Origin: Thraustochytrium sp. TN22
Lineage: Eukaryota; Sar; Bigyra; Thraustochytrida; Thraustochytriidae
Length of the DNA stretch: 64,000 bases
Assembly: GCA_013306675.1 (NCBI GenBank)
Contig: JABLUY010000113.1
Location: 49,907 to 113,906, forward strand
Direction: 5' to 3'
In this document: positions 1 to 64,000 of the stretch, in pieces
How positions within the stretch are numbered: position 1 is the first letter of the stretch
Layout: the number at the start of each line of letters is the position of its first letter
Notes under the pieces: generated by a model
What the model was told of the DNA's origin: nothing
The model's input: only the letters and a program-made list of their open reading frames with translations
Database searches by the model: none
Position numbers and translations under genes: made by a program

Positions 1-252
1 GCGCCGCCTCTTTGGCTCTCTGCCTGCCGCCGCGCGCCGTCCAGGCCATGGAGGCGGTTGACCTCGTCGCGCTCGTCGGCTACTCCGCATCCATCCATCC
101 ATCCATCCATCCACCCATCCCGCATCCCGCTCCGGCGAGAAGGCGACGGCGGGCGGGCGGGCGGGCGGGCGGGCAGGCAGGCAGGCAGAGGCGGGCTGCG
201 AGCCGCGGGTCGCGGCCCGCGCGCGCGCGCGAGCCCGCGGCGGGCGGCCGCC
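1..252 (+). promoter_or_regulatory. 5' flank of the M14 carboxypeptidase gene
   Basis: Low-complexity upstream region. A CATC microsatellite lies at about 88-120, followed by GGGC and GCAG short tandem runs at about 150-190 and an alternating CG run near 218-230. Open frames run through it, but their products are repeat-derived, so I place the gene start at 253. No TATA-like box is visible. Confidence 0.4.
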
Positions 253-2694
253 ATGGGACGCATTCGCGCGCTCGCGGCCTTGGCGGCGCTCGCCGTGGCG
301 GCGCTCGCGCTCGTCGTGGCGCCCGTGCCGGCCGCGGCGGCGTCGTCGTCGTCCTCGCGCCGGCGCAAGAGCAGCAGTAGCAGCAGCAGCGGTGGCAGCG
401 ACGCCATGCTGTCTGAGGCGTTCTTTGAGCGGTGGGCGCCCTTCAAGGAGCTAGAAAAGTTCATGGAGACGCTGTACAAGGCGTACAAGGGGACCAAGCT
501 GGTCTCGCTGTCGACCATCGGCAAGAGCGCGGAGAAGCGCAAGCTCACGCTCATCACCGTGGGGCCCGCAGACCCTCAGCACCAGCTCTTCCTCATGTCC
601 ACCATGCACGGGCGCGAGTGGATCACGCCGTACGCGACGCTGTACACGGCGTGGCAGCTCCTCCAGTGCCACAGCCATGGCGAGCAGCGCTGTGTGGACC
701 TGCTCGCCACGACGCAGGTGCACTTCCTGCCGCTGCTCAACCCGGACGGTTACGAGTTCACGCGCCTGCCGGCGTCCAAGAACGAGCAGGCTCGCCAGTG
801 GCGCAAGAACCGCCGCAACCTATGCTCCAAGTGCGAGCGCGGGGTACACGGCATCGACCTCAACCGTAACTGGGGTGTCAAGGGCAAGTCTTGGGGCTTT
901 GGCAACGATAAGGCCACCACCGAGGTGTACCAGGGCAAGCACCCATTCAGCGAGCCGGAGATCAAGGCGGTGCGCGACTGGCTGCTGCACAAGAACCGCG
1001 CCAAGCAGATTGACGCCTTCTTCGACGTGCACTGCTGCTCGGGCGCCATCCTGCCACCGTTCTACTACAGCGGCGAGCCCGAGGACGTGCAGACCAAAAA
1101 TCTTGAAAACTGCAAGTCCATCGCCAAGGCCATGCGTACCGTCAACGAGTACAAGTACAAGTGGCGCCCGCGCGAGTCCGAGTTCTCCGCATCGAACACG
1201 GGCATTGGCGTCGACTGGATCTACGCCGAGGCTGGCATTCCTAATGTCTTTATCGTCGAGACCCGCGGCAACAAGACCAAGCTGCTCAAGGACATCTTCG
1301 AGGTCCCCGAGTCCGAGATCATCCCCATCTCCAAGGAGCTGCTCGCGGGCTTCTGGAAGATGGCCGAGCTCTTCGCGCCGAGCCAGCCAGCTAGCGGCGG
1401 CGCCGCCGCCATGGCTAGCACAAACTCGTTTCGCGCGGTGGACCACGTGGCAGATGCGAGCGATGACGGGCGTGCCGACGGGACCACGCACGCGGCGACG
1501 GACAATGGCGAGGCAGACTACGACGATGCCATGCCGGGTCTGCGCGGCGCCTCGGACAAGAGCCGTGAGGAGGTCGTGGTTCGCGAGGCCGAACCGGACC
1601 CGAGCGCGATGAGTCTGGACGATCTCCTCATGGCCCTGGACGACTCCGTCAAGCCCAGGCCCAAGCCCAAGCCCAAGCCCAAGCCCCAAAATGCCGAAAT
1701 GGATGAGGAGAAGAAGGCAAAGACCACGGCTCCCGAGCGAAACGTCGCGGAGGACGTGTCCGAGGCGACCACTGAGCCACCAGACCTGGAGGATTGGGAG
1801 GAGGCCAAGGCGGACGAGGAGCCAGAGATCGCCGACGTGTGGACATCCAACGACGCGGTACTCTCCGCATCGGCGGAAGACGATCAGTTCGAGTCCTACG
1901 GGAATGCACAGGCCTCTGACACGGATCACGCCGAGATCCAGGTAGAGACGACCGAGAATGAGGAGGACGATGCGGAGCAGGAGCTCGAGGCCACCGCGGA
2001 TGACGAGGAAGATGACGAGGAAGTGGAGGAGGACGAGGACTCCGAGGACGAGGACTCCGAGGAGGCAGAAGCTGTCGACTTTGGTGACGCAGACGACGAC
2101 GGTGGTATCGATACCAACGGCGAGGCTGACGACGACAACGATGCCGAGACCGTGGCACACCGGAGAAGAGAACAGTCCGAAGACGAGGATGAGGCCGAGA
2201 CTGAGCGCGAGGCAGATAGCATCATCGACGGCCTTGAAATGACTCTGGAGGAGGCCATGAAGCGCGATGGGGATGACGGCGGCGCAGGCCAGGGCGGCCG
2301 AATGGCAGCGTCGGCGAGCCTCGACAAGAAGGAGGAGGCATCTGGTGAAGAGGATCCGTTCGACATGGACGCCGAGGATGATGCCGAGGACGAGGACGTG
2401 GACTCGCCGTTGTTCGAGAAGAATCTTGACAAGGCCGTTCATGCACTTTTGGGCGAGGCCGATGAGGATGAGGAGGAGGAGTCCGTAGAGGCGCAGCGGC
2501 GCGCACGACTCGCTGAGTATCGTCGGATGCGTCAGGGGATGGACCCCGACATGCGTCGCGAGATTGAAGAGGTGCGCTACAGCCAGGAAGCGGCCATGCT
2601 GCGTGCCGCGGGTGCAGGCGTTCTGGCCATGGTCGTCTGTGGCCTCGCCTGGCTGGCGTCCAGACGCACGCGCAAGGCCTTCAAGGGCGAGTAG
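253..2694 (+). CDS. Membrane-anchored M14 (zinc) carboxypeptidase with acidic stalk
   Basis: Predicted 813-residue metallocarboxypeptidase that removes C-terminal residues from peptides in the secretory pathway or at the cell surface. Residues 1-28 form an Ala-rich hydrophobic signal peptide. The M14 domain covers about 45-385. It shows the zinc motif HGRE (H119, E122), the DLNRNW substrate-binding motif (N204, R205), the third zinc ligand H260 and the catalytic glutamate in ETRG (E336). A Val precedes Asp-Trp near residue 320, where carboxypeptidase A has Ile255, suggesting preference for hydrophobic C-termini (inference). The loop that carries Tyr248 in carboxypeptidase A reads FSASN here, so that tyrosine may be Phe. 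Residues about 395-770 are very acidic and contain a (KP)n run near 472-482. A hydrophobic segment near 782-802 followed by basic residues indicates a type I anchor. I chose ATG 253 because it starts the signal peptide; the longer frame from 58 adds only repeat-encoded sequence. Confidence 0.88.
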   Translation: MGRIRALAALAALAVAALALVVAPVPAAAASSSSSRRRKSSSSSSSGGSDAMLSEAFFERWAPFKELEKFMETLYKAYKGTKLVSLSTIGKSAEKRKLTLITVGPADPQHQLFLMSTMHGREWITPYATLYTAWQLLQCHSHGEQRCVDLLATTQVHFLPLLNPDGYEFTRLPASKNEQARQWRKNRRNLCSKCERGVHGIDLNRNWGVKGKSWGFGNDKATTEVYQGKHPFSEPEIKAVRDWLLHKNRAKQIDAFFDVHCCSGAILPPFYYSGEPEDVQTKNLENCKSIAKAMRTVNEYKYKWRPRESEFSASNTGIGVDWIYAEAGIPNVFIVETRGNKTKLLKDIFEVPESEIIPISKELLAGFWKMAELFAPSQPASGGAAAMASTNSFRAVDHVADASDDGRADGTTHAATDNGEADYDDAMPGLRGASDKSREEVVVREAEPDPSAMSLDDLLMALDDSVKPRPKPKPKPKPQNAEMDEEKKAKTTAPERNVAEDVSEATTEPPDLEDWEEAKADEEPEIADVWTSNDAVLSASAEDDQFESYGNAQASDTDHAEIQVETTENEEDDAEQELEATADDEEDDEEVEEDEDSEDEDSEEAEAVDFGDADDDGGIDTNGEADDDNDAETVAHRRREQSEDEDEAETEREADSIIDGLEMTLEEAMKRDGDDGGAGQGGRMAASASLDKKEEASGEEDPFDMDAEDDAEDEDVDSPLFEKNLDKAVHALLGEADEDEEEESVEAQRRARLAEYRRMRQGMDPDMRREIEEVRYSQEAAMLRAAGAGVLAMVVCGLAWLASRRTRKAFKGE

Positions 2695-3009
2695 AGACGG
2701 GCCGCTTCTGCACGAGCTCTGGATGCGAAAGTGCGGCGTGGAACTTGAAGACAAGGCGAAGATGGGCCTCTTTGCTACGACGACCCCACAACGCTAGAGA
2801 AAGAGAGAGAGAGAGAGACCGAGACCGAGACAGAGACAGGGACAGAACCTACTTCACACACATGCACAATTCAACAATGTTCGGACTCTTTGCAATGCGC
2901 CGTGCGGCAGGCGAACTCACGCGTGCGCGCGCGTGAGAAAAAGGGAGGGAGCCCATCTACTTCGCGCACACGTTTCAGCGATGTCCTCCGAAACGACTGC
3001 ACTGAAGAA
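2695..3009. other. Convergent 3' intergenic region with GA repeats
   Basis: Gap between two converging genes. A (GA)n/(GAGACC)n purine tract lies at about 2797-2850. No coding signal, RNA gene or clear polyadenylation signal is seen. Confidence 0.5.
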
Positions 3010-4623
3010 TTACAGGCTGAGCAATAAGTGCAGCTCTGGGTCCATGACGGCGTTTGGGAGCCAAGAGATGCGGTCCGCCGCCAGCATGGACTCGAGCGCA
3101 TCGCCAGGCAGATGCGTGGTCGTTGGTACAAGGTCGCCCTTGACGAGGTCCGCGTACGCCTTGTCGCGCACCCAAGACGCAGCCAGCGGCGCGCTGGCAA
3201 CCTTGGCGGCGCCAATGGAGATGCGCTGGCCCTCCTCCCACTCAGACACCACATGCAAAACATCGCCGGCCGCGGAGACCACCTGCGCAGTGAAGGTTCC
3301 GTGAGGAAGGCCGTCGGCCCAGGTGCCCTGAGCGAGCACGCCTTGCGCAGGGAACTCTAGCTCGCCTCGGCCGTGGCGCTGCGCAGAGCGCCAGCGGCCG
3401 CGAAAGGTGGTCCCATCGCGGGCGCAGACGACGCCCGCGTGCGGCGCGCCGTCGCGCATGAGGCCGGCAAAGACCAGACTGCCCTCGCCCGCGCCCTCGA
3501 GCGCAAAGCCCGAGGTGGATGGCGGGCGAACGCCGCGTGGGGCGGCGGCCTGGTCCCAGGTCCCCACCGCGCAGCGGTCGGCCTTCATCCAGCAGCCGAA
3601 ACCGCGCGGCATGCCGTCCTCGTCCAGGAGGCCAACATAGCAGCCATCCTGGGACCGCCGCGTGCCGAGGCCGCCCAGGCGGTCGTCGGTCGCCTTGCAT
3701 GAGACCGTGTCGCCGTTTTTGGTCGTGTATCGCGCGCGGCCCTGCAGCTTGCCGTGGAGCCAGAAGCCGTCGAGCTGCTCGCCCTCGCGGTAGGCGCAGC
3801 GCGCGAAGCCGTGCAGCTCGTCGTTCTGGAAATAGCCCTCGACGCGGTCTCCGTTGGAGAATTGCCGCGTGCCCCAGCCGTACGCCTTGCCGGCTTGCCA
3901 GCCGCCGTCGTGCTCGGTGCCATTCGAGAGGCGGCGCTTGCCGCGTCCGTGCGGCACGCCGGCCTGCAGGTCGCCAACATACACGTGGCCCTCGGCCCAG
4001 CGATAGACGCCGCGAACCACCTGGTTGTCCTCAAAGACGCCGTCCACCCGGTCGCCGTTCGCATACACCAGGCTGCCCGGACCGTGCATGCATCCCGCGC
4101 GATAGAAGCCGCTGTGGTAGCTCCCGTTGCTAAACTCGGTGCTGCCCTTCCCTTCGCGCAGGAGTGCCTCGCTGAACTCGCCCTCGTAGACCCCAAAGCT
4201 GGCGCGCACCACGCCCACGCCCACCATCGCGTCGCCTTCCCAGACGCCCTCGAAGACCATGCCGTCCACCTCCCGCGTCTCGCCTCGCCACGACCCGCTC
4301 CTGCGCGCGCGTCGTCGGCTGCCGCCCGCGGACGACTTGCGCCGCGGCCGCATGCCCACGTCGGGCGACGCCCCCGCTGTCCTCGCCTTGCCGGCGCCCT
4401 CCAGCTCCTCGTCGTCGTCGGCCTTCCCGGCGCCCGCGAGCTCTCCCGGCGCCGCCGCGCGCGTTTCGGCCTTGGTCGCCGCCGCTCTCGCGCTACCTGC
4501 GCTGCCGCCGCCGCTGCCGCCGCTGCTCCTGCGTCTGCCGCCGCCGCCGCCGCCGCCGCCGCCGCGCGCGTCCTGCACGCCCGCGGTACGCCCGCGGCCC
4601 GCGCCGCCGCGGCTCCTGCGCAT
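3010..4623 (-). CDS. MORN-repeat protein
   Basis: Predicted 537 residues. From about residue 115 to 480 the protein is a run of MORN-type repeats of about 23 residues, with recurring YxGxF, GxGxxxxxNG and DGxW elements such as YEGEF, ANGDRVDG, SNGTEHDG and SNGDRVEGYF. MORN repeats usually bind membranes or act as scaffolds at cortical or ciliary structures. The N-terminal 110 residues are low complexity (poly-Gly, Ala/Arg/Lys). The C-terminus has no repeats and ends in a short hydrophobic tail. The start is uncertain: ATG at 4623 is the first in frame, but ATG at 4353 would remove most of the Gly/Ala-rich leader. It is divergent from the TPR gene across a 358-bp GC-rich gap. No enzymatic domain such as a PIP kinase or SET domain follows the repeats, so a scaffold role is inferred. 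Confidence 0.8.
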   Translation of the reverse strand: MRRSRGGAGRGRTAGVQDARGGGGGGGGGRRRSSGGSGGGSAGSARAAATKAETRAAAPGELAGAGKADDDEELEGAGKARTAGASPDVGMRPRRKSSAGGSRRRARRSGSWRGETREVDGMVFEGVWEGDAMVGVGVVRASFGVYEGEFSEALLREGKGSTEFSNGSYHSGFYRAGCMHGPGSLVYANGDRVDGVFEDNQVVRGVYRWAEGHVYVGDLQAGVPHGRGKRRLSNGTEHDGGWQAGKAYGWGTRQFSNGDRVEGYFQNDELHGFARCAYREGEQLDGFWLHGKLQGRARYTTKNGDTVSCKATDDRLGGLGTRRSQDGCYVGLLDEDGMPRGFGCWMKADRCAVGTWDQAAAPRGVRPPSTSGFALEGAGEGSLVFAGLMRDGAPHAGVVCARDGTTFRGRWRSAQRHGRGELEFPAQGVLAQGTWADGLPHGTFTAQVVSAAGDVLHVVSEWEEGQRISIGAAKVASAPLAASWVRDKAYADLVKGDLVPTTTHLPGDALESMLAADRISWLPNAVMDPELHLLLSL

Positions 4624-4981
4624 GCGGCCGCCCGCGCGCCGCAGCGCCGCAGCAGCGCCGCGCGCCGCGCGCCGCGCGCCCGCGCGCCGCGCGCGCCGCG
4701 CGCCCGCGCGGCCGCGCGAGCGAAGGAAGCCAGGGGTCTGCCGCCGCGCCGGCCGCCGCGCCGCGCGCCTCTACGTGACACGGCCATGCCTTGTGCAGCG
4801 GCAGCCTCGCCATGGGCGAGCCATTCTGATTTCAAAACGCGGCGGCGCGCGGGCGCGGGCGCGGGCGCGGCGCGGGCGGGCGCGGGCGGGCGCGGGCGGG
4901 CGCGAGCGCGGCGCGGGCGCGGCGCGGCGCGGTCGGCGCGATCGGCGCGGCGCGGCGCGGGCCGCGGCGCGGGCCAGCACC
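4624..4981. promoter_or_regulatory. Divergent promoter region, extremely GC-rich
   Basis: Shared 5' region of the MORN gene (minus) and the TIR-like/TPR gene (plus). It is filled with GCGCGC and GCGGGC-type tandem repeats, densest at about 4845-4975. The only AT-containing patch is near 4790-4840. Frames that read through it on both strands give Ala/Arg/Pro-only products and are not credible coding sequence. Confidence 0.45.
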
Positions 4982-7900
4982 ATGGCGGCGGCGGAGGGGG
5001 CTGCGGACGAGGCGGCGGCCGGCGAGGGCGCGGCGGAGAACGAGGTGATGGGCGTGAGCATGGAGTTCCTGCTGGAGTGGATGAGCATGTACACGAGCTA
5101 CACGACGGCGGAGATATGCGAGGCGGTGCGCAAGAAGACGGCGGCGAGGAGGTGCGCCTTCGTGGAGCTGCTGGCGGAGCAGGAGGAGCACGCGGATAAT
5201 GTGGGGCCGGCAAGCCTGTACCTGTGCCACGGGTGGGCGCACTCTTTCCACGACACCGTCATGGCGGTGCAGACGCACTACCTGGAGTTCCCTGACGTGC
5301 GGATGGACGAGACCTTTGTGTGGATCGACATCTTGTGCGTGAACCAGCACGAGCTGGAGGAGAGCTTGGACGACCTGGAGGCAGCAGCACAGCGCATCAA
5401 GGCGGCGCAGGCGCTGATTGAGAGCATCGGCTGCACGATCGTGGCGATGCCCTTTCCCGTGGCGGTCGCAGAGGACGAGGGCGAAGAGGGCGCGGGCGGC
5501 TCTTCGGCGCCGCTGACCATCGCCAGGCCGCCCCTGCCACCGCTCCCGTTCTCGTCCTCGTCCTCATCCTCGTTGGTGTCGTCGGCGCACTCCGAACAGG
5601 AGGGCGAGCAGCGGCAGGGCAACGCGGGGTCCATTCTGCGGCGCGCCTGGTGCCTGTGGGAGATCCTGTGCAGCAACCCGCAGACCACGGTGGTGGCGCT
5701 CTTCGCGGGCGAGCGGCGGCAGTTCTTGCGGGACCTGGAGCATCAGCCGGCCGTGGTCCTGGCGATGCTGCGCGCAGCGACGCGGTGCACGATGAGCGAG
5801 AGCAGCTCGCCAGCCGACACGGACCGGCTCTTGCACACCTTCGAGGACTGGACGTTGTCAGGTGTCAAGGCCGGGCCGGAGCAGATCGGGTTCGACCTGG
5901 TGGATGAGCGCGTGCGGCTGTCGCTGAGCCGGTGGGTGGCCGAGGAGGCCTGGACGCTGCTGCTGAGCAAGCAGCGCGACATCGAGCGCGAGTACGCAGA
6001 TCCCTTCGTGCAGCCGCGCAACCCGGGGGGGCAGAGTCTGCGCAACAAGCTGCGGCAGCAAGCCATCTGCATGTACAAGATAATCGCAGCGTTCAGGGAG
6101 GAGAACATGGTGCCGTATGCGATCGAGCTGTGCTCGGCCATGATGCACGAGCACGAACGCTTCCGCGGGCAGCTGGACTATGATCAGACCACGGCAGCCA
6201 ACATCTGCCAGCTGGCGAAGCTGCACGAGGAGGCCGGCAACGTGCAGGAGGCCTTGGGTCTGTACAAGAACTGCCTGGAGCTGAGCCGGCGCATCGCGCC
6301 CGAGTTTGTGGACGATGCGCTGCAGGGCATGGGCCAGTGCAAGTGGCATCTGGGCGATCGCGCGGGCGCCGTGGAGGCCTTCCGCGAGATCGTCGAGATG
6401 GCGCGCCGCGCGCTGCAGGCGCGATCTAGTAGCCTGAGCCGGCGCTCTCTCTCCAACGCGCTCTTCGTACTGGGGACGCATGTACGCGAGATGAGCCCGG
6501 GCAAGGACGGTCTGGGCGAGGCCATCGCGCTCTTCGAGGAGGCCATGAATCTGGCCGCTGACCTTTACGCGGAGGAGGAGTCCGAGGAGACCATTGTGGG
6601 CCTGCGTGAACTAGCGCACCTGCTCTGGCAGCAGGACCGCTTCAAGGAGGCTGCCGCGTACTACGAGCGCCTGCTGACGCTGCAGGAAGTGTGCACGCGC
6701 GAGGGCGGCGAGATCTTGATCCAGGACCCGGACTCGGACGACCTGCCGCCGCGTACAATGGGCGAGGACGACGTGAGCACGGACTTTCGCAATCTGGCTC
6801 GCTGCCTCATGAACGTGAGCGAGGAGGAGAACCCGCGCGCTCTCAAGGAGGCGGCCGAGTTCTGCCGCGCGGCGCTGGACCTGGACATCAAGCGCCACGG
6901 CAGCGTGAGCCCCACGACGCTCAAGGATCTGAAGCTCCTGGCGGAGATCGAGCAGCGCCGCGGCAACACGGACCGCAGCGAGGCGCTCCAGGCGAAGCTG
7001 ACGGACATTCAGGTCCACGTGCAGCGCTCGCGTTTGCGCGCCGGCCCGCTCGTGGAGCTGCGCGAGTCGCACTTTTCCGAGTTCGAGCGGGCGCTGCCGG
7101 GCCTGCTGGCCGACATCAAGTCGACCGGCCGCTATGAGGAGGTAGCGGATGGGCTCACGAACCTGAGCGCCTTTAATGAGCAGCGCGGCGCCTTCGTCAA
7201 GGCTATTGCGTATCTGGGTGAGGCCGCCAAACTCCTGCTTTTTGCCTTGCGCCGCTGGGACACGGACGCCAGCGCGCAGTGGCGCGCGCGCGCACTGCAC
7301 CGCGAGCTGCGCGACGACCTGGTGCACCTCTTCCAGCTCTTCCGCATAGCGGACAAGGTGGAGGCGCTGGTGCCGCACTGCTCAAACTTTGTCAAGATGG
7401 TCAAGTTCTACTTCCGCGACGATTCCGGCAGCGACAACGCCATTCTGGCGCTCGATGTGTACGGCCAACTTCTGCACAGCACCAACCACCGGCGCGAGGC
7501 GGCGCAAGCGCTCGAGGAGGCTGCTCAGCTGGCGGATCAGGTCTACGGAGAGGCGCCCAACCAGCAGTGGGTCGATCTTCTGCAGCACCTCTCGCTCGTC
7601 TACAAGGCGCTCGACGACAGGGAGAAATACATGAAGCTGAACGAGCGCATCTTGGAGATGCACTCAAAGCTGCACGGCCGCGACTCCGAGGACACTGCCG
7701 CCGTGCTCTACCAGCTCGCGGCATCCCAGCTCGCCCTTGCCGAGGAGTGCGCCGATCCGCGCGACGCCATTTCGCGCTCGCTCTGCGCCAAGGCAGGCGC
7801 GCTCCTCGAAGAAGCCATCGCGCTGCTGCAGTCCTTCGCGGACGCCGCTTACCCGGGCGACGCCATCGAGGAGAACATTGCCATTTTTCAGCGCGAGCTT

Positions 7901-8725
7901 GCCGGCGTCTACCTCACGCAGGGCCGTGTGCACGATGCGCTCGAACAGATGCTGCAGGTGGTCGACCTGCACGAGCTGCTCTACGACCAGGAGGACCCGC
8001 ACGACTCGCTTGCCATCCAACAGGACTGCTACTTTCTTGAGCAGCTCAGGCAGCGTGCGGCGCGGCCCGTCGCGGACGCTGCTCCCGACGAGGGCCCTGA
8101 TCTGGACGACGCCGGGGCAGCAGCCGCCCTTGCCCTTGCCGCCAAGGAGGCTAATGCGGTCGGCCAGTCGAATGGCCACCACGAGCCGGCGGAGACGCAG
8201 GCGGCCGAGCCCGAGACCTCCGCGACCTCTGCGCCAGACGAGGGCGCGGACAAGAAGGAGTCTGAGCAGGAGTCCGAGCAGGAGTCTGAGCAGGAGTCTG
8301 AGCAGGAGCTAGAAAATGGCGAAACGGAGGGAGACCGCAACGCGGTCAAGGCAAATGGCGCGACCGCGGCAGGCCACGTCGGGTTGCGCGACAAGGAGAA
8401 AGAGGCTGCCACATCCAAGCCAGAGGCGGAGGCCGAGCTCGAGCCTGGGCTCGCCCAGGCGCTGGAGCAGCCCGGGGATTCGCCGGCGGTGCCTCAGGTC
8501 GCGGCCGCGGAGGCAGGGGCGGCAGTGCGCCCGCCGCCTGCCGCTTCTGCCGTTTCTGTCGCTGATCCTGCCGCTCTTCCTGCTGCCGATGCTGAAGCTC
8601 GTCGGAGTGCGCCGTCTTCACTAGGTGCGTCGGCGGCGTACTCAGCGCCGCCAGATCTGCCGGCTGCGACGGGGCCCAGGGCGTCCTCGCAAGCGCCCAA
8701 GTCGTCTTGCTGCCTGTTGAGCTGA
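4982..8725 (+). CDS. TIR-like/TPR protein with C-terminal CaaX box
   Basis: Predicted 1247 residues. Residues about 80-260 match an N-terminal domain seen in many algal and stramenopile 'kinesin light chain'-annotated proteins: CHGW (H83, G84, W85), then VWIDILCVNQH (W114), then RAWCLWEILC (W223, E227). This resembles TIR-like or HET-type effector folds. Residues about 360-1010 are rich in tetratricopeptide-like helices with paired A/Y/L/A positions, expected to bind protein partners. The region from about 1040 is disordered and Glu-rich, with an ESEQ repeat near 1095-1110. The last residues are CCLLS: CLLS fits a farnesylation CaaX box and the preceding Cys could be palmitoylated, so membrane attachment is likely (inference). 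The start at 4982 has an ACCATGG context; the frame is open further upstream but only through GC-repeat sequence. No catalytic TIR glutamate can be assigned with certainty. Confidence 0.78.
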   Translation: MAAAEGAADEAAAGEGAAENEVMGVSMEFLLEWMSMYTSYTTAEICEAVRKKTAARRCAFVELLAEQEEHADNVGPASLYLCHGWAHSFHDTVMAVQTHYLEFPDVRMDETFVWIDILCVNQHELEESLDDLEAAAQRIKAAQALIESIGCTIVAMPFPVAVAEDEGEEGAGGSSAPLTIARPPLPPLPFSSSSSSSLVSSAHSEQEGEQRQGNAGSILRRAWCLWEILCSNPQTTVVALFAGERRQFLRDLEHQPAVVLAMLRAATRCTMSESSSPADTDRLLHTFEDWTLSGVKAGPEQIGFDLVDERVRLSLSRWVAEEAWTLLLSKQRDIEREYADPFVQPRNPGGQSLRNKLRQQAICMYKIIAAFREENMVPYAIELCSAMMHEHERFRGQLDYDQTTAANICQLAKLHEEAGNVQEALGLYKNCLELSRRIAPEFVDDALQGMGQCKWHLGDRAGAVEAFREIVEMARRALQARSSSLSRRSLSNALFVLGTHVREMSPGKDGLGEAIALFEEAMNLAADLYAEEESEETIVGLRELAHLLWQQDRFKEAAAYYERLLTLQEVCTREGGEILIQDPDSDDLPPRTMGEDDVSTDFRNLARCLMNVSEEENPRALKEAAEFCRAALDLDIKRHGSVSPTTLKDLKLLAEIEQRRGNTDRSEALQAKLTDIQVHVQRSRLRAGPLVELRESHFSEFERALPGLLADIKSTGRYEEVADGLTNLSAFNEQRGAFVKAIAYLGEAAKLLLFALRRWDTDASAQWRARALHRELRDDLVHLFQLFRIADKVEALVPHCSNFVKMVKFYFRDDSGSDNAILALDVYGQLLHSTNHRREAAQALEEAAQLADQVYGEAPNQQWVDLLQHLSLVYKALDDREKYMKLNERILEMHSKLHGRDSEDTAAVLYQLAASQLALAEECADPRDAISRSLCAKAGALLEEAIALLQSFADAAYPGDAIEENIAIFQRELAGVYLTQGRVHDALEQMLQVVDLHELLYDQEDPHDSLAIQQDCYFLEQLRQRAARPVADAAPDEGPDLDDAGAAAALALAAKEANAVGQSNGHHEPAETQAAEPETSATSAPDEGADKKESEQESEQESEQESEQELENGETEGDRNAVKANGATAAGHVGLRDKEKEAATSKPEAEAELEPGLAQALEQPGDSPAVPQVAAAEAGAAVRPPPAASAVSVADPAALPAADAEARRSAPSSLGASAAYSAPPDLPAATGPRASSQAPKSSCCLLS

Positions 8726-8957
8726 CACTGAGTCCGGGCTCCTTTGAAGTGGCATGCGAATGAAGACACCAATACCATGGATGCACCATGCATGGTACGA
8801 CGGTGATGAACATGAAACCAACATCTGTTTTTGATCTTTTCATCAGCGATGAACTCGCACGTGCTCTTTTTTCTTGCCGGCAGTGTTGAGCATGAACTTC
8901 ACATTATTTTTGGATCTCTTCCTGCTTGTATTTATCTTACAGCTTTGGGGTCTCCGC
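8726..8957. other. Convergent 3' intergenic gap
   Basis: AT-richer spacer between the TPR and SYLF genes. A short palindromic stretch (accatggatgcaccatgcatgg, about 8773-8794) is present. No gene seen. Confidence 0.4.
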
Positions 8958-9839
8958 TCAGAACTCAAAGGATAGCACGCGCGCAGGCGGCACGACGACC
9001 TTCTTTGCCTCTGCGGAGTTGTCCAGCTCCACGGGCTTGGCGAGAGGGAGGTCGTGCGCAGTGGCTGAGGAGGCTGGCGATGCGGCTGGTGTGGAGATCG
9101 GCGAGTCCACAGCTTCGCCGTTTTGGTCATCGTCATCGCCGTTGCCGCTCTCTTTGGCGAGGAGCTTGTCGTTGAGGCGACTTGGATCGGCATGGGCGGG
9201 CTTGCCCTTTTCCAGGTTCTCGAGCACGTGATGCAGCGCGATGAGAGCGTCACGCTTTCTGCCGAGAGGCACCTTGACCTGGCCGCCGAAGACGGTGCGC
9301 TGGGACGCTTCCGAGGTCTCGTAGAAACTAATATTCTGCTGCGGGTTGGTTGTGATGATGACGCCCTCGACCGAGAGGCCGAAGAAGACGCCCTTGGACG
9401 TGCCGAAGGCAGCGACGCCCGTGAGCGAGCGCTGGTTGGCGGCGACGCCGGCCTTGACCACAGCGCCAACGTTGAACGTCGTGACACTGAGGTCGCTGCT
9501 GATCTGCAGACTGCCGGCATTCTCGAAGCGGCGAACAGCGGCGCGCGACTTGAGCAGCAGGACGAGCTGCTCCTTGTGAAGGCCGAACTGCAGGCCAGCG
9601 CCGCCCTGCGCGAGAACGATGGCCACCGGGTTGCTCCAGCCGCCTTCGGGCTCGCGCTTCATAAAGAAGCCGCGCCCGAGCGCGCCTGAGAAGAACCACG
9701 CGCCCTTGATGATGCTCAGGAACACGATGCCCTCTGCGCGCTGCAGTTCCCGCTGCGAGCACGCGTCCGCGGTCTGCGCGCGCTGCAGAATCGTCTGCGC
9801 GCTGCGCAAGTTGCTCGCCATGCTCAGCCTGGACGTCAT
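8958..9839 (-). CDS. SYLF-domain (Ysc84/SH3YL1-like) lipid-binding protein
   Basis: Predicted 293 residues. Residues about 8-225 match the SYLF (DUF500) domain: an N-terminal helix with repeated Gln/Ala, the segment AEGIVFLSIIKGAWFFSGALG, then SNPVAIVLAQGGAGLQFG, and a barrel with AFGTSKGVFFGLSVEG followed by NISFYE. SYLF domains bind phosphoinositides and, in yeast Ysc84, actin; they act in endocytosis and membrane remodelling. The usual C-terminal SH3 or FYVE module is absent. Instead there is a disordered acidic and Ser/Ala/Pro tail of about 70 residues. ATG at 9839 is used; an internal Met seven codons in (9821) is equally plausible. Confidence 0.85.
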   Translation of the reverse strand: MTSRLSMASNLRSAQTILQRAQTADACSQRELQRAEGIVFLSIIKGAWFFSGALGRGFFMKREPEGGWSNPVAIVLAQGGAGLQFGLHKEQLVLLLKSRAAVRRFENAGSLQISSDLSVTTFNVGAVVKAGVAANQRSLTGVAAFGTSKGVFFGLSVEGVIITTNPQQNISFYETSEASQRTVFGGQVKVPLGRKRDALIALHHVLENLEKGKPAHADPSRLNDKLLAKESGNGDDDDQNGEAVDSPISTPAASPASSATAHDLPLAKPVELDNSAEAKKVVVPPARVLSFEF

Positions 9840-11075
9840 CCTGTCTTGCTCGGCTTGTTGTCTTGCTTCTCCTGTCCTCTTGCTTGCTTTCTCTTGCTTG
9901 CTTTGCTGGTGCTGGTGCTCCTGCTGCCCGCGACGAAAACAGTTCTGCTTGCCGCTTGGCCGGCCCAGCCTGCTCGCCCGTTCGCTTGCCGCGCTGCAAG
10001 TGCGCTGCAGCCAGTCGCAGCCGACGCGGCGTACGGCGGCGGCGCCTCTATCCGAGTCTATCGCTCAACGCGCCCCGCGTCACCGCTTCCGGGTCTTGCG
10101 CAGCACTCAAGCGGGTCTCGGCCGATGTGGGCTTGGCCGCCGCTGCGCCCGGTGCGCCGTGCGGCGCCCGCTCTCTGCGCAGGCACTCACTCCCACTCGA
10201 AGCCCGGACCGTTCGCCTGGCCTCGCCTGGCCTCGCCTGGCCCACCTCCCGCGTCACGTCGGCCTCGAGCGGGCAGCTAGCTCACAGACAGCAAAGGCGG
10301 TCTGCGTCGGGCCTGCTCGCGCCGCTCGCGGGCTGCCTGGCTGCCATCACCACTGGCAGGCCTGGCGCTGCGGACCGGCGGCGGCTACGCCTCTGGTTCG
10401 ACGGCGGCCCTGGCCGCGATTCTGATTCGGTTGCGAAGTCCAGCGCGCCGGACGGAAGTCGCAGTGACATTTCCACTCGCCCACAGCCTGCACTGGAAGG
10501 CGAGGTCACGGTAGACTACGGTGGCCCTGCGCAGTGGCACCGGCACTGCACCGTCACTGCAGCATGGCATCAATGCCAGGCTCAGCCGACCTGACGATGC
10601 GCCACGGAAGACTCGCAGGGCGCTGCTGCAGTGCGGCCGCCGGTGATAGCTTCTTGCGACCGTCCCCAGCTCTTGTTGCCAAACTTAGGGGTTGGGACCT
10701 AGGCTTCGGTGCGGTTCAGGAGCTCGGGTCCTTGGCAGCGTGGCGCGGCGCGGCGCGAAGTCGGCGCTGCCGAACTTCTCGATGTTGCGTGCTTTGCTGT
10801 GCTTGCTGAAGCGCACGCAGCTGGCGCGTTAACGTCGCGGTCGGATGCGAAAATGGTCACCGTGGCCGCACCGGGACTTTTTTCCCTTCGTGCGGCCCGC
10901 CAGGCAGATGATTGGTACCCTAGGCGCCAGTACCGCGCCGCGTTTACGTGCTCTCTTTAGGCAAGGCGACCGACTTCGGTCCTGAAGCATGACGGCCTGG
11001 ACCGAATCGCACAAAGAAAAATCATTACCGTGGAGTAGGCCTAGGCTAGCCTACTCACAGACATCAACGGCATGA
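9840..11075. other. Intergenic region, 1.2 kb, with short repeats and no credible gene
   Basis: Lies upstream of the SYLF gene and downstream of the AAA gene. Contains a CTCGCCTGGC decamer repeated three times at about 10208-10243 and a CAGTGGCACCGGCACTG-type inverted motif at about 10525-10545 that recurs in other 5' regions of this window. A palindromic stretch of GGCCTAGGCTAGCC type lies near 11037-11054. Open frames here give Ala/Arg/Ser-rich products without recognisable domains. Confidence 0.4.
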
Positions 11076-13289
11076 TCATGGCATGCACTGCAGGCCAGGG
11101 TCGCGACGAAGAGCGGCCAATACTCTGGCGTGGGCCTCGGCGTAAAGGTGAGAAGCCGAGGGGGCATCGCCGTCCACGAGCGAAGCAACGAGCGCCTCCC
11201 GCGCAGCAGGTGAGGCGAAGGGCGTGTCGCGCAGCGCGAGACTTGCTACCGCAGCCCGATCGGCGACCGATGCGGGCGGGCCGACAAAGATGTGCTCGTC
11301 AAGCCTGCCTGGGCGCAGAATGGCCGGGTCGAGCACGTGGCGGCGGTCCGTGGCGGCCAGCACGATGACGGGGCGGTCCGCGGCGCCGCGGCCCTTGGCG
11401 TGAATGCCATCCATCTCGGTGAGCAGCATGCTGAGCATGCGATCCATGGACTGTTCGGACGAGGCGTCCTGGCCGCGCGCCGGCGCGAGCGCGTCAATCT
11501 GGTCTAGAAACAGTATACAGGGCGCGGCGGCGGCCGCGCGGCGAAAGAGTCCGGCAATGGCCGCCTCGGAGGCGCCCACCACCTTGGAGACGACCTCGGG
11601 GCAGGAGACCGCGACGAAGTTGGCGAGGCCCTCCTGGTCGAGCGCCGCCGCCAGGCTGCGCGCCAGCAGCGTCTTGCCGTTGCCGCTGGGGCCGTGCAGC
11701 AGCACACCACGCGGGCCGGTGCGCAAGCCGAGCGCCTGGAGCGCCTCGGGCCGGCGCAGCGGCAGGAGCACGGCCGTCTCAAGGCGGCGCTTGGCCTCGT
11801 CCAGGCCGCCCACGAGCGCATCCCAACGCGTGACGTCGCTCGCCGCACGCACCGTGGCGCCGGTTGTGAGCACGGTGGCATCCTTGAGGCTGGCGGCACC
11901 GACGGTGCGCAGCGCGCGCGCCACGACCACGTCAAGGTCTGCGTCAGGCGAGAGCGGCCGGTCGCGGCCCTGGTCGCGGCCCTGGTCGCGGCCCTGTTGC
12001 GGCTCGCGCGCCTGGTCGAGCGCAAGCTCGCGTGCCGCGGCGGCCATCTCCGCCGGCAGGCGGCCGTTCGCGCGGCGGGCCAGCACGAGCGCGAGTCGGG
12101 CCAGATCGGCCTCCGGCGCGGCCGGGAGCGCCGCGGCAAGCAGGCGGCGGGAGAGCTGCTCGCGCTCCGCCAGACCGACCGGGCCGCGGAGCTCCAACGC
12201 GAGCCCCAGGCGGCGCGCGCTACGCAAGTCGGCGCCGACGCGCGGGAGCGCATCCGTGACGCCAACCGCAAAGACGGGCTCGCGCGCCGTCAGCACCCTG
12301 TCGAGCGCCGCTAGGAGCGCGCGGCCCAGGTCGCTGTCCGGCGCCAGCAGGTCGACCTGCTCCAGCAGGAGCATGCAGGGCCGCGGCGAACGCGCCGGGC
12401 GCGCCGCTAGCACGTCGTGCAGGAGCGCCGCCTCGCCCTCGCCCTTGGCCGCGCGGAAGTAGTCCGTAGGCCGTAGTACGCGCAGGTCGGCACCGCCGGC
12501 TCGCGCCAGCGTCTGCGCGAAGAGGGACTTGCCGACGCCGGAGGGCCCGGCTACGAGGAGGCCGCGCCCATAGCACGGCTCGAAGCGCTCCTCGCGCAAG
12601 CGGCGCGAGGCGCGCGAGAACCGGCGAATGGCGCTGTGCGCGGCGTCGCGCACGTGCGGGCCGAGCGCCTGCACCACGGCCTCCAGCCAGGCGGCATCCT
12701 CCACGAAGGCCGCCTGGGGCGGACCGCCCAGGCCCATGACCTCGCTCTCGTGCGCGACGAGCCTCAAAACGGTACGCGGACCAATCTGCGCAAAGGCTGC
12801 CTCGTCGCTGCGCCCGGTGCTTATGCGCAGAACCTTGCCGGCGCGGCGTCCGAAGGCGTCCAGCCCCAGGAGGCAGCCGGGCACCGCGGGCGCCCCAAAG
12901 CGTACGTCCGGGTCCTCCTCGCTCTCGCACAGGACCACGACCTCGGTCGCCCTTGGCCATTGCGCCGCGGGCTCGTCCGCGACCACCTCGGCCTCCAGCT
13001 CGCCGTCGCCGAGCCACCTGGCGGCCCACTCACTCACCACCAGCCCTCTCTGCCTCTCCCACTCCACCACCATCCTCGCCCCTCCTCGCAGCTCGCGCTC
13101 GCTGCGCACCTTGACCGCGACGCTGGCGCCGCCGCTGTCGCCGGCGCGCAGGGCCACCACCTTGCCGACGAGCCCCGCGTCCCCCTCATCTAGCCCTTCT
13201 CTCGCCCAGGCCAGCGGCGCTGCGCGGCTGGGCCTGGCGACGCCTGCGCGCGGCCTCTTCGCCGCGCGCTCCCGCCTCGCGCGCTCCAT
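11076..13289 (-). CDS. Type II AAA+ ATPase, CDC48/AFG2-like, with Walker B Gln in both domains
   Basis: Predicted 737 residues with an N-domain of about 220 residues and two AAA modules. D1 has Walker A GPSGVGKS (K254) and a Walker B segment reading MLLLEQVD (E310, Q311). D2 has Walker A GPSGNGKT (K539), a Walker B segment CILFLDQID (D596, Q597), and a second region of homology with LDPAILRPGRLDE, containing the arginine-finger signature. The order and spacing match CDC48/NVL/AFG2/PEX1-6 type II unfoldases; the D2 signature is closest to CDC48/AFG2. In the family the residue after the Walker B aspartate is the catalytic glutamate; here it is Gln in both modules, as in engineered hydrolysis-dead mutants. 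D1 also lacks a convincing arginine finger. The family is assigned confidently; the exact orthologue is not. Confidence 0.82.
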   Translation of the reverse strand: MERARRERAAKRPRAGVARPSRAAPLAWAREGLDEGDAGLVGKVVALRAGDSGGASVAVKVRSERELRGGARMVVEWERQRGLVVSEWAARWLGDGELEAEVVADEPAAQWPRATEVVVLCESEEDPDVRFGAPAVPGCLLGLDAFGRRAGKVLRISTGRSDEAAFAQIGPRTVLRLVAHESEVMGLGGPPQAAFVEDAAWLEAVVQALGPHVRDAAHSAIRRFSRASRRLREERFEPCYGRGLLVAGPSGVGKSLFAQTLARAGGADLRVLRPTDYFRAAKGEGEAALLHDVLAARPARSPRPCMLLLEQVDLLAPDSDLGRALLAALDRVLTAREPVFAVGVTDALPRVGADLRSARRLGLALELRGPVGLAEREQLSRRLLAAALPAAPEADLARLALVLARRANGRLPAEMAAAARELALDQAREPQQGRDQGRDQGRDRPLSPDADLDVVVARALRTVGAASLKDATVLTTGATVRAASDVTRWDALVGGLDEAKRRLETAVLLPLRRPEALQALGLRTGPRGVLLHGPSGNGKTLLARSLAAALDQEGLANFVAVSCPEVVSKVVGASEAAIAGLFRRAAAAAPCILFLDQIDALAPARGQDASSEQSMDRMLSMLLTEMDGIHAKGRGAADRPVIVLAATDRRHVLDPAILRPGRLDEHIFVGPPASVADRAAVASLALRDTPFASPAAREALVASLVDGDAPSASHLYAEAHARVLAALRRDPGLQCMP

Positions 13290-13941
13290 GCCCGCCTCGC
13301 GCGCGGCCCCGCCCCGCGCGCGGCAGCGATTGACGCAGCCCCGCTCTGGCGCCTCGAGGTCGACCTCGCCGCGGCGAACCGGCCCAACGCGCCGTTGGGC
13401 CGCCGGCCCGCGCGCCGTTGCGCCAACCGCGCCGGCGGCTCGTCATCCGTCGTTCTTCAAGGAGGAGTTCGGGTCGTCCGTCATCGCCGCGGCGCAGGCG
13501 CTCGCCGCGTACGAGCCGCCGCGCAGGGCCGCCGCCGCTGCTCGCGCGCGCGGGCCCGGCGAGAGCGCGGCGCGGCGGGAAGGCGCAAATTCCAGGCCCT
13601 GCCAGTGTCGATGTCAGTGCTCGCCTCGCGCGGTGCAGCGCGGGCGGCGGGGCGGAGGTAACGAGGTCGGCAAGGCGCTGCGCAGGATTTCAACGCCAAG
13701 GTTCGCAATGGCAAGCGCGAGCTTGATCGGCCAGGCTGGGATCGTCGATCGGCGCGCCAATTCCGTTTCCTTCCCTCGCGGCGGCGGGCGGGCGGGCGGG
13801 CGGGCGGGCGGGCGAGCGAGCGAGCGAGCGAGCGCTGCGGCTGCGGCGGCCTCCGGCTGTGCGGCGGCACTGCACGGCGCGGTCTCTGTCTGTCTGGGAA
13901 GCTCGCGCGTCGCGGGTTCTTGAGGAGGCAGGCTTGCAAGA
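13290..13941. promoter_or_regulatory. Divergent promoter region between AAA ATPase and CPT2
   Basis: 5' region for both flanking genes. A GGGC/GAGC tandem tract lies at about 13788-13836, shortly upstream of the CPT2 start. The remaining open frames are repeat-biased and not convincing. Confidence 0.4.
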
Positions 13942-15936
13942 ATGATGCTGGTGTGGAGCGCGGGCGGGCGCGGCGCGGCGCGGCGGCACGGCGTGCGGGC
14001 CATGTCGACGCTGCCGCCGTACCTGCACGAGACGCGCATCCCGACATACCACTTCCAGGACTCGCTCCCCAAGCTGGCGGTGCCCAAGCTGGAGGACACG
14101 CTGGACAAGTACGCGTACTTTAGCAAGCCGATGGTGAGCGAGAGCGAGTACGCGCAGACGCTCAAGGCGGTGGAGGACTTCAAGAGCGGCGCCGGCCCGT
14201 CGCTGCAGGAGGAGCTGATCGCGCTGGACAAGAAGAAGTACTCGAGCTTCTACAACGATATGTGGTTCGACATGTACCTCAAGTCGCGCGACCCGCTGCC
14301 GCTCAACTACAACCCGCAGCTGACGTTCTCGGACGAGAAGGACGCGAGCAAGATGGACCAGGCCACGCGCACGGCGAACCTGCTGGCGAGCTCGCTGCGC
14401 TTCTACCGCACGCTGCTGGACGAGAAGCTGGAGCCGGACGTCTTCCACCTGGACCCGAAGAAGAGCCAGACGCCGCTCTACGAGACGGTGTGCAGCTGGC
14501 TGCCTCGCCAGGTGTCCTTTTACGGCTCGTACATGTTCAACGCGTATCCGCTCGACATGAGCCAGTACAAGGGTCTGTTCTCGTCGACGCGCATCCCGCA
14601 CGAGGGCCGCGACGAGCTGCGCAAGTTCACGCCGCAGCAGTCCAAGCACATTGTGGTGCAGCGCGGGTCTGCCTTTTACACGGTGCAGGTGCTGGAGGAC
14701 GACCTGTCGGTGGTGGACCACGTGACGCTGGAGCGCAGCATCCGCGCGATCCTGGCGGACGGCGCCAGCAAGGACGCGCAGCCGCCGGTGGGCGCGCTGA
14801 CGACGGCGGACCGCGACACGTGGGCCAAGACGCGCCTGCAGCTGGAGCGCAGCCCGACCAACAAGGCGGCGATAGAGGCCATCGACTCTGCGCTCTTTGC
14901 GGTCTGCCTGGACGACGCCTCGCCGACCACGTACCAGGAGGTCTCTGGCGTGATGCTGCACGGCGATGGCCGCAACCGCTGGTTCGACAAGAGCTTTCAG
15001 CTCATCGTTGCGGCCAACGGCAAGGCGTGCGTGAACTTTGAGCATGCCTGGGGCGACGGCGTGGCGGTGCTGCGGTACTTCAACGAGGTCTTCGCGGACT
15101 CGACGGCGGTGGCGCCGCGCGAGCCGTCCACCAGCAACCTGCCGGAGGTGGCGGGCGCCAGCGCGGACGCCGGCGCCGGGCCCTCTGCCGGCGCCGCGGG
15201 CGTCGGCGTGCCGCGCCGCCTCAACTTCGATCTGGACGGCGACATGACCGCCAAGGTCAAGAGCGCCGGCGACGCCTTTGACGCCGTCGTGGCGCGCCTC
15301 GAGGTGGGCACCTTTGAGACGGAAGAGTTCAGCAAGAAGTCGCTCAAGGACGTCAACATTGGCGGCGACGGCTTCATGCAGATGGGTTTCCAGCTCGCGC
15401 ACGAGCGCGCGCGTGGCTACACGCCGGCCACCTATGAGTCGGCCAGCACGGCCGCCTTCAAGCACGGGCGCACCGAGACCATCCGGTCCGCCACGCCCGA
15501 GGCCGCGGCCTTCGCCAAGGCTTTTTGCGATAGCTCCGTCTCGGACGAGAAGCGCGCCGAGCTTCTGCGCAAGGCCGTCTCGCGCCACGGCGCCATTACC
15601 AAGGACGCGCTCATGGGCAAGGGCATGGACCGCCACCTCTTTGCGCTGCGCGTGCTGGCCGAGCAGCGCGACGCTGGCAAGATGCCGGCCATCTACACGG
15701 ACAAGGCCTACCAGGTGCTCAACAAGATCATCCTGTCCACCAGCACGCTCGCCAGCCCGGCGCTCTTCGCCGGCGGCTTTGGCCCCGTCAACCAGGACTG
15801 CTACGCGCTCGCCTACGGTATCTCCAGCGAGGGTGCGCGCATCGCCGTGGCCACGTACGGCCTTGACTCCCAGGGTTTTGCGGATCACCTCGGTCAGGCC
15901 TACGCTGACATGCTCGCTGTCCTCAAGAAGGCCTGA
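13942..15936 (+). CDS. CPT2: Carnitine O-palmitoyltransferase 2-like acyltransferase
   Basis: Predicted 664 residues, close to animal CPT2 (about 660). Transfers long-chain acyl groups from acylcarnitine to CoA, feeding beta-oxidation in the mitochondrial matrix. Residues 1-20 are Arg-rich, lack acidic residues and look like a transit peptide; a second Met (14002) could start a form without it. The acyltransferase domain fills the rest. Key signatures are VMLHGDGRNRWFDKSF before the active site, the catalytic histidine H368 in FEHAWGDGVAVLR, the YESASTAAFKHGRTETIRS motif that forms the carnitine/CoA site, and GGFGPVNQDCYALAY near the C-terminus. The HAWGDG context is typical of CPT2 as opposed to CPT1 or CrAT, and CPT1-type N-terminal membrane helices are absent. 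A 40-residue Ala/Gly/Pro insertion near 390-425 is unusual. Confidence 0.92.
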   Translation: MMLVWSAGGRGAARRHGVRAMSTLPPYLHETRIPTYHFQDSLPKLAVPKLEDTLDKYAYFSKPMVSESEYAQTLKAVEDFKSGAGPSLQEELIALDKKKYSSFYNDMWFDMYLKSRDPLPLNYNPQLTFSDEKDASKMDQATRTANLLASSLRFYRTLLDEKLEPDVFHLDPKKSQTPLYETVCSWLPRQVSFYGSYMFNAYPLDMSQYKGLFSSTRIPHEGRDELRKFTPQQSKHIVVQRGSAFYTVQVLEDDLSVVDHVTLERSIRAILADGASKDAQPPVGALTTADRDTWAKTRLQLERSPTNKAAIEAIDSALFAVCLDDASPTTYQEVSGVMLHGDGRNRWFDKSFQLIVAANGKACVNFEHAWGDGVAVLRYFNEVFADSTAVAPREPSTSNLPEVAGASADAGAGPSAGAAGVGVPRRLNFDLDGDMTAKVKSAGDAFDAVVARLEVGTFETEEFSKKSLKDVNIGGDGFMQMGFQLAHERARGYTPATYESASTAAFKHGRTETIRSATPEAAAFAKAFCDSSVSDEKRAELLRKAVSRHGAITKDALMGKGMDRHLFALRVLAEQRDAGKMPAIYTDKAYQVLNKIILSTSTLASPALFAGGFGPVNQDCYALAYGISSEGARIAVATYGLDSQGFADHLGQAYADMLAVLKKA

Positions 15937-15996
15937 ACGCCTTGTGTATGACCGCGTGACTGTGATTTCGCTTTTTTTTTGTTGTTGTTGTTTTTG

Positions 15997-16338
15997 TGGT
16001 AAAACGAAGAGAGAGAGGGAGGAAAGAAAGAGAAGAAGAAGGAGAAGGAGACCAGAGAGCGTGCTCTTACTTGAAGACCAAGCGAAGCAAGGCCAAACGA
16101 CGATGCTCCAATGACTCGAAGAGACGCGGGAAAATAGGAAGAAGAATTTCAGCGTGCCGTACTTGTGGTAAAATGAGGAGAGAGAGAGAGAGAGAGAGAA
16201 GAGGAAGGAGGAGGAGAAGGAGACCAGAGAGCGCTTACTTGAAGACCAAGCAAAACAAGGCCAAAGGACGATGCTCCAATGACTCGAAGAGACGCGGGAA
16301 ATTAAGGAAGAAGAAATTATTTTCAGGTGCCGTACAGG
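15997..16338. repeat. Tandem duplication, two diverged copies of about 169 bp
   Basis: Copy A (15997-16165) and copy B (16166-about 16338) both start with TGGTAAAA, continue with a GA-rich tract, then share GGAGACCAGAGAGCG, CTTACTTGAAGACCAAGC and the core GATGCTCCAATGACTCGAAG, followed by AGACGCGGGAAA and GTGCCGTAC. Differences are mainly in the length of the GA tract and a few substitutions. It lies between two converging stop codons, so it belongs to 3' regions and does not encode a recognisable product. Confidence 0.85.
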
Positions 16339-16454
16339 CAGAATCAATGTCAGCGCGTAAGATGCATCGTTTGCGGCGATGACGTGCGTGCGTGCGCGTT
16401 TCCGCGAGTAGGGTGGATTTGAAATAGTCGTGCGGCGAGTCAGATCGCAGCAAT

Positions 16455-16515
16455 CATCATCATCATCATCGTCGTCATCACCACCACCACCATCACCACC
16501 ATCACCGTCACCACT
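16455..16515. repeat. CAT/CAC trinucleotide microsatellite
   Basis: Interrupted run of CAT, CGT and CAC triplets in the non-coding space downstream of the kinase gene. Confidence 0.8.
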
Positions 16516-16623
16516 CTCGTCATGATGACCCACACTTCATCGTGATCATTCGAACATTTCATCGTCTCGGGATGCAGTCACGAAATGAAGGTTGTTGGGA
16601 GTCATGGCGATGCATGACTCACG

Positions 16624-18741
16624 TCAAATGCTCCCGGTTGGCGTCCCGAGAGCCGGGTGCGAAAGGGCCTGCGCGGCGCTAAGGCGGCGTGCAGGGTCAA
16701 AGACCAGCATGCGCGCGAGCAAATCGACGCACGGGTCAGATTGGGCAATCTCGGAGCCGTGGAGCCGCAGCAGGTTACGGATCTCGGCCCGGATGCGGGA
16801 GAGCTCGAGCGGCTCGACGGCGCAGACGTGGGCGTCGACCATATCGTCGTCGCCGTCGTCGTCGTCATGGCCATTGTCGTCACCGCCGGGGCGCTGACGG
16901 CCGGCCGCTGCGGGTGGCAGGTAGAAGCGGGCGGGCGAGGAGCCCATGCCGTTGCCGGAAGCCGGCTGCGACCGTGGCGAGTCGGGCGGCAGCTGGTGCA
17001 GCGCCTGCGGTGCGAGCCCAGGGCCGCCGGACTCGGTGACGGGCAGGTGCGCGGAGTGTGACTCGGCGCGCAGTCGGAAGTTGCTCACGTCGGGGCCGAG
17101 GAGCGGCGAGGAATCCGACTTGCGAGCGAGCTTCTTCTGCTTTCCGCCGCCGGCCGTGGCGAGCTGCGCGACGCGGGCGAGGTCCCAGATTTGCACGCCA
17201 GCGCTGCGCTTGGCGTCGCGCACCGGGCCGCCGCTGTGGTGCCGACCACCTAGCGTGCGTGGCACGATGGCTGGCCCGTCCGCCTCGTCGTCCTGGGCCG
17301 CCGCGTGTTGGTGACGGTTCCCGGTCTCGTTTTGGTTTTCGTGATCATGCTCGCCCACCTCGAGCTGGTGATCATCGCGATCATCGTCAACGTCAGCGTC
17401 GTCCTCATCCTGGTACTCGTCAACGTCAGTGTCGTCGGCATGGCTGACCTCGGCGCCGCCCGAAGACCGAGTCATGTAGCTGCTGGCGCTGACGCTGCCG
17501 ATGCTGGACCGGTGCGCACGGTCCGCCTCGTCACCGGTGATGGTGGCGCGGCGTCCGTACTGGCCCGAGGCCGCAGCCGCACGCTCGCGTGCCCCGGCGT
17601 GGCCACTGCGAAACTCCGCGCTCTCGTGCTGGCGCAGGCGCGAGTTGGGCGTAGAGGAGGAGGAGGAGGCGGCGGAGGAGGAAGCGTTCCCGCCGGCGCC
17701 GGCAGCTGCCCTCGCGGCTGAAATCAGGGCCGCGGGCGCCGTCGCGAACGAGGTGGCAGATCCAATGGCGGCCGTAAGCGGGCGCGGGCGCGAGGTGGCC
17801 GAGGAGGCCACGGTGCTGGCGGCGGCGGCGGCCGCCGCATTGGATGTTGGCGGCGTCCGCTTGCGGTGATAAAATTTGCCGGAGACAAAGGGGGCCGGGT
17901 CGACGCGGCCGAAGAAGCCGCGCCACTCGGCGACGAGCTCCCGGTTGCGCGAGGCCATGAAGACGGGCTTGCCGAGCGCAAGCTCCAGCAGCGTGACGGC
18001 CGTGGACCAAATGTCGATCTTGGTCCCGAAGGGCACGCCGAAGACGCACTCGGGCGCGCGATAGCGCGTGGTCTGCACCTGAAAATGATCGTAGTAGCGC
18101 GAGGCGTCCGCGACGGACATGGCGTTGCCGAAGTCGAGCAGTTTGAGGCGGCCGGGCGCGTCCGGCACAAAGGCGAAGTTGCCCGGCTTGACGTCGGCGT
18201 GGATGACGCCCTGGGCATGCACGAGGTCGAGCGCGCTGAGTATCTCGCGCGCCACCTGCACAAAGACGTGCAGGTCGACGCGCGCGGCCTGGCGCGCGCG
18301 GTCATGCAGCGAGTCGCCGAGCAGCTCCATCACAATGCATGCGCGGCCATTTTCCATAAAGAGCCCGCGCGTCTGCACGATGCGGTCCTGCGCCTGCGCG
18401 CCGTGCTGCATGCGCATGAGCATGGCGTGCTCCTGCACCGCGAGCTTGCTCAGCTCCGGCCGCAGGATCTTGATCGCCACCCGGTCGCCCTCCAGCGCCA
18501 GGTCCCGGCACGCCAGCACCTGCGCGCTCGATGTCTCTCGCACCGTCCGCTCCACGGCGAACCTGCCGCCCAGCATCTCCATGGCGCCGGCGCCGCCCAG
18601 CCCGCACCCCAGGCCGCCGCGCCCGCCGCTCGCCGTGCCGGTCTGCCGCCCCGCCTGCACGCGCTGCACGCGCTGCACAGCGCCGGCGCCGCCCTCGTGC
18701 ACCCGGCCACCCTCCGTGTGTATGCTCTGACTCCTGCTCAT
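16624..18741 (-). CDS. CMGC/DYRK-like protein kinase with degenerate glycine loop
   Basis: Predicted 705 residues. The kinase fold starts near residue 55: VAIKIL with the conserved lysine K91, catalytic loop HADVKPGN (D183), DFGNA (D203), TTRYRAPECVFG and DIWSTAVTLLEL. The TRYRAPE segment and the catalytic-loop context are CMGC-like, nearest DYRK/HIPK/SRPK. The region that should hold the glycine-rich loop reads VRETSSAQVLA and has no glycine. After FYHRKRT the C-lobe is interrupted by about 330 residues of low complexity (Ala/Ser-rich, then DDHQLEVGEHDHENQN-like acidic and His-rich). The fold resumes with DLLARMLVFDPARRLSAAQALSHP. The start at 18741 is the first Met upstream of the domain without repeat-derived sequence; the frame stays open much further upstream. 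Likely an active but atypical kinase; substrate unknown. Confidence 0.8.
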   Translation of the reverse strand: MSRSQSIHTEGGRVHEGGAGAVQRVQRVQAGRQTGTASGGRGGLGCGLGGAGAMEMLGGRFAVERTVRETSSAQVLACRDLALEGDRVAIKILRPELSKLAVQEHAMLMRMQHGAQAQDRIVQTRGLFMENGRACIVMELLGDSLHDRARQAARVDLHVFVQVAREILSALDLVHAQGVIHADVKPGNFAFVPDAPGRLKLLDFGNAMSVADASRYYDHFQVQTTRYRAPECVFGVPFGTKIDIWSTAVTLLELALGKPVFMASRNRELVAEWRGFFGRVDPAPFVSGKFYHRKRTPPTSNAAAAAAASTVASSATSRPRPLTAAIGSATSFATAPAALISAARAAAGAGGNASSSAASSSSSTPNSRLRQHESAEFRSGHAGARERAAAASGQYGRRATITGDEADRAHRSSIGSVSASSYMTRSSGGAEVSHADDTDVDEYQDEDDADVDDDRDDHQLEVGEHDHENQNETGNRHQHAAAQDDEADGPAIVPRTLGGRHHSGGPVRDAKRSAGVQIWDLARVAQLATAGGGKQKKLARKSDSSPLLGPDVSNFRLRAESHSAHLPVTESGGPGLAPQALHQLPPDSPRSQPASGNGMGSSPARFYLPPAAAGRQRPGGDDNGHDDDDGDDDMVDAHVCAVEPLELSRIRAEIRNLLRLHGSEIAQSDPCVDLLARMLVFDPARRLSAAQALSHPALGTPTGSI

Positions 18742-21301
18742 CGCCGCACAGCCCCTCAGAGAGAGGGGCTCCTCAGGCTGGCCTCCGGCACGTTCACAAT
18801 GCAGCGCGGCGGGCGGGCGTGTGCGCGGGCTCCAGCTCGAGCTCGGGCTCGAGCTCGCGCTCGAGCGAGGGCTCGAGGTCCTGCCGGCCCGGCCGGCGCT
18901 TGACAGCAGCGAAGTGGAGGAGGGAGGGAGAGATGACGGAGCTGGCAGCGAGCCCTGGTCCCTCGAATCCCTCGAATCCCGCGCCGCGCCGCCACGCCAC
19001 GCCCTCGACGCGACGCCACGCCACGCGACGCGACGCGACGCGACGCGAGCGCGCGGGCGGGTCGGGGCCGTCCGTGGCTGGCGGCGCCCCCTCACAGGCG
19101 CGCAGGCTACCGCGGGCCAGCCAGCCAGCCAGCCGGCCTGAGCCGCGGCGCCGACGGCGGTGCTCCCGCCGTGCGCTGAGTCGCAAAGCCGCGCTGCCTT
19201 CTCGCGGGGCACCCGCCCGTCAGGGGGCGTGCACAACTCGGCACCCGTGGCCGCGCCGACGGTCACGGTGAAGAGAAGAGAGGCCGCTGGCCTGCGACTC
19301 GGAGAGCGAGTCGTGCGCGGGCGTGACGGGCGGGACGACTCGCGCCAGCGAGCGAGTGATGATGAGCGAGCGAGCGAGCGAGCTAGTAAGTTCAAGCTGG
19401 AGCGAGCGAGCGAGCGAGTGAGCGAGCCTGTCTGTGTGTTCGTGCGTGGGTGGTGTCTTGGTCTGCTGCGCTGCAGCCCCGGCGGTACGAGATTGGTGAC
19501 TCGGATGCCGCCAGCGACGATCTCAAGGCAAAGGACAGGCAAAGGACGAGGACCTGGCTGGTTGATTGCTGGCGAAACGCCGCGCGAGCGAACGTCGGCC
19601 GACCAGCAGGCGGCCCGGGCCAGCCTCCGACTCGGAGTCGGGCCGAGTGAGGCACGTCCACGTCCTCTACGTAGCTGTCTGTGCTGTGCAACGGCCCAAC
19701 GTGCACGCGCCTCGCTGTGTGCCGCGTGGCCGTGCGTGCACAAGTCGCGCAGGAAGCTGGCTAGTCACACTAGGCCTACTACTGCCGCTCCTCGGGCCTC
19801 CTTCCGCGGCGCCGTCACGCAAGCCGCCCCTGCTTGCCCTGCGTCGGTGCCAACCTCCCTGGTCTCCAGGTGCAAGCACCGCGCGGCACTTGGCCGCGGT
19901 CTGCCGCGGTCTGCCGCGCTCCCTCGTCTCGCGTTGTGTTTCTGCTGCCCGGCTCAGCTGGGACTGGCCCCGTTGGATGGATGGATGGATGGATGGATGG
20001 CGCAGTCCGCAAAGCACAGACCAGCCCAGGCCTGAGCCAGCCAGATAGATCGCTCGCTCGCCACGCGCGTCCCGCCGGAACGACACGGCAAGGCAAGGGC
20101 GGCGCTCGCCGGTCGCAGCGCCGCCCCGCGCCGTCCGTGGCTGGCGCTGCGCCTCGCGGGCGAAGCCGGTCTGTACGAGAGCTGGCGGGGTCAGCGGCGC
20201 TTGCTTGTGCGGCGGATGCCTGCCATCAACCGCCTGCCGTGCTGCCGCCGAGGCGCCGCCACCCTCGGCTTGTGCACGGGTTGCGCGCGGCGCGGCTGCT
20301 CGCGGCGCGCCACCCTCCGGCCGCCTGGCAGCCGGCGGCCGGCCAGCCGAGCTTGCCCGCCGCCTGCCACGCGACGGCGAGCGGGCGGCCGGCCAGGCGC
20401 CGTGGCCGCGGCGCTCGCCGGCGTTCGCCTGGCCGCTCACCCTGGACCGTGGCCACGCGTGGCTCGCAGCGGAGTTCTCCAGGGAGGGACGCGGGCCAGC
20501 TGCAGCTGAGCTGCTGCCGGTGCCAGAGCAGTGCAACCAGACTGCGGCGCGAGAGGTTCTTCGAGCTGGCTGGCGGACGACCGTGACGGCCGCCACGGGC
20601 CAGGGCTCGGCTGGCGGTCGGTCACGCTGCCGGCGCCGGCATCGCTGTCCACCCGCATCACGGCGCGGAGCAGTGCGCGAGACCTCAAGGCCACCCAGAT
20701 TGAAGACGTAGTTCTTCTGCTTGCTCTAACTTTCTGGCTGGTAGCCAGTGCGCAGGTGCAATCTACGCCCACGAGACGACGCGAGAGCTCTGGCATCAGG
20801 TCACGGTGTCGAGCAGCGCGAGCAACTAACGCTTCGTTCCGGCCACCGTGACGTGGGCGGGCTGCCGGTCGCCCGGCGACCAACCACAAATGAATACACA
20901 CGCGGGCTCGAGATTTCGGGCGCTGCCACGAACGTACCAGTCTTACGAGCTTCGCTAGCCCTCTACTTTACAGCAGCTCGGGCTTGCAGCGTCGCCTCGC
21001 CTCGCCTCGCCTCGCCTTGCCTCTCCCCCGTCCCACGAACAAGCTCTTTCCTCGGATCTCTCTAATCCCGAGGCTGCGAGTTCGGCAGCTGACGATGGCC
21101 GAAAGGCATGCTGCTTGAACTCTTGCGCTCGTAGCGTCGCTGGTAGTAGCGGGCGACGTCCTCCGCCAGGCCCACCTCGGCGGCGCCCAGAAGCGCCAAC
21201 GGTCAGCCCCTCTTCAGGGCAAGTCAACTTGAACAACTTGCGAAGCCCGCCCGCCGCCGCGCGCAGGCAGACAAAAGACGCGCGAGACGGGCTCGGGCGG
21301 C

Positions 21302-21349
<48 letters not shown>

Positions 21350-21452
21350 GCACAGGCGGAAGCGGCGCGGCGGCGGGCACCCCCGCGCTCGGCGCAGCAG
21401 GCCAGGCCAGGTCAGGTCGGCGCCGCGGCAGAGGCGAGCGAGCGGCAGCAGC
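18742..21452. other. Long divergent 5' intergenic region with microsatellites
   Basis: 2.7 kb between the starts of the kinase and MYCBP genes. Contains a CTCGAG/GCTCGAG palindrome cluster (about 18830-18875), CGACG/CCACG runs (about 18990-19045), GAGC tracts (about 19340-19425), a GGAT microsatellite (about 19974-20001), a CCTCG tract (about 20995-21020), a GGC run (about 21299-21350), and a GCCGGTGCCAGA motif (about 20517-20528). Open frames occur on both strands but their products are Arg/Ala/Ser-rich and lack domains. I see no supported gene. Confidence 0.4.
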
Positions 21453-21734
21453 ATGTCGGCGCCCAAGGCGTCCGACAGCAAGAAGGAGGAGTTCCGCAAG
21501 TACCTGGAGAAGAGCGGCGTGATCGACGCGCTTACCAAGGTACTGGTGGGTCTTTACGAGGAGTCGGATCGGCCGGCGAACGCGGTGGACTATGTGAAGC
21601 GCTACATGGGCGCGTCGGCCGGCCAGGACTCGGAGACGCTCAAGCGCGAGAATGAGGAGCTCAAGCAGCAGGTGGAGGACCTGACCCTGCAGCTCAAGGA
21701 GCTCAAGGACTCCAAGCAGGGCTCCAGTGATTAA
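21453..21734 (+). CDS. MYCBP: MYCBP (AMY-1) homologue
   Basis: Predicted 93 residues, near the usual length of about 100. The core reads DSKKEEFRKYLEKSGVIDAL followed by TKVLVGLYEESDRP and VDYVKRYMGA, which is the conserved MYCBP helical region. Residues about 62-88 form a heptad-patterned coiled coil (LKRENEELKQQVEDL). In animals MYCBP binds MYC and A-kinase anchoring proteins and associates with mitochondria and cilia or flagella; in protists a cilium-linked or AKAP-like scaffold role is more likely than MYC binding (inference). The start follows a (GGC)n-rich leader and has a GCAGCATGTCG context. Confidence 0.88.
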   Translation: MSAPKASDSKKEEFRKYLEKSGVIDALTKVLVGLYEESDRPANAVDYVKRYMGASAGQDSETLKRENEELKQQVEDLTLQLKELKDSKQGSSD

Positions 21735-22037
21735 ATGTAAGGAAACCGAGCGCCCGGGCTCCGCGCAATCCCGTCTTCCCATTCTTGCTTGCTCGCTTGC
21801 TCTCGTTCTTCTTTCTTTCTTTCTTTCTCCCCTCCTTCCTTCCTTTCATTCCTCTCTCCTTTGTTTTTCCGTGCCTACCTGCATGGCTCCTGTGAAAATG
21901 CGCTCTCACTCAAGCCCGGCGCGCTGAGTTCCAGGGTTCCTCTCTCCGCGACGAAGTGAGCGTGCGCAAGTCTCACAACTTCCTCCCCCCAACCTTTGCG
22001 AGCTTGGTATCCGCGCGAACGTACGTACCCGTACGTG

Positions 22038-22590
22038 CAAAAAACTCAAATTTGGCTGGTGCATTTACAGGTTCGTGAAGGGTCTTGCTGGTCAGCACAC
22101 AATGCAGTCGAGGAGCTCGCCACAGCCGCAGTCGCAGCCATCGCAGCCATCGCCATCGCAGCAATCGCCGTCGCCGCCGTCGACCGCGGTGCAAAACCTC
22201 AAGTTTGGCTGGTCCATCTAAGATTTACAGGTTCGTGAAGGGTCTTGCTGATCAGCACACGGTGCCATCGAGGAGCTTGCCACAGTCGCAGCCATCGCAG
22301 CCATCGCCATCGCAGCCATCGCCATGGCAGCAATCGCCGTCGCCGCCGTCGACGGCGGTGCAAAAAACTCAAATTTGGCTGGTGCATCTAAGATTTACAG
22401 GTTCGTGAAGGGTCTTGCTGATCAGCACACGGTGCCGTCGAGGAGCTTGCCACAGTCGCAGCCATCGCAGCCATCGCCATCGCAGCCATCGCCATGGCAG
22501 CAATCACCGTCGCCGCCGTCAACGGCGGTGCAAAAAACTCAAATTTGGCTGGTGCATCTAAGATTTACAGGTTCGTGAATGGCCTTGCTG
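22038..22590 (-). repeat. Tandem copies of the 3' end of the VIT/VWA gene
   Basis: Three near-unit repeats (22071-22230, 160 bp; 22231-22400, 170 bp; 22401-22570, 170 bp) lie directly downstream of the VWA gene stop codon, with a partial unit at 22038-22070. On the minus strand each unit repeats the Cys/Gly/Asp-rich C-terminal codons of that gene, including an in-frame stop, and then a common 3' flank (CACGAACCTGTAAA followed by GCACCAGCCAAATTTGAG). Units 2 and 3 are nearly identical; unit 1 has more differences. The coding part of units 2 and 3 reads DGDCCHGDGCDGDGCDGCDC and then GKLLDGTVC-stop, against GELLDCIVC-stop in the gene itself. Confidence 0.9.
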
Positions 22591-22591
22591 A

Positions 22592-25500
22592 TTAGCACAC
22601 GATGCAGTCGAGGAGCTCGCCACAGTCGCAGTCGCAGCCATCGCAGCCATCGCCATCGCAGCAATCGCCGTCGCCGCCGTCGCCGCCGTCGACGCCGCCG
22701 TCGCCGCCGCCACCAGCGACGTCGCCAGCATCCGCGCCACCTGTGGCGTCTGCGGCGGCTGCGGCGGCCGCCGCGGAGTCGGATCCGGTGGCGAGCGCAG
22801 AGTAGAGCACAGAGCCAAAGGCGATGGCGGCGACTAGCGAGCCACCGAGCACGAGGTATTGGCTGTGCTTGGACAGGTCGAAGCGGTGGCGGCGCAGACG
22901 GTCCTTGACGAGCTTGCCCGAGGCAAAGCTGCGTGTGCTGCCAGCCGCAAAGCTGCGGCTGCTGCCGTAGGTCTTACGGTCGTCGTCGTCGTCGAAGTAG
23001 TCGTCGTCGAAGTAGTCGTCGTCATCGCCCTGCGCGCTGGTGCCGTCGCCGTTCTGGCGGTTCTGGCCACTCTGGCCGTTCGGGCCTCTTGTGGTCTCCA
23101 CGGCCACCATGGCGGTGAACGGGCACGAGATGCCCTCGGAGACGGCCATGCGGACGCACTCGTCCTTGAGGCGCTTCCCCTCCGGGGATGCGAGGTCGGC
23201 GAGCCAGGCGTCGGCCACGATCATGTCGACGAACTGGCGCGCAAAGAGCTTGGTGAGCGGCATGGGCTGCGCGTCGGCCACCGGGAGCGTGCGGTGCCAG
23301 CTCTCGCCCGAGGCCAAAACGCCCGTGACGACCATTTGGAGGCCGCGCGGGAGCGTGCCACGGTAGCGCAGCGAGAGCACGACCGGTGCGTGGCAATAGA
23401 GGTCCGGGATGCGCTGCGGGCACCAGGTCATGCCGGCTCGCAGCGCGTCGAGCTGCGCGGCGAGCGCAGCGAGGGACTCCTCAGACTGACCCGGCACGGG
23501 CTCCAGGTCGATGGCAATGTCACGCAGCACGGCGAGGCGCGCGTGGTCAAAGAGCGCCGTCATTTGCGAGCGCACGCGGTGGCGGATGATGCAAACGTCC
23601 GCGTAGCCGCGGCCGACTGTGGCGAGCTTGCGCAGGAAGTAGGCGTTGCAGTCGACACCGATGCCAAAGGCGAAGAGGCGCACGTGCGGCGCGATGGCGC
23701 CGGCGAAGCGGCAAATGTCGCGCTCATTCTCCACTGCGCCGTCCGTGACGAGGAAGACGGTGCGCAGTCGTAGCGGGTCCTTGACGGGGACGCGGCGGTC
23801 CCCGGGCTGCGCGGCGTTGAGGTTCTCGCTGAGCATGCCCCAAAAGGCCTGCTTGAGCGGCGTGAGGATGTCGGTGAGGCCACCGGGCGCCATGTTGCGC
23901 ACCCAGTCGACAGCCTTGCGCACGTACTCGGGCTTGGCCTCCACGCAAACGGGGCGCGCGCCGGCCGGCAGGTCGCCGCCGATGAATAATTGCTGGGCCG
24001 GCGCGGCGGCGCCGCCGGTGACGCCGGGTGCTGGCGGGGCGGGCGTCGCGTCGCCGCCGATCACAGAGGCATCGAGGTCGAGCGCGGCCATGAGCGCTGC
24101 GATGTGGTCGTCGGGCACGTCTGGGTAGCAGCCGCCGAACCACATTTGCTGGTCATCGAAGCAGCAGATGGAGAAGCGGTCGACCGGGCGCAGCTGCTCG
24201 AGCGCCGTGACGAGCGCCTCCTGCGCGTACGCGAAGACGCCGGAGAAGCCCATGCTGCCGGAGCGGTCGAGAATGAAAACCACGTCGCGCGGGTGCAGGC
24301 CGGCGCTGGCCTCGGGCCGGGGCGGCGCCACGAGCGCGGTGAGCACGCCGCCGGGCACCTCGATGGGCTGCGCGGGCTTGCCGCCGCTGAGTGTGGACAG
24401 CAGGCCCTGCTTGCCGCGCGCGGGAAACTCCAAGATGGGCGTCGTGTCGATGCCGAGGTGCGTGGCGATGGCGTCGGACCAGGCCTCGTAGCTGATCTCA
24501 ATACCGCCGCCGCTGGCCCGAATGGCGTCCTCGTCCAGCGTGAAGTGCAGCGAGGTCTCGGTGGAATCAAATGGGTTCACGTGCGCCGGCGAGACCGCCT
24601 CCTCGCCCTTGAGCGAGCCGAGCCCGCGCGAAGAGAGCCCCCGCGTGCGACAAAGCGCCGCGGCGGAGACGGCGGGCGCCGGCGTCCTTGGAGACGGCGT
24701 GCCGGCAGCGGGGTTCGAGGCTTGGGCGGCATCAGCTGCGGCTGCATCGGTGGCATCGGCGGCGTCGGCGACGTTGGCGGCGTCCTGGTCGGAGCCGGCT
24801 GGCGACGCCAGCAGGTAGCGAGGAACGTCCATGCGCACATCGACCTGCACCACGTCTGGGATGCTGCGATTGTCGAGCATGAGGCTCTCGGCGGGCAGCG
24901 CCAGGGGCAGCGCCAACCGGTACATGCCCTGTTCGAACCGTAGGCCGTCCATGAAGTCCACTTGCACGCGCACCACATCGCCGCGCTCCGCACCGTGAAA
25001 GGGCAGGCTGAACATCTCCGGGTGATAGGTGCCTGGGTCGAAGCCGGACTTGTCGCGGTACAGCTGCATGGCGTACGCCATGCCGCGGCCCTCGTTCTGC
25101 TGGTTGATGCCGGCGCCCACCGCGGCCTCGTCCACAACGTGCATTTCGAATTCCCTGCCGCTCGGGAGCCGCGCTGAAGCCGCCGTGACCGTCGTGGTGT
25201 GTGTCGTGGGCAGCTCGAAGACGAAGCCCTGCGCGCCGCCGCCGCTCGGCTCCTCCGCGTAAACCCACTCGCCCTTCATGCTCACAAAGGCCATGGACAG
25301 GTGGATGTTCACCTCCACCTTCAGCTTTTGCAGCTTGAGCACGCGCGCGTCCTCGGGGCCCAGCGCCACGGCGCGCGCGTACCGGCCCACGAAGTCGTCC
25401 GCAGACTGCGGCACCGCGGTCGCCATCGCCAGCTCCTCGTCCTCCTGCGGTTGCTGCTGCCCATCGTCTTCTGGCCCGGCCTGCGCGGCGTGGGCCGCGC

Positions 25501-25615
25501 CCTTGCCGGCTTTGCTCAGCGCCAGCAGCTGCTGCCCGATGAGTCCCGGCGCGCGCCGCGCCCAGAGTCCCCGCGCCGTCGCCGGCCGCTGCTTCGGGTC
25601 CACCGCGTCGCCCAT
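22592..25615 (-). CDS. VIT and VWA domain protein with C-terminal membrane segment and Cys-rich tail
   Basis: Predicted 1007 residues. A VIT domain (about 80-250) includes LKVEVNIHLSMAFVSMKGEW, FVFELP and ARLPSGREFEMHV. The VWA domain (about 440-660) has the MIDAS signature DRSGSM (D450, S452, S454), the later Thr in GGLTDILTPL and Asp in LVTDGAVENE, so metal-dependent ligand binding is expected. This architecture is that of inter-alpha-trypsin-inhibitor heavy chains and PARP4-like or protist VIT-VWA proteins. No signal peptide is seen at the N-terminus. An Asp/Tyr-rich stretch (DDDDYFDDDYFDDDDD) near 865-885 precedes a hydrophobic segment at about 918-940. The last 50 residues are Gly/Asp-rich and end in a Cys-rich tail. 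The extreme 3' end is duplicated downstream (see repeat). Confidence 0.85.
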   Translation of the reverse strand: MGDAVDPKQRPATARGLWARRAPGLIGQQLLALSKAGKGAAHAAQAGPEDDGQQQPQEDEELAMATAVPQSADDFVGRYARAVALGPEDARVLKLQKLKVEVNIHLSMAFVSMKGEWVYAEEPSGGGAQGFVFELPTTHTTTVTAASARLPSGREFEMHVVDEAAVGAGINQQNEGRGMAYAMQLYRDKSGFDPGTYHPEMFSLPFHGAERGDVVRVQVDFMDGLRFEQGMYRLALPLALPAESLMLDNRSIPDVVQVDVRMDVPRYLLASPAGSDQDAANVADAADATDAAAADAAQASNPAAGTPSPRTPAPAVSAAALCRTRGLSSRGLGSLKGEEAVSPAHVNPFDSTETSLHFTLDEDAIRASGGGIEISYEAWSDAIATHLGIDTTPILEFPARGKQGLLSTLSGGKPAQPIEVPGGVLTALVAPPRPEASAGLHPRDVVFILDRSGSMGFSGVFAYAQEALVTALEQLRPVDRFSICCFDDQQMWFGGCYPDVPDDHIAALMAALDLDASVIGGDATPAPPAPGVTGGAAAPAQQLFIGGDLPAGARPVCVEAKPEYVRKAVDWVRNMAPGGLTDILTPLKQAFWGMLSENLNAAQPGDRRVPVKDPLRLRTVFLVTDGAVENERDICRFAGAIAPHVRLFAFGIGVDCNAYFLRKLATVGRGYADVCIIRHRVRSQMTALFDHARLAVLRDIAIDLEPVPGQSEESLAALAAQLDALRAGMTWCPQRIPDLYCHAPVVLSLRYRGTLPRGLQMVVTGVLASGESWHRTLPVADAQPMPLTKLFARQFVDMIVADAWLADLASPEGKRLKDECVRMAVSEGISCPFTAMVAVETTRGPNGQSGQNRQNGDGTSAQGDDDDYFDDDYFDDDDDRKTYGSSRSFAAGSTRSFASGKLVKDRLRRHRFDLSKHSQYLVLGGSLVAAIAFGSVLYSALATGSDSAAAAAAAADATGGADAGDVAGGGGDGGVDGGDGGDGDCCDGDGCDGCDCDCGELLDCIVC

Positions 25616-28516
25616 GGCCGCGAGTGAAGAGCCGAGCTACACAGACCACCTCGCCAAGTTCGCGCTTTGCCTGGCTGCTGTTGGTTGTCTCTCTGCCTGT
25701 CTGGCCGCCTGCCTGCCTACCTGCCTGCCTTCCGCGGCGCTGCGAGCGCCGCGCCGCCGCCTGCGTGTCTGCCTGCGCGTCTGCGTGCCTGCGTACCCGG
25801 CCAGCCGCCTGCGCTGGCAGCGGCGCCCGCCGCCGCGCCGCGAGCGAGCTGCGAGTAGTCGGGCCGCGGGCGGTCGGTCAGCGAGTTGGTTAGCTAGCCA
25901 GCGCTCAGCTCGGCCGCCGCCGCCGCCGTTCAAGCTGCGCGGGAGCCGAGGCACGCAGGCAGGCCGCCGCGGCCCCTGCCGCCGGCCGGCCGCCAGGCGG
26001 GGAGGGGAGGCCGCCGCCCGCGCCAGGCTCCGCGCTGCCGGAGCTCGCGCGCGCCGCGGGCGAGCTCAGGCTCAGGCTGCGCGAGGTGGGGCGGGGCGAT
26101 TTGATTTTGGAAATGCGCACGCCCGCTGGGCCCACCGCAAGCACGAGGACGATCTCGCGGCCCGCCACCGGGTCTTGTTCGGCGCGTGGCGCCTAGATGG
26201 CATGTGCTGAGGAAACCAAACTAGCCTTGGGACACGTGCGTTGATGAAGGGTGTGCGAGGTACGCGCGGCGCACGGCGCGCACGGGGACCCCCTGGGCGT
26301 GCACGGGGACCTCCGAGTCCTCGGTGCGCCGTGCGCCGTGCCGTGGCCATGGCCGCGCCAAGCGGCCATGCTTGGCGCGGCCATCACCACGGTGGCGCGC
26401 GGTGCGGCGCGGTGGCGCGCGGTGCGGCACGGTGGCGCACGGTTCGGCGGTGCTCGTCGTAGTTGCAGTGGCATACTTAGCTCTGAGTTAGAGACCTGCC
26501 GCGCGAGACAGACTAGCTAGCTAGGAGATCTGGCTACTACAGCTTAGCCTCTTTATCTAAGAAGAGCTTGAGCTTTCGAAGACCTGCGAGTCCAGGCTAC
26601 TGGCTACACGGTCTCGCATTGTGCACAGGTCCTGCTCGCTCTTGCGCTAACAGGCAGTGCCGGCGCAGTCCGCGGCCAGGGGCGGCAACTGTGTAGGTAT
26701 GCTTTGAAGACGGAGCGGAGCCTGGATTTTGAATACCAGTGAGTCGCCAGAACGTTGTTCTGTGGAGCCTCCGGATGCTCGGAGGCTGGGCCGCGCTGGG
26801 CCAGCACTGCAGCAGTGCAGCCAGCAGGTTAGGCAGACACTACCAGACCGGCGCACACATAGGCAGGCTGAACCGAGTCAACCGACGCTGCAGGCCGCCG
26901 CAGTGCCGCAGGCGCCGGCCGACAGGAGCCTGCCGCGGCTAGTAGCAAGGAGATGGTGCAAGCGGTTGCGAGCTGCGCTGTCGAAACTCCGTGCCCAGCT
27001 CCGGCGTCGCGCAGCGTCACCTCTGCTAGTTTCCTGTTCAAGTTCGGGTGGCGCTTCACGGACAGCCTGAGATCAGCAGTCATCGCCAGCGCCCAACCAA
27101 CCAGCCGGACTCGGAGGCACCGTCGCCGCTGCTCACCCCCGGCCGCTCAGGCTGGCCGCGGTCCTGGCTACTACTACTAGTAGCTAGCTAGGCCGCGCCG
27201 CGGCGACTCGAGACTTTCGCCCCGCGGCTTGATGGAAGTGTGCAGCGCGTGCCGCGCGTGCGGGGTGCGGCGCCGCGCCAGCTCTTTTGCGCATGCGCTC
27301 GCGCCACGCCACGCCTCCGCTCAGTCAGGCTCGCGACGCAAGGCGCTCGCCTCGCCTCGCCCTGCCCTCCGCCCTCGCTGCCTTCCTCTCGCCCCTGCCC
27401 GCGAGGCGAGGCACTCAGCATACGCCGTGAGCCCCGGGCGCGGCGCGCACTGTTTACGGCGGGCTTACGGCGGTCGCGGCGGCGCGTGCGGCCACGGTCT
27501 GTCCTGCCAGTGGTGTGCAGGGAGGATGATTGGCTCATGCAGTTGCGCCTCGAGGCTGGGATGGCCTCCTTTTGGGCTCTGGCGGGTCGGCGCTGGCTCA
27601 GGCTGCGCGCGACGCGCGAGCGGCAGCGTTCACGAGTGAGGAGCTGGCAGGAGCTGCCAAGATCTAACGTTACCTTGGCCGGGCGCAGATGGCACGCACT
27701 GCAGTGCAGGCTGGCAGGAGGTAGGCAGGCAGTGGCAGGCTTATAGTTAGCAGGTGCGCACCTCTTTCCCCAGCGGGCCATCATGGCCAGGCCAGCCACG
27801 AGTTGCCACCAGAGCAGCGCGGCGCTGACAGCAGCAGCCAGGTGAGTCATTGCATATTGATCACGATGTCCCTCGACGCCGCCTCGACGCCTCGCCGACG
27901 CCTCAACTTCCCCTCCCAAGAAAGGCTCCCGGCGACGGTACTGGCGAGCACTAGTAGTAGGGTAGCGGCCAGCTAGCCCGAGCTGGCGGCGCGCTGCTCT
28001 GATTCCAACAGCCGCTGCAAACGTTAGTCGCACCGTCGGGGGCCGTCGCCGTAGCCGCGGCGCCGCCAGCCAGCGCCGCGCCAGCCAGCGCGGCTCCGTG
28101 TCGCCGCTGCTCGCCGCTTCGCGCTCGCCTGCGCTCGCCAGAGCGCAGACCAGACCCGACCAGCCTGAGCCTGGGCCTGAGCCAGGGGCCGGCACGGCGA
28201 GCGCGCAGACAGGCGCGGCCACTGGCAGGCAGGCACGCGGGCCCGGCGCCGGCGGCGTGTCCGAGACTCACTCGCGTGCACGCGCCCCCGGACAAGCAAG
28301 AGCGAGAGGTGTCGCGGCCGCCCAAGCCACCGACCGGGCCGGGCGGTGCCGCTGCACGTGCTCGCAGGCTAGCTAGCTAGAGCTAGGCAGGCAGGCAGGC
28401 AGGCAAAGCCAAGTGCTCACGCGCGGAGAGACACGGCGCGGCGCGGCGCGGCGCGGCGCGGCGCGGCACGGCGAGGCGAAGGAGGGCGCAGAACGGGGCG
28501 GGGCGCGCGGGGGAGA
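25616..28516. other. Long 5' intergenic region, repeat-rich, no supported gene
   Basis: 2.9 kb between divergent genes. Contains an 18-bp-type GGTGGCGCGCGGTGCGGC tandem (about 26390-26450), the hairpin listed separately, CTAG runs (about 26511-26523, 27170-27192, 28366-28382), CACTGCAGCAGTGCAG (about 26805-26820), CACTGCAGTGCAGG (about 27698-27711), a CAGG tract (about 28386-28405) and a GGCGC tract (about 28435-28471) just before the next gene. The longest frame here (27188-28222, minus) is Arg/Ala/Ser-rich without domains. Could contain a decayed transposon; I cannot show one. Confidence 0.4.
26349..26384. repeat. Perfect 15-bp inverted repeat (hairpin)
   Basis: Arms ATGGCCGCGCCAAGC (26349-26363) and its exact reverse complement (26370-26384) are separated by GGCCAT. 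Outside a 2-bp mismatch the pairing resumes with CCGTGG/CCACGG, so the imperfect stem is longer. It lies in non-coding DNA. Confidence 0.9.
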
Positions 28517-29869
28517 ATGTCTTCTCTGCTTGCGCGTATTGGCCTGACGCGGCCGCCGCCGGGACTCGGGTTCGAGGAGGAGGAGAAGGCGGACGGGACC
28601 GTCAAGCCCGTGGAAGGCGCCGAGGACGCCGTCGAGGAGGCCTTGGGCGGCGACGGCGCGGACGTGGACGAAGTGGGGGACGAGGCGCCGCCGATGGAGG
28701 ACGACGAGGACGACGAGGACATGGAGGACGACGAGGACGACGAGGACGAGAGCAGCGCAGAGGAGAAGATGGACGCGCCGAGCGAAGAGGTGACGGCGCC
28801 CAAGCAGCGCTTCAGGCTCATGCCAGGCGTGCCGCTGAACGGGGAGCCGAGCCATGCCGCATCTGCGCCGGCGTTCTCGCACCTTGCGCCGCTGGGCGCA
28901 CCCCAGGCCATGGACCGCGGCGCAGGCCTGGATGACCTGGACCCACTGGAGGACGAGAACGCGCCCACGCCGACGGACTTCAGCGCCGAGGAAACCGTGG
29001 ACCAGGAGGAGCTGGACCGCATCAAGGAGGTGCTAGGCCGTCGCGAGGACGTGCTGACCGCCTTCAGGCCGAACCAGGACCTGGTCGCGCTGCAGGCCTC
29101 GCAGCAGGTGCGCTCGCTCATCTCGCCCGTCATGGTGTGCTGCTGGGTCACGCTGCCCTGCATGCTGCGCGGCCAGGCTCTTGCCAAGGAGGCAGGCGCC
29201 AGTACTCTGTACTACATTACCTCGCATGGCATTGGCTCGCTTGCGACGCCCGTTCCCGACGACCGCTGGGCGCTGCCACGCAACACGGGCTACAACACCT
29301 CCTTCATCGCCTGGGACGAGATTGTGCACATCACCACCATGGATGAAGACGGCGGCACCTGCTCCAACCCCTACCTGACCGTCTTCATCTCGTACTCCAA
29401 AACGCGACGCCCGCGCTCTCGCTCGAGCAAGTACATGCCCGAGATCGGCCATCACGATGTGGAGAACGAGGTCTGGCTCGTGCGCGACGCGGACGAGACC
29501 TGTCGTCTGCTCAATTCCTACCACGAGCGCTTCTCCAAGTTCGGCAAGACCCACGCTAGCAGTCCGGGGCTCATGATGCACGCCGGTCGTCCGCCGGCTG
29601 GTTCCTCCGCCTCCATCTACTCCATGCAGAGTCACCTCGACATGCCCAAGCGCATTTTCGTGCGTCCCTCACAAAACCCGGAGCACGGCAAGGTGATCCA
29701 CATCCCGTCCGACATGCCCTGGGCCGAATTCCTCGTTGCCGTGGAGCGCGCGCTTGGCACTCGACTCAGCGACGACGCCACCTTCTACCTTACCAAGAAG
29801 GATTGCCGCATCGATATCGCCTCCACCGAGGACCTGCAGCGCGACGACGTGCTCTACGTCGACATGTAG
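28517..29869 (+). CDS. Acidic membrane-associated protein with PH-like region
   Basis: Predicted 450 residues; family not identified. Residues 15-85 are acidic (EDDEDDEDMEDDEDDEDE). A hydrophobic stretch with Cys (ISPVMVCCWVTLPCML, about 200-216) may be a hairpin or single membrane segment. The following region (about 225-345) alternates hydrophobic residues in strands (TLYYITSHGIGSL, IAWDEIVHITTMD, YLTVFISYS) and ends in a helix, resembling bacterial-type PH (bPH) domains that follow membrane segments; this is a weak structural analogy. The C-terminal 75 residues (KRIFVRP, then KVIHIPSDMPWAEFLVAVERAL, then LQRDDVLYVDM) look like a ubiquitin-like or doublecortin-like fold. The start follows a GGCGC repeat leader. 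Confidence 0.6.
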   Translation: MSSLLARIGLTRPPPGLGFEEEEKADGTVKPVEGAEDAVEEALGGDGADVDEVGDEAPPMEDDEDDEDMEDDEDDEDESSAEEKMDAPSEEVTAPKQRFRLMPGVPLNGEPSHAASAPAFSHLAPLGAPQAMDRGAGLDDLDPLEDENAPTPTDFSAEETVDQEELDRIKEVLGRREDVLTAFRPNQDLVALQASQQVRSLISPVMVCCWVTLPCMLRGQALAKEAGASTLYYITSHGIGSLATPVPDDRWALPRNTGYNTSFIAWDEIVHITTMDEDGGTCSNPYLTVFISYSKTRRPRSRSSKYMPEIGHHDVENEVWLVRDADETCRLLNSYHERFSKFGKTHASSPGLMMHAGRPPAGSSASIYSMQSHLDMPKRIFVRPSQNPEHGKVIHIPSDMPWAEFLVAVERALGTRLSDDATFYLTKKDCRIDIASTEDLQRDDVLYVDM

Positions 29870-30438
29870 GCGCCATTGAACGACGACGCCATGTTGCCTC
29901 CCCCGTCGTTGCCATGCGAACTTGGCATGGCTTGCTTCTCCATGGAGCAAGGGGCCGAGCCGACCACATGCACTTCCCTGTGAATGAGGCTCTCTCTGTC
30001 CTCAACCAGTCAGGGCGCGTGGCTGTGTGTGGAGCGCAAGGGAAGGGGCTTGCGACCCCCCCCCCCCTCCCCCCTCATCTCTTTCTTTTGCTGGTGCAGG
30101 CAGCACTGGCAACGCTCCTGCAGCCGGTGGACGCAGCGTTTGAATATGATCCATTTCAAAAGGCGCCGGGGCCAGCCGCTGACCGGCACACCCGGACTCG
30201 CGCTCGCGCACAATATCTGACAAGATCCGCGCCAGCCGCCATCCTTTCGGTCTTACCATTCTTTCTTTTCTCTCCCATGATCAATCAATTTCTGGTTTCT
30301 TGCACCGTTCGAATCATGATTGAATTGTTTGACATTGCTGCGCGCCGGGTCGCTCTCGCCAGCGAGCTAGTTGGCTGGAGCTCTCTAGCTAGCTAGCTAG
30401 CTAGCTAGCTTCTTTAGCAAAAAATGAGATCTAGGGCA
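29870..30438. other. Convergent 3' intergenic region
   Basis: Contains a poly-C run (about 30056-30068) and an (AGCT)n run (about 30385-30410) close to the PEX11 stop. No gene seen. Confidence 0.45.
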
Positions 30439-31143
30439 TCACTTGATCCAGATGCCATAGAGCGCAGCGGCAGCCGAAGCCGCGCCCACCAGGCCGATCA
30501 CGCCGTCGTCGAGGCTCGAGCCGCGCACGTTCTTGATGATCTCGGCCGAGTTCGCGTAAGTGAGCACGTCCAGCACGTTCTTGGCCAGGCCCACCAGGTT
30601 GGCGCCCTGCTTCTCCTCGGCCTTGACGCGGTCCGCGTCCTCCTTGGCGTCCTCCACGACAGCCGCCTGCTTCTTGCAGTCCAGCACGCTGATGGCCGTG
30701 TTCAGCAGCGCGGCCGTGAGCCGAAAGCGGTACGCCTTCATCTTGAGCGCGTCCTTGTCCAGGTCCACCACCTTGAGCGTCACCAGCCACACCGCGTTGT
30801 CAAGCAGGAGGAACACCGTCATGCACGCGCGCAGCAGCAGGCTCATGGACCGCTTCGGGCTGTCCTTGCCGTCCTGCAGCAGCTCCATGAACTTGTGGTA
30901 CTCCTCCAGCCACGAGCCCACCTTGAACGCCTTGCGGTGCAGGCCGATGCCCTTGCTCAGCAGCTCCACGCGCTTGGCCAGGTCCGACTTGCCGTCAGCC
31001 GCCTTGAGCTGGAACACCAGAAACTTGGTGAAGTACTGCACCAGACGCAGGATCTTGTCGCGCGCCTTCAGGTCGCCCATGAACTTGACCACATTCTTCA
31101 CGTCCGCGGGCTTGAGCGTCTTGGGCACCAGCCGCGCCGACAT
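30439..31143 (-). CDS. PEX11: PEX11 peroxisomal membrane proliferation factor
   Basis: Predicted 234 residues, within the family range. PEX11 inserts an amphipathic helix into the peroxisomal membrane and drives elongation and fission. The sequence shows that helix at about 25-48 (LKARDKILRLVQYFTKFLVF), followed by a helical body (GLHRKAFKVGSWLEEYHKFM), a hydrophobic segment at about 110-132 (LLLRACMTVFLLLDNAVWLV) and a C-terminal hydrophobic hairpin ending in ALYGIWIK. The overall pattern and length match PEX11 of algae and fungi. The frame on the opposite strand across this gene is antisense shadow. Confidence 0.9.
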   Translation of the reverse strand: MSARLVPKTLKPADVKNVVKFMGDLKARDKILRLVQYFTKFLVFQLKAADGKSDLAKRVELLSKGIGLHRKAFKVGSWLEEYHKFMELLQDGKDSPKRSMSLLLRACMTVFLLLDNAVWLVTLKVVDLDKDALKMKAYRFRLTAALLNTAISVLDCKKQAAVVEDAKEDADRVKAEEKQGANLVGLAKNVLDVLTYANSAEIIKNVRGSSLDDGVIGLVGAASAAAALYGIWIK

Positions 31144-31196
31144 GTTTGCTTCTCTCGCACCTGCGCGTCTGCCGCACCTGCCTCTGCCGCCGCCGC

Positions 31197-31230
<34 letters not shown>

Positions 31231-32825
31231 GCTGTTCTCGCCGCCGCGCTGCCGCCGCGCTGCTGCTGCGTGCCGCTGCGCTGCGCGGGCCTGTGCCGAT
31301 GGATCGCTGGATTGATCGAATGCTGCGCTTGCTTGCTGCGTGTAATGGCCAACAGAGAGAGCCTGGCCGCTGGCTGCTCGCGCCGCTCTTGCTGCAACAG
31401 GGGTCGGACGCGGAAATGGGCTATTTGGCCAGGATGGGCCGGGCCGGGCCAGGCCCCTGGGCCGGGCCGCAGCGGCAGCGAGCTGTGGCTGACGATCAGT
31501 AGCGCACCTTGGCCTTTAAAAGTTGGAGCACGGCGACGGCGTGGAGTTCACCTACTTGAAGAAGAACGTGTCCGAGACGTACGCGCTGCTAGTAGTAACT
31601 TACACGCTGACGCCGCCGCCGCGTAGCTTTCATCGGTAAGTTGCTGCCGGTGCCAGAACTCGAAGCACCCATTGGCACGGCCTAGCACGCACGGCACGGC
31701 AACCATAAAGCACACGACGCACCTCGAACTTGCGCGAACTTGCTTCGTTTCCTGTTAGTTAGCGAGCGTCGGAGCGCGAGCACAAGCGGGATTTGCGAGG
31801 CGGGCCGCCGTGCGCAGGACTCAAGCGCACCAAGCGCAGCGCACTGCTCAGCTCCGCTGCACACCCTCTCGAGCACCCAAAGCGCAGTGCGGCGTCCTCT
31901 GCGCCGCCACTGCCCGCAGCTCGCTCCTGCGCCCTCTCAGGCGCCGCCCGTACCGCCAGTGGCGGCCGCCGTTTCCCCCTCTCAGGCTCCCTCGGGCCCG
32001 CACTGCACAGCGCGTATCAGTGCAGGCCGCCTTGGCGGTGCTGATGCCTGCTTGACGCTGGCAGTGCGATCCTGCAGTGAATGATCGCTTGTTGGCAGTG
32101 CCAGAACGAAGCTGCGCCGCGCCGCCTCGCCGTCGGCCTCGCCTCGGCCGCGCCTTTGCTTGCCTCGCCTCGGCCGCGCCTTTGCTTGCCTCGCCTCGTT
32201 GCGTTGCGTTGCGTTGCGTTGCGTTGCGTTGCGTTGCGTTGCCTCGCCGAGAGCTCGCTCGCGCCCAGGCGAGGTGGGCTCGCCCTGCCTCCGGCGCGCT
32301 GCCACTGGCGCAGTGCTGCGCGTTGTGCGCGCGCGCGCTCCGATCGGCGCATCGATCAGTCCTCCAACTGCGGTCCATCGTCCCTCGCTCGCGACGCGCG
32401 CGCGGCGGCCGCGCCGCGGCAGACCTGCTCGGCGAGCGAAGCGGCGGGGCGCGCGGGCGCGCGGGCGCGAGAGCGGAGCGGCCGGCAGCGCGGCGAGGCG
32501 AGGCGAGGCGAGGCAGCCGAGCGAGCGAGCGGGCTAGCCCGGCAGAGCAGAGCAGGCAGATTCGATCGGCGCGCGCGCCAGTGGTGCACGTGCTCCCGCT
32601 CGTGCTCGACATCGGCGAGCTCGACGTCGCGTCGCGAAGCAAGGCGAGGCGAGGCGAGGCAAGGCGAGGCGAGGCGGAGCGGTGCTGCGCCGCGCTGCGC
32701 AAAGCGCGCAAGTAGCTCTCTCCCTCCCTCCCTCCCTCCCTCGCTATCTCTCTCGCGCGCGCGCGCGCTCGTGTAGCTTGCCAGCAAGGCAAGGGCGGGC
32801 GCGAGTCTTGAGAGGCGCGCTCAAG
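31144..32825. other. Long divergent 5' intergenic region
   Basis: 1.7 kb between the PEX11 start and the next gene. Holds a CTG/TGC run (about 31198-31230), GCCGGTGCCAGA (about 31645-31656), GGCAGTGCCAGA (about 32095-32106), a duplicated CCTCGCCTCGGCCGCGCCTTTGCTTG segment (about 32140-32188), a GTTGC pentamer tract (about 32198-32243), GGCGA tracts (about 32490-32512 and 32640-32678) and CCCT runs (about 32722-32740). Open frames on both strands are repeat products; no gene is supported. Confidence 0.45.
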
Positions 32826-33833
32826 ATGGCGCAGAGGTACCGCGGCGCCCGCGACGGCGTGGCGTGGGCCATGCTGGCGGCGGGATGCGCGGTGGCGGAG
32901 GCGGCCGAAGCCGGCGCCCGGCTGCGCAGCTCCATGTCCGAGGACGCGCGCGGATTGAACGCCATCTCGGATGCGCTCGCGGACCAGCCGGCGTGGACGC
33001 CGCTCTTCGTGTACGCCGGCATCGGCGTGGGATCCTTTCTGATCCTGCTGCTCTGCTGCTTCGGCATCCGGCACGTCATGTGCCCGGCACCCCAGGTGGG
33101 CCAGGCGCACATGGTGTCCAACCCGTACCCGCGCGAGTGGGCCGGCAACGAGCCGTACGGCAGGGAGGGCTCTCCGGCGCTGGCCGACCTGATGCGAGAG
33201 AACCCGGTCGTACAGCGCGAGGAGGACGAGGACAGCGACGAGTTTGAGGTGCGTCGCTCGCGCATCCTCGCCAACAACAAGCGCGTCAGCACCAACCCGA
33301 CTGGGCGCGACTACGGTCGTCTCGACGCGGACGCCAAGCAGCGCATCACTAGCATCCGCATGGAGGGCAACCTGCAGCCCTTTGGCGTGGCCAAGCCCTC
33401 CAACAAGGCGCTGCGCATGCTCGGCGTCGACGAGGAGGCTATCCAGCGGCCCTTCGATGACGACATTCAGAAGCGCATGGAGCGCGTTGCCACCAAGGCC
33501 GGCGGCGGCATCTACGGAACCGGCCTCGCCACCGCCAAGCTCGGCGACCAGATCGCCTCTGGCTTCAAGGAGCGCCGCGCGAAGCAGCTTGAGAAGGCTC
33601 GCTTGCGCAAGGAGCGTGAGGATGAGCAGCGCCGCCAGCGTGAGGCCGAGGAGCCCGCTCGCCCCAAGCCGGCGCCCGGCGCGCCCCCTGTCCCTGCCGC
33701 CAGTTCCAAGCCGCAGCTCCCGCCGGGCAAGTCCAAGCTCCAGGCCTTCCTCGGCACGGTGCACGACACCTCTCTCGACGACGACGACGATGATGACGAC
33801 GATGACGACGATGAGATCAACCGGGCCGTGTAA
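32826..33833 (+). CDS. Single-pass membrane protein with charged coiled coil and poly-Asp end (unknown)
   Basis: Predicted 335 residues; not recognised. The first 30 residues are hydrophobic (WAMLAAGCAVAEAAEA) and may be a signal peptide. A clear transmembrane segment lies at about 59-82 (FVYAGIGVGSFLILLLCCFG). The cytosolic part contains a conserved-looking stretch (GVAKPSNKALRMLGVDEEAI), a Gly-rich amphipathic stretch (AGGGIYGTGLATAKLGDQIA), then a coiled coil dense in Lys/Arg/Glu (about 255-285), a Pro-rich linker and twelve consecutive Asp before the last five residues. ATG 32826 is chosen because it begins the hydrophobic leader; the frame is open further upstream through GC repeats. Confidence 0.7.
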   Translation: MAQRYRGARDGVAWAMLAAGCAVAEAAEAGARLRSSMSEDARGLNAISDALADQPAWTPLFVYAGIGVGSFLILLLCCFGIRHVMCPAPQVGQAHMVSNPYPREWAGNEPYGREGSPALADLMRENPVVQREEDEDSDEFEVRRSRILANNKRVSTNPTGRDYGRLDADAKQRITSIRMEGNLQPFGVAKPSNKALRMLGVDEEAIQRPFDDDIQKRMERVATKAGGGIYGTGLATAKLGDQIASGFKERRAKQLEKARLRKEREDEQRRQREAEEPARPKPAPGAPPVPAASSKPQLPPGKSKLQAFLGTVHDTSLDDDDDDDDDDDDEINRAV

Positions 33834-34456
33834 GTGAGCCAGCCTTCCAGCTTGCCTCTCTCTGCCACTTTGCCCGCCTGCCTGCCTCCCTGCCTGCCTC
33901 CCTGCTTGCTTTCCTGCCTGTCCTCCTGTCCTTCTGAGCGCTCGCTGCCACGCTGCTCGTGTCCATATCCTTCGTTCCTCGCTTCCCTTTTAGCTAGCCT
34001 ACTATTGCTTGACGTGCTCACCCTGTGTTGCCATTGCCATTGCCATTTCGAGAGACGACCTCATTTCCTTGGGCTGCCTGCCTCGCCTTGCGCAAGCCCC
34101 GCCCGCCATCACATTTGATCGATTTCTTTCTTGCTGCGAGTGGCAGATCCTTCGAAAATCTTTGATGAGTCAGTCTCCCCTGCTTTTTCCACTGTGTCCA
34201 CTGCTGCCAGCAAGCGCGCGAGCCGAGAGCGCGGCCGCGCACTCCGAGTCGCCACGCGAAATAAACTCGCTCGGCCGTCTCGCGACCCGTGCCGCGCACC
34301 GGCGCATCGGAGCGGCGCGCGCGGGGTGCGATCGCTGCCGGCGCGGCGAGCAGCGCGTTGCCTCCGCCCCCTCCCCCCCCTCTCCCGCGGCGCGCTGTCC
34401 TTGGAGCTGCTGGTGTTGGTGCTGCTGCTGCACCTGGTGCTGCTGTGCACGTGGCC
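33834..34456. other. Intergenic region between tandem plus-strand genes
   Basis: CCTG/CCTC pyrimidine repeats at about 33868-33925 represent the 3' region of the preceding gene. CATTGC repeats lie at about 34031-34048. No gene seen. Confidence 0.4.
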
Positions 34457-36250
34457 ATGGAGGCGGAGAAGAAGGGCGCTGCAGCCACGGTCGAGGCCGC
34501 TACGGACGACTCGGACTCGGACTCGGACTCGTACATCGAGTCAGAGGACGACCAGCCGCCCAAGAAGGCCGCGGCCAGATCGGCCAAGAGGCCGCAGAGC
34601 ACAGGCAACAAGAGCGGCGACAGCGCCGGCGCCAAGACCGGAAAGGACCAGGGCGACAAGGACAAAGACACGGACAAGTACAAGGAGGAGGCCGAGGAGA
34701 TCAGCGAGAGCGATGACAGCGGGAGCGGAAGCGACAGCGACAGCGAGAGTGGCAGCGGCAGCAGCGGCGACGACAGTGGCAACAGTGACGTGGACGAGGA
34801 CGGCAACAAGTCCAAAAGGCGAAGGCGCGGAAACACGCCGCGCGTCATCAAGATTGAAGCCGTGCATGAGCTCTCCGAACGCGAGCGTAACAGGCTCATG
34901 GTCGGCTTCATTGAAAGCTGCACAAAAGAGCTGCCGCTCATGTGGCGCCGGAGCCTCCTCGTCTTCCACACGGTGCGGGCCGGCCGCGGCGTGACCAGGG
35001 TCTACATTCTGAACGACTCGCAAATGGACGACGAGGAGAACATCAAAGACCCGACCAAGGTGACGCAGCGCCTCATCCGCCTGGACGTGCCCCCGAGCCA
35101 CTTCGTGGAAGCCACCAAGATCTCTCCCGATGGGCCTGCAGCATGCGTGATGAACGCCGTGAACTCGGAGCCGGGACTGCCGTTCGCTGTCGCGCGCAGC
35201 ACGCTCGAGCCGGCCGTCCTTGACGAGCGCGACTCGCTCACTGGCCTGGTCGAGCTGAAGCGCATCGGTGACGTCCCTGAACGGGCCGCCATGGCGGCCA
35301 CCGCGGCGCTCATCGAGAGCCTGACGCACCAGCCACGCTCTGCAGCCATGAGCGCCACCAAAAAGATCGCCATGGCCACAGCCAACCGCGCGCCGCGCTC
35401 CGTCACCCCACGCTCCGTCACCCCGCCGTCGCGCACGCCCAAGTCCAAAACCGCCAACGGCGGCAGCAACGCCACGGCCACCGTTGTCCGCCGCGCCAGC
35501 GGTAGCAGCAGCACCAGTGCCAGTAGCGTCGCCATCGTGCGCACCTCGTCGTCCTCCTCGTCCAAAAACGGGACCTCCTCGTCCAAAGCCGGGACCTCCT
35601 CGTCCAAAACCGGGACCTCCTCGTCCAAAGCCGGGACCTCCTCGTCCAAAACCGGGAGCAAGACCGACGCGGGCCGCGCTCTCGTCAACCTGCAGGAGAC
35701 CCTTGCGGCAGGATTCGCCAACGTTATGCAAAAGCACTTCCCTCCCGCTTTTGCGGCGCTCACGCGGGTGGAGGCCGAGGCCAAAACTGCTGCGAGGCGA
35801 GCAGACTTGGCCAAGTCGCGCGCCAGGTCCATCGAGGAGACAAATCACAAGCTCCTCAAGGACCTCGAGGCCGCCGAGCGCAAAATCACCAATCTCAAAG
35901 CTCGCCTCGCCAAGGCCGAGAATAACGCGGCTTCCGCCGCCTCGAGCGCCGGCGCGGCCTCCCCCACGCCCTCCGTCGACGCGCAAGCTGGCGGTGACGC
36001 CCAGCACGCCAAGCTGCTCAAGCTCACGCACCTCCTCAAGATGAGCCGCCGTCAGGCGAGAGACTGGGAAGAGAAGGCGGTCGAGGGCGCCGCTCGGCTC
36101 GCAGGCCTCGGTCAGCAGGTGGACTGGTGGGCGAACGAAGCCGAGGAATCTTCATCCGACGAGGAGATCCTCATCGGCCCGCCCTCTGGCAAGCGCTCGC
36201 AGCCAGGCCAAGCAGCGGCGAGCCCGGTCAAGAAGAAGGCAAAGCAATGA
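34457..36250 (+). CDS. Acidic coiled-coil protein, window paralogue family member 1
   Basis: Predicted 597 residues; not a known family. Residues 15-125 are Ser/Asp/Glu-rich and end in a basic cluster (KSKRRRRG). The central part (about 135-285) carries the domain shared with three other proteins in this window: an invariant-looking Trp (W163 in LMWRRSLLVF), GRGVTRVYI, a helix with FVEATK, NSEPG, then VARSTLEP and LTGLVELK. A Ser/Thr/Lys linker follows, with five GTSSSK(A/T/N)-type heptads at about 371-402. A coiled coil spans about 440-500. A second acidic patch (EESSSDEEI) and a basic tail (SPVKKKAKQ) close the protein and suggest nuclear location (inference). This copy is the most divergent of the four. 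ATG 34457 precedes the acidic region. Confidence 0.7.
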   Translation: MEAEKKGAAATVEAATDDSDSDSDSYIESEDDQPPKKAAARSAKRPQSTGNKSGDSAGAKTGKDQGDKDKDTDKYKEEAEEISESDDSGSGSDSDSESGSGSSGDDSGNSDVDEDGNKSKRRRRGNTPRVIKIEAVHELSERERNRLMVGFIESCTKELPLMWRRSLLVFHTVRAGRGVTRVYILNDSQMDDEENIKDPTKVTQRLIRLDVPPSHFVEATKISPDGPAACVMNAVNSEPGLPFAVARSTLEPAVLDERDSLTGLVELKRIGDVPERAAMAATAALIESLTHQPRSAAMSATKKIAMATANRAPRSVTPRSVTPPSRTPKSKTANGGSNATATVVRRASGSSSTSASSVAIVRTSSSSSSKNGTSSSKAGTSSSKTGTSSSKAGTSSSKTGSKTDAGRALVNLQETLAAGFANVMQKHFPPAFAALTRVEAEAKTAARRADLAKSRARSIEETNHKLLKDLEAAERKITNLKARLAKAENNAASAASSAGAASPTPSVDAQAGGDAQHAKLLKLTHLLKMSRRQARDWEEKAVEGAARLAGLGQQVDWWANEAEESSSDEEILIGPPSGKRSQPGQAAASPVKKKAKQ

Positions 36251-36914
36251 CCAAGTGCTCGTGCGCATGCAAACACATGCCTGCGCGCGCGCGGACCTGC
36301 GACGGCTGGGGTTGCTGGCAAATCTTGGCGTGCTTTCGGTTTCTTCTTCGCTTATTAGTCATGCGCTTGGCGCTTTGCGCGCCGTGCTGCCGTCCTTGAT
36401 CAAAATCCCGCTCTTTTTTTTTTTCGTCCCAGTCACATTGGCAGTGAGTGCACCTGCGCGTCCGCGCCGCGCCGCGCCGTGACGCCGATCTTGCCCATAG
36501 ATCACTTCACGGTCGCGGATGCATTTTCTCTCTCGGAGCTACATCGGAGAGGTCCCCAAGCGCACGTGTTTGCCAAATTTCATCTGTGGCAGGGCGCTCC
36601 CGCGCGCTGCCAGATAGTAGAATTAAACCACCAAAGGAAGGTCACCGTTGCGACCAGAGCACAAGAAAGAGAATCCATGTGTGAAGAAATGAAGAAGAAG
36701 AAGAAGAAGAAGAAGAAGAAGAAGAAGAAGAAAAAGAGGAAGAAGAAGGAGGAGCAGGAAGAGGGTACGGCCGGAAGCAAAAGACATAGCTCGGAAGCCT
36801 ACATGGTGTTCGTTCCTTACGCGCGTGCTCGGCTTTGCCACGCTTGCGATGCGTCCGGTTCATGTCGCGGTGACGCCCATACTCACTCTCATGCTGACCC
36901 ATCGTCTCGCTCAC
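36251..36914. other. Convergent 3' intergenic region with (GAA)n microsatellite
   Basis: A poly-T run (about 36413-36424) and a GAA/AAG run of about 50 bp (about 36690-36740) are present. Frames through the GAA run give poly-Lys or poly-Phe/Ser and are not genes. Confidence 0.5.
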
Positions 36915-37943
36915 TTAGTCCGACTCAGGCTCCTTGGCGGCATCCACCTTGGGCTCATCCGCATCGCGCGTCGCGCGGTCCGCATCGTCGTCCCGGCGGT
37001 CATCGTAGTCGTCGCGGCGGCGGTCATCGTAGTCGTCGCGGCGGTCGTCGCGGCGGTCGTCGCGGCGGTCATCGCGGCGGTCGTCGCGGCGGTCGTCGCG
37101 GCGTTCGCGGTCATCGCGGCGATCGCGGTCATCGCGGCGGTCGCGGTCGTCGCGACGGCGGCGGTCATCGCGATCATCGTCGCGGCGGTCGCGGCGGTCG
37201 CGGCGGTCGTCGTAGTCGTCGCGGCGGTCGCGGCGGTCGTCGTAGTCGTCGCGGCGGTAGCGGCGGCGGTCCGGGCTGCGCGAGCGCGAGTAGGAGCGGC
37301 GGCGCGGGCTGCGCGAGCGCGAGCGCGAGCGGGAGCGGGAGCGGCGGCGCGGGCTGCGGGAGCGGCGGCGCGGGCTGCGCGAGCGGCGGCGAGAGCCGTC
37401 GCGGCCACCGCCGCCGCCATAGCCGCCCTCCTCCTGCACGCGGATGCGAGAATCCTGCAGCATCATGCCGTCCAGGTCGCGCAGCGCACGCTCCATGGCG
37501 CCCCGGTCCGTGTACTCGATGAGCCCGGTGCCGTCGCGCTGCACCTTGGTAAAGTTGACGTCGCCTGACTTGCGCGCCACGTCCTTGAGGTCCTGCCACG
37601 AGAACCCGCGCGGCAGGTTGCTCACCATCAGGCGAAAGTCCGTGCGGCGCGCGCCGGGGCCGTCGCTCGGCCGGCCGCCGCCCGGGCCCTTCTGCGTGCC
37701 GCCCTTGTTGTTGGAGATCTCCACGCGGATCTGCCTGCCCATGAGATCCATGCCGTTGGTGGCGCGGATCGCCTCCTCCGCATCGTTCATGGTCTCCATC
37801 GTCACGAACGCGAAGCCGGCCGGCTTGCGGGCCAGCCACACGTTCGCCACGCGCCCGTACTTGCCGAACGCGTTGTCCAAGTCGCTCTCGCGCACATCGT
37901 ACGAGAGGTTGCCCACGTACAGCTTCACGCCCTCCTCGCCCAT
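36915..37943 (-). CDS. SR-family splicing factor (two RRMs plus RS/RD domain)
   Basis: Predicted 342 residues. RRM1 (about 6-80) has RNP2 LYVGNL and RNP1-like AGFAFVTM. RRM2 (about 100-170) carries SWQDLKD, the hallmark of the pseudo-RRM in SRSF1/4/5/6/9-type SR proteins, which binds purine-rich RNA through that helix. The RS domain (about 180-235) contains SPRRRSRSPRRRSRS-type repeats that SRPK kinases would phosphorylate. It then changes into about 100 residues of RRDDRDD/RRDD(Y) repeats. The protein should act in constitutive or alternative splicing in the nucleus. It shares a 575-bp divergent promoter with the Pol X gene. The RD-rich tail is the odd part: RS dipeptides give way to RD dipeptides that mimic constitutive phosphorylation charge. 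Confidence 0.9.
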   Translation of the reverse strand: MGEEGVKLYVGNLSYDVRESDLDNAFGKYGRVANVWLARKPAGFAFVTMETMNDAEEAIRATNGMDLMGRQIRVEISNNKGGTQKGPGGGRPSDGPGARRTDFRLMVSNLPRGFSWQDLKDVARKSGDVNFTKVQRDGTGLIEYTDRGAMERALRDLDGMMLQDSRIRVQEEGGYGGGGGRDGSRRRSRSPRRRSRSPRRRSRSRSRSRSRSPRRRSYSRSRSPDRRRYRRDDYDDRRDRRDDYDDRRDRRDRRDDDRDDRRRRDDRDRRDDRDRRDDRERRDDRRDDRRDDRRDDRRDDRRDDYDDRRRDDYDDRRDDDADRATRDADEPKVDAAKEPESD

Positions 37944-38518
37944 CGTGCCGCCGCCGTCGCGCGCGCGCGCAAGCCTGGCCGCCGACCCTCGCCTGCCCGC
38001 CCGCCGGTCCGCGCCTGCTCGCTCTCCTCGACCAGTCTATCTAGATCGAGACCGCCGCGGCAACCGCTGCCAGCTGGCTGGCCGCTGCCGCCGCCGCGCC
38101 GCCGCCGCCGCCGCCGGAGAACGGACCGCGGGGGGAGGGAGCGAGGGGGAGGGAGGGGGAGGCCCTGCCGCCGCGCCGCCGCCGCTCGCCGCCGCGCCGC
38201 GCGCCGTCGCCCTCGAGCTGCCGGCGTCGGAGGCGGTATGCTGCCGGTGCCCGTCGCCGCCGCCGCCCGCGGAGGTACCGCATTTCGGGACCGCGCCCGT
38301 GCGCGAGGTCCCGCGCGACCCGGTGAGTCGGAGGCGGCGTCGCGCTCACTGGCAGAACCTGAGAGCGAACTCCGAAGGCTCCGAAGCGCCCTGAAGCGGC
38401 TCCGGGCGCCGCAGGCTGAGGCTCGCCGCACGCCAGCCCGCACTGCCCACGGGCCTGCGGCAGAGCACAGACTGAGGCTTTCTGCGACGTCTGCCGCGGC
38501 CGGGCGGGAGGGAGAGAG
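37944..38518. promoter_or_regulatory. Divergent promoter region, SR factor and Pol X
   Basis: GC-rich, with CCGCCGCCG runs and a GGGA/GGGGGA purine tract at about 38128-38162. A CACTGGCAGAA motif lies near 38348, similar to motifs in other 5' regions of the window. Confidence 0.4.
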
Positions 38519-40174
38519 ATGCGCGGCGTCGAGGTGCTCGGCCTTGTCCCTCGCGGGCGCGACCTGACGGCGGGCTACGCGAAGCTCGTCAAAAAGCAGC
38601 TGCGCAGCAAGTGGCGCGTCGACTGCGAGGACGAGTTCTCCGACCGCGTCTCGCACGTCGTGGCCTCGCTCCACGCCGGCGAGAATGACCTCATCGAGTG
38701 GGTGCTCGGCCCGGACAAGGCCGCCACGGCGGACGCGAGGGACCGTGACGAGGCGGCCGCTCGCCTCAACAAGCTTCCGGTGCGCACGCTTGCGTGGCTC
38801 CAGGAGCTCCACGCGCACGGGGAGCCGCCTGGCGATGTCACTGAGGAGATGGACTGGCGGCGCTGCAAGGCCAAGGCGGAACGGGAGGCGCGGGAGCTGC
38901 GAGACAAGGAGGAGCAGCGATCCAAAGAGGAGCAGCAAGAGCGACAGGAGCTGCTCGAGCAGCCGGCCCAGGGTCCGCACTCGCGCAAGAGGCCACGCGG
39001 CAACCCTCCGTTTGCGCGCAACTCTCGCATCACCGAGCCCCTGCAGGAGCTCGTTGACTTCTACGCGCTGATCAAGGACGAGTGGCGCGCCTACGCTTTC
39101 CAGCGCGCGCTCGATGTCATCCGCGCGCTCCCCTTTGAGATCCAGGACGCGGACGACCTCAAGCCATACAGACTCGTGGGCGAGTCGACGCGCGACCTCG
39201 TGCGCGAGCTGCTCGCCACTGGGTCCATGAAGCGCGCACAGGACGTGTGGACGCCCCGCGCCAGGACCGCGCAGGCGCTGTGCCGCGTGCACGGCATTGG
39301 ATTCCAGGCTGCCAACAAGCTCATCGACAAGGGCTTCACGTCGGTGCAGGCGCTGCGCGAGGATCCCTCCGAGCTGACGCCCGTGCAGCGCACCGGCCTG
39401 CAATACCTGGAGGATCTGCAGGAACGGATCCCGCGCGAGGAGGTTCGCGCCATCGGGGACGCTGTCGAGCTCGCCGCGCGCGCCTTGTGGCCCCGCAAGC
39501 GCATCGAGTTCGTGATCGGCGGCTCCTACCGACGCGGCTCCGTTGACTCCGGCGACGTTGACATCATCCTGTGCACGCCGGACGAGGCCGGTTGCCCGCC
39601 CATGAGCGCGCTTCTCGCCGACCTCTCCGCGCGAGGCCTGCTCGTGGCCGACCTATCTCGCGTCAAGGAGCTTCCGGAGAATGACGCAGGCCAGGTCGCG
39701 GAGCGACAGACCTACATGGGCATCTGCCGGCTCCCTGGCTGCAGCGTGTGCCGCCGTCTCGACATTAAAATCTACCCACGCGAGGAGTTTCCCTTCGCCC
39801 TCATTTACTTCACTGGCGACGACCACTTCAATCGCTCGCTACGTCACCTTGCTCGTTCGCGCAACCTCACGCTGAACGACGAGGGTATTTTCAAGGCCAT
39901 CATCAGCGGCCGAAATCGCCTCGCCAAAGCCGGCGAGCGCCTGGTGAACGACTGCCGCACCGAAGCGGACGTCTTTCACTTTCTTCACCTACCCTACCGG
40001 CCTCCGGACGACCGCCACGGTTTCAACCCTGACGTGCTGCGCATCCTCCACGCCGGCCACGACAAGGAGGACAGCTCCTTGCGTTCCCCGTCGCCGTCGG
40101 GTTCGCGCAGTACGGGTTCGCGCGGCACTCCGGGGCCTTCGCCTGCCAAGCGGCCTCGCATGAGCTCCGAGTAA
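38519..40174 (+). CDS. Family X DNA polymerase (Pol lambda-like)
   Basis: Predicted 551 residues. Acts in gap-filling during base excision repair and end joining in the nucleus. The N-terminal 75 residues resemble a BRCT domain (VEVLGLVPRGRDL, SDRVSHVVAS, then an IEWVLG helix). A charged linker with KRPRG follows. The 8-kDa domain (about 175-245) and the fingers helix-hairpin-helix (VHGIGFQAANKLIDKGF) precede the palm: GGSYRRGSVDSGDVDI with catalytic D346 and D348, and third aspartate D415 in LDIKIYP. The YFTG motif is at Y430-G433, followed by Asp434, where Pol lambda and mu have Ser. The thumb contains LNDEGIF and the end matches the family pattern FHFLHLPYRPP. Length and the presence of a BRCT favour Pol lambda over Pol beta. 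The C-terminal 35 residues are Ser/Pro-rich. Confidence 0.9.
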   Translation: MRGVEVLGLVPRGRDLTAGYAKLVKKQLRSKWRVDCEDEFSDRVSHVVASLHAGENDLIEWVLGPDKAATADARDRDEAAARLNKLPVRTLAWLQELHAHGEPPGDVTEEMDWRRCKAKAEREARELRDKEEQRSKEEQQERQELLEQPAQGPHSRKRPRGNPPFARNSRITEPLQELVDFYALIKDEWRAYAFQRALDVIRALPFEIQDADDLKPYRLVGESTRDLVRELLATGSMKRAQDVWTPRARTAQALCRVHGIGFQAANKLIDKGFTSVQALREDPSELTPVQRTGLQYLEDLQERIPREEVRAIGDAVELAARALWPRKRIEFVIGGSYRRGSVDSGDVDIILCTPDEAGCPPMSALLADLSARGLLVADLSRVKELPENDAGQVAERQTYMGICRLPGCSVCRRLDIKIYPREEFPFALIYFTGDDHFNRSLRHLARSRNLTLNDEGIFKAIISGRNRLAKAGERLVNDCRTEADVFHFLHLPYRPPDDRHGFNPDVLRILHAGHDKEDSSLRSPSPSGSRSTGSRGTPGPSPAKRPRMSSE

Positions 40175-40623
40175 CCTGCTCTTCAAGTTAACCCCCCTTT
40201 CTTGTTGTACTTGTTGTCCTCCACGAAAGCGAGTCACCTTGCAGCGTGACCCAGCTCAGCTGCTGGAATTGCGCAGGAGAAGGAGCACTGGCTGATGATG
40301 TCAACCTCCGCCTGCTCCTGCGAAACAACCTCCGCTTGTGCTCCCGACTGCAGGGCGGGGCCGTGCCGGGCAGGCAGGCTCGCCCGTGGCCCTTGATCGA
40401 AAGATTAGCTCCAAATTCCCTGCGCTTCTCCACTGCCGGTGGCAGCCCAAGGCACCGCAGACTTCGACTCGCATGTCAGGTTTGCAGTGAGCCCGCCCGC
40501 AGTGCCACGCACTGCCACTGGCAGTGACAGGCTGTGGTAAACGACCTGCCAGTGACAGCAGTGAACGCGACGCCGACGGTCGGTCCGTGGGACCAGTAGC
40601 TCGGCTCGCGGTCACCGTCCAAG
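40175..40623. promoter_or_regulatory. 5' region of the PHTF gene with inverted TGCCACTGGCA motifs
   Basis: A cluster at about 40497-40563 contains AGTGCCACGCACTGCCACTG with GCAGTGACAG, and a second CCTGCCAGTGACAGCAGTG. The unit CTGCCAxTGGCAG is near-palindromic. No gene is seen in the gap. Confidence 0.45.
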
Positions 40624-42435
40624 TTGAAGAGGGCCATGCGCCAAAGCCCCAACTGGCCGGCGCCTCCGCCTTCGGCCTCCCTCGCGCGCGCGGCGGGCGG
40701 CGGCGGCGGGCGCGGCGGACGGCTCAGGCGGCAGCCCGGCCCGCGGGCCCCGCGCCCGCAGCGGGCGGCGGTGGCGGCGGCGGCGGCGGCGAAAAGGCAG
40801 CTCGTGATGCTCATGGCGGCCGCCGCGGCCGAGGCGACGAGCGCGAGGCAGGACGGGGACAGCGAGCTGCGCGCGCAGGACAGGGCCGCGGCGGCGACGC
40901 TGGCGGACGTCATCTCCAGACCAGAGGCACTGGTCGAGCCGGAGCGCGCAGGCAACGAGAGCGAGGCGGCCGCGGCGCAGGGCGCAGCCGAGGCACAGGC
41001 GGCCGAGGCCGAGGAGGCCACGGCGGCGGCGGCGGCGGCGGCGACGACGGGCGCGTGGGACGAGGTGGACGCGGGCCGCGCAGGCTACACGGACCACACT
41101 GGCCACGTAGGCTACGCGGATCACGCGGGCCACGCCGGCCAGGACGGAAGCACCAGCGGTGTGGACGATGACTTGGACCTGCGTCAGTCCAGGAGCGTCA
41201 GCAGCATGTCGAGCTTCACTCCGGCGCAGCGCGACTTCCGGAGCGGATCCCTATCAGACGAGGAGGACAACGGTCGTGCAGAGGTGTACTCGCGCGCGCC
41301 GCAGGTGGCGCTGCGCGCGGTGCGCTCGCTCGAGAGTTTGGATCCCGGCGTGACGATCGGGCCGCGGTGCGTGGGCGAGACGCCACTGCGGCCGCTGAGC
41401 CAGCCGTCGAGCGTGGTGGACGACACCTCCACGGACGGCGAGGAGCTCTCCTCGCGGCGCAGCGAAGACAGCCGCACGCCGCCGGCCATGACGGGCGCAT
41501 CGCGCTTCGCAGCGCAGCGCTTCCCGCGCGACATTGCACCACGCTCGCGCCCGCAGAGCCTGGGCGCTGGGTCGCGCCTGGGCAGCCTGGGTGTCTCCGG
41601 CGTCGGCCTGCGGCTGGAAGACGAGGACGACTCGGACTTTGACCTTGGCTACGAGTCGAGTGCCAGCCCCAAGCTGCAGCGTGCCTTCGCCACGCCGAGC
41701 CCGCATGTGCTCGGCGGGCCCGACATGTTCGACTTCGACATCATGAAGCGCAAGACGCGCCTCAAGACCGGCAAGAAGCTGGACCGGCCCAGCGTGCGCA
41801 AGGGCCAGATGTGGTTCGTGCGCGTCGTGCTCTTCCCGCTCTTTTTGCCCTGGTGGTCAAGAGAGCTCAAGAAGCGTTACCTCTTCCTCAGCCTTGGTGT
41901 CTACCTTTCGCAGGCGCTGGCGACCTACATGCTGTGGGCCGCGCCGGAAGGTGTTTTTTCGGACGAGACGCGCTACGAGGCCGTGTCCGTGCTGATCCTC
42001 TTTTTCGTCGTCGCGTGCATGCTGGGCCACTGCGCAGCGGTGAGTAGCGCCGTGACGCAGGCAATTCAGAAGGAGCGCGAGAGCGCCGAGGAGCCGCCCA
42101 GCGCGAGCAGTACGGGCAGCGCCGGGAGCCTCTCGGGTCCGTCCATGAACCCTGGCCTGACCGGTGCGGGATCAGCACGCAGCACGGGCACCGGCGCAAG
42201 TTTCTCGCGCATGTCGGCCGGCGCTGGCGCCAGGGCCGCTGCTGCGCGCGCGGCCAACGGCGGCCGCGATGTGCGCCCATCCCGCACGGGCCACTTGTCC
42301 ACAGGGAGCATTAAGTACATCACCGAGGACGACTACGAGGATGAGGATGATGAGGAGGACGATTCAAGTGACGAGGACGGCGGTTCGCCGCCCGATGAGG
42401 ATGTCGTGCGTCCTGCGCGCATCGGCTTCGCGTCG

Positions 42436-42483
<48 letters not shown>

Positions 42484-44013
42484 CAACAAATGCAGCGCCG
42501 TCGCGACCAGGAGGCGCAGCGCCAGAGCTCGCAGGAACTCCGCATGCCGCGTCCCACCAAGGCGACAGACACACCAGTCGGCGCGTCGACCAGCGCCCGC
42601 AAGTATGCAGATGGTTCGCAGCAGCACGAGCCCGCGTCGCCCCTGCCCGGCCCACCCTCGACGCGGGAGCCAGCCACTGCGCCGGCCGGCCCGCGCGTTC
42701 GCATCAACCTGGAGGGGACTTCGCGGGCCTCCTCGCTGCCCGGGCGCAGCTTCAGCCAGGGGGATGCCGGGGGGTCGCGGTCGGCCCGGAGCCCAGTCGC
42801 TCAGGCACGCCCACAGCCGCTGCCTCTTGGGTTGAGTGGCCACACCCTTGCCAAGACCTCCTCGGTGCGCAGCCTGCTCTGGTCCTCGGCCGGCCCCGAG
42901 GAGAGTACGCTGTCCGTGACGGAGGTGCGCAACCGCATCTACGAGCGCATCGCGCACAGCTCGCCAAACCTGACGTACCTGCGCTTCGCGCACATCGCCG
43001 TGGTGGTGCTCGCACTCATCCCAACGTTTTTCCGTGTCGGCAAGAGCTTCCTGCCCGTCTTGTGCTGGCTTGCGGACGAGCCCGTCGCTGAGCCGCTCAT
43101 GATGGCGGCAGGGGGCTTTGGCTACCTGCTCAGTGGCCGCCTGTGCACTGCCGCCTTGCCCGCGGTGGCGCAGGATGGAATGGACCCGCAGGACGACCCG
43201 CTCGTGTGCTACCTCACGGACCAGGAGCGCTGCGAGCACACCTTCGCGGAGGCGCTAGCCAAGGCCCTCATGCGCCAGGCGGACGCGCGCGCGAGCTTCA
43301 TCGCGATGTCCAGCATGCTGGCCACGGTCTTTCTGCTTTACATCTTCTTCCAGTTCGTGGTGATCGCCGAGGAGGCCTTCCGGCGCCGCCTGCTGTACGC
43401 CAAGTACTTTGCGAAGCTCACCTCGTCGCGGCGCGCGCAAAAGGCCAGACTGCCGCACTTCCGGCTCAACCGCGTCAACCACATCCGCGTGTGGCTCGAC
43501 CTGCGCAACGATCCGCGCGAGGCGCACAACTCGAGCTACCAGTTCGGCGACGCCGCGGCCAACACGCTCGTGGTCGTCACGCTCGTCGTGGCGGCGCACG
43601 TCTGCATACGGCTCTTCTCTGGCGCCTGGGACGTGCAGCGCATCGACGACTGGGCCACCCTGCTCTATGCCGGAGCGTTGAGTATCTACGTCTATCGCTT
43701 CATGAATCTCGCCAGCGAGACGCAGAAAAAGTACAACGCCAGCGCGCGTATCCTGTACACAGAGCAACTCAATATCTACATCCGCATCTTCGCGGACCCG
43801 CGCAGCAACAAGGACGAGCTCATCGCCTGCAACAACATGATCAAGATCGCCATTAAGCTGCTCTCCTCCGAGAACAAGTCCGGCAAGGACGCCTACAAGG
43901 CCATCCTGCTCAATCCGGTGGTCTACAACCTCTTCCGCGTCACCATCCTCTCTGCCATGGGCACCATGTCGTCCGACGTCCTCGGCTTCAAGGTGCGCCT
44001 GTGGAAGATCTGA
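40624..44013 (+). CDS. PHTF: PHTF-like multi-pass membrane protein
   Basis: Predicted up to 1129 residues. The conserved PHTF region begins near residue 390: KGQMWFVRVVLFPLFLPWW, then a hydrophobic segment and LGVYLSQALATYMLW. The C-terminal half has several transmembrane segments (about 790-812, 900-925, 985-1005, 1020-1035). It ends with the strongest family signature: NNMIKIAIKLL, LLNPVVYNLFRVTILSAMG and SDVLGFKVRLWK. Animal PHTF1/2, once named putative homeodomain transcription factors, are ER membrane proteins of unclear function. The middle shows SVTEVRNRIYERIAHSSPNL. The N-terminal 380 residues are Ala-rich then Ser/Asp-rich and poorly conserved, so the first Met is uncertain. A (CAG)n/(CAA)n tract at about 42439-42489 encodes about 18 Gln. 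Confidence 0.85.
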
Positions 44014-44183
44014 TATGGCTCACGTCAGTGAAATTTGGTCTGCCCGGAGACGAGCGGACCGGTCCGGTCAACGTAGCAGGCACGCTGCCCTTTTCAGCCT
44101 ACCTGCCAGTGTATTGAACATGCCTTTCTCTCTTCACTTCTCTGCAGAACAAAAATGAACAAAATGAGAATCTTCCATCATCG

Positions 44184-46337
44184 TCATTGCGGGCTTGTGG
44201 CCCCGTTCATTCGTGGCTGCTTCGCAGGCGATTGCTGCTGCGAGAGCTCCCATAGCTCGTCGTACTTGCGCTTGAGCGATTGATACTTGCCCTCAATCGC
44301 CTTCTTCTCTCGCTGGTACGCATGGCGCTCCTCCTCGTGAATCATAACCTGCCCTTTGGCAGTCGCCTTGTACATGCTCACCTCTGCCCGGAGCTCATGG
44401 ATCTCGGCATGAAGGGCGTCCAGCTCCGTGCTGCCGGGCGAGGCCGGCCCGGGCATTCGCAACATTTCCACCTCGGAGCGCAGAGCGTCGTTCTGCTTTC
44501 GGAGTGTCGCCAGCTCGAGGGCTCTTCTTGCCGCGTCCGCCTGGAGCCTTTCGACGTCCGAGCTGGCGGCCACGAGGTGCGCGAGGGCCTCAAGGACGCT
44601 CTTTGCTCCGGGCTTTAAGGTCTCGGGAAGCGCGTCAAGTGCAGACGCAGGAGGGATGACCAACGCCGGCGCCGGCCGCGTGTGGTGCTTCCCACTTGGG
44701 GTTGCAGAGGGGGCAGATTCTTGGCCCGCCAGGGATGGACTGGACCGCATCGATGAGCGCCCGAGGTTGGCGGCGCGCTCGGAGACGTCTCGCGCTATAC
44801 CTGAGGGCCTCTCCGGGCCCTCCGTGGGCTGCGCCGCGGGCGGCGTGGAGGGCGCCTCTAACGCCGCCTCGCCATTTGCCGGGGCGCGAGGAGACGTTGA
44901 GGGAGCGACAAGCGGCGCGGCCGGAGGCGGAGATGCCGTAGACCTCGAATAAGACGAGGACGAGGCGCGTCCGGGCCTGGGCCCAAGACGTCGAAGGATG
45001 ATCGAGCCACGCATGGAGGGTCGGCCCTTGGCGGTCTCGGTGAAGGTGAAGCCTTCTCCAAGTTCGGCCGAGATGGGATTACTCTCGTCGGCCTCAATGG
45101 AGCGAAGCGCCTTCGAAAGACCGCCGCCGAGCGCCTCGATGGCGCTCACGAGCTTGGGATTGCTGACCCCGGGCGCTGCTTTGGTGGTTTCAAAGTTGGG
45201 GGCCCCATTCAAGGCCAGCTTGACCCGCACGCTTCCTTTGCCTTGTTCGTGGGGCTCAAACCGGAGTTCCGCCGAGGTCCAGGAGCTGGAAATCTCCGTG
45301 ACGTTCTTCTCGAACCCCCGCACGGCCTTGCCCAGCACACTAGCCGCCTGCTTGGCATCCGGAGTAGGCTGCTTCCGGTCCGGAGACTGCGGGCGGGTCT
45401 CGCGCGACGGCGTGGTGCTCTCGTCGACCATCTGCACGGACGCCTCCCCGTCGGACTCCTCGGATGAGTCCACCGTGTCGGATGGCTTGGAGCTTCTGTA
45501 GGAACCAGCGCGCCGCCGCCCGCCGCTTCCATTCTGAGCCGCCTGGGCGGGCGGCTTTTGGGTCTCCTCGTCCCTGGACGTTGTTGCCCGTTGTCCTCGC
45601 TGCCTGCCCTTTGCGGCTCGGCCCCTCTTTTCGTTTTGACCGCCACGCTCTCCTCCAGTCGTCATGGCATCCTCGTAGGATGCATTCTCGGATGCATCCT
45701 CATAAGCATCATCGGATGCGTCCTCATCATCCTTGTCGTTCTCGTCGTCGTCGCTGGGATCCTCCGTGTAGTTTACCCCGGCTGACGCCCCCCTTACCCG
45801 TCGGCGTACAGGCCCCGCGGGAGGGCTCATCTCCTCCAGCCCTGAGACACCGAAGTCGTCCGCGTCGTCCTTGGCGTTGGCTTTAGCAGCGGTACCCCTT
45901 CTTCCCTTGCCGTGCGCGGTCTTGGGCGTCTGGCCTGCCGTGGCCTTCGTCTGTGCTATGACCTCCTCGCGTTCCTCGCCAAGGTCGTCCTGCTGCGAAT
46001 CGCGCTTCCGGTCTAACGCAACGTCAGCAGCGTCGGCCATCCCAGCCAGCTGATCAGCAGCGTCGTCCTCGCCATCCACCTTGCCCTCGTCCTCGCTCCG
46101 CGTCTTGGCGGCGCTCGCCAGCTGCGGATCCTTGGCGGTGCCCTCGTCCTCGGCGTCCTCGTCCTCGTCCTCGGACATGTGCAGGTCCACCACGGACTGC
46201 TGCGGCTGCTTTGACGCCGCGGTGTCCGAGACGGCGCCCATGCTCTCCGCCGCCGCTGCCACTGCCGCCGCCGCCGCCGCCGCCGCCGCCGCCCTGGCCG
46301 AGCGCGCTTGTTGATGTGTGGTCTGCTCTCTCTCCAA
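44184..46337 (-). CDS. Acidic coiled-coil protein, window paralogue family member 2
   Basis: Predicted 717 residues; no known family. The first 325 residues are acidic, Ser/Asp/Glu-rich with basic islands (KRGRAAKGRQRGQR) that could be nuclear signals. The shared central domain spans about 325-465: W353 in SSSWTSAELRF, GKGSVRVKLALNG, a helix (LVSAIEALGGGLSKALRSIE), ESNP, and RGSIILRR at its end. A Ser/Ala/Pro-rich linker follows, then a coiled coil (about 585-695) and a basic end (SPAKQPR). It lies convergent to the PHTF gene with a 170-bp gap. The same layout occurs at 34457-36250, 57675-59531 and 60105-61493. Confidence 0.7.
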   Translation of the reverse strand: MEREQTTHQQARSARAAAAAAAAAAVAAAAESMGAVSDTAASKQPQQSVVDLHMSEDEDEDAEDEGTAKDPQLASAAKTRSEDEGKVDGEDDAADQLAGMADAADVALDRKRDSQQDDLGEEREEVIAQTKATAGQTPKTAHGKGRRGTAAKANAKDDADDFGVSGLEEMSPPAGPVRRRVRGASAGVNYTEDPSDDDENDKDDEDASDDAYEDASENASYEDAMTTGGERGGQNEKRGRAAKGRQRGQRATTSRDEETQKPPAQAAQNGSGGRRRAGSYRSSKPSDTVDSSEESDGEASVQMVDESTTPSRETRPQSPDRKQPTPDAKQAASVLGKAVRGFEKNVTEISSSWTSAELRFEPHEQGKGSVRVKLALNGAPNFETTKAAPGVSNPKLVSAIEALGGGLSKALRSIEADESNPISAELGEGFTFTETAKGRPSMRGSIILRRLGPRPGRASSSSYSRSTASPPPAAPLVAPSTSPRAPANGEAALEAPSTPPAAQPTEGPERPSGIARDVSERAANLGRSSMRSSPSLAGQESAPSATPSGKHHTRPAPALVIPPASALDALPETLKPGAKSVLEALAHLVAASSDVERLQADAARRALELATLRKQNDALRSEVEMLRMPGPASPGSTELDALHAEIHELRAEVSMYKATAKGQVMIHEEERHAYQREKKAIEGKYQSLKRKYDELWELSQQQSPAKQPRMNGATSPQ

Positions 46338-46735
46338 GTCTCTCTCTCTCTCGCAGTGACTAGTAGTAACTACCTACGTCGGCGCCGGCGCAGCTCGAGT
46401 TTGCAGTGGGAGCGCGCGACGGGGAACGGCGCGCGCTCGGGGCGAGAGCCTCTGAGAGAGGGCTACTCGGAGGCGAGCGAGGCAGAGTCCGCCAGCTTCT
46501 CTTGTCAATTCTGCTTTAAAAATGCCGCAACAGCTTGACACACTCGATCACGGTCCATTCTGTCTGCCCAATGGCGGCCGCGCTCCCGCCGCGCTCCCGC
46601 AGCAGTAACTTATACCAGCATGACGGTCTGAGGACGTGAGGGCGCAAGGAAGCTCGCAGGTGTAATCAGGTTTACGTACATCATCAAGAGACAGGTGTCG
46701 AGGTCGCCTGCCAGCCAGCCAGCTCACTCACTCAC
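46338..46735. promoter_or_regulatory. 5' region of the paralogue-family gene / 3' end of the TBC gene
   Basis: Contains a TCTC microsatellite (about 46331-46354), ACTAGTAGTAACTAC (about 46359-46373), CTTTAAAAATG (about 46513-46523) as the most TATA-like stretch, and an ACTC run (about 46723-46742) at the TBC stop codon. Confidence 0.4.
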
Positions 46736-48178
46736 TCACTCGACGCTGGCGAGCTTGCCGTAGGCAAGGGAGGCGGCGTCGACGAGGAGCGTTTCGGTAT
46801 TGGGGTCGGCGCCAGCGGCTTGGACACGGCGGAGAAACGAGTCGAAGAAGGAAGGCGAGCGCGGGCTCTCGGCCTCGTTGGTGAAGATGGTGGTGGCCGG
46901 GCTGGGCAGCGTGAGGTCGTCGCGGAAAGCGCTGCCGATGCTGGAGCGTCTCCTGTTGGGGCGGTCCGCCGCAGCCAAGGAGGAGAGCAGCGGCGTGCCG
47001 CCCTCGTCCTCGGCCCCCTCATCCTCCGCTTCGAGGCGCTGCAGGGTGGCGGGCGTCAGCGCGGGCGACTCGTAGCCCTCGCTCTGGCCGACGGCGAGCG
47101 CGACGCGACGCGCCTCCTCCGGCTCGAGGCGGAGGCCGTCGGCGACGCTGGAGAGATTGCTGGGCGGGCGCTCCGCCGTGGCGCGCAAGACGCCGGCGGC
47201 ACGTTCAAAGTCGGCCACGAGCAATTCGTCCAGGTTGATTTCAAAGAAGGCCAGCCCATGCTTGAAGATGGCGTCCCAGCCCTGCTCGAAGAAGCGGTCC
47301 CAGATCTTGGCGAGCGGCACGAAGGGCACCATGTAGGAGAAGAGCGTGACGATCCAGTTCTGTGAGTAAAAGAGCGGCTCGAGCCCGATCGCCTCGAAGT
47401 GCAGCGCGAGCGACGGGTGGCGCACCTGTAGGAATTGCTCAAGCAGGTCGGTGAACCGCCGCAGATTTGGCAGGCCCTCTTGGAAGACGTTGACAAGGCG
47501 GTACTTGGGTGCTTCCATCATGTACCTGAGCAGCAGAAAGGTCTTGTCCTCGGCGCCGCGCATGTGCAGCAGCACGTTGGCCGCTAAAAAATTCATGCCC
47601 TGGACGTAGCCGGTCTCTGGGTAGGCAATGGCGATGGCGCGAAGGATGCGGCCCAGCGCGCCGCGCACGTCCGTGTTAGCGAAGAAGTCCACGTCCGGGT
47701 AGGTGCGCGGCAGGTCGCGCTCGATCTGCTCCAGGGTCTCCACCATGAAGGGCGTGGCGGCGCTTCGCCGCGCGCACAGGGCCTCCACGATGATGTTGGG
47801 TTTGAAGGAGGTGAAGGCCTCCAGCTGCGCCGCGTTAGCGATCTCCCACGCCGGGTCCACCACCGGCAGCCGCACCTCTCGAGACGCCATGCGTAGCCAG
47901 GCGTCGCCGCGCCGCTCTAGCTCGCGGGGAACCAGCTTGCGGCGCTCCTCTTGGCTCGACACGCGCGGCTTGAGGTTCGATCGAAAGTGCGCCGGCTCTG
48001 GCGACCCGCGGTACATGGACCCTGCCGGCGTCGGCGTCGGCGACGGAGACGTCGCCAGCATGCCTCTGTTTTTCGCTGCTGCCGCGACGCGGCTCTCGTC
48101 CTCGTCCACGGCCACGGCCAGAGACCCGACCAGCAGGCCTGCGGCCGCAGCCTCGCCGTCGCGCGCCGAGAACGTCAT
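46736..48178 (-). CDS. TBC-domain Rab GTPase-activating protein
   Basis: Predicted 480 residues from ATG 48178. The TBC domain spans about 130-350 and accelerates GTP hydrolysis on Rab proteins in membrane traffic. The arginine finger is R158 in IERDLPRTYPD and the glutamine finger is Q193 in YVQGMNFLAA, so the dual-finger mechanism is intact. Further family features are MMEAPKYRLVNVF, LFYSQNWIVTLFSYMVPF and IWDRFFEQGWDAIFKHGLAFF. The ends are disordered. A hAT transposon inserted 41 bp upstream of ATG 48178. The transposon's terminal repeat supplies an in-frame ATG at 48226, which would add 16 residues (MSAPADRGGARRGRRR). Any longer frame continues into the transposon. I take 48178 as the ancestral start. 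Confidence 0.88.
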   Translation of the reverse strand: MTFSARDGEAAAAGLLVGSLAVAVDEDESRVAAAAKNRGMLATSPSPTPTPAGSMYRGSPEPAHFRSNLKPRVSSQEERRKLVPRELERRGDAWLRMASREVRLPVVDPAWEIANAAQLEAFTSFKPNIIVEALCARRSAATPFMVETLEQIERDLPRTYPDVDFFANTDVRGALGRILRAIAIAYPETGYVQGMNFLAANVLLHMRGAEDKTFLLLRYMMEAPKYRLVNVFQEGLPNLRRFTDLLEQFLQVRHPSLALHFEAIGLEPLFYSQNWIVTLFSYMVPFVPLAKIWDRFFEQGWDAIFKHGLAFFEINLDELLVADFERAAGVLRATAERPPSNLSSVADGLRLEPEEARRVALAVGQSEGYESPALTPATLQRLEAEDEGAEDEGGTPLLSSLAAADRPNRRRSSIGSAFRDDLTLPSPATTIFTNEAESPRSPSFFDSFLRRVQAAGADPNTETLLVDAASLAYGKLASVE

Positions 48179-48211
48179 TCTGCGCCGTCCGCGCCGCGCG
48201 CCGCCTCTGTC

Positions 48212-48219
48212 TGCAGGAG
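48212..48219. repeat. 8-bp target site duplication, left copy
   Basis: TGCAGGAG immediately precedes the left terminal repeat of the hAT element. The identical octamer follows the right end at 52464-52471. Eight base pairs is the duplication length typical of hAT transposases. Confidence 0.93.
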
Positions 48220-48237
48220 CAGACATCACTAGTTGTT
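48220..48237 (+). repeat. hAT left terminal inverted repeat
   Basis: CAGACATCACTAGTTGTT. Pairs with the right end at 15 of 18 positions; the first eight bases are identical. Confidence 0.9.
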
Positions 48238-48731
48238 GAACCTTTCCGTCTGTGATAATCCTACCGGACTTGTTTATCCAGGTTTGTCCGACTCCGTCCG
48301 CTTCATGACAGAAGGGGAAGGATATACTTTCCCGGACCTGGTCGTGGAAAGACGCGGAAAGATTGTCGAGGCGCCGAGTCTTGGGTTGGACGCACTCGGA
48401 CGGAAGCTGTGGGCATTGGCTGTGGATAAGTCGGAATTCCGGAACTTCTGGTCCAATGACGAAAGTCCGGGGCCGGTGGTTGAGCTGCGGCGCTGCGACG
48501 CTGCGGCTGGTGGTTAAGCTCAGCCTGCAAACCGTCAAAGGCGTCGCGGCAGCCGCGTCTGCAGCGGCGGTGGCGGTGGCGGCGGCGGTGACGGCGGCGG
48601 CGGCGGTGGCGGTGGCGGTGGCGGCGGCAGCGGCTGCGACAGCAGCGGGGCCGCAGGCTGAGGCGCCGATGGGTACATGCGGAGCCCAGTCCGTGGTTGC
48701 ACTGGTTGGCTCAACCTCGACTCCAAGACCG

Positions 48732-51700
48732 ATGAGCCTGAGCGACAACGACGGCAGCGACGACAGCGACGATGACGACGGCGTCGGCCGCGACCTTGTT
48801 GGCGAACAAGGAGACAGTTCTCAGGGTAGATCAAGCCCCTCCGTGCTGTCCACGTCGGAGCCAGGCTCTGATGCTGCCGCTAAAACGTGCGGCAGTCCAG
48901 CGACTGCGAGCTCAGGCGGGAACTCGGGCTCGGATCTGATATCAACATCTAGTAGCTCGTCCTCCCAAGCGAAAACGACGGACCACACCAACCCGGGGTC
49001 CTGGGCGACATATTTTGGAGGCATGAAGCGGAAGCCGACGAAGAAGGTTCAGGCCGTGAAGCCGAAGCGGCTGAAGTCGTCAAAGGCCCAGGCGAAGACC
49101 GGAGCCACGGCCAACGAGGTGACACCGAAGCAAGGCACGTGCCGGAAGAACGAGCGCATGGACCACAAGCAGTACGTCCAGATTGCAATCGATCATGACC
49201 TTGTCGAGATCAACCCGGCCGAGGAAGGCGACTCCCACGTGTGCAAGGTGTGTAACCAGCCTCAAAGCTGGAGCACGAACCGTGCGAACTGCTACCGTCA
49301 CTTCAAGCGCTGTCACAAGGAGCATCACGGGCTCGTGCTCAAGGCGATCGAGGAGCTCGCGTCCAGGATCGAGGCCGAGGTTGACGCCGAGGTCGAAGCG
49401 AAGCTGGTCCGGGCTCAACAGACGTTTGGCAACTCGAAGCGCCCGGCGGCAACCCTTCGCGAGCGGCGCTTGCTCAACATCGAGTTCACGCGCATGATCA
49501 TCGACGCCAGCCTCCCGTTCAGCCATGGTAGGCTGCCTTCGCTGCGTAGGTGGGTGAGTCTGATGTGCCCATTTGACTACACACCGCCCGTTGAGAGCAC
49601 CGTGAAGGAGATCATGCATGCCGAGAAGACCTGTATGGTGCAGTCTATGTACGCGAGCATCAGGGCGTTGTGCGACCGCGCGGGGCTGCCACGGCTTGTC
49701 CTGCAACACGACGCCTGGAGCAGCTACAAAGGTGACTCCTTCCTAGGGATCCAGCTTCGCTGGCTGGACGATTGGAAAGTGCGCGTCATGACTCTCGGCA
49801 TGGACCCCTTCAACGAGAAGCACACCGGCATGAACATCGCGCAGCGCCTGCGCGAGACCGTTTCAGATCTGCTCAACGACGCCTCTGCCGACGCGGAAGC
49901 GACTAGCCAGGACGCGGAGGAAGACGACGAAAACCAGGAGGTTGGCAGCGTCGTGGAGGATGCAAAGTTCAAGAAGCAGGTGGCCGCGGTCATCTCAGAC
50001 GGCGCAAGCAACTGCATCGCCGCAAACGAGGCGCTGGGCGTGCCATACGAGCATTGCGCTGCGCATCGACTCAACCTCTGCGTGCAGCACGCCTTCGGCT
50101 TCCTCATCAGCTCCAAGCTGACCAACGAGCTGCTGCAGACCGTCGGCCTGACCGGCCTCAAGGATGTCGACGAGCTCGCCGATGCCATGGGCCCAGAACT
50201 CGAGGCGAGTGCGGTGCCAACCGCGGACTCACTCGTGCGGATGTTCGCCCTCACAACGACTTCACAGGGCACGGCATCCAGCGTGGATGTCGACCAGCAC
50301 AACCTGCACCAGCTCTGGGAGATCTCGGCAGGAATTTACGGCGCCCCGTCCCAGCAAGCGCCACTTGACGACCTTCGCAGCGATATCATCGCCAAAAACG
50401 TCTCCTACGAGTTCTTTGAAGAGCGCGGCCGTCAGGCCGCACGCGTCTTGCAAGGAGGCGAGACGATATGGACGAACGAGAAGCGCGTGCTTACGACGCT
50501 AGTAGCCCGAATTAAGCTGCGCAACAGCTTCTTGACGCGCTCACATGTCGCCGCGAACGCGCTGACGGCTATCTGCAAGGTACTCGGAATCAAGAAGACC
50601 CGGGCGCCACGCGAATGCGCGACGCGCTGGAGCGGCTTCCTGTCGCTCGTCGAGTTTCATGCTACAGTGTGGCCCGCCTTCGAGCTGCTCATCTCAACAA
50701 AGAAGGACATCAAGAACTGCAAGTGGATCAACAAGGCTCAGCAGGAGACGATCATGAAGATCGCTGAGCGCATCACCTGCTCAGGCAGGTTCGATAAGAT
50801 GAGCGCGCTGCGCGCCACGGGCGACGAGGAGCTCATACTCCCGGAACTTCAGCAACTCCTGTCGCAGACCTACCGCGTGCAAGCCTTTGCGCAGCGCTTT
50901 CACAAAACGCGCGCGCAGATCTTCGTCGCTGTGGAGGGCCTCAAGGGTGCTCTCTACGACTCCTACAACGTCGTCTCATCGCAGAGCGTGAAGGCGGCGA
51001 TCAAGCTCCGCGGCGACATCTCGTCCAGCACCATGGCAGAGGCGAACCTCGAGCCCGAGGCGCGCACAATCAAATTCCTGAAGCTTCACCCCGTGACCCG
51101 CATGGTCGCGCACCGCCTCGTTGCCTTCCTGGACCGGTACTTCGACCCGCTTTGGACATCACCCAAGGGTTCCGATGCGAGGCCCGGCACAGACCCAGCA
51201 TCAATCATGCTCGCCCTCGAGATCCCTTTTCGCTCGACGCAGCTGCCTCAGATGCTCCTCGCCCGCGCATCCGTTCTTATCTGCGTCGGCCGTGCTGAGC
51301 TGCTGCGCGAAGTCGCATTCGGTCGTTCTGTGGGGCTGCGTGGCTTCGGCTCGGAGGTGGACGGCCTGAGGAGGATGCACGAGAATGCGTTGACCAAGCC
51401 TATCCTGCTTGGTCTGATGAAGACGGTCGCTAACACCTGCCAGAGCAAGATCAAGGATCGATCTTTCATCGCACGGGACTTCATCGAGAGCCAGGTCATG
51501 GAGCTCATCGTCGAGGAGCTACTGAACGAGGAGCCGCCGACACCTGAGGTCTGCACAACGCCAGACACATTCCCAAACGATTATACCTTGGGCGACAGCG
51601 ACAGGTCTGGCGACAATGAGGACGAGGTTCTGGACGACTTCATCTTCAAGGTGGTACCCATCTCGCCGGCCTCTCTGACCCACGCGGACACCGACCGTAC

Positions 51701-52157
51701 CAAAAGCACCCGAGAGAGAGCCAAGGAGGTGGCTTCGCGCGAGCTATCCTTTATTCGCGAGGAGACCCGCAAGATGGAACAGAACGAGTCGCGGAATCTA
51801 CAAGGTATGACGTATTCGAAGCTGTGGTCCTACTCAATGGATTGCACAGAAGCCAGCCTGGGCAAGGACATCAGCACCAAATGGTTCAAGACCTACGAGA
51901 GCCACGTCAAGCACGTTGCAATGGTCTTTGCGCACAACTACGTGGTCGATCCAACGACCTGCTCAACCGAGAGCATGTTGAGTACTGTGGCGCTCGCGCA
52001 GAGCCAGCGCCGCAAGGGCCGACTTCTCTCCCAGAGCCTGTCTACGTACGCCTTCCTTAGGAACAACGGGTCCAACCTCTGCGACAGCACCGAAGTCCTC
52101 CGGCACATCGAGGCGACTGCGAAGAATCGTGTTCGCGCTCCCCAAGTAAAAAATTAA
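48732..52157 (+). CDS. hAT-family transposase with BED-type zinc finger
   Basis: Predicted 1141 residues from ATG 48732, which begins an acidic leader (MSLSDNDGSDDSDDDDG); the frame is open to an ATG at 48363 through Ala/Val-rich sequence, so the true start may be earlier. A BED-like zinc finger at 171-195 has the form C-x2-C-x15-H-x4-H (C171, C174, H190, H195). The RNase-H-like core shows HDAWSSYKGDSF with first catalytic Asp D327, then ISDGASNCIAANEAL with D423, followed by YEHCAAHRLNL and later ECATRWSGFLSLVEF, all hAT landmarks. The third catalytic Glu is not pinned down. The C-terminal hATC dimerisation segment is recognisable (CSTESMLSTVALAQSQRRKG, ending in STYAFLRNN). No stop or frameshift interrupts it, so the protein could be active. 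Confidence 0.9.
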   Translation: MSLSDNDGSDDSDDDDGVGRDLVGEQGDSSQGRSSPSVLSTSEPGSDAAAKTCGSPATASSGGNSGSDLISTSSSSSSQAKTTDHTNPGSWATYFGGMKRKPTKKVQAVKPKRLKSSKAQAKTGATANEVTPKQGTCRKNERMDHKQYVQIAIDHDLVEINPAEEGDSHVCKVCNQPQSWSTNRANCYRHFKRCHKEHHGLVLKAIEELASRIEAEVDAEVEAKLVRAQQTFGNSKRPAATLRERRLLNIEFTRMIIDASLPFSHGRLPSLRRWVSLMCPFDYTPPVESTVKEIMHAEKTCMVQSMYASIRALCDRAGLPRLVLQHDAWSSYKGDSFLGIQLRWLDDWKVRVMTLGMDPFNEKHTGMNIAQRLRETVSDLLNDASADAEATSQDAEEDDENQEVGSVVEDAKFKKQVAAVISDGASNCIAANEALGVPYEHCAAHRLNLCVQHAFGFLISSKLTNELLQTVGLTGLKDVDELADAMGPELEASAVPTADSLVRMFALTTTSQGTASSVDVDQHNLHQLWEISAGIYGAPSQQAPLDDLRSDIIAKNVSYEFFEERGRQAARVLQGGETIWTNEKRVLTTLVARIKLRNSFLTRSHVAANALTAICKVLGIKKTRAPRECATRWSGFLSLVEFHATVWPAFELLISTKKDIKNCKWINKAQQETIMKIAERITCSGRFDKMSALRATGDEELILPELQQLLSQTYRVQAFAQRFHKTRAQIFVAVEGLKGALYDSYNVVSSQSVKAAIKLRGDISSSTMAEANLEPEARTIKFLKLHPVTRMVAHRLVAFLDRYFDPLWTSPKGSDARPGTDPASIMLALEIPFRSTQLPQMLLARASVLICVGRAELLREVAFGRSVGLRGFGSEVDGLRRMHENALTKPILLGLMKTVANTCQSKIKDRSFIARDFIESQVMELIVEELLNEEPPTPEVCTTPDTFPNDYTLGDSDRSGDNEDEVLDDFIFKVVPISPASLTHADTDRTKSTRERAKEVASRELSFIREETRKMEQNESRNLQGMTYSKLWSYSMDCTEASLGKDISTKWFKTYESHVKHVAMVFAHNYVVDPTTCSTESMLSTVALAQSQRRKGRLLSQSLSTYAFLRNNGSNLCDSTEVLRHIEATAKNRVRAPQVKN

Positions 52158-52445
52158 GAACATTTCCACCTTGAGAAGTACCACGCATCCACCCACCTAC
52201 GAACTCGGGATAAACGCGGAAAGGCCCGGTCGCGCTGGTGAATCTTGGGGGACTCGGACGGAGCCGCTTCGCAATGGGCCTTCACTGGAGAAGCTTGGAA
52301 AGACTCGTGCGTGCTCCATCGATCGTTTGGAGAGACACGGAAAGATACACTCCCCTGTACGCGAACACGGATTGAGAATGACGGAGAGATTGTGGGGAGT
52401 GTGGGCCGCTGAGGGAGACGGACTTGGCTCAGAGGCGAGTCCGCT

Positions 52446-52463
52446 AATAACTTGCGATGTCTG
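52446..52463 (-). repeat. hAT right terminal inverted repeat
   Basis: Reverse complement reads CAGACATCGCAAGTTATT, matching the left repeat at 15 of 18 positions. Confidence 0.9.
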
Positions 52464-52471
52464 TGCAGGAG
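52464..52471. repeat. 8-bp target site duplication, right copy
   Basis: TGCAGGAG, identical to 48212-48219. Confidence 0.93.
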
Positions 52472-52633
52472 CTCTGCCTGCCTGCCTGCCTGCCTGCCTG
52501 CCCCTCCACGCCGCGCAGAGTCACGGTCAACGAAGCCGTCGCCAACGCCAACGCCCACGCTGACGTCGACGCTGCCGACGCCGACGCCGCTGCTCGCGGC
52601 CGGTGCTGCTGGGGCGCGCGAGCTCGCCGCCGC

Positions 52634-52673
<40 letters not shown>

Positions 52674-53184
52674 TGCCGCGCGCGCGCGTGCTGCCGCGGC
52701 GGAGGTCGAGTCTGTCTGGCCGGCCGCCCGCGGACCCGCCCGCCGGCTCCGGCCCGCCCGGGAAGGCGGGCACGGGCCACGAGGGGTACCAGGGGCACCT
52801 GGCATGTCCTGGGCCGACGAAGCCTCGTCTGCGACCTGGCGGCAAGCGACCTTGGCAATCCCAGCGACCTTGGCGATCCCAGCGACCTCAGCAACTTTAG
52901 CGCACGGGACGCGGGACGCAAAAAGAAGCTGCAGCAAGTGGCACCACCGCAAGGCCAGTAGGGTCTTGCTACGCCTTGCTGCTCGCGTGCGCCGTCGAGA
53001 CCACGGGAACGAGCGTGAGCGACAAGAGTGCAAGCAGGACACTGGCGCAAGCATGCGTCGCAGATGCGAACACGAGACGCGCAAACATAGTTTCGAGACG
53101 AGCACACTCGAGCTGGCTTGTACGTAAAACTCAGTTGTGCAGAAAAGGAAAGGGCTCGGAGGCAAGGCAAACAACCGCCTTCAC
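52472..53184. promoter_or_regulatory. Former 5' region of the TBC gene, now displaced by the transposon
   Basis: Before insertion this DNA would have abutted the TBC 5' end. It holds a TGCC run (about 52476-52502), GCC repeats (about 52621-52680), and duplicated AGCGACCTTGGC/GATCCC segments (about 52847-52890). It ends at the Serinc stop codon. Frames through it are repeat-derived. Confidence 0.5.
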
Positions 53185-54546
53185 TTAGAACTCAAAGTCG
53201 CGGTTGAGCACCAGGGGCGCGATGAGCGTCCAAATGTAGAGGGCGGCGGTGAGCCACGAGGAGACAATCTTGACCCAGGCGGAGACGTTGCCGATGGCCT
53301 CGTGGTGGGAGCCGGTGGAGTTGACGTTGACGCCCCAGTTGGTGAGGATCATGGCCATGAAGAAGCTAGCGAGGATGAGGATGGCGTAAAAGATTTTGGG
53401 GTTGTCGTCGTAGTGGTCATTCTTGTTGTCGGACTCCTCCTCGGCGGTCTCGTTCTTCTCGACCGTGTCGCGAGCGAAAACCTCCTTGCCGTTCTTGTCG
53501 GTGACAGTGTAGATACCGCCCATGTTCGCGTTGCCAAGCTGGGCGCTCTTCTCGTCACCGGCGATGAGGTTGGAGGCGCGCTTGGTGGCCGAGTAGGCAA
53601 GCCAGGTCATGGACAGCATGGCGATGAAGACGCCGACGAAGACGATCAGGTCGCTGCCGTCGTCAAAGGGCCGGCACTCGATGTCGTCCGGGACCGACTC
53701 GGTCGCAGACCACACCAGGTAGCTCGTGTAGAAAAAGACAATGGCCACCGGGACGGCGGAGCCCGGCACGCCCGTGAAGCGCTCGCGCACCACCGTCATG
53801 ACGGCGTAGATGATGAAGAGGATGATGTTGACCACGTTGAAGGTGAGCGCCTGGTTGCAGTTTTCGTACTCCAGAAAGAGGACAGCCGTGAAGAGCACGC
53901 CAAAACCGAGGCTCACCAAGGTGATCAAGTACAGGCCGTAGATCCAGCCGCTGCTGCCATCTTCAGCGCGGTCGAGCCAGTCCTCATTCAGCTGGTAGGC
54001 GAAGTCGATGAGCAGCACGACCTGCAAGACCAGGAAGAAGCCCGAGGCGATGCGCGCCACCCAGGCGTAGGCGTTGTCATCCACGTCAAAGATGCTCGAG
54101 GGCAGCCAGGGCACGGTGCACATGAGGCCGATGTACAGAAGCAGCTTGACGGACCACCAGCCGAGGTGGAAGCCCCAGCCTAGGAGCGGGCGGAACCGCT
54201 CCTCGCCCACGCACGTCGGCACGGGCGTGTTGCCCAGCAGCATGATGCTGAAGAAGATGACGTTGACGAAGGACACGCGGTACACGAAGCCGTTCGCCGA
54301 GCAGTTCAGGTCGCCGTCCTGGCCGTCGCACTTGAAGTCTAGCTGCGCGAACTCCCGCTCGCCGTCCGGCCCCCACCGCTGCACCACCCAGGCCACCAGC
54401 CCGGACACCAGCAGCAGCAGCACGTAGGTCACCTTGCTCACGTACCGCGACCCGCGCACCGTCGCGCCGCCCATGCTGCAGCAGCACGAGCCCATGGACT
54501 TGGCGCAGGTGCCGCAGCAGCACAGCATCGACACGCACAGCCCCAT
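53185..54546 (-). CDS. SERINC: Serinc (TDE1/TMS) family membrane protein
   Basis: Predicted 453 residues, a normal Serinc length, with about ten to eleven transmembrane segments. Serincs are ER/plasma-membrane proteins proposed to incorporate serine into lipids or to scramble phospholipids. The start matches the family: MGLCVSMLCCCGTCA followed by SCCCS, Cys-rich and likely lipidated. Then come the first helix (VTYVLLLLVSGLVAWVVQ), a family-like VYRVSFVNVIFFSIM, GWWSVKLLLYIGLM, FFLVLQVVLLIDFAYQLNEDW, a loop near SATESVPDDIEC, and the C-terminal pair FYAILILASFFMAMILTNW and WVKIVSSWLTAALYIWTLIAP. I use ATG 54546 because the Cys-rich leader begins there; upstream in-frame sequence is Ala/Arg repeat. 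Confidence 0.92.
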   Translation of the reverse strand: MGLCVSMLCCCGTCAKSMGSCCCSMGGATVRGSRYVSKVTYVLLLLVSGLVAWVVQRWGPDGEREFAQLDFKCDGQDGDLNCSANGFVYRVSFVNVIFFSIMLLGNTPVPTCVGEERFRPLLGWGFHLGWWSVKLLLYIGLMCTVPWLPSSIFDVDDNAYAWVARIASGFFLVLQVVLLIDFAYQLNEDWLDRAEDGSSGWIYGLYLITLVSLGFGVLFTAVLFLEYENCNQALTFNVVNIILFIIYAVMTVVRERFTGVPGSAVPVAIVFFYTSYLVWSATESVPDDIECRPFDDGSDLIVFVGVFIAMLSMTWLAYSATKRASNLIAGDEKSAQLGNANMGGIYTVTDKNGKEVFARDTVEKNETAEEESDNKNDHYDDNPKIFYAILILASFFMAMILTNWGVNVNSTGSHHEAIGNVSAWVKIVSSWLTAALYIWTLIAPLVLNRDFEF

Positions 54547-55008
54547 GGTGCCGGACTCCGCGCGCCGCGCGCCGCCGCCGCCGCCCGCCGCCCGCTGCCG
54601 GTCTGCCGCGCGCGCCGCGCGCGAGCGAGGGAGGCGAGCGCGGAGAAGGAGTGGGAGCGAGCGACAGAGACCAGAGGAGTAGCCCTGCCTGCCTGCCGCC
54701 CGCGCGTGCCGCTCGCTCGCGAGGCGCGGGGGGGGGGGGAGCGCCGCGCGCTGCTCCGCCTGCCTCGCCGCCTGCGCGCCTGAGCGGGTCTGCCGCGCCG
54801 CCGCGCGCCGCCGCCGCGTCCAGGCCGGCAGCCAGCAGGCGCGAGGGCCGAGGCGCGCGTGCGGCGAGTGCACGTGCCGCGCGCCGCCTCTGTCGTGCCC
54901 CCCTCCCGGGGCGTGTGTGACGTTGTGCGCCGGGCCCGGGCGCGAGACAGGGTCCCCACGCCCGGGCAGCCGGGGAGCGGCGGCGATGGCCGCGAGGGCC
55001 AGCTTGTG
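54547..55008. promoter_or_regulatory. 5' region of the Serinc gene
   Basis: GC-rich with a CGCGCCGCCG leader, a poly-G run (about 54729-54739) and a CCTGCCTGCC run. No gene seen. Confidence 0.4.
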
Positions 55009-57189
55009 CTAGGGAGGAGGAGGAGCCGGCCGCCCGGTACCGGTACCGATCGGCGGGACCGCCGCGGGGTGCGCGCGGTACTTGAACTCGGTACTCGGCT
55101 TGTGCCGGCCCGTGACGGCTCGTATCTTGGAGGAAGGAAGCGCGGCAGGACGCAAGTCACTCCAGGCACTCTCGCCGCCCCCCCACGGCGCGCCCGAGTC
55201 AATGCCCGGGACCAAGTCCTGAGTGAGCAGGTTCTCCCAGCATGCGACCGCACCGTCCTCCGCGCTGATCGCGCAGCAAGAGCGTCCGCCGCAGGTCCGC
55301 AACGCGGCATCGGAGAAGGGGAGCGCGACCTGCGAAGGCGTCATCCACTCGTACTCGGACGAGTTGCTGCCGATCTTCGCAAAGGGATCCGCGACGCCAA
55401 AGTAGTTGGTACCCCAACACCAGACCGTTCCTTCGGCGAGAAGAGCGCACGCAGCTGAGTCGACGAGCTCCACGGAGACGACGGCGACCCCGCTGGGGAG
55501 GCCATTCACCACCGCGGTGGGCTCGAGAATGACGTTGACGCTGGATACGTTGTACTCGTCGCTCGTCTGGTCGACCGGCACGACAATGTTGAACTCGTCG
55601 TTGCCCCAGCAGTAAAGACGGTCGTCGTGGGCACTCACGGCGCAGACCACGTTTCTGTTCATCGCCACGTCCTTGGCGCGAAAGTTGGCGCTGCCGGTGT
55701 CCCCCGACGGCGCGGTGACGAAGGACGGCTCGTACCACATGGGCATGCCGAACGGCTGGCCGACGCCAAGCTGGGCCATGTCGTTGGTGCCCCAGCATAC
55801 GAGACGGCCGCCAAGGTCGCCACGGATGCTCCAGCCTGCGTAACGGCTGGTTACCGTCTTGTCCTTGGGCTCCCAGGTGGCGCCCATGACGTCATTCCGG
55901 ATCACCGTCGGCCAGATCTTGGTGTAGGCCTGCCCCGACGGGCTGACGCTCAAGCCGACGTTGTCGCCCCAGCACGCGGTGATGCCCTCCGTAATTACTG
56001 CGCAAGCAGCGTCAACGAAGCGCGCCGGCGACAACATGCTGGCGCCCAAGTGGTCCGGCACCTCCGTGTACTCGTTGACCGACCCGAAGTCCTCATAGCT
56101 GTAGTTATCGTCGCCGAGCAGAAACGAGCAGAAGCTGCCGACACAGGCCATAGTGTCGTTGGTGTAGATGTCGCAGGTGGCCGACTGGTAGGCGGCGAGT
56201 GACTTGATGTCTGCCGCCGTGAAGGCAGTCACGGCGGTGGGCGCGACATTGGCCGCCACGGAGGACGCCGTGCACTGGGACTCGTCGTTGCGGCCCAGCA
56301 CACGATCTCGCCCGTGACGGTGGCGGCGAAGCTGGTGGTCGGCCCGACGTGGAGCGACACGAGGTTGGAGGGCGCCCCTCCTTCGCGGTGGCGGTGGAGG
56401 CATAGGCAGCCGGCACGCTGGAGTCGCCCGTGCCAAACTGGCCGTCGTCGCAGCCCCAGCAGTAGGCTGTGCCGTTCGACAGGGCGCAGAAGGTGGCGCC
56501 CGCCGAGCCCAAGGGCAGTGGCGGCACCCGGCAGCCCTGTCACCGCCCGCGGCAGTGCGCGGAGCCGCCCGGCCCGTCCAGCCACTCCCAAGTTCGCCGA
56601 CGCCCTTCGCGGCCCAGCACCACACACTGCCGTCCGCCAAGAGAGCACAGGCAGCCGACTGCGCAAGCGCAATGTCAACGGCGGCCACCCATTGCGGCAG
56701 CCCCGTCACAGAAAACGTCCGCTCGCGAAAGACCTCCGCCACTTCCGTTCCGTCGGAGAGAGCCACTGGTCCAAGCCCACGATGCCATTGCTGTTCTTGC
56801 CCCAGCAGTAGACGCGGCTGTCGTGCGCGCTGATGGCGCACGTGTTGTCGCCACCCACGGCGAAGTCCGTCGCGACGAAGACATCCGCGCTCTTGTGACT
56901 CATGGGCGCCGCCACGAGGCCCACCTTGTCGTCGCGATCGGTCGCGCCACTGTTGGCGGCGCCCCAAGCGACCAGCGTACCGTCGTCTCTCATGAAGATG
57001 TCATGCTTTTCTTCGAGGCCCGCAAGCAGCTGACCGGCCTGCAGCGGGACAACAAGATTGGTACTAGTTACTAGTACGAAGGCCGTTCGTCGTCGTCAAC
57101 GCCGTCGTCAACGCACATGCCACGAGCACCAGCGCATTCACACCGACGACCACATGTACGATTGAAGCACGCACGCGTGTGCGCGCCAT
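55009..57189 (-). pseudogene. RCC1-repeat protein, frameshifted
   Basis: An RCC1-type propeller protein whose repeats carry paired Cys (VYCWGKNSNG, ACALLADGSVWCW, LVCWGTNDMAQ, CAVSAHDDRLYCWGNDEF, ACALLAEGTVWCWGTN), a pattern of extracellular-type RCC1 repeats. The part from about 56290 down to 55150 is open. Upstream the repeats continue but in changing frames: shifts are needed near 57070, 56775, 56600, 56525, 56395 and 56290. A hydrophobic leader (IVHVVVGVNALVLVACALTT, about 57090-57155), in yet another frame, could be the signal peptide start at 57189. Neighbouring genes are uninterrupted, so decay is more likely than sequencing error, though small introns or assembly errors are not excluded. 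The last about 50 codons before 55009 have no repeat character. A perfect palindrome CGGTACCGGTACCG lies near 55035-55048. Confidence 0.65.
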
Positions 57190-57674
57190 GCATCCACAGA
57201 AGCTTCCAGTTCGACGTCGTCTGGAGTCTGGACAGACTTGGAGTCCAGGATCGTGGACTAGATCCTGCTGCAGTGCCACGGGGCTGCTGGGCGCGTGCAG
57301 GCAGTGCTCGGCGCGACTGCGACTACCCCCGCCCCCTAGCTAGAACCTTATCAGAAGGATTGACGGCCACAAAACCTTCCCAAAGCTTCCGTGCTTCCAC
57401 GCCGTGGTAGTCACGATCTCCTCAGATTCCCCTCGGGCTCCCGCTCCCGCACGGCGCTCAGCCAGCTCAGCTGGGACGAGCGGCGAAGAGCAGAGAAAGC
57501 AAACCCGGAACGACTTGGCGCGAAGCAAAGCCTGAGCTGCGAAGGGGGAAGCCGCAAGGGGGGAGCTACGAGCCGCTGCGTGGCGCGGCGCGGCGCGGCA
57601 CGGCACGGCACGGCGCGGACGGCACGGCACGGCACGGCGCGGAGCGACGCGACGCGACGAGGCGCGAAGCGAAG
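57190..57674. promoter_or_regulatory. 5' region of paralogue-family member 3
   Basis: Contains GCTGCAGTGCCAC and GGCAGTGCTCGG (about 57269-57311) and a GGCGC/GGCAC tract at about 57580-57660 just before the start codon, like other gene starts in the window. Confidence 0.4.
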
Positions 57675-59531
57675 ATGCGCGAGGCGGCGATGCAGGTAAG
57701 CCAGGCTCACCGCAACGAGAACGAGGACAGCGACAGCCTGGGCAGCTCGAGCGATGACGAATCTCTTCAGGAGGAGGAGCACGGCATGGGCAACGCGGGC
57801 TCCTTCAAGCAGTCTGCTGAGAGCCAGGACCCGCAGGATGTTCACGGGCCGGTTGCTGCTGGACAGCCGGATGCCGTCGCGAACAAGTCCGACGACGAAG
57901 CCGCCTCTGTCCTGACGGCAACCGACGTTGAGGAGCGACACGCAGGAAGGGGAGCCCGCGCCAGAGGCCAGGGTGAAATCTACAGGCAGTCGCACGCCGA
58001 GACCGACGAATCCTACGAGGAGGACGAGGACAACGCGTATGAGGATGATGATGGGGACGATCCTGACGATGCCTCGTATGAGCCCGATGATGACGTTGCT
58101 GGCGCGGGCCAAGACGAGGAGGCGGGCCACGCCGCGCCCATCGAGCCGCGAGAGAAACGCGAGCGTTCCAAGCGGGACTTCTACAACCCAGGGCCCGTCC
58201 CTGCGACGAAGCGTCGCTGCTCATCGGCGGCAACTCGAGTCTTACTCGATCGACAGAAGGCGAAAAAATTCATCCAGTATTGCCTTAAACGCCTGGTCAT
58301 GGGCATCAAGGCAAAGAGGCCGGGCTGGGGCACCGCCGTCATCAGATTTGTCCAACAAAAGAGGGGCACCGGCGTGACCAGCATGTTCCTTGAGGTGGAC
58401 GATTTGGACTCTCACCCATTCAAGGTTCCGCGAAAGATGAGCCTCCGCAAGTTCGCCGAGGCGGTCAAGGCCGTAGGTGATTCCGAAGCCATCCTCAGAG
58501 GCACGGGTTCCGCCTCCAACCCGGCGGCCGCCGTCGTGAGGAGGAGCTCACTCAAGGTTCAGGACCTGCCCGAGGACCTCGCGCTCGAGGGTGAGATTGA
58601 ATTATGCGTGCAGACGGATGCTGCTCGCGCCTCGGACGAGCCTCATTCTGCCAATAGCGCCACGGCTGCAGGGCTTCTCGCGACCTCAAGCTCGGATCCG
58701 TCTTTCCTGTCGGCGCCGGCCATCGTGCCCACAAGCTCGCCCGTGTCTGCGGCGTGTCCTCCCGCTGCGAGCCCAGCCACGTCGTCGTCGAGCTCACCTG
58801 CGCCTGTCTCTTCTGCACAGGCCGGAAGTCGCTCCGCGCATTCCACTTTGCCTGCGCACGCGCCTGCTGCGCCATTGAGCTCCTCTGCACCCGCGTCTTC
58901 TGGAGCTTTTGCTCCCGCGTCGCCAGCGCAAGTTGCGCCTCGTGCCGCGTCGTCGCGCTCGGCTGTGCAAGTGCCGAGTGCGCCCTCGAACATGCCGTTG
59001 GCCCCGCCAGCGGTCTCGTCATCTTCACAGTCAGCGCATGATGCGGAAAATGTCAGGTCTTCAGGCCCGCAGTCGCCAGCGCTGTCTCCGGCGCTGGGCA
59101 CAACCTTTCGATCCACGTCGAGCTCCTCCTCTGCGTCTGCATCTGACCGTGCTCTCGAGACTGAGGGCGGCGACCTGGGCGACGACGCGGACCGCAACCG
59201 CGACATGAAGCGCAGGTGGGCGGATATGCAGGCTTTCTGCGAGAGAGAAAAAGCGGACAGCATCAGAGCGGCCGTGAGAGACGCTGAAGCAAGGGCTGAG
59301 AAGACGTTGCAAGCCGAGAAGCAGAAGAAGCGCAAACTCCGCGAGGAACTTGTAAAGGAGCGCGGGATGCGCAAATCACTGGAGGAAGAGCTCGCGCATG
59401 AGCGCGGGAAGCGCGAATCCGTGGAGGAAGAGCTGATGCATGAGCGCGAGAAGCGCAAATCTGTGGAGGAGGAGCTTGCAGTTCGGGAGAAGCGCGTCGA
59501 GCTCTTCAAGAAGCAGGCATCTTTATTGTGA
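57675..59531 (+). CDS. Acidic coiled-coil protein, window paralogue family member 3
   Basis: Predicted 618 residues; unknown family. Residues 10-165 are acidic (SDSLGSSSDDES, TDESYEEDEDN, DDDGDDPDD) and end in a basic cluster (REKRERSKRD, ATKRR). The shared domain (about 187-315) reads: RVLLDRQKAKKF, PGWGTAVIRFVQQ with W218, GTGVTSMFLEV, HPFKVPRKMSLRKFAEAVKA, SNPAAAVVRRSSLKV and LEGEIELCV. Residues 330-500 are Ala/Ser/Pro-rich. The C-terminus (about 510-615) is a coiled coil with three tandem repeats of a 15-residue unit of KxxxVEEELxHExxKR type. Closest relative in the window is the next gene downstream (60105-61493), same strand, so the pair looks like a local duplication. No enzymatic motif is seen. 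Confidence 0.72.
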   Translation: MREAAMQVSQAHRNENEDSDSLGSSSDDESLQEEEHGMGNAGSFKQSAESQDPQDVHGPVAAGQPDAVANKSDDEAASVLTATDVEERHAGRGARARGQGEIYRQSHAETDESYEEDEDNAYEDDDGDDPDDASYEPDDDVAGAGQDEEAGHAAPIEPREKRERSKRDFYNPGPVPATKRRCSSAATRVLLDRQKAKKFIQYCLKRLVMGIKAKRPGWGTAVIRFVQQKRGTGVTSMFLEVDDLDSHPFKVPRKMSLRKFAEAVKAVGDSEAILRGTGSASNPAAAVVRRSSLKVQDLPEDLALEGEIELCVQTDAARASDEPHSANSATAAGLLATSSSDPSFLSAPAIVPTSSPVSAACPPAASPATSSSSSPAPVSSAQAGSRSAHSTLPAHAPAAPLSSSAPASSGAFAPASPAQVAPRAASSRSAVQVPSAPSNMPLAPPAVSSSSQSAHDAENVRSSGPQSPALSPALGTTFRSTSSSSSASASDRALETEGGDLGDDADRNRDMKRRWADMQAFCEREKADSIRAAVRDAEARAEKTLQAEKQKKRKLREELVKERGMRKSLEEELAHERGKRESVEEELMHEREKRKSVEEELAVREKRVELFKKQASLL

Positions 59532-60104
59532 ACAAGTAACGAGTGAGCTATGCATGATCAGTCGTCGATCGAAATCGGCCATCTTGCTCCGTCTCAGTGC
59601 GAACGCCATGTTCAGCGTGACGGCTGAAGGCACCACGACAATCGCCCAGTTCTGTCTCGTCGGAAGGCGGAACAAGCAAGAGCCCGGTCCGAGTCACACT
59701 CGTCATATTGATTTTTTCTCGCGAATGGTCGCGCAACGTGAAACAAAACGAAGAGCGTCCGTCTCAAGCCCTTTGACTTGCAAAATGTCAAGGCACGCGC
59801 ACGCCAAAGTTGAGGAAGCGAAAAGGCCGCTCAAAGTCAGAGCCGTCCTGACAGTGAGGCGACGGAGAGTTCGTTCCCTCGGTTCCCTTTTAAGTAGAGT
59901 AAAAAAAGTGTCCGAGGGCCGGGGATCCCCCGCTCCCCTCGCGCTCCCGCGCCGCGCCTGTGCCGCTCTCGCTCTGTGCTGCTCCTCTGCGATGCAGCGT
60001 CCGCCCGTGGCGACGGCGGCCGCGACGCGCGCCCCAACAAACCCGCATCGATCGATCGTCTTGGCAGCCGCGCGCCGAGCCGCGTGGCTCGTGGCAACTG
60101 CAGG
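59532..60104. promoter_or_regulatory. Intergenic region between the two adjacent paralogues
   Basis: AT-richer than most 5' regions here. The stretch CTTTTAAGTAGAGTAAAAAA (about 59886-59905), about 200 bp before the next start, is the best TATA-like candidate. A CGATCGATCG palindrome lies near 60048-60058. No gene seen. Confidence 0.4.
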
Positions 60105-61493
60105 ATGGACGGCGTGGAGGCCGACGAGGCGTACGACTTGGACAGCAGCGACGTGGACAGCAGCGACACGGGCAGCTTCGAGGCGGCGGACAGCGGCGTG
60201 GGGACCTCGGGCGTAGCTGCGGAGCGAACGGCGGGCGAGGGGGGCGGCGACGGCGACGAGGAGGCCAGCCAGATGGTCCAGAGGATGCGCAAGGACAGCG
60301 AGCTGAGCTCCAACGAGAGTGAGCAGGAGAACGTGGAGAGCAGGGAGGCGCTGCCTAACCCAGAGTGGAATGATCGCAGACGAAGCCTGCGACCGAGTCC
60401 GCCCCCGACGGATCGCTATGGCGTTGGCGTGAGCGAGCCCTCGCGGAAGCCCCGCACCATCGCGCGCCACGCGCTGGGAGCGGGCGGCGCGAGCGATCAC
60501 GATCACGATGCGAGGGCCAGCACCAAACAGATTACTACGATTCGAAAGGAGCGAGTCTTGATTGATTCGTCGGCGGCGAAGGCGATCGTCGTGCGTGGAG
60601 CGAATCGCCTTGTCGACGAGATCACGGGGAAGAACCCAGACTGGGGCAGCGCGGTGGTCGAGTTCGTCCCGCACTCGCCTGGTCGCGGCACCACCAGCAT
60701 GCGCCTGAGTGTGAACGGCTCGTCCCGCGAGCCATTTACCATCCCGCTGAAGATGATTCTTGTGCAGTTCGTCAGGGCGGTTCAGTCGCTGGAGGATGCC
60801 GACGCCGTGCTCAAGAGCTTGACGTTCTCGTCCAATCCGCGGGTCGTTGTGACGAGGAGCTCGCTCGAGGTACGACAGCAGGCCAGGGGCCCTGCCCTCG
60901 AGGGTGAGGTTGAGTTCTGCGTGCTGGCGGGCACTGGAGTCGCCCCAGCCGGACCAGTTGCGCAGGCAGCGGCTCCTCTCGCGACGTCGAGCTCCCCCGC
61001 GTCTACGTCCATCACCGAGGTTGCGCCCTCGAGTTCCTCCTCGTCGGCAGAAAGTACGGATCGTCTTGCGTTGACTCGCTCACCTGCGTCGTCTCGCTCA
61101 TCTGCGTCGTCTCGCTCACCTGCGTCGGTCGAGTCTCACGTGGAGAACCACGGCTTTGACGCTATCGCCATCAGCGAGGATCGCTCACCGTGTGTCAAGA
61201 GCGTTTTCGCGATGCTGGAGCCCGGCATTCGCGCCGAGCTGGAGGCGCATTACGCAGAAAAGGAAGCTCGCCGGGTCGAGACGGCGGAGGCAGCCGCGAA
61301 AAAGAAGGCGGAGGCCGAGCTGCGGGCCAGCTTCCAGGAGGAGAGGCTCAAGCTCGAGGAGAAGCTCGCGGAGGAGCGCCGGAAGCGCATGAAGGAGAAG
61401 AAGCGGCGCAAGCAGCTTGAGAGCATGCTCGAGCCTGTCGCGGAGAAGATGGTGCGCAGGCGCCTGAAAAAGGCCAAGACGGCGAACGAATAA
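60105..61493 (+). CDS. Acidic coiled-coil protein, window paralogue family member 4
   Basis: Predicted 462 residues; unknown family. The acidic N-terminus (about 1-85: DLDSSDVDSSDTGSFEAADS) is shorter than in its paralogues. The shared domain (about 148-285) reads RVLIDSSAAKAI, PDWGSAVVEFVPH with W180, GRGTTSMRLSVNG, EPFTIPLKMILVQFVRAVQS, SNPRVVVTRSSLEV and LEGEVEFCV. Next comes a Ser/Pro/Thr-rich linker with SPASSRSSASSRS repeats, then FAMLEPGIRAELEAHYAEKE leading into a strongly charged coiled coil (about 375-460) and a basic end (RRRLKKAKTANE). Identity to the upstream neighbour is obvious by eye across the domain. ATG 60105 begins the acidic region; the frame is open further upstream but changes composition there. 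Confidence 0.72.
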   Translation: MDGVEADEAYDLDSSDVDSSDTGSFEAADSGVGTSGVAAERTAGEGGGDGDEEASQMVQRMRKDSELSSNESEQENVESREALPNPEWNDRRRSLRPSPPPTDRYGVGVSEPSRKPRTIARHALGAGGASDHDHDARASTKQITTIRKERVLIDSSAAKAIVVRGANRLVDEITGKNPDWGSAVVEFVPHSPGRGTTSMRLSVNGSSREPFTIPLKMILVQFVRAVQSLEDADAVLKSLTFSSNPRVVVTRSSLEVRQQARGPALEGEVEFCVLAGTGVAPAGPVAQAAAPLATSSSPASTSITEVAPSSSSSSAESTDRLALTRSPASSRSSASSRSPASVESHVENHGFDAIAISEDRSPCVKSVFAMLEPGIRAELEAHYAEKEARRVETAEAAAKKKAEAELRASFQEERLKLEEKLAEERRKRMKEKKRRKQLESMLEPVAEKMVRRRLKKAKTANE

Positions 61494-61643
61494 GGAGAGC
61501 AAGAAAACGAAGATTACGAGCACACAATCATCCGGCGGTCCGACATTAGACAGCAGCATCTTGGTCAACCCCAGGAGTCATCCGACGTCAGACACCGGGG
61601 CCATTCCCGACCGCAACATACGTCTCGGAGGACCACGCATCGC

Positions 61644-63590
61644 TCAGTTGCTGGCGTTGGCGTCGACGTGGCTGGACGGCTCTTGAGGCGGCTGTTGAGC
61701 CGCAGGCTTGGTGTCGGCAGCGTCGTGCGGGTCGATCGCGGACGAGTGTTGGGCGTCTGCGGGCTTGTCTTCCTCGGGCGGCGCCTGCTCCTTGCGGGCC
61801 TGGAGCGTGAGCTTGACGACCGTGCGGCGGATGTCGATGGGGTCGAGGAGGATGCTGGGAAAGGGTACGTAGACCTCGGTGTCGGCGGGCGCATCTGGAG
61901 CAAGGGCGCAGGCAAAGCGCATGCCAAGGCGGTTGAGACTGAGAAGGTCGGCGCGCTGGGCGTCGGGCCGCGCCATGCGCGCGAGCGTGAGATTGTCGCG
62001 CGCGTGGTCCTTGTTCATGTGCGCGACGGCGCGCTTGACGGCGGCCTGAAAGTCGGCCTCGTTGCCGGCCATGTGGCGGCGCGTGGTTGCGTCGCGCACG
62101 CTGGCCATGACGCGCACGCACCAGGCGAAGTCGGCGAGCGAGAGCCCGAGGTTGGCGGGCGTGGGCAGCAGGCGCTTGCAGTGGAGGTCGTTGAGGCGGT
62201 TCCAGCCGTCGGGCGCGCAGATGACGAGGTTGTGCGGGGAGATGGGCTGGTCGTAGCGCCAGACGTTGACCATGAACTTGGCGCCGTCGCCTGGCTTGGC
62301 GTCCGAGAGCGGGCAGCGCTGGCCAAACTGCGCGGCGAGCGCCTCGATGTCGTCCTCGCCGATCTTGGCGACGGACCAGGAGCGATAGCAGACGTCGGCG
62401 TCCGGGGCGGCGCGCTCGCGGTCCGAGGCGGTGGCGTCAAGGTCCTTCTTGAGGCGGTCGATGTGGGAGCGGAACTTGGAGTAGTACTTGTGCGTGGACC
62501 TGTCGCGCATGCGCGGCGCGAGCAGCGGCTCAAAGGGCTGGTCGGCCAGCGTGGTGATGACGCGCGAGGCGAGCGCCATGCCGAAGATGCTCGGGATGGC
62601 GCCCATGACGGGCATGACGCGCACGCGAAAGTTCTCCACGGCGCCCAGGTCCTCGGGGCGCTCGCCGGCGACCTCCTCGTCGAGCGGCAGTAGGTTGACG
62701 CGCGTGGTCTCGGAGGAGTAGAGCACCTCGACGCGCGAGCCGTCGGCGGTGAGCGCCGGCCCACCATCGGCCACCAGGCGCTTGCGCAGAAGCCAGCGCA
62801 GCTTGGACGCGAGCGGGTCGCGCACCACGTCGCGCAGCGCGCAAAAGTGCAGGCGCGTCGGGTCGGCGCGCGCGCCGGCGGCCATGGAGCTGATCACCGG
62901 CAGCCCGCGCTGCACGCAGTACGCCAGCAGGTCCGTCTTGGTGTTGGTGTCGTCGATGCAGTCCACGACGAAGTCCGGGTCGCCCTCCAGCAGGCGGTCC
63001 GCGGCGGCCGCCGTGAACATCTCGTTGCGCGCGTCCACCGTGCAGTACGGCATGAAGGCGGCGATGTGCTTTTGCAGCGCGCGCACCTTGGGCGTGCCCA
63101 CGTCGGCGCGCACCGCGACGGCGTGCCGGTTCAGCGACGAGAGCGTCACATTGTCAAAGTCCACGAGCCGCAGCCGCCGCACGCCGGCCCGCGCCAGCGC
63201 GTGCGCGCAGTGCGACCCCACGCCGCCCGCGCCCACCACCACCACAAAGCTCTGCTCCACGCGCTTCTGGCCCTCCTCGCCCAGGAAGACGCGCCCGCGC
63301 GACAGCTGCTCGTCCAGGAGCTCCAGCTCGCTCGCCGGCGCCTCTTTCAGCGCCGGCCTGGCCGCCGCAGCCTCGCCCTGCGCGCCCGTGCCGTCCTGCG
63401 CGCCGCCCGCGCCGCGCGCCGCGGCGCTACCGCCGCCCGCGCCGCCGCCCAAGCTGCCGAAGGCCGCTGCGCGCCGCCGCCGCTCGGCCTCTCGCGCGGC
63501 CGCCCAGGCGGCGCCCGCGCCCAGCGCCGCCGCGCCGCCCGCCAGCGCCAGCGCCAGCGCCCACCCGGGCCCCGCGTCCTCGCGCGCCAT
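61644..63590 (-). CDS. TcdA/Tcd1-type ThiF-fold protein with N-terminal anchor and DUF2470-like C-terminus
   Basis: Predicted 648 residues. The ThiF/E1-like domain (about 85-400) matches tRNA threonylcarbamoyladenosine dehydratase (bacterial TcdA, yeast Tcd1/2), which converts t6A to cyclic t6A at tRNA position 37: VVVVGAGGVGSH (G120-H127), LVDFDNVTLSSLNRHAV, VGTPKV, and VDCIDDTNTKTDLLAYC followed by GLPVISSMAAGARADPTRL. A hydrophobic segment at about 9-28 (WALALALAGGAAALGAGAAW) parallels the mitochondrial outer-membrane anchor of yeast Tcd proteins. Residues about 415-530 are unassigned. The C-terminal part (about 530-620) begins AVKRAVAHMNKDHARDNL, the HMNxDH hallmark of DUF2470, a domain otherwise joined to heme or FMN-binding split-barrel proteins. 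The start at 63590 is the Met before the hydrophobic segment; upstream frame is GC-repeat sequence. Confidence 0.82.
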   Translation of the reverse strand: MAREDAGPGWALALALAGGAAALGAGAAWAAAREAERRRRAAAFGSLGGGAGGGSAAARGAGGAQDGTGAQGEAAAARPALKEAPASELELLDEQLSRGRVFLGEEGQKRVEQSFVVVVGAGGVGSHCAHALARAGVRRLRLVDFDNVTLSSLNRHAVAVRADVGTPKVRALQKHIAAFMPYCTVDARNEMFTAAAADRLLEGDPDFVVDCIDDTNTKTDLLAYCVQRGLPVISSMAAGARADPTRLHFCALRDVVRDPLASKLRWLLRKRLVADGGPALTADGSRVEVLYSSETTRVNLLPLDEEVAGERPEDLGAVENFRVRVMPVMGAIPSIFGMALASRVITTLADQPFEPLLAPRMRDRSTHKYYSKFRSHIDRLKKDLDATASDRERAAPDADVCYRSWSVAKIGEDDIEALAAQFGQRCPLSDAKPGDGAKFMVNVWRYDQPISPHNLVICAPDGWNRLNDLHCKRLLPTPANLGLSLADFAWCVRVMASVRDATTRRHMAGNEADFQAAVKRAVAHMNKDHARDNLTLARMARPDAQRADLLSLNRLGMRFACALAPDAPADTEVYVPFPSILLDPIDIRRTVVKLTLQARKEQAPPEEDKPADAQHSSAIDPHDAADTKPAAQQPPQEPSSHVDANASN

Positions 63591-64000
63591 CGCCCTCCAC
63601 GTTGCTCTTCTGCCGGCGGCGCCAGTGGTGCCGCCGCGCCGCGCGCCGCGCCGCCATGTCGCGCCGCGGGGCCGGAGCCGCCGCCGCAGGCTCCGGCGGG
63701 CGCGCGCGCGGGGGGGGGGCCTTGCCCGCGCTTGCTCGCGCGCTCCCCGCGGCAGGCAGGCCGGCAGGCCGGCAGGCGGGCAGGCAGGCTGGAGTACTGC
63801 AAGCTCGCCGCCGCAGCGCGCCCACGACATGCCTTGCCCGGCGTGCGTCCCATCAGGTCTCGCGTCCCGCGCCAGCCCCGTCCACGCGAGCTGGCCCCGC
63901 GCTGCCGCCGGTCCGGCCGGCTCGCTCGCAGGGCGCGCTGCCGCCGCCCTTCGAGCTCCGCCGCCCCGCCGGCGCCGCCGCGCGCGCGCGCGCGCTCGCG
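63591..64000. promoter_or_regulatory. 5' region of the TcdA-like gene, window end
   Basis: GC-rich; a poly-G run near 63710-63719 and CAGG/CCGG repeats (about 63750-63790). The window ends in a CG alternating run. No gene supported. Confidence 0.4.

Follow-up and report, generated by a model that had tools for sequence, protein, structure and literature searches.

The central domains of three proteins encoded in the 64,000-nucleotide stretch of DNA analysed here (the window) are homologous beyond doubt by sequence comparison. A firm set of seven loci, namely members 2, 3 and 4 in the window and C341, C70, C26 and C13 elsewhere in the genome, can be assembled around them, and a firm pair consisting of member 1 of the window and C262 is probably attached to these seven. 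The domain matches no Pfam family at cut-off at any of the nine loci, the four window domains match nothing in PHROGs or NCBIfam, and PDB searches with two models gave no convincing fold match, so that its being new is bounded by those libraries. We propose, with a probability of about one in three, that the proteins are nuclear oligomeric adaptors of a dispersed paralogous family.

Organization of the window genes

A genome search places the window at C15:49907-113906 of a 37.9-Mb assembly of 453 contigs. The sequence is GC-rich (60-76% per 2-kb bin) and eukaryotic in gene content, with long, uninterrupted open reading frames. Among others, Pfam names in it a protein kinase, an AAA ATPase, a DNA polymerase lambda-like protein, a TBC Rab-GAP, RCC1-like and PHTF-like proteins, a carboxypeptidase, MORN repeats, a protein combining ThiF and DUF2470, a Serinc and an RRM protein. 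The four family genes, their predicted domains and a further reading frame are arranged as follows.

34457..36250, plus strand: member 1; acidic N-terminus, domain, Ser/Thr/Lys-rich linker, helical tail
34883..35272, plus strand: predicted alpha/beta domain of member 1, residues 143-272
44184..46241, minus strand: member 2, counted from the first ATG; SVVDLHMSEDEDED in the N-terminus
44982..45353, minus strand: predicted alpha/beta domain of member 2
48363-52157: hAT-like ORF between members 2 and 3, identity by eye
57675..59531, plus strand: member 3; acidic N-terminus, domain, Ser/Pro/Ala linker, tail
58251..58619, plus strand: predicted alpha/beta domain of member 3, AlphaFold2 model m7d653b15d5da
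60105..61493, plus strand: member 4; acidic N-terminus, domain, short linker, highly basic helical tail (RRRLKKAKTANE)
60567..60935, plus strand: predicted alpha/beta domain of member 4, sister of the member 3 domain and 43% identical to it

An earlier note on this DNA had already located the four reading frames, and they stand with two corrections of the start: the first ATG of member 2 is at 46241, the codon at 46337 being TTG, and the ATG of member 4 is at 60105, enclosed by a GTG-started frame at 59976-61493. The residues cited in that note are also present, namely W163, W353 (numbered from the TTG), W218 and W180, the GxG hairpin and the SNP/SEP turn, and our alignment confirms RSSL or RSTL in three of the four members.

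The N-termini of all four window members are acidic (pI 4.3-4.6). Their tails are mostly not homologous. Among the four, tail periodicity exceeds that of shuffled sequences only in members 1 and 2, and member 4 alone has more NLS-like clusters than its shuffles. The linker of member 1 contains a 21-nt tandem repeat (35553-35657) and its basic C-terminus reads PVKKKAKQ; in the tail of member 3 a 42-nt unit, coding for 14 residues, is repeated in tandem (59358-59476). In codon usage the four family genes agree with five other window ORFs, including the hAT-like one (r 0.97). No flanking DNA is common to the window members, the sole match at the DNA level lying inside the domains of members 3 and 4.

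Homologous loci and an N-terminal motif

Within the window, phmmer comparison of the domains links members 3 and 4 at E 3.8e-24 and members 2 and 4 at E 2.6e-5, and the single-sequence search with member 1 is not significant. Smith-Waterman alignment places five of the six domain pairs above every one of 300 shuffles, the score of the pair 1-2 being reached by 6 of the 300. The residues W, F, G, G, A, A, S, P and G are invariant in the four-row alignment. When 699 six-frame ORFs are searched with a profile of members 2, 3 and 4, member 1 comes out at E 5.2e-4 and the next match at 1.2; the domain of member 1 obtains 19.7 bits, and the highest score among 2000 shuffles is 7.0. The seven-member profile scores member 1 at 6.9 bits (E 0.62), a value equalled by one of 2000 shuffles. 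Because the profile and shuffle results are strong for members 2-4 and mixed for member 1, we regard the former as firm and the relationship of the latter to them as probable. The earlier note had united all four in one family and proposed profile and HMM-HMM comparisons as checks. Its claim holds for members 2, 3 and 4, member 2 being clearly tied to the 3/4 pair, and only probably for member 1, which the profile of members 2-4 links and the seven-member profile barely does; hhalign does connect member 1 with members 2-4 (P 4e-6).

The same note spoke of a four-member family, which is too few, as at least five more loci (C341, C70, C26, C13 and C262) are present in the same assembly. This count is a lower bound, because the genome search scores the best candidates only. 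Queries with the window domains retrieve C341 (E 8.4e-11, member 2), C262 (7.2e-15, member 1), C70 (6.6e-4) and C13 (3.1e-3), and C26 is added by queries with C341 (6.7e-3) and C70 (1.0e-32). Queries with C341, C13 and C70 tie these three loci and members 2-4 together. Apart from itself, C262 retrieves member 1 alone, and member 1 likewise retrieves only C262 in its own genome. The profile of members 2-4 alone scores C341 at 54.4, C13 at 34.3, C70 at 19.8, C26 at 11.4 and C262 at 8.7 bits, in every case higher than any of 2000 shuffles. With the seven-member profile C262 obtains 8.1 bits (E 0.26), which none of 2000 shuffles equals, and the reverse profile of member 1 and C262 finds member 3 at E 3.5e-4, the other six not being significant. 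Leave-one-out profiles recover all nine loci at 22.0-86.7 bits, while no shuffle (1000 for each member) exceeds 11.2 bits; member 1 and C262 depend on each other for this recovery; the seven firm loci score 34.2-86.7 bits against best shuffles of 5.2-11.2 (1000 shuffles each).

A genome search with the profile consensus, which is circular for the nine loci as the query was built from them, returns the same nine (C262 only at E 0.22) and one place on C199. The latter (E 0.24, one internal stop) was rejected, having no support from the profile. Matches on C346 and C177 were judged false, being by eye a PA-RING protein and an EF-hand-like protein, respectively. C96 is a further candidate of the genome search, at E 0.63. 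In collections of viruses and prokaryotes, no relative was confirmed among viral contigs or genome contigs and there was no phage match.

In a tree of the domains, members 3 and 4 group at 95/91 and C70 and C26 at 99/99; the grouping of member 1 with C262, at 85/90, stays below the starred level, and the other branches have no resolution. The nearest relatives of members 1 and 2 are C262 and C341, both on other contigs, so the four window genes do not stem from one local burst. The local expansion suggested earlier is thus retained for the tandem pair 3/4 and dropped for members 1 and 2. The window likely preserves an old cluster, since a rough random-placement formula, if all nine loci count, expects about 1.8e-7 quartets within 27 kb. 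The family is spread over six contigs, and on five of them members lie at most 6 kb from a contig end, which raised the idea of a subtelomeric position. No telomere-like repeat was seen by eye in the 200 bases at the contig ends. GC-rich sequence of low complexity occupies the ends of C262, C13 and C15 and the far end of C341; the end of C70 is ordinary sequence.

The ORFs of C341, C13 and C262 show the same layout, in which an acidic N-terminus is followed by the domain, a linker and a charged helical tail; by eye the tails of C13 and C341 look like short zipper helices with many basic residues. A coiled-coil tail is missing from the C26 frame, and C70 and C26 have DNA upstream of the domain in common (71%). 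By eye the start of C70 is RCC1-like; a pairing with RCC1 was rejected, as tblastn with the RCC1 protein of the window gave no match in the eight stretches. Residues preceding the domain have a pI of 4.1-4.9 in four of the five loci outside the window. The exception is C262, whose 150 residues before the domain have a pI of 9.3; this segment includes residues before the ATG, and the ATG-started N-terminus begins acidic.

Three of these N-termini contain a short motif, hDLxxSxDE. The pattern [VILM]DLx{0,2}Sx?[DE][DE], written post hoc after viewing the three sequences, has three matches in the 227,894 six-frame residues of the window and eight stretches, and all three fall in family N-termini: SVVDLHMSEDEDED in member 2, NMDLSEDEDD in C341 and SVDLNLSDDEEE in C70. 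The last of these sits upstream of the domain in an acidic stretch that is in a different frame from it. Members 1, 3 and 4, C13, C26 and C262 give no match to the pattern; C13 starts with MVLDLSID, a near motif. The motif resembles the consensus of SUMO-interacting motifs; a literature search on this likeness found nothing.

Predicted fold and database comparisons

Each locus has a single domain, some 120-140 residues long. A W precedes predicted strand 1 in eight of the nine, a G-x-G/A hairpin joins strand 1 to strand 2, and L/M-x-G stands in the last strand. AlphaFold2 predicts the order H-E-E-H-H-E-E-E for members 3 and 1, the two of the nine domains for which the fold was predicted, from one common alignment, so that the predictions are not independent. 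The earlier note had proposed a shared predicted fold as a check, and these two models agree in the order of their elements. The model of the member 3 domain has a pLDDT of 79.8 and a pTM of 0.74, and three of the five models for member 1 have a mean pLDDT of 61-70.

The earlier note recognised no described family in the domain, and within the libraries covered the searches support this for members 2-4 and probably for member 1. None of the nine domains matches a Pfam family at cut-off, the best score being that of MRP_L53 with C13 only (E 0.0026, 18.2 bits against a cut-off of 25.3), and the four window domains find no family in PHROGs or NCBIfam up to E 1. A PDB fold search with the models of members 3 and 1 gave no convincing match and no functional hint, and there is no account of this family among the literature matches listed.

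The closest known systems considered include EsaG/DUF600 (BH3703) proteins and the Alba/SpoVS fold. Alba and SpoVS are chromatin- or RNA-binding proteins, the Alba fold having the order strand-helix-strand-helix-strand-strand. Alba was suggested by weak structural rows and was rejected in the absence of sequence support. PF01918 (Alba) has no match in the organism's own genome and no Alba Pfam entry matches any of the nine domains; hhalign, which had only two Alba sequences as its template and is therefore a weak test, gives P 0.2, within the range of 60 random window ORFs, the best of which reaches 0.1. Unlike the Alba/SpoVS fold, the family domain has no predicted strand before the first helix and has an extra hairpin strand, and the Z value is too low for a common fold.

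Possible roles of the family

The proposal of nuclear oligomeric adaptors draws on the homology of the seven loci, the pair of member 1 and C262, the acidic N-termini and the motif at three loci, together with the predicted fold; from these we infer nuclear location, oligomerisation, ligands and function. The charged helical tail would join subunits, and histones or other basic partners would be bound by the acidic, Ser/Asp-rich N-terminus, which might alternatively contact sumoylated proteins through the hDLxxSxDE motif. Specificity would come from the alpha/beta domain, through its recognition of a particular protein or nucleic acid, and the paralogues would be specialised for different partners. 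The role in chromatin or as a nuclear scaffold that the earlier note suggested stays putative. Acidic-tract nuclear proteins with coiled coils, such as histone chaperones and lamina-like scaffolds, are alike in the acidic segment and the helical tail. However, no homologous domain was found in common with them and the likeness is one of composition only. Several observations speak against nuclear adaptors: NLS-like clusters and tail periodicity rise above shuffles in only one and two of the window members, respectively, the tails are mostly not homologous, the motif has no match at six of the nine loci, the segment before the C262 domain is basic, member 1 and C262 are weakly attached to the seven, most models of member 1 are of low confidence, and the fold searches point to no function. 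A narrower version, that the undescribed domain marks clade-specific SUMO- or chromatin-linked nuclear adaptors in two subfamilies (member 1 with C262, and the other seven), is tentative and on the unlikely side.

It is also conceivable, if rather doubtful, that the proteins are DNA-binding transcription regulators, in which the domain, or a basic stretch preceding the zipper-like tail, would contact DNA, the tail would dimerise and the acidic N-terminus would activate. The domain has a pI of 9.1-10.0 at seven of the nine loci, and the basic zipper-like tails of C13 and C341 fit such regulators. However, member 1 and C341 have domains with a pI of 5.7 and 6.2, respectively, no DNA-binding Pfam family reaches cut-off in the full-length window members or the nine domains, and the Alba lead failed by sequence. 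We consider it unlikely that they are cytoskeletal, ciliary or condensate scaffolds instead of nuclear proteins. Such scaffolds commonly combine a helical tail with disordered linkers, and NLS-like signals do not exceed shuffles in three of the four window members; however, the hDLxxSxDE motif and the proximity of acidic Ser/Asp tracts to basic clusters are more typical of nuclear proteins. That member 1 and C262 form a separate family, alike in layout only, appears improbable: the seven-member profile (E 0.62 and 0.26), the exclusive mutual hits in the genome and the single-sequence phmmer result favour it, and the profile of members 2-4 and hhalign point the other way. Least probable are mobile-element passengers or domesticated genes spread with an element, which the dispersal of multiple copies over six contigs, the hAT-like ORF, the upstream DNA common to C70 and C26 and the missing coiled coil of C26 would suit, but the window members have no common flanking DNA and the hAT-like ORF, putative in identity, has no Pfam match up to E 10.

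Orphan paralogous families are already known as a kind, and the present one is a solid new family with a domain unassigned in the libraries covered. Lineage-specific biology is concealed in orphan domains shared by many paralogues, and this family, with its nine anchor loci, its predicted fold and a further conserved motif, is now usable as a profile for protist proteomes. If its members are not nuclear, it would be an ordinary orphan gene family; if they are, it would add a lineage-specific family of chromatin- or SUMO-linked adaptors.

Open reading frames around the family genes

Three other ORFs in the window are of note, the family members being numbered by their order in the window:
28517-29869, forward strand: acidic protein with a C-terminal stretch that is PB1-like by eye
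48363-52157, forward strand: long ORF located between members 2 and 3
61644-63830, reverse strand: ThiF-type protein fused to DUF2470, adjoining member 4

By eye, the ORF between members 2 and 3 reads as a hAT-like transposase, with a zinc-finger-like stretch and a C-terminal dimerisation-like stretch. Searches with it gave zero matches in Pfam at E values up to 10 and nothing significant among PDB sequences (best E 1). The acidic protein, whose middle region is unassigned, has no Pfam match at the Pfam cut-off and is absent from the matches of the family profiles over the window ORFs.

Repeated sequence in and near the window

A segment (711-1176) of the carboxypeptidase (M14) ORF at 58-2694 matches L038:7831-8287 (tblastx, E 1.5e-16), which lies on the opposite strand of the same contig, about 1.7-2.2 kb ahead of the window start. 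The matched stretch is possibly a neighbouring paralogue. The tandem repeats of the window include these two:
15994-16315: 168-bp unit in about two copies
22035-22682: array with 4 copies of a unit of about 170 bp (89% matches)

The array extends as far as the end of a reverse-strand ORF with a VWA domain (22592-25615). Its consensus differs from that of the 168-bp unit.

Family copies and contig ends

Family members, including the probable one on C262, lie less than 6 kb from a contig end on five of the six contigs (C341, C70, C262, C13 and the window's contig, C15). When 200 bases at the ends were read by eye, no telomere-like repeat was seen. The C13 domain (L035:4205-4573) gave a sub-threshold match to MRP_L53 over 32 residues (E 0.0026, 18.2 bits against a cut-off of 25.3), which is probably due to chance.

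Two of the copies are sisters:
C70:1-3280 (stretches L012/L033)
C26 (L036:4922-6300)

Their DNA is about 71% alike, and the likeness reaches upstream of the domain too. The acidic stretch of the C70 copy is in a different frame from the domain. The C26 frame is without the coiled coil. A pseudogene, an intron or an assembly indel may lie behind these features.
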